DNA from: Clytia hemisphaerica
Taxonomy: Eukaryota; Cnidaria; Hydrozoa; Leptothecata; Clytiidae
Assembly (NCBI GenBank): GCA_902728285.1
Contig: CACVBU010000789.1
Location: 214,481-278,480, forward strand
DNA: 64,000 bases
Reading direction: 5' to 3'
Notes under the pieces: model-generated
Database searches by the model: none
Told to the model about the DNA's origin: nothing
The model's input: the letters and a program-made list of their open reading frames with translations, nothing else
Made by a program: the position numbers and the translations under genes
Shown: one piece after another, positions 1 to 64,000 of the stretch
How positions within the stretch are numbered: position 1 is the first letter of the stretch
How the letters are laid out: the number at the start of each line of letters is the position of its first letter

Positions 1-1128
1 GACCAAATTTCATAACAGTGCTGGAAAATAATCTACAATCTTTTAGCGCTGTGAACCATACTTTAAGTTAGGGCTTATTCCCTGTGCCAAGGGAAGGTTC
101 ACCTCCTCCTCCTCCATAGTAAAATGTTGATATTTTTTCGATTGAATTAATTATAACAGGAAATTTTTGAAATATTCTATGCCAATACAATATTCTAAAG
201 AGCTTTTGGTATTCTGAAAATTGGATTTTTTCGCTTTTTAACCCCCAGAATGTAGGTTAAAAGATTCGGTTGCTGAGAGCGAAATTTCAGTATTCATCGG
301 AAAGTTTTGTTCTCTAAGTGAAATTCATATTTTAGAAATATACTCTGACAAAGAATTAATAAAGATATTAATTTTATCGTGCTACAAATGATGAAAAGTA
401 AAAGAAAGGACGAATAGAAGAGACAAGAAAGTTGTTTTTATTTTGTAGGTTGAAGATTCTGTGTTAAAATATGTGAAAATGTAACAACACCTCTGCCTCA
501 CAGCCCCGGTGGAACTTTTCCCAACATCGGTCCAAAAAATTTCTACTAAATTCCCAATGGGGATAGAAATTTTATTGTTCAAACTTAGGCAAATTTTCTG
601 ATTGGGCTCGGGTCCCAGCTGGTCTGTGACACGTCGTAAAAGCTTAAAGTGCCAACATTAATATCTTTCAGGTACTACTTTCATGTTATGAAAGTACAAC
701 AAAAACGTTTTATATAATTTACGACTTTTTATGTTGGGTTATGAAGGCTCCCAAGTAGGTCAACTAACCCCAAAGGTAGGTCAAACATTTTCGTTAAAAT
801 ATCTAACTTAGAACAATAAATATTCAAATGGACTATTTTCCACATTTCCTTAGTTCATTAGGAATAAGAAAATACCCTATTAATTCCAATAGATTTCGAT
901 TTAGAGAGGATTTATTTTTAAAATGTCTCAATTCGAATAGTATCCAATCAACTTCGATTCAGATTTTCGCCTGAAAAGATCAATTCAAGCTTAACTCTCG
1001 TCGTCGATTCTTTTGGTTGGTTTTCCAGGTATTGAGGTTTAATGTTTGTGCAATGCTGTAGGTTTTTAGCCTGGAAATGTTGATATCACGTTATGCTTTA
1101 CGAAAAACGCGAAAAACGTGTATAAAGA
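1..1128. other. Intergenic, repeat relics
   Basis: No coding region recognised. Positions about 485-625 hold a copy of an inverted-repeat element whose ends read like CCTCTGCCTCACAGCC and CAGCTGGTCTGTGAC; related copies lie at about 2621-2876 and 5640-5722. The remaining sequence is AT-rich and featureless. Confidence 0.5.
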
Positions 1129-1282
1129 GTAGGTTTTTAACATAGAATCTGACAGGGTAGGTTTTTCAGGGTAGAATCTGACAGGGTAAGGTTTTTCACA
1201 GTAGAATCTGACAGGGTAGGTTTTTCATCAAATTTTTCTTCTGACAGGGTCTATTTTTCATCAAATTTCATTTCTGACAGGA
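1129..1282. repeat. Short tandem repeat, about 30-bp unit
   Basis: The phrase AGAATCTGACAGGGTAGG followed by a run of T and CA recurs at spacings of about 30 bp, and then in degraded form with TTCTGACAGGGT. Four to five units are visible. It is a minisatellite with no coding content. Confidence 0.75.
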
Positions 1283-1795
1283 TCGACTTTTGAAACTCCA
1301 GCGGCACGTCCCCGTCGGTCGTCAAGGTCAGTGCCCCCCCCGGGCATATCACACTCATATTCTCCAAATAAGTTCTGTCAGCGCGGCGAGGTATAGATGA
1401 AAAGGTCAGGGATAAATTAGGTTATAAGATTCAAAATGGCGCGAAAACTCTCAGAATTTTTAGATGGTGATGTCTAAAAAAGAGAAAGAAAGTGTAAAAT
1501 GGTGATGGATTCCCTACTCTGTGTGTGGTTATGTATCGGATTATTATATATCATATATCAGATTGGTTAGCTAGGAATTATTGGTTTATTATCAGTTAGG
1601 TTCAGGGTTGGAGCTCGAACTGTCTGCTGAACTGTCTTATTGATTGTGTGGTGTCTTTGTTGTGTGATTTTCTCCCAGGCGCCAGGGCAAGCAGGGTACA
1701 ATACATCCCCAAATCCAGTCAGTCGTCAATCGGTTGCACACATGTGTCTGATTTGGAAAAGCGTGTGTCAATAGACCTTTTTTCAAAGAGGACGT

Positions 1796-1938
1796 CCTGT
1801 TGAATAATTATATGTAGTCCAGCCATAATAAAAACAATGATAAAGCCATGCATAATTACTGTTGTATCATGCATATTGTAATAATTATGCATGGTTTTAT
1901 CATTGTTTTTCTGCTGGACTACATAATTATTCAACAGG
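1796..1938. mobile_element. 143-bp palindromic MITE
   Basis: The sequence starts CCTGTTGAATAATTA and ends with its reverse complement TAATTATTCAACAGG. The arms continue inward (TGTAGTCCAGC against GCTGGACTACA; AACAATGATAAA against TTTATCATTGTT) to a short centre at about 1860-1890. It could fold into one long hairpin. Too short to encode a transposase. Confidence 0.85.
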
Positions 1939-3452
1939 CAGTATAGACTTAAACTCGTATATCAAGATTACGGGATTTCGAGTGCGGGCCGATTTTCAGA
2001 GGTTTCAGTTTCGATTTCAAGCAAACGTCTTAGCAACGAAGTGCTCGCCCATAGTTACGGTGGTTTGTACAAAATTCCAAACATAGAAACAAATTTTAAA
2101 CCACTTTATCGAAAAGGAAATAAAAAAACACAACTTTTGTATGTTTCATTTTTTTGCACTTTTATTTATAATTCAAGATATTCTGCTTTGTTTATTTCTA
2201 CAGCAGCGACAGAAATACTCAGAAAGACTTGAGCGCTCAGCTGACACATGCTAGAAGGGGATGTGGATGAGTGATTTTTCGATTGGAATGTGTAATTATA
2301 TACGCGTGCCGCATGCATGTAGTAATTAATAAAAACTAATTTAGCCAAAATCAAACTGTCGGCATAAACATAACGACAAATGTAACGTCAACAAGTTACT
2401 GATGCAGTAGGTATAGTGTGGATAGGCCTATCTTTTCACAATGTTTATGGTTTTTTTCTCCAGACATTTAGGTGTTGAATAATTACAAATCTGGTACGAA
2501 TTTTTAACTCTTTTTTGTATGGTGGCCCAAAATGGCCTAATGTATCATAGGTCTCGGATAAAATTTGTGATAATGGTACAACATATTTAAGAATTTTAAG
2601 CCGTTTAGATGTATTTTAATACCCCTGTCTCGCAGCCGCGGTGGAACTTTTTACCACAGCGAAGACAAATATTTCTATGGAAATCTCAATGGGTAACGAA
2701 ATTATATTGTTTCAAGCGTAAAAAACGCACTTGGATTGGGATGAATTTCGAGTGGGGATGAGATAAAATTTGATTTCCCAGTGGGGCTGAATTGAGGGTA
2801 TTTTTTCCACTGGGAACGAAATTTTGGACGAATTTTCCAGTGGGGCTGAGGTCCAACCGGGTCTGTGGCACAGGAGTGTATAATATTTCGCCTTTTCTCT
2901 AACCTCTGAAGTTATTGGCATATCCTCTCTCTCATATACATAATTTACATCGAGTGTAAAAAAACTTCTCAAAGGTGGCTGAACAAAATTGCCCTGGACC
3001 GGTAAAGAGATTGAATCTAGCAATTCCTTTTACGCCGACCATTATTACACCACAGCCTAATTTTGGGCGTACGCTAATTAGGGCCGTTAATAACGCCAAA
3101 ATTTGTAAAAATGGCTACTTGTGCTCAAATTAGCCAATAATGACTGCAAAATTTACATTAGGGGAACCTGTTGAAAATTCCAACGAAAATCACTGATTTT
3201 CAAATATATATTAAATATTTCACTGAAGGTTTAAATATGGGTTAAAACAATGGATAATTTTCGTCTTCAAATCATACCTAAAATCCTTTAAATTGAGAAA
3301 TAATGATTCAAATTAACGCCGCTTTTAGGTTGAAATTGCAAACGGAATTTAGCAAAATGTTTTGTGGAATTTCGGTTGATTTTTAGACAATTTGACGGAA
3401 ATTGGTAAAAAAGATGGCGGAATTGCGAAAAAGGGTACCCCTGAAACCCCTC
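1939..3452. other. Intergenic, dispersed repeat fragments
   Basis: Contains a second copy (about 2621-2876) of the element ending in CCCCTGTCTCGCAGCC and GGTCTGTGGCACAGG. A GATTTCAAGCAAACGTCTTAGCAAC-like phrase near 2010 recurs at about 7200. The stretch just left of the MITE at 1771-1795 recurs inverted near 6727-6756. No gene recognised. Confidence 0.45.
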
Positions 3453-4106
3453 CTCGGGTAAATTAATGCGTGTCCAAATTTTCGTTAATTTTTCGGACCC
3501 ATTATCACCCCTCCTAGCATAATAAATTATACCTTTAAAGAAGCGCATTACGATATAGAACATGAAAATCGGTGTTACTTAAATTTAGGTTTTGCCAATT
3601 TTGCGAAAAACCGCAAAAACCAAAAAATGCTGACGTCAGCAAACTGTTTTTTAAATAACTCCAGTTTGGCTAATGGTATGAACATGAAATTTGAACCAAA
3701 GTTGCATATCAGTATAAAAACATTTTTGCATAATCTTTTTTTCAATTTTGCTGACGTCAGCAGAAATCAGCAAAATACGAAAATTTTAATAAGTGCAGAC
3801 GTTGCAAAATTTCAAAAAAAAATTTTTTCAAAACGATCCTTTTAATGATGTGCAACTTTGGTCCAAATTTCATGTTCATACCATTAGCCAAACTGGAGTT
3901 ATTTAAAAAACAAGTTTTGCTGACGTCAGCATATTTTGGTTTTTGCGGTTTTTCGCAAAATTGGCAAAACCTAAATTTAAGTAACACCGATTTTCATGTT
4001 CTACATCGTAATGCGCTTCTTTAAAGGTATAATTTATTATGCTAGGAGGGGTGATGATGGGTCCGAAGAAGTAACGAAAATTTGGACACGCATTAATTTA
4101 CCCGAG
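3453..4106. mobile_element. Fold-back element with arms of about 260 bp
   Basis: The left arm (3453-3711) begins CTCGGGTAAATTAATGCG, and the right arm (about 3847-4106) is its reverse complement ending CGCATTAATTTACCCGAG. The loop is about 135 bp. The 12-bp palindrome GCTGACGTCAGC, which contains a full CRE/ATF site, occurs three times: 3629-3640, 3750-3761 and 3919-3930. No transposase is encoded. Confidence 0.85.
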
Positions 4107-4429
4107 TCCACCCACTACATAAGGCTCTGATGACCGAAATGTTAAGCTAGATAACATTTTAAGGATTTGTGGACGGTAAAAAACATCCAATTTCATTGGA
4201 AAGTGGACAAAAATGCGAAAAGGCTATATCCCTGACAAGAAAAAATCATTTCCGAACAAATGATTTAAATATCAAGTCAACCTTCAAGATCCGTAATTCG
4301 TAACCTTCAGCGTCTGCTTTCTTTCTCGTGTTTAAAAATGATACGGTGAAAAACCAAAGAATTATCAATCAGATAAAAAAGAAAGAACATACCCCTAATA
4401 CTATAGCATGGGTTACTCTCGTGTGCCCG

Positions 4430-4540
4430 ATTACCTTAAGTGGATAAATTTTGGCAGGGATTAAATTTAGCGAATTTGGCGAATATTGTCAAAAATCGTC
4501 AAATTTAATCTATGCCAAAGATTAATCCACTTAAGGTAAT
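4430..4540. mobile_element. 111-bp palindromic MITE
   Basis: The ends ATTACCTTAAGTGGAT and ATCCACTTAAGGTAAT are inverted copies. The interior has TTTGGC/GCCAAA and AAATTT phrases resembling the GCCAAATTT-rich stretch at about 60,805-61,080. Confidence 0.8.
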
Positions 4541-7500
4541 AGCTGGTGGTATGTGATAAAAAATCCCAACACTTACCTAGTAGGAATTAGATTTCACCTG
4601 TGTGTAAATTTGTTAAAATCAGCGCTGGACGCGTAGCCTACTAGTATAAGAATTATGAAATTGTCAATATATTTTCTTTTTCAATTAGAAAAATACTAAA
4701 ATATCTCACACGGGACCACGGGACGCAACGATGTAAACAATTGAAAGAATACTCAAAGCGAAGAAAAAACACGAACAACCTCGCGCCATCCAGGAATATT
4801 ATGCTAATGGCAGCTTAAAAATAAGAAAGTAAGTGATTATAGATTCTCTGTGCTATAATTTCATTACTTTTACTCCAGGACTGGTAGCTTTTATGTGGCA
4901 CTGAGGCAGGGGTATATTTAGAATAGAGCCTTTTTAGACTAATTACCCAGGGTACTCATTTTTAACGGACGGGGCAGGCCCAGTGAGAACCCTATCCATT
5001 TGAAAAAAAATCGTCATCCTCTATGGAAACTTCACTGATATGTATAAGATGAGTAATGAATCTAGTAATTCAGACTGGATCTCTGTACTATTATCGTAAA
5101 ATCTAAATCCACTAAAAACAGACCTTTGTTCCATTTGTTTTTATGTTCTTTTATGTCCTTTTCCTAGCGGGCTAATAAACGACTCGGACTTTTTGAGACA
5201 GGGACGTTCCCCTCGCACAAATGAAACATGTATAACAACGCTTCCATTTTTTTCTTCAGAATATTGCTTGACTTAAAGACGAAGGGCCCAATGAACCGTC
5301 CGTGACAGACAAATATCATCATCAAGCTGTGAAGTAAAAATTTATGCTAGTGTTACCTAATTGTAATTTATCGAAAGTGTACGTAAGGTAAAAGAGCCTA
5401 AAAAGAATAAAAGTTTTATCTGGCTAAAAAATATAAAAGCCAGGGATCATTTTACAATTAGAAATATCTTGCCTTCTTTTCCTTCTAGCGCCGGACCAGA
5501 TTTCTAGATAGGATAATTACAATATATAGAGTCCCTCTAAAAGCACCCCGTGCTCATCACAGTACAGCTTACTGAAAATTTAAACCAAATTTCATTTCAT
5601 GGAAAATTAACTTTGATTTAATCTTCATTTGAAATTCAATAGATTTATATCCCCCATTGGGATTTCGATAAAAATTTGTCCCGAGTCCCCACTTCCACCG
5701 GGGTCTGTGAGACAGGGTGCTCAAGAGTACATATAGCGTAGAAAAAAACTATGACGTATAGCGAATAGGCCACAGGGTGAAGTATAACATTGAATGGGGA
5801 TTAAACATATTTCTCGTTTTGATGGCAGTATAACTTTGACAGTCTCAAAGTATAGTGGAATTTCGTCCGGATCTCGCATTCATGTAATTTCCTCTTCATC
5901 ACGAAACTAATTGAATTCACCCCCGGTGAAGAAGACGTGCTCATGTCCAATCAATCTGAAACGAATGCATTAAAGGAAAAAAAAATAGAAAAAGATTGTG
6001 GTATCCCAAAATCCCAAAGTCGGCTAAATTTTAGGCCAAAATTTATTCTCGCTAAAATTAATCAACATCTTTGAAATCAACTCATCTGAACCCGGCTTTA
6101 TTTCCTCACAATATATCGCAACTAAGAAGTAACGCTTTTACACCGTATATCTTAGTTTAAACTTTACAATCGAACGTTACATGAACGTTGTGGACGTTTA
6201 TGTTTATGTCAGCTGAGGTGCTGCAGGATTGAAACAACGGGGTGGTGCCTGTCCTTAAAAAACGCCTTTTTGCTACTTATTCATTTAAGATTGCACTCAA
6301 ATACATTTAGTCGATTTAGTATTCTCAAAGGTATTTCAATATGACACTTTTTACGAGGAAGATGATAAAAATGCTTTTTTGACAAAGTCGTTAAACGCAC
6401 TTAATATTACAGATTATGGTTTTTAATAAAGACAAACTACGGTATTAAGCATCTATCTACATCTTGATTGATGTGTCGATGTGTCGACAAGGACGACTTC
6501 TCAATAACCGGCGAACATTTGTCGTTCACAGAGATTACGTCATACACTCGATGGTCTCTTGAGACGAAACATTGATTGACTTCAATCATCTCATTTTCCG
6601 TAGCGTTTTCAATCAACGCGTGAAGCGATTTTGTTGTTCGTTCGTAGTTGGTGTCTGAAGAGAGAGAAAAGAGATTGGTATAGCTTTGTCTCTAATCCCG
6701 ATATAGGAGTTTAAGCTTAGACTGACAGGGTGGCCTCTTTGAAAAAAGGTCTATGTTTGATCGAAGAAATAAGTCTTCACCAATGTCTAAACAACACTTT
6801 TGACTATATTAAAGAATTTAGTAAACCTTTTTCAGAGATTTGTTCTCTGTAAAAAGCTCTTACCAGTCACGGAAATCCTTGCATTTGCACGGGGTTGCAA
6901 CGATTTTTTCTGACCCTGTGCAAATGAGATAGAAAGTGTAAGGCGGTCATTGGAAAAATGCTCTGTTCGCGTCGCAACAGGTGTTAAAATAAAACTACAT
7001 GCGGGCAGACGGGCGGTCAAAAACATTCCCCGGGTTTTTTTTAATCACGCCAGTAACTCAGGGACGGGTGGTAGCGCGAGCAAAACAATTTTTCGATGGT
7101 CGTCAGAGCAATTGAGAAAAAAGCTATACTTTAAAAAAACAATTCACTTTATTGATATTACGCAAATGGCAGTGTGCGCTAAATAATCTTGGTTTCGCTT
7201 TCGATTTCAAGCAAAGGTCTTAGCAACAGGGCGCGCGTACATAGCAACGGGGCTGGGTAGAAAAATCTAAACATAGAATTCAAAAAAAATAGCGATCATA
7301 TCGTATAAAGCACTAAAAAATACCCCCTTTCTATGTTTAGTTTGTTCTACCTTAAGTCATATCTGAAAATATCTTCAAAAAAACCTTCGTCTGCTATCAG
7401 CCGCGCGGTGATCTTTGCCCGCTTCAATTCTTAGATAATGAATAAGAGAGGTGCCCTTAGCTAAGCCGTGCTCGCGGGCGATAAATTTTATGTTTACTTG

Positions 7501-9413
7501 TCTTGTATATTTTAGTGGTATTTATCCAATGAAAAGGATGTTGACAAAATATGCACGGCATTGATTATGACATCATTAAATATGTCAATGTCGATTCAAC
7601 GCCCGTTAAAGAAAATAATTTGTAGATAGTTCTTTTTATCTTGAAATTTAGAAAAACGAGCAAAAAAAAAAGATCAAATTTAATATTTGTTTCCTATCTA
7701 GATTATATTAGCGTTAGAATACGGTAAATTTTCACGAAAAATATTTCGCGATGGCGGTACGCCCAATCGCGCCCACGGGAAAGTTCCAATTTTTAATTAT
7801 CAGGAAATCGGGGAAACCGGTTCACCACGTGGATAAAAAACGTACGGAATGAAACCTGATAGAAGGTTTTCAACCAGATTTATTCAGATAAAGCTATAAG
7901 AGGTTCATTACTTGTGGATTTTAAAACCTACATAAGCAAAAACGAAAGTTGTTGTGAAGGAAAGAGTAAACGCAAGACAGAAGGTTTGGTTGTGTTGATC
8001 AGGTATGTTTTTATTCTATCCGAACTAATGTTAAAAAAGACCAAAGAGGTCCTGACTGGCGGGCGGTTGACGCGAATAGAACAATTTTTTGATGACTGCG
8101 GGGAAGGCAAAATGCACGAAAATTAACAAATGTCAACTTTAAAATGAAAATGAATGGCATAAAACGAAGACGAATGGCATTTTCATTTTCTCTTTTTAGA
8201 AGATTCTTTAGCCTTTTTAGAAAATTTTTGTCTACAGGTTAAAATTTTGATCTGTACATTTTTTTTATATATAATCAAGAATAACATTTTTCCACTCTGT
8301 GTATATGCAACGGGTCGCAGTGCTGATCGAGTGTGTATTTGCACGGGGTTTTTTCGTCACTTTCGTTTCCGACCCGTTGCATTTGCCGCATGTCGAACCC
8401 TGTGCAAATGCAAGGACAGTGTAGACCTACCTCTTCATACAAAAATTACGGGAAACGCATGTTTGGACTTTGTACCCTATGCTGCACTCAAGCACTTGAG
8501 CCAAAGTCCCGCAAAGACGGGACAAAAATCAGTTTTTTGAAGTTTGCAAAAAAACGCCACATAGAAGATCTTTCATATTCAATATATGTGAATAGAACAG
8601 TAAAAAATACAACTTTTCTATTTTTCCTTTTTTTTGCAAAAGTTGTAGGAATGAAAATAAAGGGATAATGATAATTGAATACTATCCACTGATGATCCGC
8701 GACACTATCGTACAGCTAGAATTGCTTCGCGTACTCTTCGCTTGAGAAAATGATTGACAGATTGAAGTTTTCAATCTCAATCCTTTGACCGCTCTAAAAA
8801 TGGTAGACTGAGCTGTGATAGATCATTTCGATGGAAGTTGTTTGAATGTTTACAAGGCTCTTGACAGAATATTGTTTGTTTTATTGTCAATGATGACAGT
8901 GCCGTTATAAATTTTGTTAGATCTGACAAATTGATGTTTGTAAGTGCACATTATAGTTTTGATTCCCATTGAAGAATCATATTCTGGTTTTCATGTTATT
9001 AGATGCTGTTTTAGAGCTTTAGAGCTACACTGAAGGATTTCCGTGACTGTCTACTCCCAAATAGTTCATAGAATAAACCCTGAAAAAAACAAGATAATTG
9101 ATAAGATATCCAAACTTTAAATAAAGATTGAGGATGAAAATTCACGAAGAAAAACAAACAAGCAAATTTCGTTATACTTTTAGGATGAATACAAAGATTC
9201 AACCAGGGAGTTATATATTATTAGCTTCGGCTTCGTAAGGCTAAGCTTTTTAGGGCAATGTTTTTAGTTTTTCTGAAGCATATAATATAGAGGAAAACCT
9301 ACTGAAAAGGGAAAAGATTCTATCAAAAGTTATTGCTGGCAAAGAAAGTCACCTTTTGAGGTGAAAATGATGGCTTTTCTTGCATAACTCTTTATTGTAG
9401 TCTTATGTCAGTT
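4541..9413. other. Gene-poor intergenic region
   Basis: No exon or gene is supported here. Visible items are a partial copy of the CTCACAGACC-ended element at about 5640-5722, a phrase at 6727-6756 matching 1771-1800 in inverted orientation, and a TTTCGATTTCAAGCAAAGG phrase at about 7200. The short open frames (for example 8247-8668) lack conserved domains and splice context. Confidence 0.45.
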
Positions 9414-10228
9414 TGACAACCAAAATTTCACCTTGTAACTCCCAACGGATCAGTTTTAATGGCACTTTGAAATTTGGGCGTTTTTAGGCGCACCCAGTCA
9501 TCATTTTTTAGACGCCCTTATTTAAAGGGACATAACAGTACTTGCGAAATATGTAAACAAACTGTATGGAACGGATATAAAATCAAAACAAATGTCGCAT
9601 GTCAAAATAAAAAATCAAACCACATATATGACTAATTTTGATTGTTCAATTGTTTTACAAGTTTGTTTTGGACACGTGATTTTAATTGTTCTCTTTAATG
9701 ACTCTATGACTCTATAATGGTTCGCGCAATGTTTACATTTTACTACTTTAAAATGTCCCTTTAACATAACTCCTGTTCTAAACAAGCTATGAAGCTGGAA
9801 ATTTGTACAGGTAAGTTTTATAACCCAAGGATTCCAATGAATCATTGAGAGCAAGGTAAAAGAGAATTTTAATCTGATTTTTTGCCCAGAGCAAGATTAT
9901 TGTCAGGATAAAGAAAAAATTATTCAAAATTTAGTCCGACAGTTTTTTTTGGAAAAATGGACCGCCCAGTCCCAATTTTTGAAATTTAGCTGTAACTTTT
10001 GAACCATTCATTTTTGGGTATTTCTGATGCTTTCATTGAAATCCTTGGGTTATAAAAATTACCTGTACAAAGTTTCAGCTTCATATCTTGTTTAGAACAG
10101 GAGTTATGTTAAATAAGAGCGTCTAAAAAATTATGGCTGGGCGTGCCCGGGCCTAAAAAACGCCCAAATTTCAAAGTGCCATAAAACTGATCAGTTGGAG
10201 GTTAAGAGGTGAAGTTTTCAGGATTGTC
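9414..10228. mobile_element. Fold-back element disrupted by a MITE
   Basis: The outer ends (GACAACCAAAATTTCACC at about 9415 and GGTGAAGTTTTCAGGATTGTC at about 10,208) are inverted copies. The arms continue through ACTTTGAAATTTGGGCG and through ACTCCTGTTCTAAACAAG. The left arm is interrupted at 9522-9764 by a separate TTAA-flanked element. The right arm lacks this insertion and preserves the empty site. Confidence 0.85.
9522..9764. mobile_element. TTAA-flanked MITE, copy 1
   Basis: A 235-bp element (9526-9760) with ends AGGGACATAACAGTA and its inverted counterpart ending ATGTCCCT, flanked on both sides by TTAA (9522-9525, 9761-9764). The undisrupted arm of the host fold-back (about 10,100-10,115) has a single TTAA at the matching site, so TTAA is the target duplication. 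This is the signature of piggyBac-type transposition; the element itself is non-coding. A second copy is at 52,685-52,911. Confidence 0.9.
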
Positions 10229-11051
10229 TTTTCTCATGGATATCTCCATCCTGGTAAAAATTTGGAGAGGTAGTGGTGTCAAGATGTTTTGACAGAATTA
10301 CCCAGTCAAGTACATCAGAAACATATGGGAATGTTTACATATGAACAAGATAAGTTTCCACAAAGCACCAACAAGAAAAAAAGTTGGATTTGGATGAAAA
10401 TGGCAGAAATATTGGACCTTTAATATAATTCCTTTGGCAAAAGCTATGGTAATTCTGTTTGGCTATAGAAAAGCATCTATTCCTTGCAAGATACTTTTCA
10501 TTTGAGATTGATTGTTTTACCAAACAGAAAAATATTTAAAAAAGTCTTGACAGGCCATTTTTTCATTTGAATAGTAAAGGGGGGAAAAAAAGAGAGGGGA
10601 AAACATCGATAGTTGGCAAATTTGGTTGGAAGTGTGAAATGACTTCAACTTTATCTCAGCAACCAAGGTCAGTCCACATGATATCATGTGATTAGATCAT
10701 GATTCTAAGCATGTTTGTTTACATTAAGAGCCAATTTCTGAGAAAAATAGGCAAAAATGGGCAAGGTCAGGAAGTGATATCCTTAGATTTCCCTCATTTT
10801 TGAATATTTAGTTCAGAGCAATGAAAAAAACATCTCCTGAAAATTTTTTCGAAAAATTCCTTCCGGTTGCTGAGATATGGGCCATTGAAATTTCTATCTT
10901 TTTGGCTATTTTTGGGTCTGCAAAGTGGAAGAGCTTCTTTGAAATGATTTTTAGCCCATTTTGAGCATAAAGAGGTCCCCATTTCTCCATTTCTTGGAAA
11001 TATGGGATATTCTACACAAAAAATAAAAAACGAGGTTGTGAATATTCCTCA
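10229..11051. other. Intergenic, no recognised feature
   Basis: AT-rich sequence without recognisable genes or clear repeats. It includes the flank that supplies the TTCCTCA target site of the next element. Confidence 0.4.
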
Positions 11052-12611
11052 CAGGGGGGGGGGTCAAGCCTCAGGGTACTAAAGCATAGCCTAGAGAGGG
11101 TACTTATCTAAAAAAATTTTTGACTCATACCACCCACCCAAATAAGTACCCGGGTACTTAATGACTTTTCCCTTCTAGACCCTATACCCACCCAAAAAGT
11201 ACCCGGGTACTTAAGGACTTTTCTCTTCTAGACCCCATACCAACCCAAAAAGTACCCGGGTACTTAAGGACTTTTCCTTCTTAGACCCTATACCTACAAA
11301 AAATAAATTTATTACTTATTAATCTTTCTCAATTCTACACTCATCAAAATTAAACCCACCCTTATAACTGTTAATTTTAATTTTCCTTTACTATTAGCCC
11401 AACTAATAAGCCAGGCGTAATTTACAGTAATACATTCGGGTATATTGATTGCCTTATTTTTTAAACATGAAAACAGATGAAAACAATGTAAAAGCACTTT
11501 TTCACAATCTTAAAAAATCTTAGAACAGTTTTAACAAAAGATCTAGTTTCTGAAATATCTTAGTGCTCTGTTTACATTGAGAGATCAACCTTTGATTTCA
11601 AAATGTTCAAACGTTCGAACACTTTGTTTTGTTATGATATGATTCGAAAGTTCTTAGTGCTTAGTGCTTAGTGCTCTGTTTACATTGAGTGATCAACCTT
11701 GTTCTCAAGTGATACATTGTTTCTTTTTTCTTAACTAGCTACTCGGCAATCATAATGAATGAGGACTTAGGTATTCATCAAAATGTTGTACAGCTTTACA
11801 GTATACAAAAGGCAAAATATTATTTCCCAAGTAAAACGCAGGAAAAGCCTCTTCAGGAGCTTTGCTTTCTTATGGGCTTCTGATTCACAAGCTTCTGATA
11901 AAAGATTCGAACGTCTAGGAAACTTTTCGAATGTTTTTGTAGTAGAAAAGAAAAATGTAAGAGAGAGAGAAAATATATCAGTGAAAATAAACACTCAGAA
12001 GGAGTTCATTACATCACTATTTCACATGAAAACATAATAGAATAGAAGGAAAGGGAAACACTCAGATGGAGCTCGATCAAAACAAACAAAACAGGACCTT
12101 GGCTTTCACTTTCACTTCAAAACTTTTCCCTAAATTTCTTTTTCTTGGCAGGTCTTTTTATGTTTTTGATATTACATCAACAATATAAAACAATTTTAAA
12201 ACTTTCTTTTCATCGATAATATTTTTATATGGCAGAATCATGTTTTTTATCTGTTCTTCGTGTCAAATTTTATGCTAGAAGTAACTTATTTTAACCATCC
12301 AATGATGGAAAAAAATGTCACAGGTTTTTAACAATAATTAAGTCTAAATAGTCTCAAAGCCCTTAAACTATCTTGAAAACAAAATAAAACTACTCACCAG
12401 TACTCACCAAAATTGATTCAAGGTACTTATTTTACAAAGAAAATTCACATAAGACCCACCCAATTAGTACCCGGGTACTTGTTTGATTAAACAAACTTGG
12501 CTCCCCACCCACCCAAAAAGTACCCGGGTACTTATCAAATTTTTTTTGGAAAAACACCCACCCCACCGGCTATGCTTTAGTACCCTGAGGCTTGACCCCC
12601 CCTGTTCCTCA
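11045..12611. mobile_element. 1.55 kb hAT-like non-autonomous transposon
   Basis: The element runs from 11,052 (CAGGGG) to 12,604 (CCCCTG), with inverted ends continuing through TCAAGCCTCAGGGTAC and CTAAAGCATAGCC. It is flanked by a perfect 7-bp direct repeat TTCCTCA (11,045-11,051 and 12,605-12,611). Subterminal regions carry repeated CCACCCAAAAAGTACCCGGG units with GGACTTTTCCCTTCTAGACC spacers: three or more at the left, two at the right in inverse orientation. The interior has no transposase frame. The CAGGG ends suggest hAT; hAT usually makes 8-bp duplications, so the superfamily call is tentative. Confidence 0.85.
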
Positions 12612-13144
12612 GTGTCTAGAAATCACTACGTTTTCGCCAAATTTCTGCCCTTTTTGAGATCAAATATCTTACTTGGTCCTCACTTCTACATGTACCAGTT
12701 AAGATTTTCTGATAAACAGCTGAACTTTGATTTCCACCAAAAAAATTCATGGGTCAACAATGGGTGTGGCCTCTGCCGCCATTTTGAAATTTTTTAAAGT
12801 CCAAAATGGTCCCATTTTTGCAGATTTTTGCGATCTATAATTAATGGCTGCGCCCCTCACTTTGACAATTTTATTTTGAAGAATTAGGTGCTATTACCGG
12901 GGGGGGGTATTTAGCTAGGGTAAGGGTAGCTAAGGGTAGCTAGCTTTCCATATCTGAAAAGAAATTCATAGGCCCTAGTCTCTTTGAGTCAGAATAAGCC
13001 CTAGAAGTGAGTCTAGTTTCCAAACTTTGTCCGGATCTCTCAGAAAATGGCTCTTAACCCATTTCCGTTCTATTTTGTCTAGTATTCCTTTTGCAGCAAA
13101 ATTTTACGTTTGTGTCAGGTTGAAATTTGAGAAATTTATATAGG
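12612..13144. other. Intergenic
   Basis: No gene. A short G-rich patch near 12,899 is followed by repeated TAAGGGTAGCTA phrases at 12,920-12,945. Confidence 0.4.
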
Positions 13145-13428
13145 TATACTCTCGGGTACCTAATAGCCGGGGGGTTTGGAATAAGCAGGGGGGTTGGAAA
13201 AAATCTCAATATTTAATAAGCAGGGGGGGGGGTTGGAATAAAAATGTCCTGGGTGGAAAATGTTCGAAAAGGAGGCTGATACAGCAGAATTAGGGCAAAA
13301 GAGGTAACTTTCAAAAAAAATTTTCCCAAAAATCAATAAGCGGGCGGGTTGGAATAAGAATGTCCTGGGTGGAAAATTTTCGAAAAATTAATTAGCGCCC
13401 CCCCTGGCTATTAGGTACCCGAGTGTAT
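13145..13428. mobile_element. 284-bp G-rich inverted-repeat element
   Basis: The left end TATACTCTCGGGTACCTAAT and the right end ATTAGGTACCCGAGTGTA are inverted copies next to AGCC-GGGGGG / CCCCCC-GGCT. The interior repeats AATAAGCAGGGGGGTTGGAA-like units three to four times. Non-coding. Confidence 0.8.
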
Positions 13429-14767
13429 GGGGGGAACTGATATTTAGGGAAAGCAAAAAAGAAGGGGGGGGGAAACTAAAAAAACTGAAAAGTCATAGGG
13501 GGATTAAAGAGGGGGAGATTAAAAAAATCAAGAATTTGGGTTGGGCGAAGCGACCGTCGTTTGGAAAGAAGTAAAAACATGATGATAAAACCTTTTCACT
13601 GCTCAAGAACTGCACTGAACTGCACTCAGTGTTTTTTCCAAGCACCCAAATGCCCCCGTTAGACGGTGGCATTAAACTCAATAGCATACCGCAGTGAATC
13701 TAAAAATAGACATTGATTTTTCTGTTTGACCGAAATTCAATCCCATCACCCTTCGCGTTAACTACGCCTGCATGCAAATTACACTCAACTACAAAGAAAA
13801 AGTAATGACTTTCACGACTTTTTAATTAAGACGAAAAGGATTGTGGGATTGATTTTCGGTCAAGTGTTAAAAATAATAATTATGACGTCTGCATAACGGT
13901 GTGCTATTCAAATTGAGTTCAATGATAAATTCTATAAATTCATTCAATTTTAACCGTCTTAAAGTGCTAGTTAAGACAAAAATATGCTCAGCTTTCTGAA
14001 CCCCCCACCAGGCAGGGCTAGCCCTGGACCCACAGGGGGCTCAAGGCGCCCCCAGCCTCTGATATCGCGGCTTACGCCTTTGTTAAAAACTCAATTTGAA
14101 AGTAAAAACGGAGGCATTGCTTGGTGCTTGGAAAAATCCCTGGCACTGTAAGGGCCCGATTTTGAAAGCCAACTTTTTGGCAGCACATACTGTCATTTAG
14201 AAATTGAGTGCCCCTTGGATTTCTTTAAATAATAATATATCTGTTCTGTCATTTGTACAATATAAAAAAGAAATTTTGAGATTTTTAAATTTTTATTGGA
14301 AACTGAAAATAAACGGCCCACTGCTTTGCCATGTTTATGTAGATGGTCTGTCACTGCAGTATGCAACGACTTCCTTATTTTTTTTATTAGCTGCTCTGAC
14401 AAAGATTATCAGTCTTAGAAATTATGCATTCTGACTTTCAGACCATTTTCTGTATTCTATTGTTTCACATGTTATTATACACTCTTGACAGACTTCAGGA
14501 CTGTTCAAAATATCACAAGATAAGATTCATTTCAATTTTTCTTACCAACCAATATGCAGTAACAGCAATGATTGTCAAAATAGCAAAATAAACTCCAAGT
14601 AGAAGGGACTTTTTGGTTAGGTGGGTGGTCAAACAAAGTGAAATTACAATAAATAAAACTTTGAGTTAAGTAAATTTGATAATGTGTTGTTGAAGTGCAA
14701 ACCAGAGTTGGGATGATGAATACTGATTGAATTTTTAGATGTTTAATAAAAGTCGACTCAAGATTTG
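13429..14767. other. Intergenic region upstream of the first TALPID3 exon
   Basis: No domain-bearing frame was found. The true promoter and any 5' non-coding exon of TALPID3 may lie here, but no core promoter motif is convincing. Confidence 0.35.
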
Positions 14768-15004
14768 TTTTATTTCTATTTCTATTTGGTTGAGTTGCAG
14801 GAGGCTTTCAGGCCTATTTTTGCAACTATAGAAGCTTACAATGAGCGCCCCGTCATCACCTTGGACTGACTACCCAATTCCCCTCACATGGCATGGGTTG
14901 ACCCGGCCGAAAGTTCATTCACTTGCCAAGTGAACGGCTGCGAGTGGGAATTGAACCACAGGCGACAGCAACCAAGGTTAATGACCACTATACCACAGCG
15001 CCTT
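14768..15004 (-). mobile_element. tRNA-derived SINE, family A, copy 1
   Basis: Read on the minus strand it starts GCGCTGTGGTATAGTGGTCA (A box) and has GGTTCAATTCC as the B box (about 14,947-14,957). A shared body containing TTCACTTGGCAAGTGAA follows, then a tail of AAATAGAAATAG units. Copy 2 is at about 56,692-56,935 in the opposite orientation. Such elements are transcribed by RNA polymerase III and moved by a partner LINE. Confidence 0.9.
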
Positions 15005-15051
15005 TACTTTGACTTGTAATAAAATTGACCGTGAAATTTTCAAATTTATAG

Positions 15052-18000
15052 AATTTAAATGAAAGAATAGTTATGCTATCCGACATACTTACCATCACAG
15101 ATGGTGCAATTAATTCTGTCATAGTAAAAGATCAAGTTTTGGATGCAAATATTTCATCGACATCCAATACTGATTCTTTGAACTCTCAAATAAAGGTAAA
15201 TATGTGTGAAGAATTGGTTACCATTAATTGTTTAGAATGGATTAATAAACTTTATGGGGAATTCCTTTGGAATAATTGATATAATTATGATATAATTACG
15301 ATCTGCAGCAGAAACTTAATAAAGGTATTCAAGAGTGTAATATTACCAAATAGACAAAACAGAAAATGAACATGAAAAATGACTAAGGTTACTTACATAA
15401 GTGTTGGGCAGCGTATGTAAACTATTTAGTTTCATTTATTTTTCCTTGTTATAGAATGTCAGTACAGATGGCAGCTCAAAAGAAATTGAAAAAGAAAGTG
15501 AATCGTTAAATTCTTTACGATCTTCCCTGGACTTCGAAAATCCCAACAGAAAGCTACTACCTATTGCTCCAATTGGTATATTTTCCTTATTATTTTGTTT
15601 GATATCAGAGTATACTATGTACAGTGTATGTTTCCTGAGACAAGCATGAAAATTTCATCATATGAATTAATCCAACCAAAGGCAAATTTTATATTAAAGC
15701 AAGAGTTTAAAATATTTTGAGACTCTTTAACTGTAATTCTAATGTCATCTGATGCCATGAGTATTATTTTTATTTTCAGATAATGTTAAAAGCAAAGTGC
15801 TAGTTGTTGAAAAGGACATGATGCAGGTAACTTATTATTATTCTCCTCTTTTCTTTCAGTTTTATTCCACTGATAATGTTTCTGAGTCAGAACCATTCTT
15901 AAAATGCCAGAATATCAGCGTTTTTTCAATTTCTACGCAGGTACCTCGGAAATCAAACGATACACCGTGTTTCAAAGGGATTGCTTTCAACACAAAAACA
16001 TTCCATATACCTGATGGTTAGTTTAGATTGGTCAATTTTTCAAATTCTGGTTAATCAAATCAACTTTTTCCTAGCTTCAATCACTAATTCTAAGGGGGTG
16101 GTTACACGTACAGTTTGCCAAAGTGAAGTGAAGTGAAATCACTTCGGTCAATACACATACCTCAAATGTGCAGTGAAGTGAAACTCTGAAGTAATTTCAG
16201 TTCGGCGTGAAAAAAGCAAAAATCAATGTGTAACTCAGAATATTGTAAATTGAACAGAAACCCTATTTCTAATTTTTGATTGGGATTATTAATTTTCATC
16301 ATTCTTTCGTTAAAAAAGTGCTTTAGTTCACTTTCTTCATAGATTTAGAGCCTTTGAAACATAAAAATATCGATTTTAATTTTTACCTTTTTTTTTTTTT
16401 TTTTTTTTCATCATTAATTTCTTGATCTCCAAAAGTATATTGGTTCTTCTTACAAGAAATTGAAATATTTTATGTTTATGTAATGTATATAAAATTCTAC
16501 GATTCAAACTGATACGAAGTGGACAGCTATGTCAGTAATGGAAGCTTGGCTACATAGTATTGAAATAGTAAATCAATGGGCAACCTAATATAGAAGACGC
16601 TGAAAGATAGGTTCGTCGGATAAGATGCCTGATACCTGAAGTGAGGGTGAAGTGAAGGCGACGTGTAAACAACCTGAAGTAAAGTGAAGTCTTGCTTCGC
16701 CTGCGTGTAACCAGCCCCTAATATCAACTATCAAGACCTTTAGGTTTTCTTAAAACTTAAAACTCCATAGCTGATGTAAGCATTCAGCAAAATGTAAGCA
16801 TAGTAGTATGAAAAGGGTTGTCTTTGTGAGAAATAAAAATTATTTATCTTGTTAACTAGATAATGATGTCATTGCGGAGAGGTACAGCACAGGTGCCAAG
16901 AAAAGGTTAATTGGAGAAAAAATGAAATCCAAGTAATTTTTATAAAATAACTATAACAGCTCGTTAATTTTTAAACCCTTTCTTGAGAGCTGCTTTTATC
17001 CTGTGGATGGGAGAGCTTGACTAGTATCTCTGACTATAATTTAGATCCAAATAAAATGCGATTCCATCACACTATAATTTTCTGTTATAGTAGGGGGCCG
17101 AAGCCTTGGGTTCCATGACATCTTTTCTACAACCTAGCCGGCTGTATTTCTTTGTGTGTTTTAGTCAGAGAGTTGTTGTAATACAATTTTTTGCTCAGAA
17201 CTTCATGCTCTATCAGATGGTACCAATCATTTTCGTTTATTTTGACTTTTGAAAATAAGCTTTTTCTCTACCCCTTATTTTCCCTTGCAGTTTTGCCTAT
17301 GGCGTCACTATTTTGGTCATAAAAAGTTTTCCCGGGCCTAATCCGCGTCCTCCCTCTCAAAAATATCTTGTAATATACTGTTCTTTGGAATAGACTAAAA
17401 GTGGCTAGGTCGTAGAAAAGATGTCACAGAACCCAAGGCTTGGCCCCCTACTATTAATATCCCCAATAGAATTGACCTATAATGAGAGCATTTTTGTTTG
17501 TGTATTTGAATGTTTGTGTGTTTAATTTTAGGAAAAGCGCTTCTTACAAACACCCAAAGATAGTTGAACCAACCATTATCAATTCAAAGAAACAAAGGGA
17601 CACACCAAAAAGTCAAGATAATTCTTCTTCACCAGAACATGAAACAAAGAACCCTCTAGCCCCTTATCTGCAGGTAAGTAGCATTTCAGATTACCAGTTA
17701 AGATAGAGAGAGTATATCAGCATGCTACTCTAACACCCTGCCTGGGAGAGATCGAGATTCAAACACAGTCTGACATTGCCAGTCTGTGATTTAAACCTTG
17801 ACACTAAATCAGCAGAATGTTAGTGAGGTGCACAGTAATAGCCTAACCAGATGGCGAATCCATCTACATTTGCGATTTTGAGCTCTGCTAAGCCTTTGAC
17901 ACTACTTTGAGAGAGAGAGTGATATATCAGTGAAGGTAGAGAGAGTCCGTCATCCTGACAGGAAGTGATCCTATCTTACTGTTTAGTGCTGGTATCAACA

Positions 18001-19631
18001 ATATTTCATTTTGCCAAATTTTTGACATTCAAGATTAAAGGAACCCTTTTTCCAGACGAATGAAAAGGCTATTTCTAATTTTATCAATGTTTTCTCAGTT
18101 GCAGGATGTTTTGGAGAATAAAATAGCCAGTCTGGTATCTACCTTGAAATATGCCGATTCTGCAGAAAAGGAATTTTTGAAGAACAAAGCTTTGGACATG
18201 AATTCAAAGGATGATGCAATGCTGGAGGCGTTGAACTCTGTTGCTCACAATCTGAAGGAGATGAAGATGAACGTATGCTGTAATGTAAGAACCATATTAT
18301 ATTATTTTTCTTGACCTTTTAAAAAGGGATTTAGCCAAGCTATATTGCGACTGTTGGCCTGAAGATTCCCCAATGGGATATCGAGAGGAAAGTTTCATGA
18401 TATTTTACTATTGTCTACTTCGAAATTTAATCAACATATATTGTTACAAAGATGTTGAATTGAATTTATATAATTTTTCCTTTTGAATATTAAACAATTG
18501 CCTTAAAAGATATCCTTATCATTTTGGACAAAACTGTTTAGAAATTATTTTCCCAGAACCATTGGCCAAACGATCTGATTCTAAGCGTAACACCCCAGAT
18601 ATTTCTCAGGCACACATTTAAACCTAAATCTCAGATCTTGTCACACCTTTACTTTAGTTTCCACCAGCAAACAGTCTCTTGACATTTCGAATCTGCAAAT
18701 AGCTTCTTTTACCAATGGCGAACAAGTGATAAATCTAAACACCCATTTAGAGGCGAGTCTGATTGGTTTCAATGTATATTTGATAGTGAAAAGAATAACC
18801 AGAAGCGTCATTTTTTTGTAGTGAAGGTCGAATATATAGTTTTTATTTAGAAACATGGTTATTCTTTTCACCATTAAATTATTGGCCCAAGGAAACATCT
18901 TTTTATGAATGTTTGACATTCAAATTTTTAGCACACAAAGAAAGACATGGTGAAATCACCAAAGAACAGCCCTGTCAATATCAACAAGCCACCAACTCGA
19001 TCCAAATCTTCTCCACTATCATCAACTGTACAGAAAGGAACTAAACCACTCGCCAATAAAACATCTAAATCAACACTTCATCATCAAGATGTATTACAGA
19101 CACCAATTCCACGTCGGAGACCACCAGAACCTTTCTCTAACAGATCTAACAATAACCTTGATAACAAACCCAGTGGCCCACGTATCAGTCAAAAGGGTAA
19201 GCAGCTAATTAATTTCAAGATAACTCTCTTTTTCAACTCCCTCCCCCTTCCCCAACTACACACCTGTGTTGTGAGATCATTTTGGAAATTTTTACTAAGT
19301 AATTAACAGATTTTTAAGATACTAAGAGGCGCTTTTTTGCTATAACGTTTTTTGCAGATGGCCTTCCTGTCCTGATGGAATGTTTGAGTCTATTGAAGTT
19401 ACTGCTACAGGGAAATGCCTATATAATTTATAGCTTAAAATCGACAGCTCCTAGACTTTATAAAGTTTCAAACTTATCTTTCATAATTTTAGGTTATGCA
19501 CTTCTACACGAGATCTTGGGAGAGAACGAAACAACTCGAAGTAACAACAGCAGTAAAGAGCGAGTAGTTTCCCCGTCACCACCAAAGTCATCGGTTAGAC
19601 CCTCTTTCACTCACCTATCATCGTCTAAAAG
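15052..19631 (+). CDS. TALPID3: TALPID3, 5' exon block (nine exons)
   Basis: Exons are 15052-15195, 15455-15575, 15780-15826, 15941-16016, 16860-16932, 17532-17673, 18099-18272, 18932-19196 and 19493-19631. Each is bounded by AG and GT, and phases run 0,1,0,1,2,0,0,1,2 at their ends. The first exon may begin at an acceptor (ATAG at 15,048-15,051) or hold the start codon at 15,073. The reading is Ser/Asn-rich and probably disordered, except for 18,099-18,272. Introns here contain two inverted-repeat elements (16,092-16,722 and 17,087-17,454). Confidence 0.8.
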
Positions 19632-22600
19632 GTATGGCTTTTTTATTGTCTTTTGATGTTTTTTATACTTTTTTTGTTAAATTTGTATTTCGTGGAGCTA
19701 ATTATCGCGGTAGACATCCAAAAAACAAAAATTTAGCTGTCGTGAAAATTTACCTTTGTGTAAACAGTCCTTTCATAAATAACGTTACGAATAAGAATTG
19801 CCTCGTTTTGAAACAATATGTAACGACACGATGCAAGGTGTAAGACTTTTTCTTGTAACAGAAATTTCAAAAGATTTACCTCATAAAGAACTGAGGTAAG
19901 TGTTGTTACATGACGTAGGTAATTATTATGAAAGATCTTACGCAGTAAACCTGCTTTCACCGTCAATACAATGCAACATTAAAGAATATTCCTTTCTTTA
20001 TATCATTTGACAAGATTTACAAATCCAGATCCATCCAGATTCTAAAGCTTTTCCATTAACCAGGAATTTGTTATTTTCGTGCTTTGGAATTCTCTTTGCT
20101 AAATTGACTTGGTACGATATTAGTGCCTTTATAGGAACGTGTCATTGTAAGTTTGTATCGTGAGAGAATTAGTCTTGTTTTTATAACATGTTTCATTTCG
20201 ACTTTGTACGTATTCTGTTACGTTAAAAAAATTAGTGAATCTGAATTTAGTTGTCAAGAGCCTTTTTAGTTATCAGATATTGTAGCATGTGCATCAAATC
20301 CACCAGTAGCTGTCTTTAGATGATATATATTGTCTTTAAGTCATGTAACAGGTACAAAACTCCCAAGTGAGTGACATGGTTTAAAATTTTGATCCCTACT
20401 TTTTTTAAAGAACTTCACAGAGTTTTTAAGCCTGTGGACGCGTTTTTAACTTTCTGGGTTTAAAGCCTAAATGAGTATTTTGGTCTATTAATTTCAAAAG
20501 AAACTGCATGTTTTAGAGTGTTCTTATAATACTTTGTTCTTATAAAAACAACATGTTTGCATTACTGAATGTTTCGCTTTCGTTCAATGAAATAAATTCG
20601 ATAAATTGTACAACCTTTTACTATCTCGGTGACGTCATAACGCAGTTTATTATGGTCGTCAAATAACAACATTACAGTAGGTTATTTTGTGAAAATTTAT
20701 TTCTCTCTTTTGATCGAGAGTTCTATTTAATTCTAGGCTGAGTGATTGACAATCTTATTTGATCTTTGATTGTCAATGTTTTATTTGCATGTTAGCAAGA
20801 GAAATCAGAAAGGTTGACGCCCACTGTGCTATGACGTAGAATGTCATTTTCTTTGTTTAACGGCCGTGAGTCTTGTTAGATAGGGGTATCCAAGCTTATT
20901 AATCATCTAGCGTATACAGTGTTGTGACTTTCGACCATGATGAATATAACTCTAAAATTTAGCATCGAAATTCAAAAACCTTTTGGGATCACATTCTTTT
21001 ACCTTTTGAATCTTTACAGCGTGTTTTTCTCAGACCGATATCTCATTTCCAACTTGTATTATTTTACAATGTGATTTCTCTGTAAATTAGCTGTTTTATT
21101 GATCAAACCTATTGCGTGATATTTCCAATCAGTCTTTCTCAGATTTCTTGGACCAGACAAAAACATAAAATTGTCATTCAATTGAGTGATTTTCCTGGGA
21201 AATGCGCTGGGCACAAATGTATTAATTCTTATAAGAATCAGTAATTTTTTGCCAAGGCTCGTCTGTGCGTATTTAAAGGCACTAAAACGAGCCTGTTCTT
21301 GTAAATTTTCATTATTAGAGCCTTAATTTAAAGTTGTATTTTGACTGTTATCCAACTGTCAACCCTTTGACCTGAGATTGACATTTTTATCTTTGCATAT
21401 CCAGCATCAGCATAAAAATTGAGCTGAGCAAGGTCTTTTTTATCGAAAGAGGAGAGAAGACGTGTATTTTACATAACTCTCATACTGTAGTTCAAGGTTT
21501 GACATGATCCTGTTATCTCTTTGTGTTTATATATCAAACACTCTTAAAAGAGGAGTTTGGTTTTAAATAACTTTGTTGTTTGTGAAGATAATGGATGACT
21601 CATCCTCAGACCTCTTGGATAAATGATGATGACATGAACGATTACTAGTAATTTTTTTGAGATATAATTTCTTGCACTTATTGCGTAATCCTTGTATGAG
21701 GCGGTTGATAGCTATGAAACTTGATGATTTTTACTTGTCATCATATCCTATTGAAAGGGAAGAGAGAGGGGGTGGTCGATCATACAAAATTGTTTTATTT
21801 GCCCATATTGTGATGACCGACAGTAAAAGTTAATCCTTATGTTTTATTGTTTTGGGTTAGCGAGGCAAATGATATGTTTTAACCACCCAGGCTACTCGGT
21901 GTAAAATGTGTTACCAGATCAACAGGTGTGTCATCGTCCTTTTTCATAAGAACTGAGTGAGTTTAAAAGAATCAAATCATTTTGTGGCAAAAGGTCGTGT
22001 AAAATATTTTTTATTTTAAGGAAATGAGAGTCAAAAATGTCAAAAAATAAGAACAATTTAAGAACAAAGCCGAGCTTGGAATGACTAAATTTTAGGCAAA
22101 GATAAGAATATCTTTAGGCTCAAAGTGCCAAAAAAATAAGAATATTACAAATTTACCTTTTCTTCTAAAAAATAGAGTGTACTGTTTGATCAAAAATTCG
22201 ATTAATTGAAAGTCATATTCTTCCTGGAAAAGTAATCTCTATTTGAAAAAAAACTGTATTTTTCTGTGAATCCTGATGGTTGGTAATAAAGATTTGTAGT
22301 CAAAAATAAAAAAAATGAGAATTTTAGAAATAAGTCATTATTTATCTGCTGCTATTATGTTTGGGAAATCACGTGACCAACTCTGATGACGATTCCAATA
22401 AAATTCTCACATTTCTACCTCAAGCTTTAAACATTTACCGCAAGCTCGCACATGAATGAAATGGACTTTAGTAAATGACAAAAATTCATACTTTCATCAT
22501 AGAAAGAGTATATATATGGGTGATATTTTGGTCGACTTTAAACCTTCTTATCTCTTCTTACAATTTTCTTGATAAAATATTTGCAAATGAGTAACGCGCA

Positions 22601-25600
22601 ACATCAGACAAAGTCTTACAAAAAAGTTGTTTAGCATGCTGACAAGTCTTGACATCATTTAATCTCCTCTATCATTTTATTGTTTTCGCTCGAACAAAAA
22701 CACGACCATATAAGGTGATGATTTTTTCATAACAAAATATTCAAAGGTTCTCAGTAAAAAGTGCAAAACATAACGGCGGAGGCTTTTGTCGGATATTTTC
22801 AGCAAATAACCAACAAAATATTTTGCGATAATGAATCTTTAAGTAAAGACTAGAGGGTAAATTTATTTATATCACGTGGGTATGTCACATTATACGGGAC
22901 AACCAATTACAAAGAATCTTTATTGTTGTCATGATGACCTACACACACTTAAAGACCTCAAAAATACTCTATAAATACTTTTGAGATGATTTATATCCGA
23001 AGGAGTTGGCTTATCAATCTCACGTTGTGATCATAAAAATGCTTAAGGTGCAAATGCCATTCCTATTTAATTGTAAATGAAACTAATTCAAATTCTATTT
23101 TAGATGACTTTAAAGCTTCCCTATTCATTTTTTTGTCGTTAAATTCACTCACTCGGTCATTCATTCGTTCGTTCTCTCAATATATCGATCGTCCATCCTT
23201 TGATTCGCGAACAATCGCAAATACGTGTTCGTTCGTTCGTTCGTTCGTTCGTTCGTTCGTTCGTTCGTTCGTTCGTTCGTTCGTTCGTTCGTTCGTTCGT
23301 TCGTTCGGTCGTTCGTCGTTCGTTCGTTCGTTCGTTCGTTCGTTCGTTCGTTCGTTCGTTCGTTCGTTCGTTCGTTCGTTCGTTCGTTCGTTCGTTCGTT
23401 CGTTCGTTCGTTCGTTCGTTCGTTCGTTCGTTTGTTCGATCATTCCCTCTTTCACTCATTTATTCATTCATTTGCTCATTCATCCATTAATTCATTCATT
23501 TGCTCATTTGCTCATTTCATCTGATGACGCAACATGCACATAACGGAAAGATTCTCTGTTCATTCAAAAAAACGAGAGAGGCACACCTTTCCAACTCATC
23601 AAATGACAAAGCGTATGACCGAAAAAGAGAAAAAGAGAAAAGACCCATTAAGTGTTTGTTTCCGAAATCCTATTATAATCGGTCAATCTCGTAAGCGGAA
23701 CCTTTAATATCAACGGAAGCGTCATTCCTCAGAAATAGTAGCCCTTCATCGGAAAACGAACTTGCAATCAGAGAATCTTATTCCAGTTTTTGATTTAAGA
23801 ACATCAAGTTTTCATTTTTATGAATTTCCAAAAATGTTCTACTCCGCACTAATTCTTGTATACAGTATTTTAATCATGCTAAAATATATAGGACTTTAAA
23901 CTATTTTGTACTTGGCTCATGCATGACTCTGGTAAACAATGTACATATTCGAATATCCTTAAATACAAAATGCTTCAGTTCTTATAATGAGGAAAAGACG
24001 GGTACTAGAATTGGAGTAATTTTTTTATGATTCTTGATATGCGTAAGTCAAGATGACGTCATATTTTCAACGGAAGCATCCGAAAAAAGCCGGATTTTGA
24101 CCTCCGTGTTTCTATTTTTAGTAACAGAGAGAGGTCAAATCCCGGATTTTTTCGGGTGTTTCCGCTACAAAAATGACTTACGCATATCAAGAATTGGAGT
24201 AATTTTTTGATGATTCTGGCAGAACATCATTCCATAAGTATTTTGCATCATCTAATTAAATATATTACCATTGCGTAATGTCTCTTTTGTTTTTTCGCTT
24301 CTCTTATTTCCTGCAATCGTTTGTTCAAAACAATTGTTCATGTATATATTCACTTGTTGGCTCAAAAGAAAGCAAATTGTCTCTTTGTTTATTGCATGAC
24401 ATTATAAAACTCGCCTGTCTATTGTCATCATAAATTACCGCATGTCAACTTAAACGCTCCCCAAGGGAATCACCCTTATTAATGATCAATCATTCCACAC
24501 GTCAATCTGCACCGAGTTGACTTGTATAATAAAACACTTGTTTTGATAGTTAGCTTTCATACTAAATACACATGTCAAATGGATTTTTACAACATTATTT
24601 CATACGAAACTAATCTGAATATAAATACGCGTAACCGATTTTCAAACTTATGAAAATTTAATCCCAGTTTTAAAAGTGCTGAATGTGGAGGGATTCGGTT
24701 GTTTGAACAATAAAGTAGTGTCATTTCAATTACGAGGGGTTTTATCTAAAGAATCCTACATTTACTAAGTATAGACAAAAAGAACGACAAATTTCATAAA
24801 GAACGACAAATTTCACCAGTTATAAACCCGACCGAAAGTGACTGTACCACACTTACACGTTTTTTTTATTAGAACCCAGTTTATAAGAACATTGAGGCTG
24901 AAATTCGTCGAAAAATTAAAAACATCTTAACAACATGCCCAGCCTTAAAGTCTATTCACGATAAGTGTGCACTCTTTTTTCTTCTACCTATAACTTTTGA
25001 AGGGATTCTTCAATCTTTATAAATTTGGTATCATTGGAAAGATATTTGTGAGTGGAACAATTTGAAATAAAAAAATCTTTAAAAAAATTCTAAAAATGAA
25101 GATGAAAATGAAGAAGAAAAAAATTAAGATCTTGTAGAAAAGTGCTATAACTTTCATTTTCACTGGAGAGATTTTTTGATCTTAGGAGATCATCACTGTG
25201 AAAAAATTTCATTAAAATATTTATTCAATATAAAGTTATGATACAAAGTTAATAAGTGATTGACCCCAAAAAACAGCAAAAAACTGCAGAAAACAGCGTT
25301 TTTAGACGTCAATCAGCTTATAACTTTGTTTGATATCTTTTGACTGAATGATTATTTTTGAGAATTTTTTTCACAGTGATGACTTTCGATGATTAAGGAT
25401 TTACTTCAGTGAAAATGATAGTTATAGCACTTTTCTACAAGATCTTCATTTTTTTCTTTTTCATTTTCATCTTCATTTTTATAATCTTTTTAAAGTTTTT
25501 TTTATTTCAAATTGTTCCACTCACTAATATCTTTCCAATGATACCAAATTCATAAAGATTGAAGAATTCCTTCAAAAGTTATAGGTAAATGAAAAAAGAG

Positions 25601-28600
25601 TGCACACTTATCGTGAATAGACTTTAGTTTCCTCTTTTCAAGCAGTTTTAACCGAACTTAAGCATAGATTTTCTAAAATCGAGAGTCAAATATTGTCCAA
25701 ATTTTACCAATTTTAAGTGCTCTTTCTTTTGCATGATAATGTCGATTTAGAATAGTCTGAAAAATTAAGAACGCATTTAAGAACATTTTAGGCTGAAAAT
25801 GGCTAAAAAAATAAGCACATCCAGACTCAACCAAATTTTAGTTGTTCTTATAAAAAAAAACGTGTACGTATTCATTCCTCTTGGTTTATCACGGGAATTA
25901 ACTGCATATGGTTTTTAAAGAACGACAAATTACGCATGTGTTTTACAATGCAGGATTCTTAAGAGTAACAGACTGTTACCATCCATAAATTTATTCTCTG
26001 CCTGAAGAGACACAAAACATATTCTTACGCCCATATTTACCGAAATCATGTGGCCAAAATGTCTTATTTCGCGATAGTGAATGGATTTCATTGTGCCACA
26101 GCATTTTCGCTTTAGATAGAAACGTTCACTTTTTGAATTATTAAAGGACTTTATAGTTCAGGTCGAGGGATTCTTGAGTTTATTACGGAAAGTGTACTTC
26201 ATTATGAAAAGTATGTTGTTTTGCAAGATATTTTTAACCCTTTATCGCAATCATCTCACGTCATCTTTCGCTTCTCTTTGGGTACTTACTGTTTACGAAT
26301 GTCAATTGACAAAATACTACACATGAAATCCCTTCAGAATTCCATGTTTTTGTTGTGACAAAAGCCCCTTATATTTTCACTGTAAACACTCCGAACCTAT
26401 CAAGTATATTTTTACTTCATCGTTGAGACTTCTATTAAGATTGTGGTCGACCTCTCTTTCGCTCTTGATGACGTCATTTCTGATTTGACTCTGTCTGGAA
26501 CCCAATCCTTTTTCAGGAAACCAAAATCTCCTTAAGCTGTCTTGTTGGCCTCCTTTCACCATGACTTTTAATCTATGCTATCTTTTTTTATAAGAAACAG
26601 GAAGTTTCTGGTGCGGATCATTTGTTCGTAATCTTTACACTTTTTACCTCAAATCCTACCCTGTTTTAGTTTTAGAGCTAAATTATTTAGTTTTACACTT
26701 CCAAATTTTACTACTTTGACCCTCAAGTTGCTTGAAATCCAATACTTCCAGGCTTCGCATTATTCCTAAATTGTTCTTATTTGTTTGCGATTTTGAGCCT
26801 CATTTTTCTCGTAAAATTATTCTTATAAAAAAAGTGTATTTTGCTGATGCAACAAAGAACAGACTCGTTGATAGCAGGTTAGTTCAGCTCTTTCCGGTGC
26901 CCATGTGCGTCTCAATAGTAGAGGTCTCAACTGAATTTCACGCATTAACGCCAATGTTTTTTTGAAATTCACGCAATTTTGCTGAACTTTTTATCACTTG
27001 TTGCATTTTTGCGAGAAAAACTAACCAAATTTGGTCTTTCCTTTTCGGAAAGAATACACACCCTTTATAAGAATCTATAATGTCTTACATATTCTTGATG
27101 AAAATACTAAGACTGTACTATAAGAAAATCACCATCACGGAATTTACATGATAATTTTAAATTTGGATCCTAACCTAAGAATAACGTAAGAACATTTTAT
27201 TTATTTTTATTTATTTTTCTAAACATTATAATTTCCTTCATCTCCAAAAATATTGGTTCTTCTTACAAGAAAAGTGTTATATAATGTATATACTGTGTGT
27301 ATAAAATATATAAATAACTAACAACTCGAACAGATACGGGAAGAACGACTCATCGGAGGGAATAAGGAAAACTAAGTGATGCTCGGAATCAGAATACTGA
27401 GATATGACGTTTGGAAGTTTGTTCGATTAGTAATAATTAGACTGGATAACGGCTTGTTCGTAAGATAGTCGTCCTAGATAAATTATGGCAGACAGTAAGA
27501 CATAAAATAAACTATTCTTAGATAATATCTCATGAATATATTATGATTTTATATAGGCTGAGGACTAGGCCCCGACTAGGCATAGAAACAAGACTGTGAG
27601 AAGTGTGAGAAAAAAAACTATTGTGCTTCTCCAGAAAAGTTAAGAATCCATGAATCCATGGTAGTAGGAGCACAAACCTTGGGATCCGTACTGTAGCATC
27701 TTTCGTAGGACTCAACTGCATGTGATTGGTTCGAAAGTTCATATGATTTTGAGACTTTCTTGAAAGGGGGCCCGCGAATTAGGTCTGGCGTCAAACGTTT
27801 TGTAAATGCTTATTTTATATGGAACCAGCAACCTTTTTCTACAGCTTTAAATTAGAATTTTCCTTAGCCATTACAGATATCTGAGGGTGGATTGGGCACT
27901 TGTGTTATTGACCAAATTAGATCCATAGATGCAATTTGATTTGTTTCAACATCTCAGTGTGGAAGTTTGCAATGGGCTCTTCCAGAAAAAATTCGTACAT
28001 GGGGGATGGATGATATTTAGTCCGGGGGGTAGCAAAAAATCATCAAAATTTGCCTTGTCTGGGGGTAAATTTGCTCTGTCCGGGGGTAATTTGGGGTGTC
28101 CGGGGGGTCGGAAGATGCTTGTCCGGGGGGTAAAACCTATTGTCCGGGGGGCCAAAAGTCACCCTGTTCGGGGGGTAAATCACTAAAAATTGTTATATCC
28201 TCCACCCCCATGTACAATTTTTTTCTGGATGAGCCCAATGAACAAACAAAATATTTCTTAACATGTAGACGTGTAACAGAATTTCCCTTTCTGCAAAAAA
28301 AATGGCATACGTTCAAAAAATAATGCTATTACAATAACTGGTTGTCATGGCGACTTGACAACTTCTCTCTCTTGTTAGTTGCTATGACATCAATGACGTC
28401 ATCAAAACCATTGAATGTTAATGATGGCTCAACACACCATATCATTTTCTTCTCCGTCTTATTTTTCGAACGTTAAACTTACATTAATAAGTAATGTATG
28501 AAAATTTCAGCATTACGTAATCATTTAACAGGGGTTTTAAACTTGATTCACACAATTTATAGCGAAGGAACTAAAAAATGACTTGCTAAATCGAACTCGA

Positions 28601-31600
28601 ACGGAGAATCTAATTTGCTCGAATAACAGAGAGTGTTCGGATTAAAGAGAGACCAAAAGAAAGAAAGTACCTAGAAACATTAAAATACGATGATTACTTT
28701 GTCATAGTGAAGAAACAACAATAGGAGGCGGTATTAAGATAGAGGTCGGAATTTTTCTGCTTCAGTCTATTTTCGTTGCCCCTGCTGTTCGGACAATTTT
28801 TATTTTCTCCGCGTGCCTCATCTGAAAAAATGCAGTTTGGTTGCGTCATTTGATTTAAGTAGTTATCTAGTTAATTGTTATCCCATTGTAATGAATGACT
28901 TCTCTTTTCTTAAAAGAGCTTTAATTATCTCATGTAATTAGTCAGGGAATCCCCTGGGACGAGTTGTTTGTGCTGAGATGATTAATGAAAAACAGTTTCG
29001 TCATTTAATGAGCTTTATCTAGGAGTCTGGTACGAGATTCTTTTTGCTCCGGAACTTGAAAGCGACGATTAAAGTAATTAACTTAATGAGCCTTCTCGAC
29101 GACGAATATCTCGTTTATAAATACGTAAATGCTGATTAAATAAAATAGATCTTGCCCACCAGACCTTTTCGTTAATTATAATTTTTATGATCACAATTAA
29201 AATCATATAGTAGTATTACAACAAATTTCAAAATCTTAATTTTGTCTTACCTGAACACGTTTTTTATACAAAAACAAACTACATGTTTTTTTTATAAGCA
29301 AGTGTATGCCCCTTGGTCAGGCTCGTGTATGCATAAGTTCTCAAAGCATACAGGCATAGATTTTGCTTATTATATGCTTATGAATTATGCTTATGATTCC
29401 CCTCGAGCCAAGTTTTTAGTGAAATTTCAGAAATTTTGTAAAAAAAATTTCAGATTTTGGGAGCAGTGGAATGTAGGAAACCGTGGAAAGGGGAAAGTCT
29501 TTTTCTTTACTTGACCGCTATCAAACCTTTTTAAACAGAAAAAAATGACAACTGGAAAAAATTTTCAGGCTGACATATATGCTTATGTTATGTTTAGAAA
29601 ATCTGCAAATCTGAGCCTTCATATGCTTATAAGCGTTATGCTTATAAAAAAAACATGTATATCAGAACATTAGGCTTCAATGGCCAAAATGTTAGAGCAA
29701 GGTAAAAACATTTTAAGGCTTCGCGGACTCTAAAACCATTGAAGCCTGAATCCAAGCCTGAAAGGCTAGACTCGAGAGTCCTGGATGGGATATGAAGCGC
29801 CCGCGCGTGGTTTTTACACAACCGCCGGATTGAAAGTAAAATCTATCGCTAGATTCCAAAGAATCAAGTCCTCAAAAACAAAGGAGCCGCTAGATACAAT
29901 CCGTCGTCATGGTTGCGGCGCGGTGCGTTCTGGATGGGAAATAAGTGGATTCACTTTTTCTTGCCTGGAAAAGGCTAGAGATTCTAGCCCTTTTGGCTTT
30001 AAAACTTAATGTCTAGAATACCCAATTTCTTAGGAAAATGGACTCAAAAATTGGCGAAAATAAGAACACGTTAAAAACATTTTTAGGTTTAAAACTCAAA
30101 AAGTTAAGAACACCAGAAGGCTTCACAAATTTTGGATGTTCTCATAAAAACAACGTGTAATATAAAAACAACGTGTAATATGCTAAACGGTTTTTATAAG
30201 AACATAATGCTTCAATGGTCAAAATATTTAGAACTAGTTAAGAGCAAGCATTGGGTGTTCTTATAAAGAACGTGTCACAATGAATTTGTAAGAATTTTCT
30301 TGATTCTTATAAAAAGTGCACTGTATATCTTGCGTATAGCTTCGCTCTACGGCGATGAATTTTGAAATTTCCATCAAAATGAAAGCGACCATACCATTTT
30401 TTAACGATATAAAACTACGTTCTTTTTTCATAAGAATAATTTTATATGAATAATTAGGCTCAGCAATACGAAAAATGAGAATGAATTAAGAACAGTCCTG
30501 AGCTTAGCATGGCTTGATTTTAAGCAAACTGATAGTGAATAAATTAAATAAATTAAGTAAATAAATTTTTGCCCTATAAATTAAAACAGGATAAGAACAT
30601 CAAAATAAAGAAATGATAGAACAATGGGAAAACTTGAAAAATTTGTAGTTCTTATAAAAAAGAGTGTAATGTTTTTTTATGGTTTTATTTTATTTTATCA
30701 AATTTCTGTTGTTTGAAGTTGACCCTCCCACACATCCTCTATAAAGTCCCCCCCTCGAATATTTCTTAACTCAAAAGACATATTACATCTGCTTTTTATT
30801 AAAACAAAAGTTAGATTAAAACTCCAAAAAAGTTTTTTTCTGTGGAAAAAAAAAAGAAAGAAAATGATAAAACGTCACCTTAACTTGAAATTTTAGAAGA
30901 AGTTTCTTGTCTGCAAAAAAAAAAGAATGAAGAAAAATATGGTTGCACAACTTTTTTCGACTTTTCCTTATTATTTTTCAAAGATCAAAATATAAAGAAA
31001 AAAGGGAACATCTTTCGAAAGATAATTCCCTGACGTTTGTCTCCTTTGCTATTTTTCTTTTGTAATAAAAATGAGCTCCTTTCTTTCACGCTCGAAATGT
31101 CCGTTATTCCATGTTTGCAAATCTCCTTATATGGTAAGTGAAGTATTTTCCACGATCAAAGGGTTTGACGTCAGTGTAGTGGATTGGCTTGTCGCAGCTG
31201 AAGGCTAGAGTAGTAGTGCAGTTTTGAAGAGAAGGGAAGGCTGTCTGGAAGGAATTTTTAAAAATTCGGATTCATAAACATTCTTTACTGGATAATAAGA
31301 CTTGGAATTTTACCTATTGCTGATTTTTGTTGTTTTGAATAAATTGTGAACACTGTTATGTTTATATGGCATATTCGTCTTGGACGCAAAGCATGAACGC
31401 CAGCCGATTTCAAAGACAACAATGTTATTTATGTGACTGTCCAAGAGCTCCTTGGGCTATTCTCAATGACTTTACTGAGCCTGTTTGTCGAGGATGTTGT
31501 AATTATGAAGGACCAGATAGAATCGAAGCAGTTATTGACTACGTACGATCCCTCAGAAAAGGGTGGGAACACCAAGTACGAAACTCGAAAAGTTTAAATT

Positions 31601-34600
31601 CTACGGGAACCTCGATTGGTTCAAGCCCAAGTCCTGGGGGCCACTCAAATGGATCTATTGATGCTAATGGAACTCAGTATCCTTTTTCTGGTCAGTACCA
31701 CAGTTTAATCCCACATCACAGTGCAGAGCATATGCGATTCTTACACTCTGTGAAGTCTGAACAAGCACAACAGCAACAACATGCTCCTGGAGAAGGAGAG
31801 AACTTTCCCCCTAAAACTCCCTACGGTCCAAATGAACCTGGAGGCCCACCATCATCAGGAAATCCTAGAAGTGCAGAGGAAATTAATCATGATGAGCGTA
31901 GATTCATGCCACATCCAAAGGATTTACCACCGTCTTCCAGGATGCCCATTATCAGACGTCCACCTGAGTATTCTGAGTACCCTGAAGTTGTACGTGAAAC
32001 ACTTGAGATTCTGAACACATGTGTGCCATTTGATATCAGATTTAAAAAGGACCACAATCATGTCGGAAGGGTTTTCCTTTTCGAAGCAGCTCCAAGGACA
32101 GGAGCCACGTCATCAAACGAATATGAACTCAAACTTCACTTGGAGTATCCACGAGGCTCAGAGAGTTTTACGCAGAGTGTTTCTGCTGTTGCAAAACAAA
32201 TGTATCAAGACTCTACGAAAGAGCTTGGGCGTGGCATTTCATCTGGCTTCAAATACCTTGAATATGAGGTTCAAGGAAGTCCTAGTGAGTGGCGTTTACT
32301 TGCTGATCTTATTCCTGAGGCAGTACGATTCTTCAAGGACCCGATTAGTCGTAATTTCCTTCCTATAAGAGTTACAGATCACCCAACATACCACCCAATG
32401 TTAGGTCCACCACCCTTCAACCAAGCAAAATATCGCCACAAACGTAAAGCAGAAGATTTGGAGCCGCATGTAGCTCCTTCGAGGGCCCCACGACGCACTT
32501 ACAAAGAACGAGAAGATGAGCAAATTCAAAGACATTTATGGATGCAGTCTCAGGTTGATGCTTTACGTTTGTCCATGGCACATTTAACTGCTCCTCCTGA
32601 AACTATGCATATGAATACAATTCGCTCATCTGCCATGATGGATCACCCCCGTCATCCAGCTCCTTTACCTCATGCACCCATCACACCCGGGTCTGCTCCA
32701 CCAACAACACCCCATCAACCGTCACCAAAAGGACCCTGGGGAGTACCAACGTCCATGGCTGCTCTGATCAGTGCAGCAGGAGCAGACACAAACCATGGAG
32801 GAACCTTACGAGAAGGTAGGAAGGCATCCTCAGAACATATAAAATCAAAATCCCCAAATAATGACAAAGAGCCTACAGAGAAAGAAAAGGATGAATCGCA
32901 TAAGCTTGAGGAAAATGTTGACCGCAAGGAGTTAGGCCCTGTACCAGAAGGCCACACAAAGAAATCTGGAGGAAAAGGTGTCAGCCAGTTGAAGTGTAGT
33001 ATCTGTGAGGACTGGCTTGAAGACACTCATTTTGTACAGTGTCCCTCAGTCACAACTCATAAATTCTGTTTTCCCTGCTCCAAAGACAGTATTAAGAAAC
33101 AAGGACTTGGAAATGATGTATTTTGTCCTAGTGGTAAACGTTGCCCTCTCATTGGTAGCAACCTTCCATGGGCTTTCATGCAAAGTGAAATTCAGACAAT
33201 CTTGGCGACTAAAGGTCGACCACAAAAGATGAAGGAAGAACCTTCAGCACCTGTCAAGGAAGAAGAAAAACCATGATTTTTTAGGATTTTAATCCAGGGG
33301 TCTGTTTTTTTTGTTCTTTATTTTTCTTTTCAAAAAAAGAAATTTCTGTAGGTTTGTTTTTTTGTTCTTTAGTCTAAAGTGACTTGTTTTTTCTTTCAGA
33401 GTTGTCTTTTTTCGCCAGTCTCGTGTGTTTTTAAGTTTTAGGGTGAATTACTTTTTTTTGTGTTTTCCTTGATGTTCTTAGAACATTTAATGTTAATTTG
33501 TGTGTCTGAAAAAGAAGAAACCCTTTCCTTTTGTACATATTATTATAACCTAGTAGTTGTAAACGTATGCCAATTGATAAAGTAATCATTTTTTAGACGA
33601 AAAAGCTTGTAATATACGACTTTGTAACATACATCAATCTGGACGGATTAAAATAACAACAATCTTGTTTAGTTCAACAAATTATGGAATTATTGAAGTT
33701 GTTTCAAATATCTTTCCTCTAATCTCGTCATCACTGATATTTGGCTTGAAAACAAAATCCTAAGTCGTCTATATCTGACTCAGTGAAAAGAAACTATTTG
33801 TGATAAAAGTTTGATTTCTCATACCCTTTGAACCCTTTGAACTTGAAGATAAATTGGGAAAGAGAATATTTACTCAACTGAGCAATTATCTTTTAGATAA
33901 GTACATATTTCTTGGTGACGTGACAGGTCACTTTACTTTTTGATACATGAGCTTTTTCTTGTGTTTTTGTTTCTTTCCATCTATCCTTATTAGTCATTTT
34001 TTCTATGAAGGTGATTAAATCAAACAATTTTCCTATTTTGTTTTCAGTGTATATCATTGGTTACTCATAATTGACTTCTTGTAATTGAGAGAGAAAGTTT
34101 GAAAGCCGCCTTTCTTTTGCCAAAACTGCCTCACTTAACACAAGATTCCTTCAAGTGACGTCACGTTAGGATTATTTTTGTCGTTTTGTTTGTATTCTCT
34201 CGCCTCGTTATCCGTTGCTTTTTTTTATGAATGAATCAAAACTTTTATATGATAAACATTGTTTACTAAATAATTTCGTGTCACTTTTACACGAAATGTT
34301 CTTAAGCTGGAGTCAAAGCCCTTCAAATAAAAGAAAATGTTCGAGTGTTATAAATGCCTCTCTCTATATATTCTCTTTTTAATGAAAAAAGGTTTGCGTC
34401 TGACTGATAAGTTACCATGGCGACTGCTAAACATCTTTCGCTGTTCAAACACAAATCGTTTTATTTCGAAATGATAAAGCAGAGGGTTTTTCTTCTTAAT
34501 GTTTTTAATGAAAAAGCCTTCTTTACTATAAAGTTTCTCCTTGGTGTCGGTAGATCTCTTTTATTGAGATTTTCCAAAATATTGTTTTCGAACAAAAGTA

Positions 34601-37600
34601 TCAAAAGGTCCTGTTTTTCTCCAACTTTAGAAAAAGATGTTCAAACTGGCCCCATGTGTGTTTCTTTGAAGGAAAATCTTTATTAATTTGCACAACATTA
34701 TTACGTCATTCGAATTTTTGATATCGTCATGATCAGAAAAAGGTAGAAAATAGACAATTTTACTCCTAGGAATTAAAATTAGGCGAGCCAATTACCATGA
34801 GTAAGACTAGTTTGACCTCTTCTTTCTTATTGCGGTTTTTGAGTAAAAATAAATGGAATCCCTGGAAGTCACGATATCTGAAAATCTGTATTCACTATGA
34901 AACTCTCCATTGAAAACTCTTCATTCTTTGATCTATTTTTACGAGATGTTTTGTTTTTTGAATAATATATCATGATTACAGTGAAAGACATTTTACTATC
35001 AACGAAACAGTGATTTTCTCTGTGAATAATGGATAAGCGGCCCTTCGTTTGATAAATGACGCAATATTTTTGATTTTGGGAATGATTTCAAATTGCGCAA
35101 TCTTTTGCACGATAAAGATGTACTTACATTTTTTAAGTACGCATTTTCTTTATAAGAACGTCCAAATTTTTAGATATTAAAATCAACTTTTTCCGATTTA
35201 ACCCTGTTAATGTTCTTTTTTGGCATTTTGTGAATATTTTCTTGCAATTTCCTGAAAAAATTGGTATTATATGTCCTCAAAGCCTTAATGTTCTTAATTT
35301 TAACTTGTTTTTAGTATTTTGTACATTCAATCTTTTTGTTCTGATAAAAAAACGTGTTTAATCACATTTGATAGCTTTACTCTATTCAATGAGAGTTTGA
35401 ATTTGTTTAGGTGGTTCCCTAACAAGTTAACCTTGAAAGACCCCTTTTTGATCATTAGGGAGTTTCCCTGTCCTCCACAAGCGATTATTTTTACCGCCTA
35501 TATTTCTGAGGGGTTTTGACAACGCTCGCTAAAATGACTTTTTATGACTGCTGATATGTTCAAGTGGCTAAAAACCAAACTCATCCCCGTGTATTCCAGG
35601 CTTTATTTACGTTGACACCAGAGAATATTATCTAGCGCTGTCAGTAAGCATTAAAACGGATGATAAAAATACTGGGAACGAGGTTGACTGAAAACGCGAT
35701 ATTTGGAGCGAATTTATCTTCCTTGTATCATACATTACACGTTTTTTTAAATAAGAACATAATGATTCGATGGCCGAAATATTAAGGACCAGCAGTTAAG
35801 AATATTTTAAGGCTTTATGGACTATGAAATGATGCCCAATTTCTTAGGAAATTGTACCAAAATACTCGAAAAACGGTGAAATTAAGAGCATTTTTAGGCT
35901 TAAAACTCAAAAAGTTAAGAATATCCGAAGCCTTCAAAAATTTGAATGTTCTTACAAGAAAAAAAAAGTGTATCGTACAAATCTCCAATAGACGATATCG
36001 GCTTCACATGAAAACTCAGATTTGACCCCCAAAATTGCCCACAATGCTTTGCACGGAAAAAAGTTCACGGTGAAATTTTTTCCGCAAAAAGCATTGTGGG
36101 GAATAGACGATATCGGCTTCACATGAAAACTCAGATTTGACCTCCGAAAATTTCCCACAATGCTTTGCGCAGAAAAAAGTTCACGGTGAAATTTTTTCCG
36201 CGCAAAGCATTGTGGGGAATTCTCGGGGGTCAAATAGGAGTTTTCATGTAAAGCCGATATCGTCTATTATATTTTGGTAAGAAAAACCATGAAAAAGTGT
36301 CTGGTAAATTCCCTTAGGGTCTCAAAATTGGACCCTGGCATGCAGAGTAAATTGAGTCGACTTTGAGCAAATTTGGGTTAAAAACGACTAGTGCCACTTT
36401 TGGAAAGCCTGAAGAGAATCGACCTTTTTAACCGCCTTCCACAGTGGAAATACCATTCTAAAAAACGACAACTATCCGCTTCCCAGCGTTATCCTTTCAA
36501 AACTTTCTACTAACAACAGCCTTAACAGGTTTAACCTTGCCCTCCATAAGATTTGAGCACTTCAAAGTTTGAATTTTCGAACCTTAATTCTCAAAAATGT
36601 AAATGGAAAAAAGGTGCGTAAAAACTTTATTCGGATTAATTTCGCGAACCAAAGAAATTCCATAGTAGTTCCAAGAAATGGATAAAATTTACTTGTAAGA
36701 AATTAGATTATGATCCCCCTCCAGGCCTCATTCTTATCGAATCTTGTAGGTTTTAATCACCCAACACGAGTTTATGTATCGAGGGGAGATGAATCGAGGG
36801 GAACGGTATAAAGCAAAGTTGACATGTCTCCAAAATCACCGTCCACTTTGGTCGACGACTGTAAAAACACCAAAATACTGTCGTCTGTTTAGGTGAGCAA
36901 AGGGGATATAGAGCCGTACATCAACTATCGACTTTGTTTTGTATCATTTCACTTACCGTCGCCCTCGATATCCAGAGGCGTATTTAGGGTAGGTCAAGTA
37001 GGTCAAGTGACATAGTTCCGAGAAATTGAAAAACATGAAAAATTGTGAAACAGGCTTTCTTATTCCTTTTAGTGATACACAGTCCCCTTCAGATGCCATG
37101 TCTTGTATCAACTTTATCAATTTTATGCGTGCGGCAGTTAAAACTTAGACTAAAATTTATCTCCGCAGTTTTACCTCTCTAATGTTTTGCGAGTGAACCT
37201 TTCGCTATTTAGAGGCTTTTATTTTGATAATCCGAAAACCTATCTAATACCGCCCGACCCATATCGCCCCGCTTGAGTGATTTAGCAACACCCTTTTTGA
37301 CCTCTTTCACCCTAGCAAATCAGGATCATATTATTACCGAGCTCAACTTCTCTAAAAATTCTTGAGGTCATCAGTTGAATGCTGTCACTCGAGCGAAGCT
37401 TTCGACCCTTATTCAATAACTTCATCGCGACAGTGGGCCAAATTGTACAACCGAGTTGAACAAAGTCCTCGACTTCTCATTTTTGTAGTAAGTTTGTCAA
37501 TGTTTGGTTTTATAGTGTTTTTAGAGTACCAAATTAAGATATATATGATGGATGTGATAGTTATGAAAGGAAAGAAAGGAAAGAGAGGAAAAAGAGGAAA

Positions 37601-40600
37601 GGAGACAGAAGAGAAGAAAAAAGGTTCTTTACCTTCGATAATTGGAGAGTTGATATTGTCCATGTTGTCTCAAGTCTTGTTAGAGTTTTAAAAAGAGGTT
37701 TATTTCAACCACGTTTTTCGATTTTGAAAGTTCAGGGCCGTCGGAAAGATGGCCGTAGTTTTTCATCTATTGTTATTTTCTTTTTTTCTTTGTTCGGCTA
37801 GTTTCTTTTTTTCTTTTGTTCGGTTACTTGGGGTAGGCGAGTTCCGTTAGTGGGGGTGGGCGAGTTCCCTGTGGTGGGGGTAGTAAAATATATTTGTGGT
37901 CGGGTGTTCGAGGTGGGGCGTGTTTTTAATGGCGATGGTGGTGGGTGGTGATAAATAGGGCGGTCGAAAAGGGCGTGTAGAAGAGTAAGGGAGGGATTTT
38001 TTCCTATTTTCCCCTATTGGTATGTATTGGCTGGGCGTTCAAAAAAGGAGGGGGTGTGTATTGGCTGGGCCTTCAAAAAAGGAAGGGGTGTGTTTCCGGC
38101 CAGACTTTTCTTATTATTTATTTTGTTTGTCTGGTCGGGCGTTCGAAATAGTTTGCGTTTCTCGAGTGATAGGTCAAAGTTAAGTTTGTTTCCTTTTCCT
38201 CCGTTATATTTACTTTTTATGGGTTCTAAGTAGGGTCTTATAATTCTGATTATAAAGGTCATTTAAATATAACAAATTTATGATAGAAAAAAATATATAT
38301 ATGAAAAATATGATAGAAATAAGATTTGATAGAAATAAAATTAGAACAAGTAAAAACGGTCAATATTTTGAAAATAAGTCACAATATGGTATAATTGCAT
38401 GTTCCCGGTTATTCTCTGGATTTTATTCTCTGAATTTTGCCCTCACTAATTGTTCCTTAATGTTTTTGTGTCTTTTGTATATAACAACTGGTTTTTCTGG
38501 TAATATATGTTTTAGATCTGGATCCTCCTGTACTATTCTCCAATGTTTTCTCAATATGTTCTGTAAATTTTAAGGTGCTCGTAATATTCTACAACATATG
38601 GGAGTATGTTGTTTCTTCGTATTCTCCGGTAATATGTTGTTTGTCTCTTATAGAGACAGTTCATTTGAGTCAGTCCTCTGATTTTCTTTATATTGTTATC
38701 AATAATTTTGTTGGAGTATCCGCGGGAGAGAAGGATACTTTTTAATGATTTTAGTTCTTTTCTTAGAATAATGTTGTCTGTTGTAAGTAATCTATACCTC
38801 AATGCCTGGGTGTAGATAATGTTGGTCTTAGTGTGTGGCGGATGGTATGAAGAATAGTGTAGGAGCATTTTTGCATCCGTTGGTTTTGTATATAGTTTGC
38901 TCTTAAAGCTTCTTCCATTATTGCCAATGTATATTGTGGTGTCCAGAAAATTAGCTTTTCGTTTCGAGTATTCCCATGTAAATTTAATCGTCGGTCGGAT
39001 GTAAATTATTTAAATGACTTAGAAAGTATTTCAGGCTCTTCAAAGTGCCTTTCCATAAAAGAAAAATGTCATCCAGGAATCTTTTGTAAAATTGTATGTT
39101 GTTTTTGAAATTTTTTACAAGTATATGTTCTTCCTCGAACTTACCGAGGAATAATGTGGCATATATTGGCGCGACCTTAGTTCCCATCGATGTCCCGTGA
39201 ATTTGTTTGTATAAGTCCTCATTGAATTCAAAGTAATTGTTTTCGAGTACAAAGAGGAATAGTGTTTGAAGTATTCTGTTGTTGGGTGTAAATTTAGGGA
39301 GCATATCCCGGTGTTTATCCATATATAATAAACAGGCTTCTATGCCTTCTTCCTTATGCCTTCTTCCTTCCTCTTTTAACTCTAACAAGACTTGAGACAA
39401 CATGGACAATATCAACTCTCCAATTATCGAAGGTAAAGAACCTTTTTTCTTCTCTTCTGTCTCCTTTCCTCTTTTTCCTCTCTTTCCTTTCTTTCCTTTC
39501 ATAACTATCACATCCATCATATATATCTTAATTTGGTACTCTAAAAACACTATAAAACCAAACATTGACAAACTTACTACAAAAATGAGAAGTCGAGGAC
39601 TTTGTTCAACTCGGTTGTACAATTTGGCCCACTGTCGCGATGAAGTTATTGAATAAGGGTCGAAAGCTTCGCTCGAGTGACAGCATTCAACTGATGACCT
39701 CAAGAACACTTCCCATTAATCAACTGTTTCATTAATCTTGAATTCAAATCAACACAATAAACTAATACCCACAAAAATACAAAAAATCTACTGAAACACA
39801 AACTATCTACCACCTACCTACCGTATTACGAGGCAGACAATTTACTTCGTGAATACTTTTTTAAAAAAAGAGATTGCTCTCCTTGAGTCAAAAGACTCCT
39901 TTTTAGAAAAAACATATGGAGAAACTTGTTGCAAAGTCACCCTATCATCCCATATCATCCCATCGCCTGTTGATTTTGTTTGGGACCAGAATGACGAAGG
40001 TGATCTCACTATTTCGTGGAACAAGGTGCTCCAGATGAAGTTCTGGAAATGATGTTTTGCACGTGTTTAAAGAAGTGTGTCCGTGGATCGTGCCCTTGTG
40101 TGGATAACTCCCTCAAATGTACAGATGCTTGCACCAACCATGAATGTGACAACTTTCAATCAAATGAGGAACCAGCAGAAGAATATGAAATTGATTACGA
40201 GGACGATAATGATGAATGTGAGTATGAAAGTGATGAGAGTGACGATGAGGAAAGTGACATTGATATGGAAGTCAGTGAAGATGATAATTTTGATGACGAT
40301 AAAAATCTCTTTTGTTGAAATTGTGCTGGTAACCAATTTTTATTTTATTTGCTAATTATACTAGTGCTAGAAACTATTTTTACGATATTTTAATAACATT
40401 TAATCATTCAAATTGATCTCAAACACTTAATATGACCAAATTAGAGAAAGGAAAGTCGTCGGCCATTTTCGGCCTCTTGGGGCCCGTTGAAGGTCCCCAA
40501 GGCCCCTTTAATTTTATTTTTATTTTTTATGATTCCATTCTATTGAAATGAAGTCCTTCTCAAAATTTGAAGCTAATAAATCAATTGCATCGAGTCTTTG

Positions 40601-43600
40601 TCAGATTTTACCAAAAATAGCGAAAAAAGCGAAAATTCTAGTTCTATCTTCCCCGCCCTATTTTTCTGAGAGGCCAACTTGTCATCTTGTACATTATTTT
40701 ATGTTTTAGTACCCTATTGTGAACCTTTTTAAAGCATTTTCAGTATCCTTCATTAACTTTACATGGGTATACCCCGCAAGCATCAATCAAGATTCAAAAA
40801 TTTCATTTTCTGACCCAAGTCGGCCTTCTGGGGCCAGCCATGGGTCCCGAAAGTCCAATTTTGAAAAAAATATTTTAAATTTTGATTTTACTTACCAAAA
40901 TAAAGTTCTCCTCCAAATTTGAAGTAAAAAGAACAATTTTATCAAAAGTTATGGCTTAAACAAGTTTGCACGACCCCCAAAAACCATTAAAATTTTACCA
41001 CATTTTTTGACCAACGAACCCTACATTTGGCCCTGAAAATCATATTAAGCTACCGATTTGACCAGTCCACCCGACTAATTCCATAACTAGGATGCCTAAG
41101 GATACCAAAAAACCACCTTAGGCTTACTCCCTCTCCGGAGCCCAAAATTTTGTCTAGCTGACCGACTAAAAGAAGTTCTTTGAACTTGTTTTTAAAGTGG
41201 TTTTAACTTCAGTTCTTTGCAAAAGAATATACTCAGAGTATCTCTGTATATTTTTATGTTTCAATTTATTATATTTTTTACTGCATTTGATCTATGTAAC
41301 TACGTAGAGTGGTTATAGTTTGTTTTGTTGGCATAACTTTTGTAAAAAATGTTTATGTTTTTCTTTGGCTGACTACATATAAATATAGGGTAATGGGAAA
41401 ATAATTTCTGTTAGATAATTTTGAATACGTCTTCGTTACTTTTCGGCTTTTAGTTTGGCTCAAAAACATTAAAAAACAGCCAAAACATGCTTAGAAAGTG
41501 ACCCTCAATCATGGACCCCATCCCTTTGTTTACAATTGTTGAAACTTTAGCTGCCATTTTATTTTAAAATTATACTTCTTCGCAGAGGTCTCCGTACGGG
41601 AAATTTTTTATCAAACAGACAATGCACACAGAGTGTACTACGCTACGATAATCGTGAGATACACTCTGGTACAGAGTAGCCGATATACGGCTAAAGACAT
41701 TTTTAGCTGGCGAGTGTCTACAAATATAACATTACGTAATGTTTAAATTTTCTGTGAGGCACCAAATCATAGATTGGAAAATATATTTGGATTTTGAAAA
41801 AAAAGTAGGCGGAAGGAAGTTTGCTTGTTTTTCTTCCTCCTTTCTTTTTTAATGTGGAGATTTCGTAAAAGATGAGAATTAGATTTATTGAATTTAAGTG
41901 CCCTGATGTATCTTCTGTGTGCACCAACAAAATTTTGCTTCATAAAACTACTACATTTTGATGCTTTAATTTGGACTTGCATGAGTGTATAATTTTTTAC
42001 CACACTGGATTCGTTGATCACTTTGGCTCCAGATAATTGTTTTGTCAGTTCTACAGATATGTTGCAGATTATTTCAAGGTATTCTAGTTATGTACAGTAC
42101 ATTTTGGGGGGTCATATTGAATATTTCTGACATTACTTCTTTATGATTCTACAAAAGGGAGTGTTGTTGTTCCTTCAACAAGGGCCTTTAAAGGCTTTAA
42201 ATGTTAAAACAAACAAAGAACTTTTCTTCAGCTTTGGCATTTCACTTTTTAATACTGTGTGGCCTTTGTATCTTTTCAGGTACTTAGCTTCAATTCTTTG
42301 AAGAGATTGGAGTGTTTCTGGTTGTCTTCTTTTACTTTTGTGTTTATATTTGTATTTTTTGAGCTTTGACCGAAGAGCTGATGGAAAAGTTTTGATAAAT
42401 TTACAGACCAGATATCTTATAAAAGCAAAAGTCAAAAATGAATCTACAGACTGTACATAATGCGCGCATCAGATTGTTTTTTATCTTTTTTCTGTTTTGT
42501 TTTTCTGGTCTGGGATTCGAATTTCAAATGTAAACATTCCATTGAAAACGTTCGAAACGATCGTTTTTGCGCGCACATCAATGTCAATCAAATTACTCGC
42601 CAAGATTTCCTTTGCGAACCGGAAAGCGGTTGGTAGTTATTGGAACTAATTTTCGCGGGTTTTAATTTTAGCGTTTTTCGCGGTTTTTCGTCAAAATCGC
42701 GAAAATTTGATCCCGCGAAATATTTTGAGAGCTGAAAACCGCGAAAATTAATTCCCGCGAAATAAAATTTTTTCCAATTTTATCGAAATATTTGAAAAAT
42801 CCCTAGGAAAATGAAAGAAAATTGTCCAAAAAAGGGCAAAACCGCGAAAATTAAAACCCGCGAAAATTCCAGAATGGAAAAAACCGCGAAAATTAAAACC
42901 CGCGAAATGCAATTTTCCGGATATTTTTTTTCGACCGCGAAAATTAGTTCCCGCGAAAATTAGTTCCAATAAGGTATACTACCTGTGGTTTTGTAGAGGT
43001 CTGCGATTCAGACTAGTAATGACCTTGAGTAACTGCTTATATATCTGGCCGCCTTTCATTTAGAGATAATATGAAGCTGAGAGACATAGCTAGAAATAGC
43101 TGAAACGACCTAGCAAAATTTCTGAAAAATCGGGGTAATAGCTATGAGGCTACGTACAGCTTCTCTGTCGAGTTTATTAAAAAACAATACTCAATTCACT
43201 TTTCCTAGCTTATCTCTTTCACAGTTTTTATTGAGAGAAGCTCAGTTTCCAGAGCTGAAATTTGCTGAAGTGACCCAGTTAACTTTTGAGTTTGATCTGA
43301 AATTTTGTGAAAGTCCAAGTAACTTTCACGTCAACTGTGATTTTATAGCTTTAATTCTTATGGATCGATTGCTAAGAATTGATCGTCAGGGTATTAAGTA
43401 TAAGCACCAGTTGTCACTGCTTTAAGTTGAACTAATAATATTTATTTTTTAGCAAAAATGAAGCATTTTTCAAAGTCTTTTAAAACTTTGTTTTTTACCT
43501 GCTTTTTGGTTGTTGTTGTGAGCGGAAATGAATATATTAGAATGACTTGACACCATTTAATTACCTCCTATTCAATTCAAAACATAGAAAATAATTTTAG

Positions 43601-46600
43601 GGATATAAAGGCCTATAAACTCAACTATAACTCATCTATATTTCTTGTTTTGGGGAAACGGACATTGCTCCACATCAGTATCTATTTTTTTACCACAAGC
43701 GGTTAATTAGCGTAAAAAGCTAGTTAAAACGTGAGACAGGGGTATACGTTGAGTAAAAAAATTCTCATAATTTGCAAAGTACGAGTGCGATACAAACTAC
43801 GTCCGTCTAAACAAAAGTGGAGTCTTGCATAGAATAACTCGGATAGCGATTAAACGAAAATGATAAACGCCTTTCTAAGAACCAGACTTGAACCACTTGG
43901 CTTCAAAAGTTTGACCTACTTGGCAAAATTCCTAAATACGCCACTGATATCCTCCGATACATAAACTCGGTACTGTCAAGACGCGGGGTGGGGGTTACTC
44001 TTTAGCCTCTATTTATCAACCGTTTCTTTCTATACAAGTGCCAGGTGTATTATCGAACCCGTTAGTGACATAGTGACGTCATCTACAATCAGATTTTTTG
44101 TCAATAAAAGGGACTTGCAAAAAATCTACAATAAAATAAATAATTTCTTTTTTTTTTTAGTCCAACAAAGACAAATACATCAGATAGTCGACAATTTCAT
44201 TGCGAAGTTGATCAAATCTTGGATGTAAGTTATCTGTTACTGTAAAAAACGGCCCACCTCCCGTAAAATCACCAACAGTGTTAAGTAAATCGGTAAAATC
44301 ACGACGACGAACGAAAAGTAGTGAGTTTAAACCAATCAAATTTCGTATTTTCACTAGCCTATTACATTTTTCTTCCGTCGTCGTGATTATCCTGGTATAC
44401 TTAACCTCAATAATAACTAAAACTGTTGTGAAGTATGTCTTATAAATGGAGGTTCGTTCGAGAAAACTTTCCATGGGCTGCTAGGATTTCAACAGCAAAT
44501 TTTCCATCTCCTACAACGACCCTACAATTATTCTCAAGCGTGGCTTTTATATAATAATTTTGTTGCTCTTTAAGTTTTTATTTTTTACTGCGGTTTGACT
44601 CCTGCAATGTGCAACGGTATTCTAGATTTGTGAAAGAGGACTTGCAAACTCAAAAAGTTATCTTTTTACTTCAGGGTACGAATGGTTTGAAAAAAAGTTT
44701 ACAAGATGTTAATCGGGAAATGGTATGAGTATTATTAAAGAACTATCAGCAAAAGAACCTTGCCGCTGTGAAAATAAATTTGGTGATGGCAGTACTTCTC
44801 AATTCGATATGACATAGTCTTATTCACTGCTAATAGTAGATTAACGTCATCAGAAAGCTCTAAAGGAGTGGGCTAATTTCCCATCTGAAAGGAATGATAG
44901 TCGGCCTTTAATATACCGCATCCCCAGTTCGGCTCGACGGCCCACGTGCGTAAGCGTGAAAATATTTTGGTTTGACCCGATAATCCTTGAAAACGAGGGA
45001 CTGGGTTTAAGCCTGCCACCGCAAAATCCTTGACTTGGTCTAGCGAACTTCCGTAAACAACTTCCATATGTTTCTCGACCTTCGGAGCTTTAGTGTTTCG
45101 GAAGAAAATTTCCAAAGCGAGTGCCAGAAATTGGGACCCATCGATTTATTAAACAATTAAAAGCATTCTACGTTTCAAATTAGGAACACAATGTGTCCGC
45201 CATTATGCTAGTCTAGCAAGCTAGACGACTAATTCAGACATATTAGAAATAAAGCAAAAAAGTAAATTTTAGTTTATACAAACTAAATCCCGTATCATTA
45301 TTTCTGTTTATTATTAGTATTACATGCATTATAAACGTCTCCAGTCTACCATTATGCCTTTCCTTATCAAGGTGCTAGACAGAGAAACATACTATTCGTG
45401 ACTCTACTCTCTTCCGTCTTCGTTGTTGAAATGATCACCAATAGTAGAGGGCGACCGACTTGTTGTAGTAGTAGTGCACTTGTATATTTTTGCTTGGAAT
45501 TTCATAATCTATCCGATGATAACAATCATCTTTTTTGAATTCAATGCAATTCAATTGGAAATTTGCTTGTAACATCAGTATTTTTAGTCAGGCCTTATTC
45601 ACGGCCCCGTCTCTAAATACTCTTAAAATCCTACCTATAGAAAATGTTTGAGTATGATTGAAACTGTCACTGTTGTTGCATATCTGTTTGAAGTTAACCT
45701 TTGTAATAAACCAAACCAATGTATGAGCGACCCCAAGGTTGGTTCACTTTTACAATAAAACAGAGTGACGTGTAAGACGTGTTTGCTTACATTTCAGAAA
45801 AGTATCTTGAAAGGCGACATTGACTTATCACCAGTAACAGACTCAAGTGAAAGCGAAAGAATAATCCATCATTATCAATGTCCACAAGAAACGGGTACTA
45901 GCACGACGGATCTCATTTCTGAAGAATGTCCTCTGGATAAATATCTGGTGATTATAAATTGGTCTATTAGTATTTGTAGTACAGTGGAGTCTCTTTAACT
46001 CGAATGTCTCCTTAACTCGAACAAGTTTTAGGTTCCCTTCAGTTAACAATGCCTTAAAATAAGCCATTCTTTTTAACTCGAAATTCCTTTAACTCGAACA
46101 AATTTTGCGTCCCCCGAATAATGGAGACTGCATTGGATGTATCAAAATGTAATGTTAATAGACTAGTTTCCTTCAGGGTCAATTGTATGGATTGATCGAG
46201 GGTAAAGCAGGATTAATTTCAATATTTGACCGTAGAAACCCCTCTTATATGTTGATTGCTTTAAGATTTATGTGAGCTTTTTTTCAATGAAATTTTTTTG
46301 ATTCTCTCTATCTACAGGCACGTCCTCGCAATGAAGATATCATGAAATTACAAACGTCACGTGAGCTTTTTCCTCTTTCAGCTTTAATCTCAAGAATGCA
46401 AGTGTATAATGGGTGGGACGGAATTTTGTCTATGTAGTTTGGTAAAAGGTCGATCACAACCACTGAGTAAATTTTCCTCATACTACATACTATTACTGTG
46501 AATTCAAAGTCCGCATCTTTTATAGCGATTGTCTAATATACCGGGTGACCCACGAAAAAGTTCAGACGTTTCTCGACGTCCTGAGGCCGAAAAAATGTCC

Positions 46601-49600
46601 CAAAGTGCTTGGAGTTTAAATATTTAGAAAGTAGATATCCTAACTTAAAATTTGAGCTATCACTTTTTAAATTTGACCAATTTGTTCTCTACTTATGAGC
46701 TTTTAAAGTCAAAATTCACTTTTCGGAAAGTGTAAAAAACACATAAAAAAACGTCTGAACTTTTTCGTGGGTCACCCGGTATAGTATGCTTCAAAGATAC
46801 CTTATCAGGGAAAAAAAATGTCGGGGAAAAATTTCGTCACCCCTTCAAAATTTTCGTCACTTTCCACCGACATTTTTTTCCCTGATAAGGTATTTTTGAT
46901 CCTTCTGAAATGAAATGAAACCTACCCTAACTACTTCGACAAAAGTTTGGGAAAATTCTATCAGTATAAGATTTCTCACTCGCTTTCAGTATTACAAACC
47001 TCGCCGCAGAATGACAAAGATCAAACCATACATCGTGTTGCTGATGTGTTACGTAAAGCACAAGAACAACGTAAATTACTGGACGAAAACGTACACAATA
47101 TCTTGCGTAAACGTAAAGAAATGAATACCTTCCTCGATCCTCCAAACAACGAAAGGTATCATTTGTTTTACTTTTGGAAAATATTTCATGTCCCATGGAT
47201 CTCCTCTCCGAAGGCGTAGCCCATCTTTCATCTATCACTCTCTCAGTTTGCCTAGTCCGTATTCACAAGGCTAATTCATAAAACAGGAATACAGGAATAT
47301 AGCGTTTTCGTCGCATTAACGATTTTTTCATATTTACGGATTTTAAGTTTGCCTTGGAATAGTGTTATCAGCTATCCAGTCACAACTTAAACATCAGATT
47401 TATCCTACACAGTACGTTTTTTTTTCTTGTAAGAATATCCAAAAAATTTAAAGAATTTGGATGTTCTTAACTTTTTGAGTTTGAAGCCTAAAATGTTCTT
47501 AACATGTTCTTATTTTCACAATTTCATTGGCATTTCTCTCCATTTTCCTTAGAAATCGGGTGTTTTAGAGTCCGTAAAGCCTATAAAATGTCTTTCATAT
47601 TTTCTACGAAATATTTTGCCCATCAAAGTCCTATGTTCTTATTTTATTCTTGCAAAAAAAGTGTAAACTGGGAATCTTCTGAAATTCCTGCTTCTTGCAA
47701 AAATAAATGTTCAATATTTCCAATACTTTTGCATTTTGTTGATAGAGAAGCGAGCTTGCGACGAATACAAAAAGCAGTCGATGTGGAAATAATGTCTATC
47801 AATCAAGACATCGAGGTTAGTAAAACTGAAGAGATTTTAAATTTCCATTACATATGAACGTTTTTTTATAAGAACATCCAAAATCTTTGAAGCCTTTGGA
47901 TATTCTTAATGAGTTTTAAGCCTAAAAATGTTCTTAATTTCACCATTTTGTGATTTAGTATTTTTTTGAAATTAGGTGTTTTAGAGCCCATGAAGCCTTA
48001 AGATGTTTTTGCCATCGAAGCCTTATGTTCTTATATAATGTTTTCTTATAAAAAATACGTGTATGCAAACAAGTATGAACAGTCAGATCATATCAATTTT
48101 TCGGTGCAATCTGAATTTGCAGCGTTAATTTTGATTTTTGTTCAGAAAATAAGATCTGATTGGTTTCTTGTCCTACACATAAAAGACAGTCACGAGACAA
48201 AGAAAATTCATAGCTTGATCTGAATAAAAATTTAAATAGTTACAGTAATTTCATTCGTAAAAATCTAAGATAATTGTGACAATAATCAATATTAATTTCT
48301 TTTGTCCATAGGCTACATTAGACAAGGGACTCAAACAAACAGTTAAACCAGATAAAACGAAAACTAATAAACCAAATACGAAATCAGGAAAGCCATCAAA
48401 CCGGATACCGCTAATGGATCGATATCAAATGAAGAATACTCGTAACTCGAATGCAGGGCCTCGTAAAACTACAACAGCGACACGTAATGTTGAGAAACCT
48501 TCTGAAAAAGTTCAACCAGTTCGCCGTAAGAAAAAGCCCGAGGTAAGGTTACGCTGGTGATTTCTATTGTGAATCTCCCCTTCCACACACAACGCAGAAA
48601 GGGACCCCTTGAGTGTTAAACCTTCCTTTACATACATACATACTACTCAGCAAAAAGGTAAAGCTATGACAATCCTCTTCCAAGAAACTCTGGTTTGTCA
48701 GATGTTGACCAATTCATTTTTCGTTAAATTGGTGATCGATTTGAGGGCTGAACATGACCGTCAAACTTTCCTCTTTGAATATGGGGACCACAGCAAAAGT
48801 TGTGAGACAGGCTCGCAGATACTCTCCTTTAGAAACCGACAAACCCTTTTCAGGAACCGACAAACCTTTACTTTGGATGCAGAAATTCAAGACACAACAG
48901 TTGTGTCACTTTGAAAAATTACAAATTTATCATTGCATAGTGACTATAAAAATTAGCTGAAGGGAATTTACATTTGGAAATTTTAGTCACTACCCGAATA
49001 CTTGGTCACTTACTCTTAACTTTATTTTTCATTTGAACTCCTAGATTTGGTATGAATTTTTCTTTAGAAACCAAAAGAACCGCCACCCGCCTCTTCTACT
49101 GCTTACGATGATCTTATTATGCGTCATATATATGGGCGTCAACCTCAATTACCCGCCCGTCGCACCCTCAAGCCAAAAACTCCGCCTGCACAAACACCCG
49201 TCACTCAACCTCAACCGAATCTTCAGCCTTCTCAATTACCATCGCCGAAATTTTATTTTCATGCTCGAGAAAGTGGGAAGGAGAATATGCCGGTAACCGG
49301 AGATTTGTTTCCTGTTGCCATACCACTGGCTGAACCATCAAGGGACCCTACTAAACGAATGCCAATTTATTACAGTGAACAACAGGAGAATCGTTATACT
49401 GATAAACCTGGTATGGTGATTTGTTTTACACTCGTCAGTATTTGTTAACAGAAAAATTAAGCTCCTTTTTATGGAGTCTTTTTTACATTCAAGCCTTATA
49501 TCGCCGTATTTTCCACATGCGAGCCTAATTCATGATATGCATCACTGCAATGTCCGCGACATCACACTATAGACCCAACAGCTGATTGGTTGTAAGTGAC

Positions 49601-52600
49601 GTAAAATCAGTCAATACGTCACTTGCAGCCAATCAGCTGTTGGTGGTTCCCTGATTGTAATGTTAGAAGATATTGCAATGGTGCATATCATAAATATCGC
49701 CGTCTTTTCACTTTCTTCTAGAACCCAACATTCAGCAGAGGAAACAGCTTTCAAAGACTTCGAACGTTGCAGTTATAGAAGTCAAACATAATGATTCGAC
49801 CGAAAGCGAATCGTCTTCTGTGCGAGAGAAAATACGTGCTAACCTCAGGAAAAGAGTCAGAGACAAAATTCGTTTAAATGTACAGGTGAGAACTGGGTTG
49901 TTTGATCATTTCATGCAGAAAAGACCATCAAGTAGCTTTTGTCCGACTGAGTAAAAAAAATACTTAACAGCGGTAAATTTTAGATCTTAGGGCGGCGAAA
50001 TCTTACCAAATAGATTTACTGTACTAAATTAATGTACTGTCAACGTATTCGACGGGCTAGAGAATTTTAAGCACTTTTTTTGTCCAAGTCCCTAGCGAAA
50101 AATATCTTTTATATAGGCTATAATATTTTGGGCTGCTAGTTAGGAACAATTTTTTCTCCAATATTTCTCAATAATTTTATTTTTACAGCCTTTGCCCAAT
50201 GTTGATATCGACACTTCTGAAGGGTCTTCTTCGACGACACTAATTTCTTCTGCTTTCGAATCACCCAACAAACTTCATCATTCATCTACATCGTCGCCGG
50301 CAAAAAAGACGACGTACTCTCCAGAGAAAGTCAATGATTCCTCACCAAAGAAGAAAACCACTTTCTCTCCTGAAAAGATTGATCATGCGTCACCAAGAAA
50401 AAAGACGCCATATAGCTCACACAGCACTGCTTTGTCTCCTAAGAAATATCCAGAGGTATTAAAAAACTCGAATTTTACTTTCTCCTTAAATATTCTTACA
50501 TTCATTATTCTATATTCGTTGGAAACTTCACCTGATGATGCAAGATTTGACACCAACCAAGCTTTATAAACGGTAGAGACGATTTCTCAATCCTGGGCCA
50601 AGAAAATTCTTTGAATGGTGTTTTCAGAAATCTTAGTGGTAGTAGGTAATACCAGATGATAGTTGTGTTGTTATTTATAAGAAGTCTGATCAAAGATTGT
50701 GGAAATAACTTAGTAGGGACCGTAGCATGAAGGTAGAGCATCCAGCTACGGTGCGCAAGGTTGCGGGTTCTATCCCTAGCCGGGTCATATCAAAGATTCC
50801 CAAAATAGTACTTGATGCCTCTCTGCTTGATGCTCAGCAATTAAAGAGACGGATCAAGGGTAAGTAGAGAAAACCGGGGAAAGGAGTGACGCCTTCCTCT
50901 ACCTTCGGGTAGAGAAAAGGAAGCCTTTGGGTCGCCCTCGACTGCGGTCGCAAACTTACTTACTTACTTATAACTGAGTGGAGGGTTTTAGATAGAGTTT
51001 GCTCGAATAATATGATTTGTCGCAGAAGGAGCGATGGTTGAATGGTCAATGGTCTCTTCTTCTAAAACCAGAGGTTCGAGGGACGAATCCCCGCTCCTTT
51101 CAATATTCTGTCCAGATTTTAAATAACCAAGCTAGCTGGCTGTGGACCCCGTGGTACCAATCGAAAGATTGTCTCGACATCCTAAATATTTGTGCTATAT
51201 ACATCCATTGGCTAATTATCTACATCAAAACTACGATAATTTCAAACTTACTTTGCAGAAGCACATTAAAAGTTTAAAGTATATTACTTTAATAGTATAA
51301 TACTTTAATAGTACTTTTTTTTATTTGATTTGAACTAGAAGAGCATTAATCTTTTCTCAAGTCATAAAATCCAATTTCGATCCTGAAAACTCAGCTTATT
51401 TGCACGATTTGTACAAACTTGAATGATTTTTTAATTTTTAGAACGAGAATGTCGGGGAAGATGAGGATGATTACGACTTTCAAGACTTCGTTGCTGTGCG
51501 CGATATCCAACAAAACGAGGTAATTGAAATTGTGTTTCTTATTTGTTTTGTGTGTAGCCTATAAAACGAACGAACAAATTGAACCCGGGTATTGTGCCTG
51601 GCTCAAATTATAATCGTGTTAGGGTAGAAGTTGCCGATCTTGAAAGTTTTCTATTCACGACTTTAGTTTTATTTTGTTTGTTACGTTTTAGTTTATCTTT
51701 TTTCTTTCCGAAATTTACTCACTCTTTTAAGATGACATGATCACAAAGAATCAGAAATTTTTGACGTTATCTCATATCCTAATGTATTTTACAGCGGCCT
51801 AATTTGTATTTTTCTAGTGCTCTGTTGATGACCAAACTGAATACAATGACGGATCAACAGACGCGGATCAGAGCAATGACTTTCCCATGACTATGGTTCA
51901 AGGTGGACATTCGTCTGATTATCAGCGCCCTTTAAAAGATGACGGCCCACCCTTTCCGCCTCGACAATCAAAGATTCCTTTGGAGAGAGAGAACAATGTC
52001 GAAATGAGCAACCATCTCGAAACAAGAGCGCAAGAATGGTAATTACCAGATTTTCCAATCAAACATTTTTAGCACAACAATCTGATGCGGGCATTGGCTA
52101 GAACTTTTAGGCTATTTGCGCTTGGGAAAGGTCTGACTTTTAAGTCTTACTTTATTCCCTTGAATAGCTTCAATATCGAACAAAAACACTTCTGGCCCTT
52201 CAGAGATATAGTTAATCTATTGATTAGCTATCATTTCGATTTTTTACAGGCTGGAAAACGAGTTATTAGCGAAAATAGTCAGTCAGTTTGAAACGCAAAA
52301 CCCAGACCCGACTCTCAAAGAAATGGCTGATAATGCTTCTCTCTCTGAAGTCGAAATCGAAAGCGAATCAACCAATTGGATGGGTAAAAATAATTATTTC
52401 TTGTAATCTCTGCCATGTAGCATTCTGGTTTAAATGAATTTTAGCATGAGCTGAATTTGAGCGGTAAATTACCCTCTTTGGAATATTTATGTTCATTCTC
52501 CACGTTTTCAAAGAACTAAGTAGAACATGGAACTTTGTGAGTATTCACTTTATTTAAAAGAAATTATGAAGCCTCTGGTTGTTCTTAACTTTTTGAATTT

Positions 52601-55600
52601 TAAGCTCAAAAATCTTCATAGAATGTTTTTTTTTCATAATTTGTGCGATTTCCTTAGAAAATGAATGTTGACTCCGCAAAGCCTTTAAAGGGACATAACA
52701 GTACTTGCGAAATTTGTAAACAAACTGTATGCAGCGGATACAAAATCAAAACAAATGTCACATGTCAAAATAAAAAATTAAACCAAATATGACTAATTTT
52801 GATTGTTCAAATGTTTTACAAGTTTGTTTTGAACACGTGATTTTAATTGTTCTCTTTAATGACACGTGGTTCGCGCATTGTTTACATTTTACTACTTTTA
52901 TGTCCCTTTAACTTGTTCTTAATATTTTGGTCATCGAAGCCTCATGTTCTCATTATGTTATGTTCTCGTATAGTTTGTTCTTATAAAAGAATGTGTATGC
53001 TCCTTTTTTTGGGAGATTTCGCATCAACCTTTCAAGAGATAATTCCCTAAGTGTGTTTTCTCATTATTTCATTAGATCAAGTCATCGGCTTACACGGCAT
53101 TCAACTCTTTGTGGACGCGGGCGTTCCCATCGATAAAGAACTTGTGACAAGTTTGGTTCGTAACGTGATCATCGAAAGATTGGAATCGTTGTATGGTTAC
53201 CCACAGCCAATGGGAAGGGGCCGAGATAACACTGAGGTAAGGCTCAGAACTAAAATTCATTTCAAAATATGTATTCCCAACTATGAATAAGAATGCCTGT
53301 CGGTCAATCTCTCTGTGGCCGGATGTTGATATAAATCTCGAGTATTTTTTCCAACTGAAAATTTGGTTGGAACCATAACAGGTTATATTTGCATGTTTTG
53401 GCAAAGGGTAAAATGTGCTGACATTTCAGACGAATGCTTCTTTCTTCACGACTGAAATACTTCAACTCTAATTTCCATATTCGTAGACGTGTTATTTTGA
53501 CAATCATCATCTTCTGATGAAAAAGGTGATGAGAATTGGGTAACAGCCAAAATGGCTCGAACCTGTATCTTTCCATCAAATTTTTTTTTTCTCTTGTCAG
53601 ACTTGTAAACTACTAAGAGTGATCTAACTCTATTCTACTCAGAAAAAAACGATCTTACAGTGAGAAGGTCTTCTTTAGGCTCTCTCCAAATTGTATCCTG
53701 GCTTGAGTGCCATAAGGTCTGACAAATTGAGCCAATCATTTCGTTTGAGGCAATTTCACAGTCAAAATAAATCATCGGTTATCAGGACTGTTTGCGCTCC
53801 CATAGCGGTTTCCCGTTGGCTCGGTGCAAAAACATCCAAAATTTTAGATAAAAAGAAAGTTGTTTTGAGAGCGCGGAGGTCCTTTTTACCCAAAATTCTT
53901 TCCAACCGTAGAATGGCCTTTTCTCATTACTAAAACTTTTTCCAGCCAGTGGAAGAAGACCTTTCATTTCAACGAACGGTACGAATCCAAACACCTCAAC
54001 GTACACCCGTATCTAGTCCTCCAATCACATCGCGAGCTTTCAGTCACGTGGGTACCCCTGATCAATCAGTTGGCAGTCTGGTGGAACAAAGCTTAATGAG
54101 AAATGATGAAGAATCTATTACAGAAATAGGTAATCACTATAATGTTCATGTAAATTGATTTGGTCATAACGTTAAATTACAATTTACAAAATCACATGTG
54201 GAAAAAAAAGCCGTGACCCATATAGTCAAATAATTTTAGTCGGATATTTATAACTCTAGATGACGATTTCCTACATGTCATAGGCAATTATAGATAACTT
54301 ATTGATCGATAATTATCGATTCTGTAGATTACTACATTGAAATTATAGTCGACCGCCTGCTTCCTACTCTTCATATTAGACTACTGATATTTTAGGAGAT
54401 TGTGTTCCTGTCAACTAACACTAGCTTTGGGTATCTGAACATCATCCCCGATAAACAGTTTCCCTAATTATAAGAAATTATATGTCGGGAAAATACTAGG
54501 TCAGTAATAAAAGTTAAAGTGAACGAGATTAAAACTTTTAGACGAACCGACATCCTACCCGCTGGTCAATACTCCCCAGCAATCAGAAAGAGATCCTACC
54601 CCCGTCGCTAATGTTGTTTACCCTGGTAACAACATGGCAACGCCTGTATCATCATTGTATGAAAACGAGAATGAGGACGCAAGAGAAAGGGAAGTGTTCA
54701 CTCCTGACCGTACGGAGGTTGATGGGATGTCTTCGTTGGTCGAACAAGTAGACTTTGTACCGTAAGTCAACATTATAACTATTATAAATACAGCTGGTCC
54801 ACAACGTTCTTTTAACGTTTATCTAACGTTCACATCGTGCATATAATGTTAGATGAACGTCGAAACAACGTTGTGTGCCAATTGGGAATACAGCGAAGTC
54901 TCCATGATTCGACCACGCACGGGGAACACTAATTTGTTCGAGTTAAGGAAATTTTGTGTTTTAGAGTAAGGTGCATATAAGACTTCTCCAACTGAAAGGA
55001 TTAGAAAACCTGTTCGAGCTAAGGAGACATTCGAGTAATAGAAATTCGAGTAGAAGACTGCTGTATAAAATCGTATATGAAATAGCTGACAAAATAGAAC
55101 CAATATTTCCTGTTCTCGGAGAAGGAGTGCGCTATAAAAATTCGAGAAAAAACAACGCTAGTTTCTTGTACCTGGAAATATCCAATTCTGGTTGTTTCGC
55201 CATTTTGTTTATTGACTTTAAAAAAAAATTCAATCGAGCCGATTATTAGGTTTTGGCGATTACTTGAAAAAGCGAGGTTAAGTAAATCGGCAAAATCACG
55301 ACGACAAACGAAAATTTAACAGGCTAGTGAGTTTCAACCAATCAAATCTCGTATTTTCACTAGCCTATTACATTTTTCGTCAGTCGTCGTGATTATCCTT
55401 GTATGCTTAACCTCAGTACTAACTCAATCTCAGTACTAACTCAATCTCTACTCCGCGTTAAACTTTCTAATGAATTTAATCAAGGAATCATCAAGGAATT
55501 TAATCAACTGCGAAAAATGGGTGATTAAATGACATTATTGAAGTAGTGAGTTTCCTTTCATTCATTTTTCAGTACATCACCTGAACGCACGATGAGCCCT

Positions 55601-57369
55601 GAAGACGAACCCATCAAAACTCCAACCCAAAAAACGCCTCCGCCCATTCATAAGCCACCCTCACCTGTCCCCACGCCTACCACACCATCTACCACACAAC
55701 AGACTTATTCCTCGTCTACTGCAGTTGGTTTAAGCACCTTCGAAGGTAAGAAATGATCTTTTGGCATACCTACTCTCGTTTTTCTGTTGCTCCATCGTGT
55801 GCATCAATGGCAGATCCGGGGGCAGAGGTGTAGGTAGAGTTATTTTTGATTCCCTCCCTCCTTACCTCTCCCCCTTGATTTTGAAGGACCCCCTTTAGAT
55901 ACTACTATGCATGGTTTGTGTTATCTTAAGAACCCATCTTATTATTAAACGATGAATAAGAATTACCTGCCCCTTAAATTATCATCCTTGGAATATTATC
56001 AAATTAAATCACTGTGTTTGAAACCTGTCTGTTCAAACCTACCATTGATATTGAACAAGGCAAAAAGATCTGATTTTCATTTTAGGGATAAGTGACGGAG
56101 AGCACTTGTTTCCAAGTCAGTTAGCATCAGAGGGGGAGGAGGGTCGAGGTGGTAGCGAAGGAGAGCCTACAGCAGGGTTGCTCCATCAATCATTATTGCC
56201 CAACTACAAGACCGTAGATGAAATTGACGAAGATCTTTTCTCCTACGAGCAAGGTATTATGACCTCTTTTGTCTTTGCCAGCTCTATACACGACGTCGAA
56301 ACGACGTTTATCTGACGTCCATATAACGTTGTATTGACGTTAGAATTACGTAGTAGGCAAGCTGCGTATGTTATACGTCACGTATAATGAAATACGTGAT
56401 AAGGGTGACGAAGTCTTCTATTAATTAAAGTTTCACGACTTTCAGGTACCTATCAAATTACCCTTAAAATACAGCCTCTTAGATTCTCCACATTCTGTCC
56501 TGTATAAAAGAACAAACTATAAGAACATAAGGCTTCGATGGACATTTTAGGCTCTGCGGCCTCATTTTTTTTTTAACTCCAAAAGGTAAAACCACCTGAA
56601 GGCTATTTTGGATATTCCTAAAAAACGTGTAGAGTGTAGTAAATAAAAATTCTAATCGATTCTCTACTACATGAACGGACAGTATAATCCTGGTGCTGTG
56701 GTATAGTGGTCATTGACCTTGGTTGCTGCACAGGCGACTGGGGTTCGATTCCCACTCGCAGCGGTTCACTTGGCAAGTGAATGTACCTTCGCCCGGGTCA
56801 ACCCATGCCTTGTGAGGGGAATTGGGTAGTCAGTTCAAGGTGCTGACGGGGCGCTAATTGAAAGTGTTTATAGTTGCGAAAATGGGCCTCAAAGTAAAAG
56901 CTTCCTGCGACTCAACCAAATAGAAATAGAAAAAAGAAAATCAAATCCGAAGTTTAACACCTCTTCCCACTATTTAGATTTTGGCGATCACTCTGATTTA
57001 AAGGATCTTGTCAAAGGGCTTCTTAACCACCCGCCCTCAAACCGCCATTATCGTCACCCTTTGAAGTCAGATGGTGAAATCACCCAGCCCCAGTCTTTTT
57101 CGATTGGAGAGATTCCTGCTGGGGAGAAGGGGTATGGGAACGATGAAGATCGAACGAATGAAGATGATGACACTCTACTGGAGGTAAGAAAAACGTCATA
57201 ATAAATTTTATTAGTGTTTATTCAGTAAATCATAAATTTTTTTCACTGTAAAATCAGGAAAATTAACTATATACTTTTTATTATAATATTGAATTCCCTG
57301 TGTACATCAGCAAAAACTATTGAATTTTCTTAGGTCAATAAACATAAGCATCAAAAGTTTCTTCATTAA
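15052..57369 (+). CDS. TALPID3: TALPID3 (KIAA0586) homologue, whole locus
   Basis: TALPID3 is a centriolar-distal-end protein needed for ciliary vesicle docking, ciliogenesis and Hedgehog signalling in vertebrates. I assemble 28 coding exons: nine at 15,052-19,631 and nineteen at 44,675-57,369, about 1,414 codons (the human protein is about 1,530-1,640). Conserved landmarks appear in the order of the vertebrate protein: an N-terminal helical exon; TPIPRR; LLHEIL; the coiled coil LRKAQEQRKLLDENV; YDDLIMRHIYGR; FPVAIPLAEP; PLPNVDID; DGPPFPPR; WLENELLAKI; IQLFVDAGVPIDKELV; and a Pro/Thr-rich tail. Every junction is in phase except that joining 19,631 to 44,675, so at least one small exon is unplaced. 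The 25 kb intron there contains IRF2BP. The 5' start and the last exon are the least certain parts. Confidence 0.85.
16092..16722. mobile_element. 630-bp inverted-repeat element in a TALPID3 intron
   Basis: The left end AAGGGGGTGGTTACACG and the right end CGTGTAACCAGCCCCT are inverted. Subterminal GAAGT/GTGAA repeats (GAAGTGAAGTGAA) lie at both ends in opposite orientation. A run of more than 20 T sits near 16,389. No transposase frame. Confidence 0.8.
17087..17454. mobile_element. 368-bp inverted-repeat element in a TALPID3 intron
   Basis: The left arm TAGTAGGGGGCC, GCCTTGGGTTC, GACATCTTTTCTAC is matched at the right by GTAGAAAAGATGTC, GAACCCAAGGC, GGCCCCCTACTA. Arms are about 55 bp and the interior is unrelated. 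Non-coding MITE. Confidence 0.85.
18099..18272 (+). CDS. TALPID3: TALPID3 exon, N-terminal helical segment
   Basis: 58 codons in phase 0, from LQDVLENKIASLVSTLKY to VAHNLKEMKMN. The heptad-like Leu/Ile/Val spacing predicts a coiled coil. It corresponds in order and character to the vertebrate helical stretch reading LEAKVNSVTELLSKLQET. Acceptor TTTCTCAG, donor AAC-GTATGC. Confidence 0.8.
19632..23132. other. Large TALPID3 intron, left part
   Basis: No exon is confidently placed. A decayed copy of the ACACG-ended element is visible at about 20,440-20,555 (TAAAGCCTAAATG ... GTTCTTATAAAAACAACATG) and another at about 21,995-22,200. The rest (20.0-22.9 kb) is unusually free of repeats for this window and could hold regulatory sequence for IRF2BP or TALPID3. 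The missing small TALPID3 exon may be here or at 42-44.6 kb. Confidence 0.4.
23134..23520. repeat. TTCG tetranucleotide microsatellite
   Basis: A nearly pure (TTCG)n array runs from about 23,227 to 23,430. It has phase interruptions near 23,306-23,320 (GGTCGTTCGTCGTT) and degenerate TTCA/TTTGCTCA flanks at 23,140-23,200 and 23,440-23,520. The array is open in several frames and so yields long Ser-Phe-Val-Arg or Thr-Asn-Glu-Arg readings that are not genes. Confidence 0.97.
24008..24216. mobile_element. 163-bp MITE with long flanking direct repeats
   Basis: The inverted ends TTCTTGATATGCGTAAGTCA (24,031) and TGACTTACGCATATCAAGAA (ending 24,193) enclose GTCAAAATCC-type inner arms. The element is bracketed by near-identical direct repeats of about 26 bp (GAATTGGAGTAATTTTTTT-ATGATTCT at left, GAATTGGAGTAATTTTTTG-ATGATTCT at right). 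Confidence 0.75.
24855..25865. mobile_element. ACACG-ended element carrying an inserted fold-back
   Basis: The outer ends TACACGTTTTTTTTATTAGAA and GTTCTTATAAAAAAAAACGTGT place it in the abundant family described at 35,737-35,971. It is about 1 kb rather than 235 bp because a separate fold-back element (24,946-25,626) lies within it. Confidence 0.8.
24946..25626. mobile_element. 681-bp fold-back element nested in another
   Basis: The left arm begins TAAAGTCTATTCACGATAAG and the right arm ends CTTATCGTGAATAGACTTTA. The arms (about 300 bp each) remain complementary through GTGCACTC, CTTTCCAATGATACCAAATT and CTTGTAGAAAAGTGCTATAAC. The centre near 25,260-25,310 carries AAACAGCAAAAAACTGCAG-like repeats. 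Non-coding. Confidence 0.9.
25866..27973. other. TALPID3 intron, mostly unique sequence
   Basis: No gene recognised. A partial copy of the ACACG-family element ends at about 26,837 (ATTCTTATAAAAAAAGTGT), beginning near 26,725. A TTTATTTATTTTTATTTA run lies near 27,197. Confidence 0.4.
27974..28238. mobile_element. Inverted-repeat element with a G-rich internal array
   Basis: The left arm TGGGCTCTTCCAGAAAAAAT ... GTACATGGGGG and the right arm CCCCCATGTAC ... TTTTTCTGGATGAGCCCA are inverted copies of about 48 bp. Between them (about 28,020-28,185) the phrase TGTCCGGGGGGTAA or a variant occurs six to seven times at irregular 15-25 bp spacing. The frame rich in SGGK or PPDKAN across this array is an artefact of the repeat. 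Confidence 0.85.
28239..29277. other. Unique sequence with clustered TAAT motifs
   Basis: No exon seen. Between about 28,870 and 29,110 there are many homeodomain-type cores (GTAATTAGTC, GATTAATGA, TTTAATGAGC, AAGTAATTAACTTAATGAGC). This makes it a candidate cis-regulatory element about 2.3 kb upstream of IRF2BP. This is inference from motif density only. Confidence 0.35.
29278..30667. mobile_element. Cluster of ACACG-family elements
   Basis: At least four adjoining or nested copies. 29,278-29,657 has ends ACATGTTTTTTTTATAAGC / GCTTATAAAAAAAACATGT. About 29,660-30,170 ends in GTTCTCATAAAAACAACGTGT. 30,186-30,275 is a short deletion form (TTTTTATAAGAACATAATGC ... GTTCTTATAAAGAACGTGT). About 30,415-30,667 ends GTTCTTATAAAAAAGAGTGT. 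Internal phrases such as GCTTCAATGGCCAAAATGTT and AAAACTCAAAAAGTTAAGAA are shared. Together they form a landing zone just upstream of IRF2BP. Confidence 0.75.
31160..31190 (+). promoter_or_regulatory. CRE and CCAAT sites upstream of IRF2BP
   Basis: A full TGACGTCA palindrome at 31,166-31,173 is followed 10 bp later by an inverted CCAAT box (ATTGG, 31,183-31,187). They lie about 180-200 bp before the IRF2BP start codon. This is a typical proximal-promoter arrangement for NF-Y plus CREB/ATF; no TATA box is evident. Function is inferred from motif and position. Confidence 0.4.
31366..33276 (+). CDS. IRF2BP: IRF2BP family transcriptional co-regulator
   Basis: A single uninterrupted frame of 636 codons. 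IRF2BP1/2/L proteins bind IRF2 and other factors through a C-terminal RING and repress or modulate transcription in the nucleus. The N-terminal IRF2BP zinc finger is complete (QCYLCDCPRAPWAILNDF at residues 19-36, then EPVCRGCCNYEGPDRIE), followed by the conserved VIDYVRSLRKGWEHQV helix. The middle is Pro/Ser/His-rich and disordered, with a conserved patch around residues 210-350. The RING-type C3HC4 domain begins at LKCSICEDWLEDTHF (Cys544) and ends near LPWAFMQSEIQTIL. The length lies between human IRF2BP2 (about 587) and IRF2BPL (about 796), and all zinc ligands appear intact. The gene is intronless, as in other animals, and lies inside the TALPID3 intron on the same strand. Confidence 0.96.
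   Translation: MAYSSWTQSMNASRFQRQQCYLCDCPRAPWAILNDFTEPVCRGCCNYEGPDRIEAVIDYVRSLRKGWEHQVRNSKSLNSTGTSIGSSPSPGGHSNGSIDANGTQYPFSGQYHSLIPHHSAEHMRFLHSVKSEQAQQQQHAPGEGENFPPKTPYGPNEPGGPPSSGNPRSAEEINHDERRFMPHPKDLPPSSRMPIIRRPPEYSEYPEVVRETLEILNTCVPFDIRFKKDHNHVGRVFLFEAAPRTGATSSNEYELKLHLEYPRGSESFTQSVSAVAKQMYQDSTKELGRGISSGFKYLEYEVQGSPSEWRLLADLIPEAVRFFKDPISRNFLPIRVTDHPTYHPMLGPPPFNQAKYRHKRKAEDLEPHVAPSRAPRRTYKEREDEQIQRHLWMQSQVDALRLSMAHLTAPPETMHMNTIRSSAMMDHPRHPAPLPHAPITPGSAPPTTPHQPSPKGPWGVPTSMAALISAAGADTNHGGTLREGRKASSEHIKSKSPNNDKEPTEKEKDESHKLEENVDRKELGPVPEGHTKKSGGKGVSQLKCSICEDWLEDTHFVQCPSVTTHKFCFPCSKDSIKKQGLGNDVFCPSGKRCPLIGSNLPWAFMQSEIQTILATKGRPQKMKEEPSAPVKEEEKP
33277..35125. other. IRF2BP 3' flank and intron sequence
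   Basis: The first few hundred bases after the stop are T-rich and probably 3' UTR. A GATTAAAATAAC phrase at about 33,648 is a possible variant polyadenylation signal. Beyond that, no gene or repeat is recognised to 35.1 kb. Confidence 0.4.
35126..35357. mobile_element. ACACG-family element, diverged copy
   Basis: Runs from a decayed end with TTTATAAGAACGTCC to GTTCTGATAAAAAAACGTGT and has the family's internal phrases CAAAGCCTTAATGTTCTTAA and TGTTCTTTTTTGGCA. About 232 bp. Confidence 0.75.
35737..35971. mobile_element. ACACG-family inverted-repeat element, near-complete copy
   Basis: A 235-bp reference copy. The left end is ACACGTTTTTTTAAATAAGA and the right end TTCTTACAAGAAAAAAAAAG then TGT. 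The interior has GATGGCCGAAATATTAAGG, AACATTTTAAGGC-like and CTTAAAACTCAAAAAGTTAA phrases found in the other copies. The interior is itself partly palindromic (GAAGCCTT / AAGGCTT). No coding capacity, so it is a non-autonomous DNA element. Confidence 0.85.
35987..36268. mobile_element. Twin-hairpin palindromic element
   Basis: The outer inverted ends AATAGACGATATCGGCTT and AAGCCGATATCGTCTATT enclose two tandem units. Each unit repeats the left end (36,103-36,140) and contains its own hairpin made of CCCACAATGCTTTGC and GCAAAGCATTGTGGGG around AAGTTCACGGTGAAATTTTT. Unit boundaries are at about 35,987-36,101 and 36,103-36,218. Non-coding. Confidence 0.9.
36269..37351. other. TALPID3 intron with repeat fragments
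   Basis: A fragment at about 36,765-37,010 (CGAGTTTATGTATCG, AGGCGTATTTAGG, AGTAGGTCAAG) reappears inverted at about 43,895-43,975 (CTTGAACCACTTGG, TGACCTACTTGG, CCTAAATACGCC, CGATACATAAACTCG). Otherwise nothing recognised. Confidence 0.5.
37352..39718 (-). mobile_element. Penelope-like retroelement flanked by inverted arms
   Basis: An RT-bearing element in minus orientation. An arm of about 340 bp at its 5' side (39,376-39,718) is repeated in inverted orientation at 37,352-37,690, with near-perfect identity through CGAGCGAAGCTTTCGACCC and the GGAAAGAAAGGAAAGAGAGG purine tract. Inverted and tandem partial copies with repeated ends (pLTRs) are typical of Penelope-like elements. GT-rich sequence and a tandem 36-bp duplication (TATTGGCTGGGC at 38,027 and 38,063) lie near the 3' side. 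Confidence 0.85.
38280..39390 (-). pseudogene. Penelope-type reverse transcriptase, 5'-truncated and frameshifted
   Basis: Minus-strand reading contains RT core motifs of the family: QIHGTSMGTKVAPIYATLF, then YKRFLDDIFLLW (catalytic Asp pair present). After a frame change come IKFTWEYSKRKANFLDT, KLYTKPTD and YHPPHTK, and after another change KHWRIVQEDPDLKHILPEKP and VIYKRHKNIKEQLVRAKF. The first frameshift, at about 38,988-38,997, coincides with a 4-nt tandem duplication (CCGACCGA). The frame opens upstream into pLTR-like sequence instead of the expected N-terminal RT motifs, so the 5' part is missing. The downstream GIY-YIG endonuclease could not be identified. Dead copy. Confidence 0.88.
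39849..40318 (+). pseudogene. CXC (tesmin/TSO1-like) domain relic, frameshifted
   Basis: Two overlapping frames together resemble a cysteine-rich protein tail often found dispersed in invertebrate genomes. The first (39,849-40,052) reads PSPVDFVWDQNDEGDLTISW. The second (40,016-40,318) reads APDEVLEMMFCTCLKKC, then CVDNSLKCTDACTNHECDNF and a highly acidic tail (EDDNDECEYESDESDDEESD). The frame changes near 40,020. No upstream exon is recognised. Most likely a fragment of a transposon-borne or retrocopied gene in the TALPID3 intron; a small functional gene is less likely. Confidence 0.6.
40319..42636. other. TALPID3 intron; ancient 345-bp tandem duplication
   Basis: About 40,430-40,960 holds two diverged copies of one unit: GTCGGCC ... 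TTGGGGCC ... AATTTGAAG at about 40,456-40,570 and again at about 40,803-40,925. The rest to 42.6 kb shows no gene. Confidence 0.45.
42637..42972. mobile_element. CGCGAAAATTA-rich inverted-repeat element
   Basis: The ends TTATTGGAACTAATTTTCGC and GCGAAAATTAGTTCCAATAA are perfect inverted copies. The interior is built of CGCGAAAATTAAAACC-type units in both orientations, with at least seven CGCGAAA or TTTCGCG cores. 336 bp, non-coding. Confidence 0.88.
42973..44272. other. TALPID3 intron, right part
   Basis: Contains the inverted partner (about 43,895-43,975) of the fragment at 36.77 kb. An open stretch at 43,144-43,425 has no recognisable domain and no fitting splice sites. A phase-correct small TALPID3 exon could be hidden here. 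Confidence 0.4.
44273..44415. mobile_element. GTCGTCGTGATT-type MITE, copy 1
   Basis: The left end GTTAAGTAAATCGGTAAAAT then CACGACGAC, and the right end GTCGTCGTGATTATC then TACTTAACCTC, are inverted. The middle phrase TTTTCACTAGCCTATTACAT is shared with copy 2 at 55,273-55,417. Confidence 0.85.
44675..57369 (+). CDS. TALPID3: TALPID3, 3' exon block (nineteen exons)
   Basis: Exons are 44675-44722, 45798-45947, 46318-46360, 46990-47155, 47746-47815, 48312-48542, 49068-49410, 49722-49885, 50189-50455, 51442-51519, 51818-52038, 52250-52383, 53076-53236, 53946-54129, 54542-54761, 55573-55745, 56086-56253, 56978-57183 and 57334-57369. All internal junctions keep frame. 45798-45947 has a weak donor (GTGATT), and 44675-44722 is short, so both are less secure. 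The last exon (phase 0, 11 codons then TAA) follows the acceptor TTTTCTTAG; an alternative acceptor at 57,310 would give a longer, unrelated tail. An AATAAA motif at 57,336-57,341 lies at the end. Confidence 0.8.
45983..46136. mobile_element. Pogo/Tigger-like MITE, copy 1
   Basis: The left end TACAGTGGAGTCTCTTTAAC and the right end GGAGACTGCATTG are inverted, with CTCCTTAACTCGAACAA and CCTTTAACTCGAACAAATT repeated inside. It abuts exon 45,798-45,947 (35 bp downstream of its donor). Confidence 0.65.
46539..46781. mobile_element. Mariner-type MITE
   Basis: The ends TACCGGGTGACCCACGAAAA and TTTTCGTGGGTCACCCGGTA are perfect inverted copies extending about 33 bp (through AGTTCAGACGTTT), and TA dinucleotides flank the element. 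243 bp, non-coding, in the intron between exons 46318-46360 and 46990-47155. TA targets and a GGTG-containing end suggest the Tc1/mariner superfamily. Confidence 0.85.
46797..46893. mobile_element. 97-bp palindrome
   Basis: The ends ATACCTTATCAGGGAAAAAA and TTTTTTCCCTGATAAGGTAT are inverted, with inner arms TGTCGG/CCGACA and a short centre. It lies 15 bp after the mariner-type MITE and about 100 bp before a TALPID3 exon. Confidence 0.85.
46990..47155 (+). CDS. TALPID3: TALPID3 exon, core coiled coil
   Basis: 55 codons including RVADVLRKAQEQRKLLDENV and HNILRKRKEMNTFLD. This matches the most conserved helical part of vertebrate TALPID3 ([20 protein letters not shown]), the region tied to its centrosomal function. 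Entry phase 1, exit phase 2, joining 47,746-47,815 (REASLRRIQKAVDVEIMSIN), which corresponds to the vertebrate IRIRKTVDEWIKTISAEI helix. Confidence 0.9.
47407..48063. mobile_element. Two ACACG-family elements flanking a TALPID3 exon
   Basis: The first copy, about 47,407-47,664, ends TCTTGCAAAAAAAGTGT. The second, about 47,854-48,063, runs from GAACGTTTTTTTATAAGAAC to TCTTATAAAAAATACGTGT. They lie in consecutive introns on either side of the 70-nt exon 47,746-47,815, in the same orientation. Confidence 0.8.
48312..49410 (+). CDS. TALPID3: TALPID3 exons with the IYGR motif
   Basis: 48,312-48,542 is Lys/Thr-rich and disordered. 49,068-49,410 (114 codons plus 1 nt) contains AYDDLIMRHIYGRQPQLPAR, matching vertebrate DEDYMLQVYGKPVYQGHR, and then a Pro/Gln-rich linker. 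It ends with GDLFPVAIPLAEP, matching vertebrate GHLIPMAILLGQ. The order and spacing of these motifs are strong evidence for orthology. Confidence 0.88.
50189..50455 (+). CDS. TALPID3: TALPID3 exon with tandem Ser-Pro-Lys repeats
   Basis: 89 codons in phase 0/0. It begins PLPNVDIDTSEGSSSTT, matching vertebrate VLPSVDIDSISNSS. It then carries a threefold imperfect repeat of about 16 residues built on SPAKKTTYSPEKVND, SPKKKTTFSPEKIDH and SPRKKTPYSS. The SP-x-K motifs are candidate proline-directed kinase sites (CDK-like). I know of no equivalent in vertebrate TALPID3, so the expansion may be lineage-specific. Confidence 0.85.
50715..50970 (+). mobile_element. tRNA-derived SINE, family B
   Basis: The head has an A-box-like TAGCATGAAGGTAGAGCATC and a B-box-like GGTTGCGGGTTCTATCCC. 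A 150-bp body and an (ACTT)n tail (about 50,953-50,970) follow. It sits in the intron between exons 50,189-50,455 and 51,442-51,519. Confidence 0.85.
51026..51200 (+). mobile_element. tRNA-derived SINE, family C, copy 1
   Basis: The first 74 nt mimic a tRNA: acceptor strands AAGGAGC (51,026-51,032) and GCTCCTT (51,093-51,099) pair perfectly, and GGTTCGAGG resembles a B box. The anticodon and T arms do not fold properly. The following body (AGCTGGCTGTGGACCCCGTG, AATCGAAAGATTGTCT) matches the minus-strand copy at about 60,460-60,692. It is therefore a SINE, not a functional tRNA gene. Confidence 0.75.
51442..52383 (+). CDS. TALPID3: TALPID3 exons with GPPFPP and WLENELL motifs
   Basis: 51,442-51,519 is acidic. 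51,818-52,038 contains KDDGPPFPPRQSK, matching vertebrate YNGPPFPPV. 52,250-52,383 begins by completing a split Trp codon and reads WLENELLAKIVSQF, matching vertebrate WVEQEIMSRIISGL. The Trp split by the intron (TG / G) is consistent in phase. Confidence 0.88.
52548..52998. mobile_element. ACACG-family element interrupted by a TTAA MITE
   Basis: Family phrases (GGTTGTTCTTAACTTTTTGA on the left; CATCGAAGCCTCATGTTCTC and TCTTATAAAAGAATGTGT on the right) are separated by the element at 52,685-52,911. Other family copies read continuously across the junction (GCAAAGCCTTTAA then TTGTTCTTAA). Confidence 0.8.
52685..52911. mobile_element. TTAA-flanked MITE, copy 2
   Basis: 219 bp (52,689-52,907) between TTAA at 52,685-52,688 and 52,908-52,911. 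Ends are AGGGACATAACAGTA and TTTTATGTCCCT, and the interior closely matches copy 1 at 9,526-9,760. It is inserted in an ACACG-family element, so that family was already present when the TTAA MITE moved. Confidence 0.9.
53076..53236 (+). CDS. TALPID3: TALPID3 exon with the LFVDAGVP motif
   Basis: 54 codons. It reads GLHGIQLFVDAGVPIDKELV, then TSLVRNVIIERLESLYGY. The LQLFVDAGVPV segment is among the most recognisable in vertebrate TALPID3, followed there likewise by a helix ending in AVMLGDRE. Entry phase 1 and exit phase 0 fit the neighbours. Confidence 0.92.
53946..55745 (+). CDS. TALPID3: TALPID3 exons, Pro/Thr-rich C-terminal region
   Basis: Exons 53,946-54,129, 54,542-54,761 and 55,573-55,745. 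They read TPQRTPVSSPPITSRAFS, an acidic middle, then KTPPPIHKPPSPVPTPTTPS. This parallels the vertebrate TPLPTPQPTPPCSPSSPA region in position and composition. Predicted to be disordered. Confidence 0.8.
54795..54890. repeat. AACGTT-rich palindromic cluster 1
   Basis: ACAACGTTC, TTAACGTT, CTAACGTTC, GAACGTCG and ACAACGTTG phrases alternate and are self-complementary overall. Found directly after a TALPID3 exon. A similar cluster lies at about 56,288-56,395. Confidence 0.6.
54890..55072. mobile_element. Pogo/Tigger-like MITE, copy 2
   Basis: The ends TACAGCGAAGTCTCC and GAAGACTGCTGTA are inverted and flanked by TA. Inner phrases TGTTCGAGTTAAGGA and TTCGAGCTAAGGAGAC match, in inverse orientation, the element at 45,983-46,136. 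TA target use and CAG-TCTC ends fit the pogo group. Confidence 0.65.
55273..55417. mobile_element. GTCGTCGTGATT-type MITE, copy 2
   Basis: Begins GAGGTTAAGTAAATCGGCAA and ends with GTCGTCGTGATTATCC then CTTAACCTC. It closely matches copy 1 at 44,273-44,415 through the central TTCACTAGCCTATTACATTT. Confidence 0.87.
56086..57183 (+). CDS. TALPID3: TALPID3 exons, acidic C-terminal region
   Basis: 56,086-56,253 reads ISDGEHLFPSQLASEG (compare vertebrate ISEGEILFSCGQ), then VDEIDEDLFSYEQ. 56,978-57,183 reads DFGDHSDLKDLVKGLLNH, then a Gly/Glu/Asp-rich end (ANDEDRTNEDDDT-like composition, ending LLE). Phases 1 to 0. The vertebrate protein continues for several hundred residues beyond this point. 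Confidence 0.78.
56288..56395. repeat. AACGTT/ACGTC-rich cluster 2
   Basis: Dense ACGT cores: CACGACGTCGAAACGACG, CTGACGTCC, ATAACGTTG, TTGACGTTAG, TTACGTAG, ATACGTCACGTATAA. It is related in style to cluster 1 at 54,795. It lies about 35 bp after a TALPID3 donor. Confidence 0.55.
56503..56632. mobile_element. ACACG-family element, internally deleted
   Basis: CTATAAGAACATAAGGCTTCGATGGAC-type left half and TTGGATATTCCTAAAAAACG-TGT right end with most of the middle missing. About 130 bp. Confidence 0.65.
56692..56935 (+). mobile_element. tRNA-derived SINE, family A, copy 2
   Basis: A box TGGTATAGTGG (56,699-56,709) and perfect B box GGTTCGATTCC (56,742-56,752). The body includes TTCACTTGGCAAGTGAATG and GGGTCAACCCATGCC, and the tail CAAATAGAAATAGAAAAAAG. 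It ends 40 bp before the acceptor of exon 56,978-57,183. Confidence 0.92.
57207..57222 (-). terminator. Candidate polyadenylation signals for the lipase gene
   Basis: Minus-strand AATAAA hexamers at 57,217-57,222 and 57,207-57,212 lie about 175-190 bp beyond the stop of the candidate last exon. If used, the transcript would overlap the last TALPID3 exon on the opposite strand. Confidence 0.35.
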
Positions 57370-57394
57370 AATCGTAACAGTCAAAAAAGTAATC

Positions 57395-59359
57395 TTAAGA
57401 ATCATTCAAGAAATCATGAAAATCATAAAACATTGAAATAGGTCGTAAATAATGAGGTATTATATTGTTATAATATTCAGCATCATCATTATCCTTCAAT
57501 CTAGGTTCGAACAAACAATAATCCTCCCTCCAAAGCTTGCGATCAGCCATTGCAGTACCCAGTTCTTCAATCTCTAGATGTGTTACTCGTCTCTAAAGTC
57601 AAGGATAACATTTAATGAAAAGTATGTTGTAGTAAAATAACACACAGCAAAATCGAATCGGTCAAAACCAGACTGCATAAAACAATGATGCTTACCTTAA
57701 CCAGCGGTAGCCATTTTTCATCTTGTGATCCCAGAAACTGTTTCTACGTAGAGCACCATACGCATAATCCACATAGCCAGGTAGTTCATGCATTGTGCTC
57801 TGGTCTGTAAAATGTATTTCTTTGCCGATATGTGAATAACCTGAATTCTTTGGTGGAACGACTGTAGCAATATCCCTTCCAAACGTTACCCTTAGATTCA
57901 TTCCTCGAACAGCTCGATTGACATTATTAGCAAATATAACATTTCCAGGTCTAGGTGAACCGAAAGTTACATAATCAACAAGATAACCTCTCATTGAAAG
58001 TTCATAAGCTGCCAGAGCCGCTTTAGCTCCTCCCAAAGAATGCCCTGTGGCCAATATTTTTGCTTTTGGGTGTTTCCTGGTTAAAATGTCAACTTTTTCA
58101 AGCATTGGTTTGCGTACAATACTATAAGAGTTCAGAAACCCAGTGTGAACCTGGCATCCACCACAACCGCTATAAGACTTTTTAACGACCAGTGCATCAG
58201 TAAGTCGATCTTCCCAAGTATCTGTTCCTCTAAAAGCAACTACAATGAAGTCGTATCTGTACTCCACGAAGCCATAAACTGTTTTGCCTTCACTGTGTTT
58301 TCTGTGGTACGTTTCTTCAGAGAGTAATGCAGCTTTATGGATCAGCGTTTTGATCATTCTGTTGTTACTCTCGGGAATGGGTTCAAGCGAAGGAATTGGA
58401 CAGAAATGTTTTCTTGGGCATTTGAGACATTCATCAGAGCCTTCTGGAGAGTAATACTTATAATGACAGATAATGGGAAAACCATGAATACATTTACTAC
58501 CAGCAGGGCAAAGCTCACATTTGGATGCGCCTTCTTTCAGATTGTATGTACCAGGCTTGCACCATTTACATGCCACTCGACCAGGTTGGTCTTGGTATTT
58601 TCGTGGTGGGCACTTCAAGGGATGATTGACCCAGTACTTTGGACAATAATGTCCTTTAGGGCATGTCTTACATTTTACAGCACCTTCAACGTCACTGTAC
58701 GTCCCTTCACCGCATCTCTTGCAGTCTGCGCGTTGATTACCGAAATAGATGAACGATGGTTGATATTGTCCTAAGCCGCACGGCGTACATCGAGTAGACC
58801 TCCTTTTGTCGGTGTAGGTACCTGCTTCGCAAATCTTGCACGTGGTTTGACCAACTTCGTCTTGGTATTGTCCCCAGTAACATGGTGTTGCGTATTTATT
58901 CACCCAGGAATGACACCAATGCCCAACAGGGCATGTCTTACATTCCAGTGCGCCAATTTGATCACTGTATTTACCTTTTCCACAAGGCTGACAACCAAGC
59001 GGATTTGCAATTTGCGGGTTATGGTATCCTCTACGACATTTTATTGGCTTGTTAAAAAAGTCACAGCTATGACCTGCTGGGCATGGTTTACATTCCGTGG
59101 CCCCTCTGACATCACTGTAATAACCCTTTTCACAATCCATACAATGCTTATCGCAATTTGGTCTATTTGAGTAGCGCCCTTTGCTACATGGTTGACATTT
59201 GAGTTCACCATTACACCACCTAGAACCATAACCAGTACGGTCATTACACCTGGTACATCGGAAACCAGGAGAACATGGATTCTCACACGAGCATTCGTCA
59301 GCATACAATCCATAAACGGTGATAAAAATTATCAACAAAATAATTATTATGGACCTCAT
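57395..59359 (-). CDS. Secreted GCC2/GCC3-repeat protein with class 3 lipase domain
   Basis: The main exon (57,692-59,359) encodes 555 residues. A signal peptide (residues 1-20, MRSIIIILLIIFITVYGLYA) fixes the start. Residues 21-320 hold about eight cysteine-rich repeats of about 35-45 residues with the ephrin-receptor/GCC2-GCC3 signature (C-P-x-G-H-x-C ... G-x-Y-S-D-x-x-G-x-x-x-C). Residues 335-530 form an alpha/beta-hydrolase class 3 lipase domain: FIVVAFRGTD, nucleophile Ser441 in TGHSLGGAKA, Asp496 in FGRDIATVVPP, probable His510 in GYSHIGKE. Triacylglycerol or phospholipid hydrolysis outside the cell is inferred. The frame stops exactly at a consensus donor (TTAAG / GTAAGC). A candidate last exon, 57,395-57,590, continues in frame for 65 codons to TAA, starting RVTHLEIEELGTAMADRKLW. 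It needs the second AG of a TTTAGAG acceptor. Confidence 0.88.
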
Positions 59360-59673
59360 GTTATTTACTCGTTTTGCCTTTTTGGTTTTGATTTTACTTT
59401 TTGATCGTTTAGGAGGAAAAAACGCTTGCCGTTGGTTTCAAAAATATTTTCAGTTATCACAGGTTAAAACTCTAGATGACCATATTTGATAAAATAAACA
59501 TTAAAGAAAATAAAAACTTATCAAAACATAGAATAAACCCAAATGATTGACAATCGAAATAGTCCCTTAGGATTCGTGTACCTGACAGAATTTTGCCTGT
59601 CGTCAGTTCTCAACTTCAGTTGAGCTAGAATCTGAGAATGTCTGTCTGTGTGTCTGTCATGTGTGTCTGTCAC

Positions 59674-60147
59674 CAAAACTTTGGGGCAGGCTGGAGACTT
59701 CAAAAATGGTCCGATTGGGCTGAAATTTTGCACACTTGATCCTTGGGCAAATCCCTGGGGGTGCGTTTTTCATTTTTTCAAAATTTTAATTTTTGGGGCC
59801 TGGGGACGAGTTTTTCGCCAAAACGAGGCTTAAACTTTGGGGCAGGCTAGAGACTTCAAAAATGGTCCGATTTGGCTGAAATTTTGCACACTTGATCCTT
59901 GGGCAAATCCCTGGGGGTGGTTTTTTCATTTTTTCAAAATTTTAATTTTTGGGGCCTGGCGACGGGTTTTTCGCCAAAACGAGGCTAAAACTTTGGGGCA
60001 GGCTGGAGACTTCAAAAATGGTCCGATTTGGCTGAAATTTTGCACACTTGATCCTTGGGCAAATCCCTGGGTTGTCTTTTTCATTTTTTCAAAATTTTGA
60101 TTTTTGGGGCCTGGGGACGAGTTTTTCGCCAAAACGAGGCTAAAACC
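59674..60147. repeat. Tandem repeat, 155-bp unit, three copies
   Basis: Units start at about 59,675, 59,831 and 59,986 with AAACTTTGGGGCAGGCTGGA. Each includes CTTCAAAAATGGTCCGAT, TTTTGCACACTTGATCCTTG and GGGGCCTGGGGACGAGTTTT, and they are over 95% alike by eye. A TCTGTCTGTGTGTCTGTCAT prefix precedes the array. Such units are widespread in marine invertebrate genomes. Not protein-coding. Confidence 0.93.
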
Positions 60148-60459
60148 CAAAATGCTATAATTTTTCTTAAGCCATTAAGTTTACAATTGGGCCTACGAAT
60201 GATTTCAAAGGTACTGAAGTTGAGCCAGTGCGGTTAGCACGTTCGACAGTATTTTATCCATAAAAAGTTTGCCAAGTCTAATTAAATGACCCCTTCTAAA
60301 AATATCTCCAATTCCTACCTTCTTCTGAACTATTCATGCGGTTCATTAACCCCAAAGAGTTAACCCCCTACTAGAATAGGTTCTTATTATGGTTATTATG
60401 GTATTATGGTATTTGTCTTGTTTTCTTTTTGTTGTTCTAGTTCATTTTAAGCGTGATAT

Positions 60460-60692
60460 CACTTGTTTGATTTTATTCGAGTTTTATTAAAGATAGATAG
60501 AATCGATATTTTACGTGGATAGCCCAGTAATCTAGGACTTTTAGACAGTCTTTCGGTTGTTTTCACGGGGTCCACGGCCAGCTGACTCGGCCATCTATGA
60601 ACTGAACACAACGTTGGAAGGAGGGGGATTTGAACCGCGAACCCCTGGTTTAAGACGCTGACGCCTTTGGCCACTTGACCATCGCATGGGGC
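60460..60692 (-). mobile_element. tRNA-derived SINE, family C, copy 2
   Basis: Minus-strand head GATGGTCAAGTGGCCAAAGG (A-box region) and GGTTCAAATCC (B box). The body AGCTGGCCGTGGACCCCGTG and ACCGAAAGACTGTCT is shared with 51,026-51,200, and the tail contains TCTATCTATCTTTAATAAAA. The leucine/serine-like tRNA head does not fold with a proper anticodon stem. Confidence 0.8.
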
Positions 60693-61342
60693 CACTAAAA
60701 CATTTAGCAAAGCAATTATGAAGTGAGGTGAAAGCCTTACACTGAAATACACTCCAACCGACATGCAATGCATACAATGTTGGTTTAACTTTCTGGAAAG
60801 AAAATTTTGGCAAATTTGGCAGATTTAGCCAAAATCCGTCAAGTTAAGTTCCCGCCAAATTTAATATTCCCCGCCATGCGCCAAATTTAAATTGTTGTAT
60901 TCAACCCCCAATTAAGTACTATTTTAGACCTTAAAACAGGTAATTTCTTATATAATAGGGTTTTTTGGCCACAAATATCCTTCATCCGCCAAATGTAATT
61001 CCCTTCAAATTTATTTCTTCGAGCAATCCGCAAATTTAAATTCCCTCTCGAATTTTTTCCCTATGGTAATAAACCCCCAATGTCTTTTTGTACAACTGGT
61101 AAAGGCTATTATAATGAAAGGTGCAATGTATACAACAACCCGTTAGAGTACCAAGAAAAAGATCTTAAAACCCATAAAGTATCTTGATGTGATGTATATA
61201 ATATTCTACTACAATGTGATATCGATTATTATTATATACCTGTAGGCAAAAACAGGGTTAATAAATCTCAATAACCAATATCTACCTATTGAATATCTGC
61301 TTATAATATGTCTATCTCAATGAAATGTCTTAGAAAGTCCAC
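60693..61342. other. Intergenic between two minus-strand genes
   Basis: Contains a decayed GCCAAATTT-rich repeat (about 60,805-61,080: GGCAAATTTGGC, CCCGCCAAATTTAA, GCGCCAAATTTAAA) related in style to the MITE at 4,430. It should also hold the 3' UTR of the gene to the right. Confidence 0.5.
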
Positions 61343-63973
61343 TTAAAAAGCAATTAAATTGCCGTACGTCGTGAAAAAGCGAATAATATTTTCTTCTTTC
61401 ACATACGTCAAATGCATGTGTCCGATTAACGGGAATGCCACAATGTCCGTATACTCATTGACGGTGAAGTCATACGGGCGTGAAATCCATTTTGGGTCAA
61501 GGCTCAGCGGATGTCGTTGGAGATCGATACTGCCTTTACACTTTTCACTACCGCAGCCCCTTAATTTCACAATGAAGCTATCGACATAAAACTTGCCCTT
61601 TAATTCTTTGTATCGCATTTCGACCCGTTCCATCATTAACTTTCGGTTAAGACAATTATCCCTCATGATAATACAGAGGCTGCTTCCGTCATATTTTTCC
61701 CACTTGTATTCCTCACCGTCCTCATCATCATCATCGGAATTTTCGACGTATTCATAGTCTTCGTCGATTTTAAAATGATCTAATTTGTCATTATTCAAAA
61801 TGAACCGATTAAACACGTGTGTTGTACAATTATTGCTCAACTTCCACGATATCTGTTCATCAACATAATCTTCCCGATTCACGGACGCCGGTTTGTCCAG
61901 CTTACGGACTATCAAAGCACTCGGGTAGTCCGCAAGACGCCAATTTCTCTCCCGCTCGACGAGCTCAAAAAGATAAGTGTTTTCTTCGTCCTTTTCACTG
62001 CTGTCAGGGTAAGGTAAGAATCTGCTAATACCATTTAAAGTTTCTTGGGACGTCAAACCAGGTTCGAATTGGTATTGGAATTTCTCTAAACTTTCTTCTT
62101 CCCGATTTTTGTTGTCCCGATATAAGCGGAAAGTACGATCCCAACCTGTCAGCTTTTCTAGAGTACTTTCGATCCGCTCATTATGTCTATATTGATCGAA
62201 CATGATGTGCGTCTTCCGTGCATTATCATATTCCTTTGTGATTTCAAATGAGCATTTCTTCTCTGCGTTGACGTCGACTCCAAAGAAGTTCATCCTATAA
62301 TACTGCGTCATGAACCTTCGATCGACACTGTAAAACAAATCGCGTATCGGTTGTTTCACGTCCACATCCTGTTGTGTAACGACAAACAAATCACCATCCG
62401 GCAGCTCGCCATCAGTAAAAAGGCAATGTAAAATCTCCTCCAAGGTGATCTCTTCAGCCTGCTTTTGATCCCGGTCAAACATAATCAAGTAGTCCTTCTC
62501 GCGGTTACTGTTGCCCAGAAGCATAATACTGTAAACGGTACTGACTAGAGCCATCTTTTCAGGATTATCTTCGATCAGGTTGCAACGCTTAAAAATAAAT
62601 TCAGTTGTGACTCCATTATGGTGAATCAACTCGGGCACAATGACCGATGTTTTTAACATTCGATGATACGTGTCCTCTAAGTCAGGGAAAACCTTGATGA
62701 GGTTCCGACAATCCTTCACTTTCAACTTTTTGATAATTTCCATCCATACTTCGCATGGGAAAGTAGATGAATTGACGCATGCGCGCGACAGACTATCATC
62801 AAGTATTTCAGAATCAACTGAAGAAACTTTTCTATTTTTGTCCTCACTCAAACTCCCAACACCCTGGCTATCGATATCATCTTGACTTTTCGATTTCTTA
62901 GGATAACAATACGTCTCATTCAAAATATGTTCTAATAATTCGCGCATGCGTTCTTCATCGGGATAATCATAGTCATCATCATTTATGTAATATTTCCCCT
63001 CGTCTCTCAGAGAACGATAATGATCATTGAACTCCTCACGCATGATGACATGGGCGTTTCGGGCGCAAGCTTCGTACGCCCTCGACTCCTCTTCTGGGAT
63101 GAAATACTGAAACTGCTCTGCTTCACGCCGTTCGAACATCAAATCACATTTAAGGAAATATTTTGAGTGGTCAGTGTCTTTTGCGAGGTCTTTGTGCTTA
63201 TATATGATATCTTGTTTAAAGAAGATGACATCCCCTGATTTAGGTTTGTAGCTGATTGTTCTGAGAAGACCAGTGTTCTCGTATTTCTTGATCAATGTTT
63301 TGATGGTTTCATTCTTTCGATTGATTGCATCATCTTCAGATTGCAGCAAGATTGTGAATTCTACTTCACCGCCATTCAGTTCATCAGAAAGGAAAATCAA
63401 ACAAGTGTAAAGTGAACGACGGTCATGAGTAGGACAGAATTGTGCGTCGAGTTGGTTAGGTTTTGAGTAACGATTGGAATGTCTATGAAAAGTCAAACCA
63501 TGATGTAATCCTTCTAGTTCCCAGCTCCCTCGTTGAACATCAAAACCTAACATGGCAGGCTTCTGGTTTTGGCGAACAAAATCTGTCCTCAAACTCTCCC
63601 ATACAGTATCTGCAAATTGTTTATCGTAAATAACGGATGTTATGGTTGGGCTTTTTTCTTCGTTTGTTAGAGAAAACTCCTTATTCACATTCTCCAATCG
63701 AGCAACCATCTCTTCGCATTGCTCTGTAGATAAGACAGGTTTTGTGGATTTGAAAACTCCACCAGCAAGTCTAATTAGTGTAGTTTCTCGCAAATTTTGA
63801 GTCTGCTTCTCTTCGCCAAAGAGATGGAATAACTTCCCATGATTGCCGCTACTGAGAGGTGTGTCGCTCATCAGATAGGACTTTCCAAGTGCGTCCATGG
63901 TAACTTGGTAACCATCCACAAACTTGATGTTACTATACAGTGGAACTTGTGGTTCTTCATTAACATGAATCAT
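61343..63973 (-). CDS. 2-oxoglutarate/Fe(II) oxygenase-like protein with F-box-like segment
   Basis: A single 876-codon frame, start codon 27 bp from the window edge. Residues 60-285 resemble the prolyl 4-hydroxylase-type double-stranded beta-helix: RSLYTCLIFLSDELNGGEVEF (187-206) for the core strand and GG-x-x-x-F motif; PKSGDVIFFKQDIIYKH (244-260) for the late strand with distal His260; KYFLKCDLMF with Lys271, the usual 2-oxoglutarate-binding position. The proximal ligand motif, normally H-x-D, reads CPTHD (180-184), so iron binding may be altered. An acidic linker follows, then residues 403-440 (STFPCEVWMEIIKKLKVKD) that look like an F-box helix set. The last 430 residues match nothing I recognise and include an acidic run at DYEYVENSDDDDEDGEEYKW. 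The substrate is unknown and the gene is intronless. Protein hydroxylation is possible but not shown. Confidence 0.7.
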   Translation of the reverse strand: MIHVNEEPQVPLYSNIKFVDGYQVTMDALGKSYLMSDTPLSSGNHGKLFHLFGEEKQTQNLRETTLIRLAGGVFKSTKPVLSTEQCEEMVARLENVNKEFSLTNEEKSPTITSVIYDKQFADTVWESLRTDFVRQNQKPAMLGFDVQRGSWELEGLHHGLTFHRHSNRYSKPNQLDAQFCPTHDRRSLYTCLIFLSDELNGGEVEFTILLQSEDDAINRKNETIKTLIKKYENTGLLRTISYKPKSGDVIFFKQDIIYKHKDLAKDTDHSKYFLKCDLMFERREAEQFQYFIPEEESRAYEACARNAHVIMREEFNDHYRSLRDEGKYYINDDDYDYPDEERMRELLEHILNETYCYPKKSKSQDDIDSQGVGSLSEDKNRKVSSVDSEILDDSLSRACVNSSTFPCEVWMEIIKKLKVKDCRNLIKVFPDLEDTYHRMLKTSVIVPELIHHNGVTTEFIFKRCNLIEDNPEKMALVSTVYSIMLLGNSNREKDYLIMFDRDQKQAEEITLEEILHCLFTDGELPDGDLFVVTQQDVDVKQPIRDLFYSVDRRFMTQYYRMNFFGVDVNAEKKCSFEITKEYDNARKTHIMFDQYRHNERIESTLEKLTGWDRTFRLYRDNKNREEESLEKFQYQFEPGLTSQETLNGISRFLPYPDSSEKDEENTYLFELVERERNWRLADYPSALIVRKLDKPASVNREDYVDEQISWKLSNNCTTHVFNRFILNNDKLDHFKIDEDYEYVENSDDDDEDGEEYKWEKYDGSSLCIIMRDNCLNRKLMMERVEMRYKELKGKFYVDSFIVKLRGCGSEKCKGSIDLQRHPLSLDPKWISRPYDFTVNEYTDIVAFPLIGHMHLTYVKEENIIRFFTTYGNLIAF

Positions 63974-64000
63974 TTTTATGTTGATTTTTGCGGTCTGGAA

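Follow-up and report, generated by a model that had tools for sequence, protein, structure and literature searches.

A complete IRF2BP gene in the longest intron of TALPID3, on the same strand, in Clytia hemisphaerica: a probably old linkage

The window considered here, a stretch of 64,000 nucleotides of the Clytia hemisphaerica genome, carries a gene for a nuclear co-regulator, IRF2BP, between exons of a cilium gene, TALPID3, and raises the question of whether the two form a true nested pair and whether their association is a recent accident. The original prediction of a complete, same-strand IRF2BP between two blocks of TALPID3 was borne out by the Pfam domains of the former and by the alignment of the exons of the latter to adjoining parts of human TALPID3. 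The features of the IRF2BP gene are as follows:

31133-31142, + strand, donor-like site upstream of IRF2BP (score 10.1; last exon base 31133)
31366-33276, + strand, intron-free IRF2BP coding sequence of 636 codons and a stop
34326-34331, + strand, first AATAAA 3' of the IRF2BP stop, a candidate poly(A) signal

The coding sequence is enclosed in an open reading frame (ORF) at 31339-33276 and runs from the ATG at 31366 to the TGA at 33274-33276. The encoded protein matches PF11261 (E=7.5e-27), PF25457 (E=2.1e-47), and PF25454 (E=4.4e-32), and it unites the N-terminal zinc finger, the middle domain, and the C-terminal C3HC4 domain of the IRF2BP family in a single chain. The gene had been described as intronless, which holds for its coding region; the 5' UTR, unlike that region, may be spliced, as the donor-like site after 31133 suggests. 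Downstream of the stop, ATTAAA occurs at 33647 and 34014.

A coding region free of introns, lying in an intron that contains young and abundant mobile DNA, could point to a lineage-specific retrocopy of IRF2BP inserted into TALPID3, but neither the parent gene elsewhere nor the poly(A) tract by which a retrocopy is recognized was found. The search of the 417-Mb genome with the IRF-2BP1_2 profile gave one match, which is IRF2BP at 31366-33276; no second IRF2BP zinc finger was found in this search, which used the 52-aa zinc-finger family only and whose control also rose above the cut-off, for an unexplained cause, in one of 14 control genomes, that of Escherichia coli. Over 33180-34900, the stretch inspected, the stop is not followed by a long A-run; human IRF2BPL likewise lacks introns (PMC11709191), and the same gene pair is reported as linked in fish (PMC4236578). 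A retrocopy is thus considered very unlikely.

The TALPID3 exons upstream of IRF2BP form a 5' block:

15455-15575, + strand, weak candidate N-terminal TALPID3 exon (acceptor 10.1), without homology; end chosen by hand, the gene-finder preferring 15497
15780-15826, + strand, weak candidate TALPID3 exon (acceptor 9.9, donor 8.9), without homology; missing from the penalty-19 parse
15941-16016, + strand, weak candidate TALPID3 exon (acceptor 9.2, donor 5.8), without homology; start 15860 preferred at penalty 19
16860-16932, + strand, TALPID3 exon (acceptor 4.7, donor 4.3) in which the alignment to human residues 100-414 begins; missing from the penalty-19 parse
17532-17673, + strand, TALPID3 exon (donor 12.9) inside the human 100-414 alignment
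18105-18284, + strand, TALPID3 exon (acceptor 10.6, donor 6.4); an earlier end at 18272 is possible
18932-19196, + strand, TALPID3 exon (donor 9.7); gene-finder start at 19034
19493-19631, + strand, final TALPID3 exon upstream of the long intron (acceptor 7.1, donor 8.9, donor phase 2), with LLHEIL against human LLEQIL

The exon spine was taken from a masked parse at penalty 16 and edited by hand (15575 for 15497, 18932 for 19034), while a gene-finder run with a low exon penalty over-predicted and was discarded. The N-terminal exons of the penalty-19 parse differ from those of this spine. The human TALPID3 query spans PF15324 end to end (2176.8 bits). Against it, the 5' block is collinear with residues 100-414 (score 98; mean 63 and maximum 90 in 300 shuffles), and exons 18932-19631 alone score 83, which none of 300 shuffles reached (mean 48.5, maximum 72). 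Exon 18105-18284 by itself does not align significantly, its score being reached by 291 of 300 shuffles; in the protein put to Pfam and to the human alignment, this exon ended at 18272. No Pfam TALPID3 match was found in the 5' block, either for single exons or for the whole.

Downstream of IRF2BP, the 3' block carries the profile landmarks:

44675-44722, + strand, TALPID3 exon, phase 0 to 0 (acceptor 11.1, donor 5.9), inside which the PF15324 337-446 match starts
45798-45947, 46318-46360, 46990-47155, and 47746-47815, + strand, TALPID3 exons with the human 408-537 alignment and the PF15324 337-446 match
48312-48542, 49068-49410, 49722-49885, and 50189-50455, + strand, TALPID3 exons in an open chain with weak collinear tblastn hits
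51442-51519, 51818-52038, 52250-52383, and 53076-53236, + strand, TALPID3 exons matching PF15324 762-923 (E=2.5e-15)
53946-54149, 54580-54761, 55573-55745, 56086-56253, and 56978-57183, + strand, TALPID3 exons with PF15324 958-1155 (E=0.041, below the cut-off)

The PF15324 segments follow one another in profile order along the + strand, namely, 337-446 (E=3.4e-7), 762-923, and the sub-cut-off 958-1155, and no Pfam match was found for block 48312-50455. The spliced model as a whole, 27 exons and 1,372 codons without a stop, matches PF15324 with E=1.6e-24 and 86.4 bits against a cut-off of 27, including a match to 737-1155. This match stops within exon 56086-56253; the last exon, 56978-57183, is without profile support, and the model's end at 57183 does not fix the true 3' end of TALPID3. 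The piece 44161-47815 aligns to human TALPID3 408-537 (score 89, shuffle maximum 74), the aligned part beginning in exon 45798, so that the human alignments of the 5' block (100-414) and the 3' block (408-537) meet at one point.

The original prediction set the intron between the blocks at about 25 kb, with bounds 19632-44674. IRF2BP does lie in the longest intron of TALPID3; the 3' bound did not hold, as a direct joint from 19631 to 44675 was rejected for a mismatch between donor phase 2 and an exon start in phase 0. An exon lying inside that interval is proposed to belong to TALPID3 and to restore the frame, on the basis of its splice scores and its phase, and the intron is redrawn accordingly:

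44161-44224, + strand, proposed bridging TALPID3 exon (acceptor 10.8, donor 7.8; phase 2 to 0)
19632-44160, + strand, TALPID3 intron containing IRF2BP in the gene model, 24,529 bp

Three exon-like pairs of that strength occur between 19.7 and 44.6 kb, of which only 44161-44224 is both open and 2 to 0; the thresholds were placed just under the scores of this already chosen exon, and the count is descriptive rather than a test. Exon 44161-44224 has no homology support, since the Pfam match begins in 44675-44722 and the alignment to human TALPID3 in 45798-45947. In the gene model, IRF2BP (31366-33276) is a nested gene in the usual sense, a complete gene within a single intron of its host (19632-44160).

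The absence of homology in the bridging exon is one reason to ask whether TALPID3 is instead split in two, with IRF2BP between a short gene that stops near 19.7 kb and another that is driven by a separate promoter near 44 kb. The intron is also about 48 times the median length, the other 25 modelled introns measuring 114-1,075 bp, and at penalties 16 and 19 the unmasked parses fail to connect the blocks through homologous exons; they build chains via further ORFs in the intron, one of them resembling a transposon on inspection, and leave out exons 44161-44224 and 19493-19631. Two test pieces joining both sides of the intron gave no Pfam TALPID3 match, and pasting part of the 5' block ahead of the 3' block caused the Pfam hit of the 3' block alone to be lost. 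Against a split stand the alignment of the two blocks to adjoining parts of one human protein and the well-scored exon that repairs the frame between them. In addition, no second TALPID3 place appeared in the genome profile search, although this search was insensitive, recovering a single exon of the present gene below the cut-off, and is weak evidence for one copy. Two separate TALPID3 genes are therefore regarded as improbable. An assembly error joining unrelated pieces, to which the repeats of the long intron could be conducive, is hardly credible: the window lies inside a contig of 590,702 bp, the exons are collinear on both flanks of the intron, and fish show linkage of this gene pair (PMC4236578). 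Rfam at gathering thresholds detected nothing in the whole window.

The preferred reading, a single TALPID3 read across IRF2BP, leads to the question of what the host transcript does on its way. Nested genes that interfere with their hosts are a published phenomenon, reported in human cells (PMC3192792), and nesting might likewise yield fused or truncated TALPID3 products that regulate TALPID3, through splicing into IRF2BP or cryptic intronic poly(A) sites. TALPID3 isoforms ending in IRF2BP had been suggested from the start. Entry ahead of the ATG is excluded, as the sequence from the in-frame stop at 31336 to the ATG at 31366 contains no AG, whereas two of the eight acceptor-like sites listed inside the ORF keep the frame, with 31941 scoring higher (9.4), and a fusion may arise through such a site. 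Splicing at 31941 would remove the N-terminal zinc finger of IRF2BP. Read-through of poly(A) signals, raised earlier as a requirement for the host transcript, is not peculiar to this locus, where the long intron has 26 copies of AATAAA and 60 first-order Markov sequences gave 30.1 (s.d. 4.9), a background level that also speaks against truncated products. Regulation of TALPID3 by fused or truncated products is quite unlikely.

The age of the association has to be judged from other genomes. In what follows, KIAA0586 is taken to be TALPID3, and ARID4A and ARID4B, like TOMM20 and TOMM20L, are presumed to be paralogue pairs. In the gar, talpid3 and irf2bpl stand together between dact1 and timm9; in Tilapia and zebrafish, they are linked beside dact1; and between Timm9 and Dact1, Talpid3 is found in tetrapods and Irf2bpl in Latimeria and most teleosts (PMC4236578). 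In human, ARID4B, TOMM20, and IRF2BP2 follow one another at 1q42 (PMC5740572), and ARID4A, KIAA0586, TIMM9, and TOMM20L share one region at 14q23.1 (PMC7457130). From these printed accounts, human IRF2BP2 and TALPID3 each have an ARID4 gene and a TOMM20 gene close by. Because the TALPID3 and IRF2BP families lie side by side in certain fish as well, their association at the present locus is probably old rather than a recent accident; the earlier remark that it is "not obviously functional" overlooked this probable old linkage (PMC4236578). In the 264 kb surrounding the Clytia pair, TOMM20, TIMM9, PSMA3, GGPS1, and ARID4 (part of ARID4A) were not detected by tblastn, a search that can miss short exons and whose two hits (E 0.36 and 0.62) were taken as chance.

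Taken as a whole, a single + strand TALPID3 with a same-strand nested IRF2BP as its own transcription unit, in an old linkage, is a likely account of the locus. It is built on the collinear exon blocks on both sides, the open spliced chain, the complete IRF2BP ORF, and the lack of any other IRF2BP zinc finger found, from which we infer the splice and the separate transcripts. TALPID3 would begin no later than 15.5 kb and reach about 57.2 kb; its pre-mRNA would be transcribed across IRF2BP, with exon 19493-19631 spliced to 44161-44224, and IRF2BP would be expressed from a promoter and a poly(A) site of its own. The two genes would already have been neighbours, nested or adjacent, in a common ancestor with vertebrates, with ARID4 and TOMM20 close by. 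Genome duplications in vertebrates would then have left TALPID3 with ARID4A/TOMM20L, IRF2BP2 with ARID4B/TOMM20 and, in fish such as gar, the two genes together. The linkage would most likely have been held by IRF2BP regulatory DNA inside the TALPID3 intron. A stronger version, in which the same-strand nesting is the ancestral bilaterian arrangement, kept for more than half a billion years by IRF2BP enhancers inside the TALPID3 intron and broken up in vertebrates as duplicated copies each lost one partner, is tentative and rather doubtful.

The ray-finned fish Dact1 locus resembles the present one in bringing together the same two gene families, although the passages that describe it make no mention of nesting, and its genes timm9, arid4a, and psma3 were not detected within 264 kb of the Clytia pair (PMC4236578). 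Timp in Synapsin is similarly an old nested pair whose locus underwent duplication and loss in vertebrates, but it is antiparallel, whereas TALPID3 and IRF2BP share a strand, an arrangement described as selected against (PMC2330155). Human nested pairs include 75 parallel and 152 antiparallel cases (PMC2330155), and two thirds of nested genes lie on the opposite strand (PMC4394429). The pair conforms to same-strand nested genes in general, with a complete gene in a host intron. Conservation over long distances is lacking for the vast majority of gene overlap, and each of the three nested pairs reported as conserved across Ecdysozoa and Deuterostomia is antiparallel (PMC2330155), while the linkage of TALPID3 and IRF2BP seems to extend beyond vertebrates. 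Literature titles and the openings of abstracts indicate no earlier description of IRF2BP nested in TALPID3.

At such a locus, automated annotation may break TALPID3 apart or omit IRF2BP. The proposed history would tie the talpid3-irf2bpl pair of gar, human ARID4A-TALPID3, and human ARID4B-IRF2BP2 together as remnants of one old neighbourhood. If the nesting is ancestral, TALPID3-IRF2BP would represent same-strand nesting that has been conserved across phyla. The locus in any case offers a concrete same-strand nested pair in which enhancers may be tested as the bond between unrelated genes.

The complete, intron-free coding region of IRF2BP described in the original prediction was confirmed, with all three IRF2BP domains (PF11261, PF25457, and PF25454) found by Pfam in the ORF 31339-33276, a start codon at ATG 31366, and an in-frame stop upstream at 31336. 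The window spans bases 214481-278480 of its contig (590,702 bp) in an animal genome of 417 Mb; one detected IRF2BP gene and the divergence of TALPID3 suggest an invertebrate. The 5' UTR may be spliced, given a donor-like site (score 10.1) that follows base 31133. The CpG observed/expected ratio is 0.51 in the coding sequence (31366-33276) and 0.93 over the entire TALPID3 intron, a low value of the kind expected if the body of IRF2BP is methylated in the germline.

Loss of introns through retroposition, which would make IRF2BP a jumped copy, is not required, since a genome-wide scan in all six frames with the zinc-finger family IRF-2BP1_2 gave a single match, the nested gene (four candidates scored), and human IRF2BPL is likewise described as intronless (PMC11709191). 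In the control for this search, Escherichia coli, out of 14 genomes, also gave an unexplained signal over the cut-off. The search with the TALPID3 family says little on further TALPID3 copies because its one match, an exon of the present gene, stays below the cut-off (E=0.488; 18 candidates scored).

The host gene was modeled with a basic gene-finder whose training set was three ORFs from the window (penalty 16, long intron masked), and the resulting exon chain was edited by hand. The model has 27 exons from 15455 to 57183, of which the first three (15455-16016) were placed by splice scores only, and its 1,372 codons are translated without a stop. The protein used for Pfam and human alignments differs in an extra, uncertain N-terminal exon (15052-15195) and in exon 18105, which ends at 18272. 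As a whole, the spliced protein matches the TALPID3 profile PF15324 at E=1.6e-24, and three blocks downstream of the long intron match it in profile order, while the Pfam search of block 48312-50455 gave no PF15324 match.

TALPID3 blocks and their positions in PF15324
44161-47815: profile 337-446
51442-53236: profile 762-923
53946-57183: profile 958-1155, below cut-off

The block upstream of the intron is the weaker part of the model and has no Pfam match. It was compared with a human TALPID3 sequence, which itself matches PF15324 end to end (2176.8 bits). The upstream block is collinear with human residues 100-414 (score 98; 300 shuffles, mean 63, maximum 90), and 44161-47815 aligns with residues 408-537 (score 89, shuffled maximum 74; the aligned part begins in exon 45798); therefore, both blocks converge on a single point in the same protein. 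Exons 18932-19631 by themselves score 83 (shuffled maximum 72); exon 18105 by itself is unremarkable, its score being reached by 291 of 300 shuffles. By tblastn with the human query, the best single-exon match is at 53.1 kb (E=0.005), and the match at 19.0 kb has E=1.7.

The observation of nesting is sound, but the intron, originally put at 19632-44674, was slightly mis-bounded. Joining 19631 directly to 44675 breaks the frame because the donor leaves two codon bases and exon 44675 starts on a codon boundary. A candidate exon, 44161-44224 (acceptor 10.8, donor 7.8), with entry phase 2 and exit phase 0, lies inside the earlier interval; among the three exon-like pairs in 19.7-44.6 kb (acceptor ≥10, donor ≥7.5, thresholds set after this exon had been seen), it alone both stays open and moves from phase 2 to 0. 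It lacks support from homology, as the Pfam match (from exon 44675) and the human alignment both stop short of it. The intron is then 19632-44160, or 24,529 bp, among 26 modeled introns with a median of approximately 510 bp and a next longest of 1,075 bp. Unmasked runs at penalties 16 and 19 chained other ORFs within the intron and left out 19493-19631 and 44161-44224, which is taken as a limit of the crude gene-finder.

Other features in the intron and to the right of TALPID3
approximately 23225-23440: long (TTCG)n tandem array with several frames open, giving spurious FVRS-repeat ORFs
24946-25274 / 25298-25626: inverted repeat, arms of 329 bp, 87% complementary, spaced by 23 nt
37359-39715, minus strand: reverse transcriptase ORFs, Penelope-like by eye (weak RVT_1, E=0.0041, below cut-off), with inverted arms of 338 bp, 99% complementary, 1,672 nt between
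40.1 kb: ORF in the unmasked chain, transposon-like by eye
57692-59437, minus strand: ORF directly downstream of TALPID3, eight ephrin-receptor-like cysteine stretches and a class 3 lipase domain
61346-64000, minus strand: ORF of 885 aa, cut by the window end, resembling a 2OG-oxygenase by eye; Pfam at 0.01 gave no match
L020 (piece beyond the right end) 1088-2500, minus strand: WD40 beta-propeller ORF, approximately 1 kb past the window
L022 (likewise beyond the right end) 4869-6260: major facilitator ORF (PF07690, E=1.5e-23), approximately 25 kb past the window

The inverted repeat at 24946-25626 has at least 84 genome matches, the better ones at 96-99% identity (40 of 3,874 first-look candidates scored), and is a young, abundant foldback-like element. 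We know of no other pairing of ephrin-receptor-like cysteine stretches with a class 3 lipase domain.

Two overlapping transcription units would be the likeliest working of the locus: the TALPID3 polymerase would run through the IRF2BP unit and the AATAAA signals of the intron (26, against 30.1 expected, s.d. 4.9, in 60 Markov sequences), and the long intron, IRF2BP included, would then be spliced out. Nested genes are reported to be able to provoke host exonization, intron retention, and cryptic polyadenylation (PMC3192792), so mild interference is plausible here. TALPID3 isoforms ending in IRF2BP, also proposed originally, could not enter its frame ahead of the ATG through an AG acceptor because no AG occurs between 31336 and 31366; two of the eight listed acceptor-like sites inside the ORF are in frame (31941 and 33159), and internal fusions may arise through them.

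ARID4A/ARID4B and TOMM20/TOMM20L are paralogous pairs, and KIAA0586 is TALPID3. ARID4B, TOMM20, and IRF2BP2 are given one after another in the 1q42 interval (PMC5740572), the 14q23.1 region includes ARID4A, KIAA0586, TIMM9, and TOMM20L together (PMC7457130), and talpid3 is linked with irf2bpl at the Dact1 locus of gar, Tilapia, and zebrafish (PMC4236578). Together with the pair in the window, the simplest reading of these linkages would be an ancestral neighborhood IRF2BP-TALPID3-TOMM20-ARID4, thinned differently in each vertebrate copy. No TOMM20, TIMM9, PSMA3, GGPS1, or ARID4 was found by tblastn (human queries) in 264 kb around the pair, so persistence is seen only for the IRF2BP-TALPID3 part. 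IRF2BP regulatory DNA inside the TALPID3 intron may have held the two together, as in bystander-gene models.

The locus is of greater interest than originally thought, owing to its probable age, and its transcription puzzle of lesser interest. Nested genes are common: in humans they make up approximately 1% of genes and in flies 10%, and two thirds of them lie on the opposite strand (PMC4394429). Same-strand nesting conserved across phyla, if true, would be out of the ordinary.
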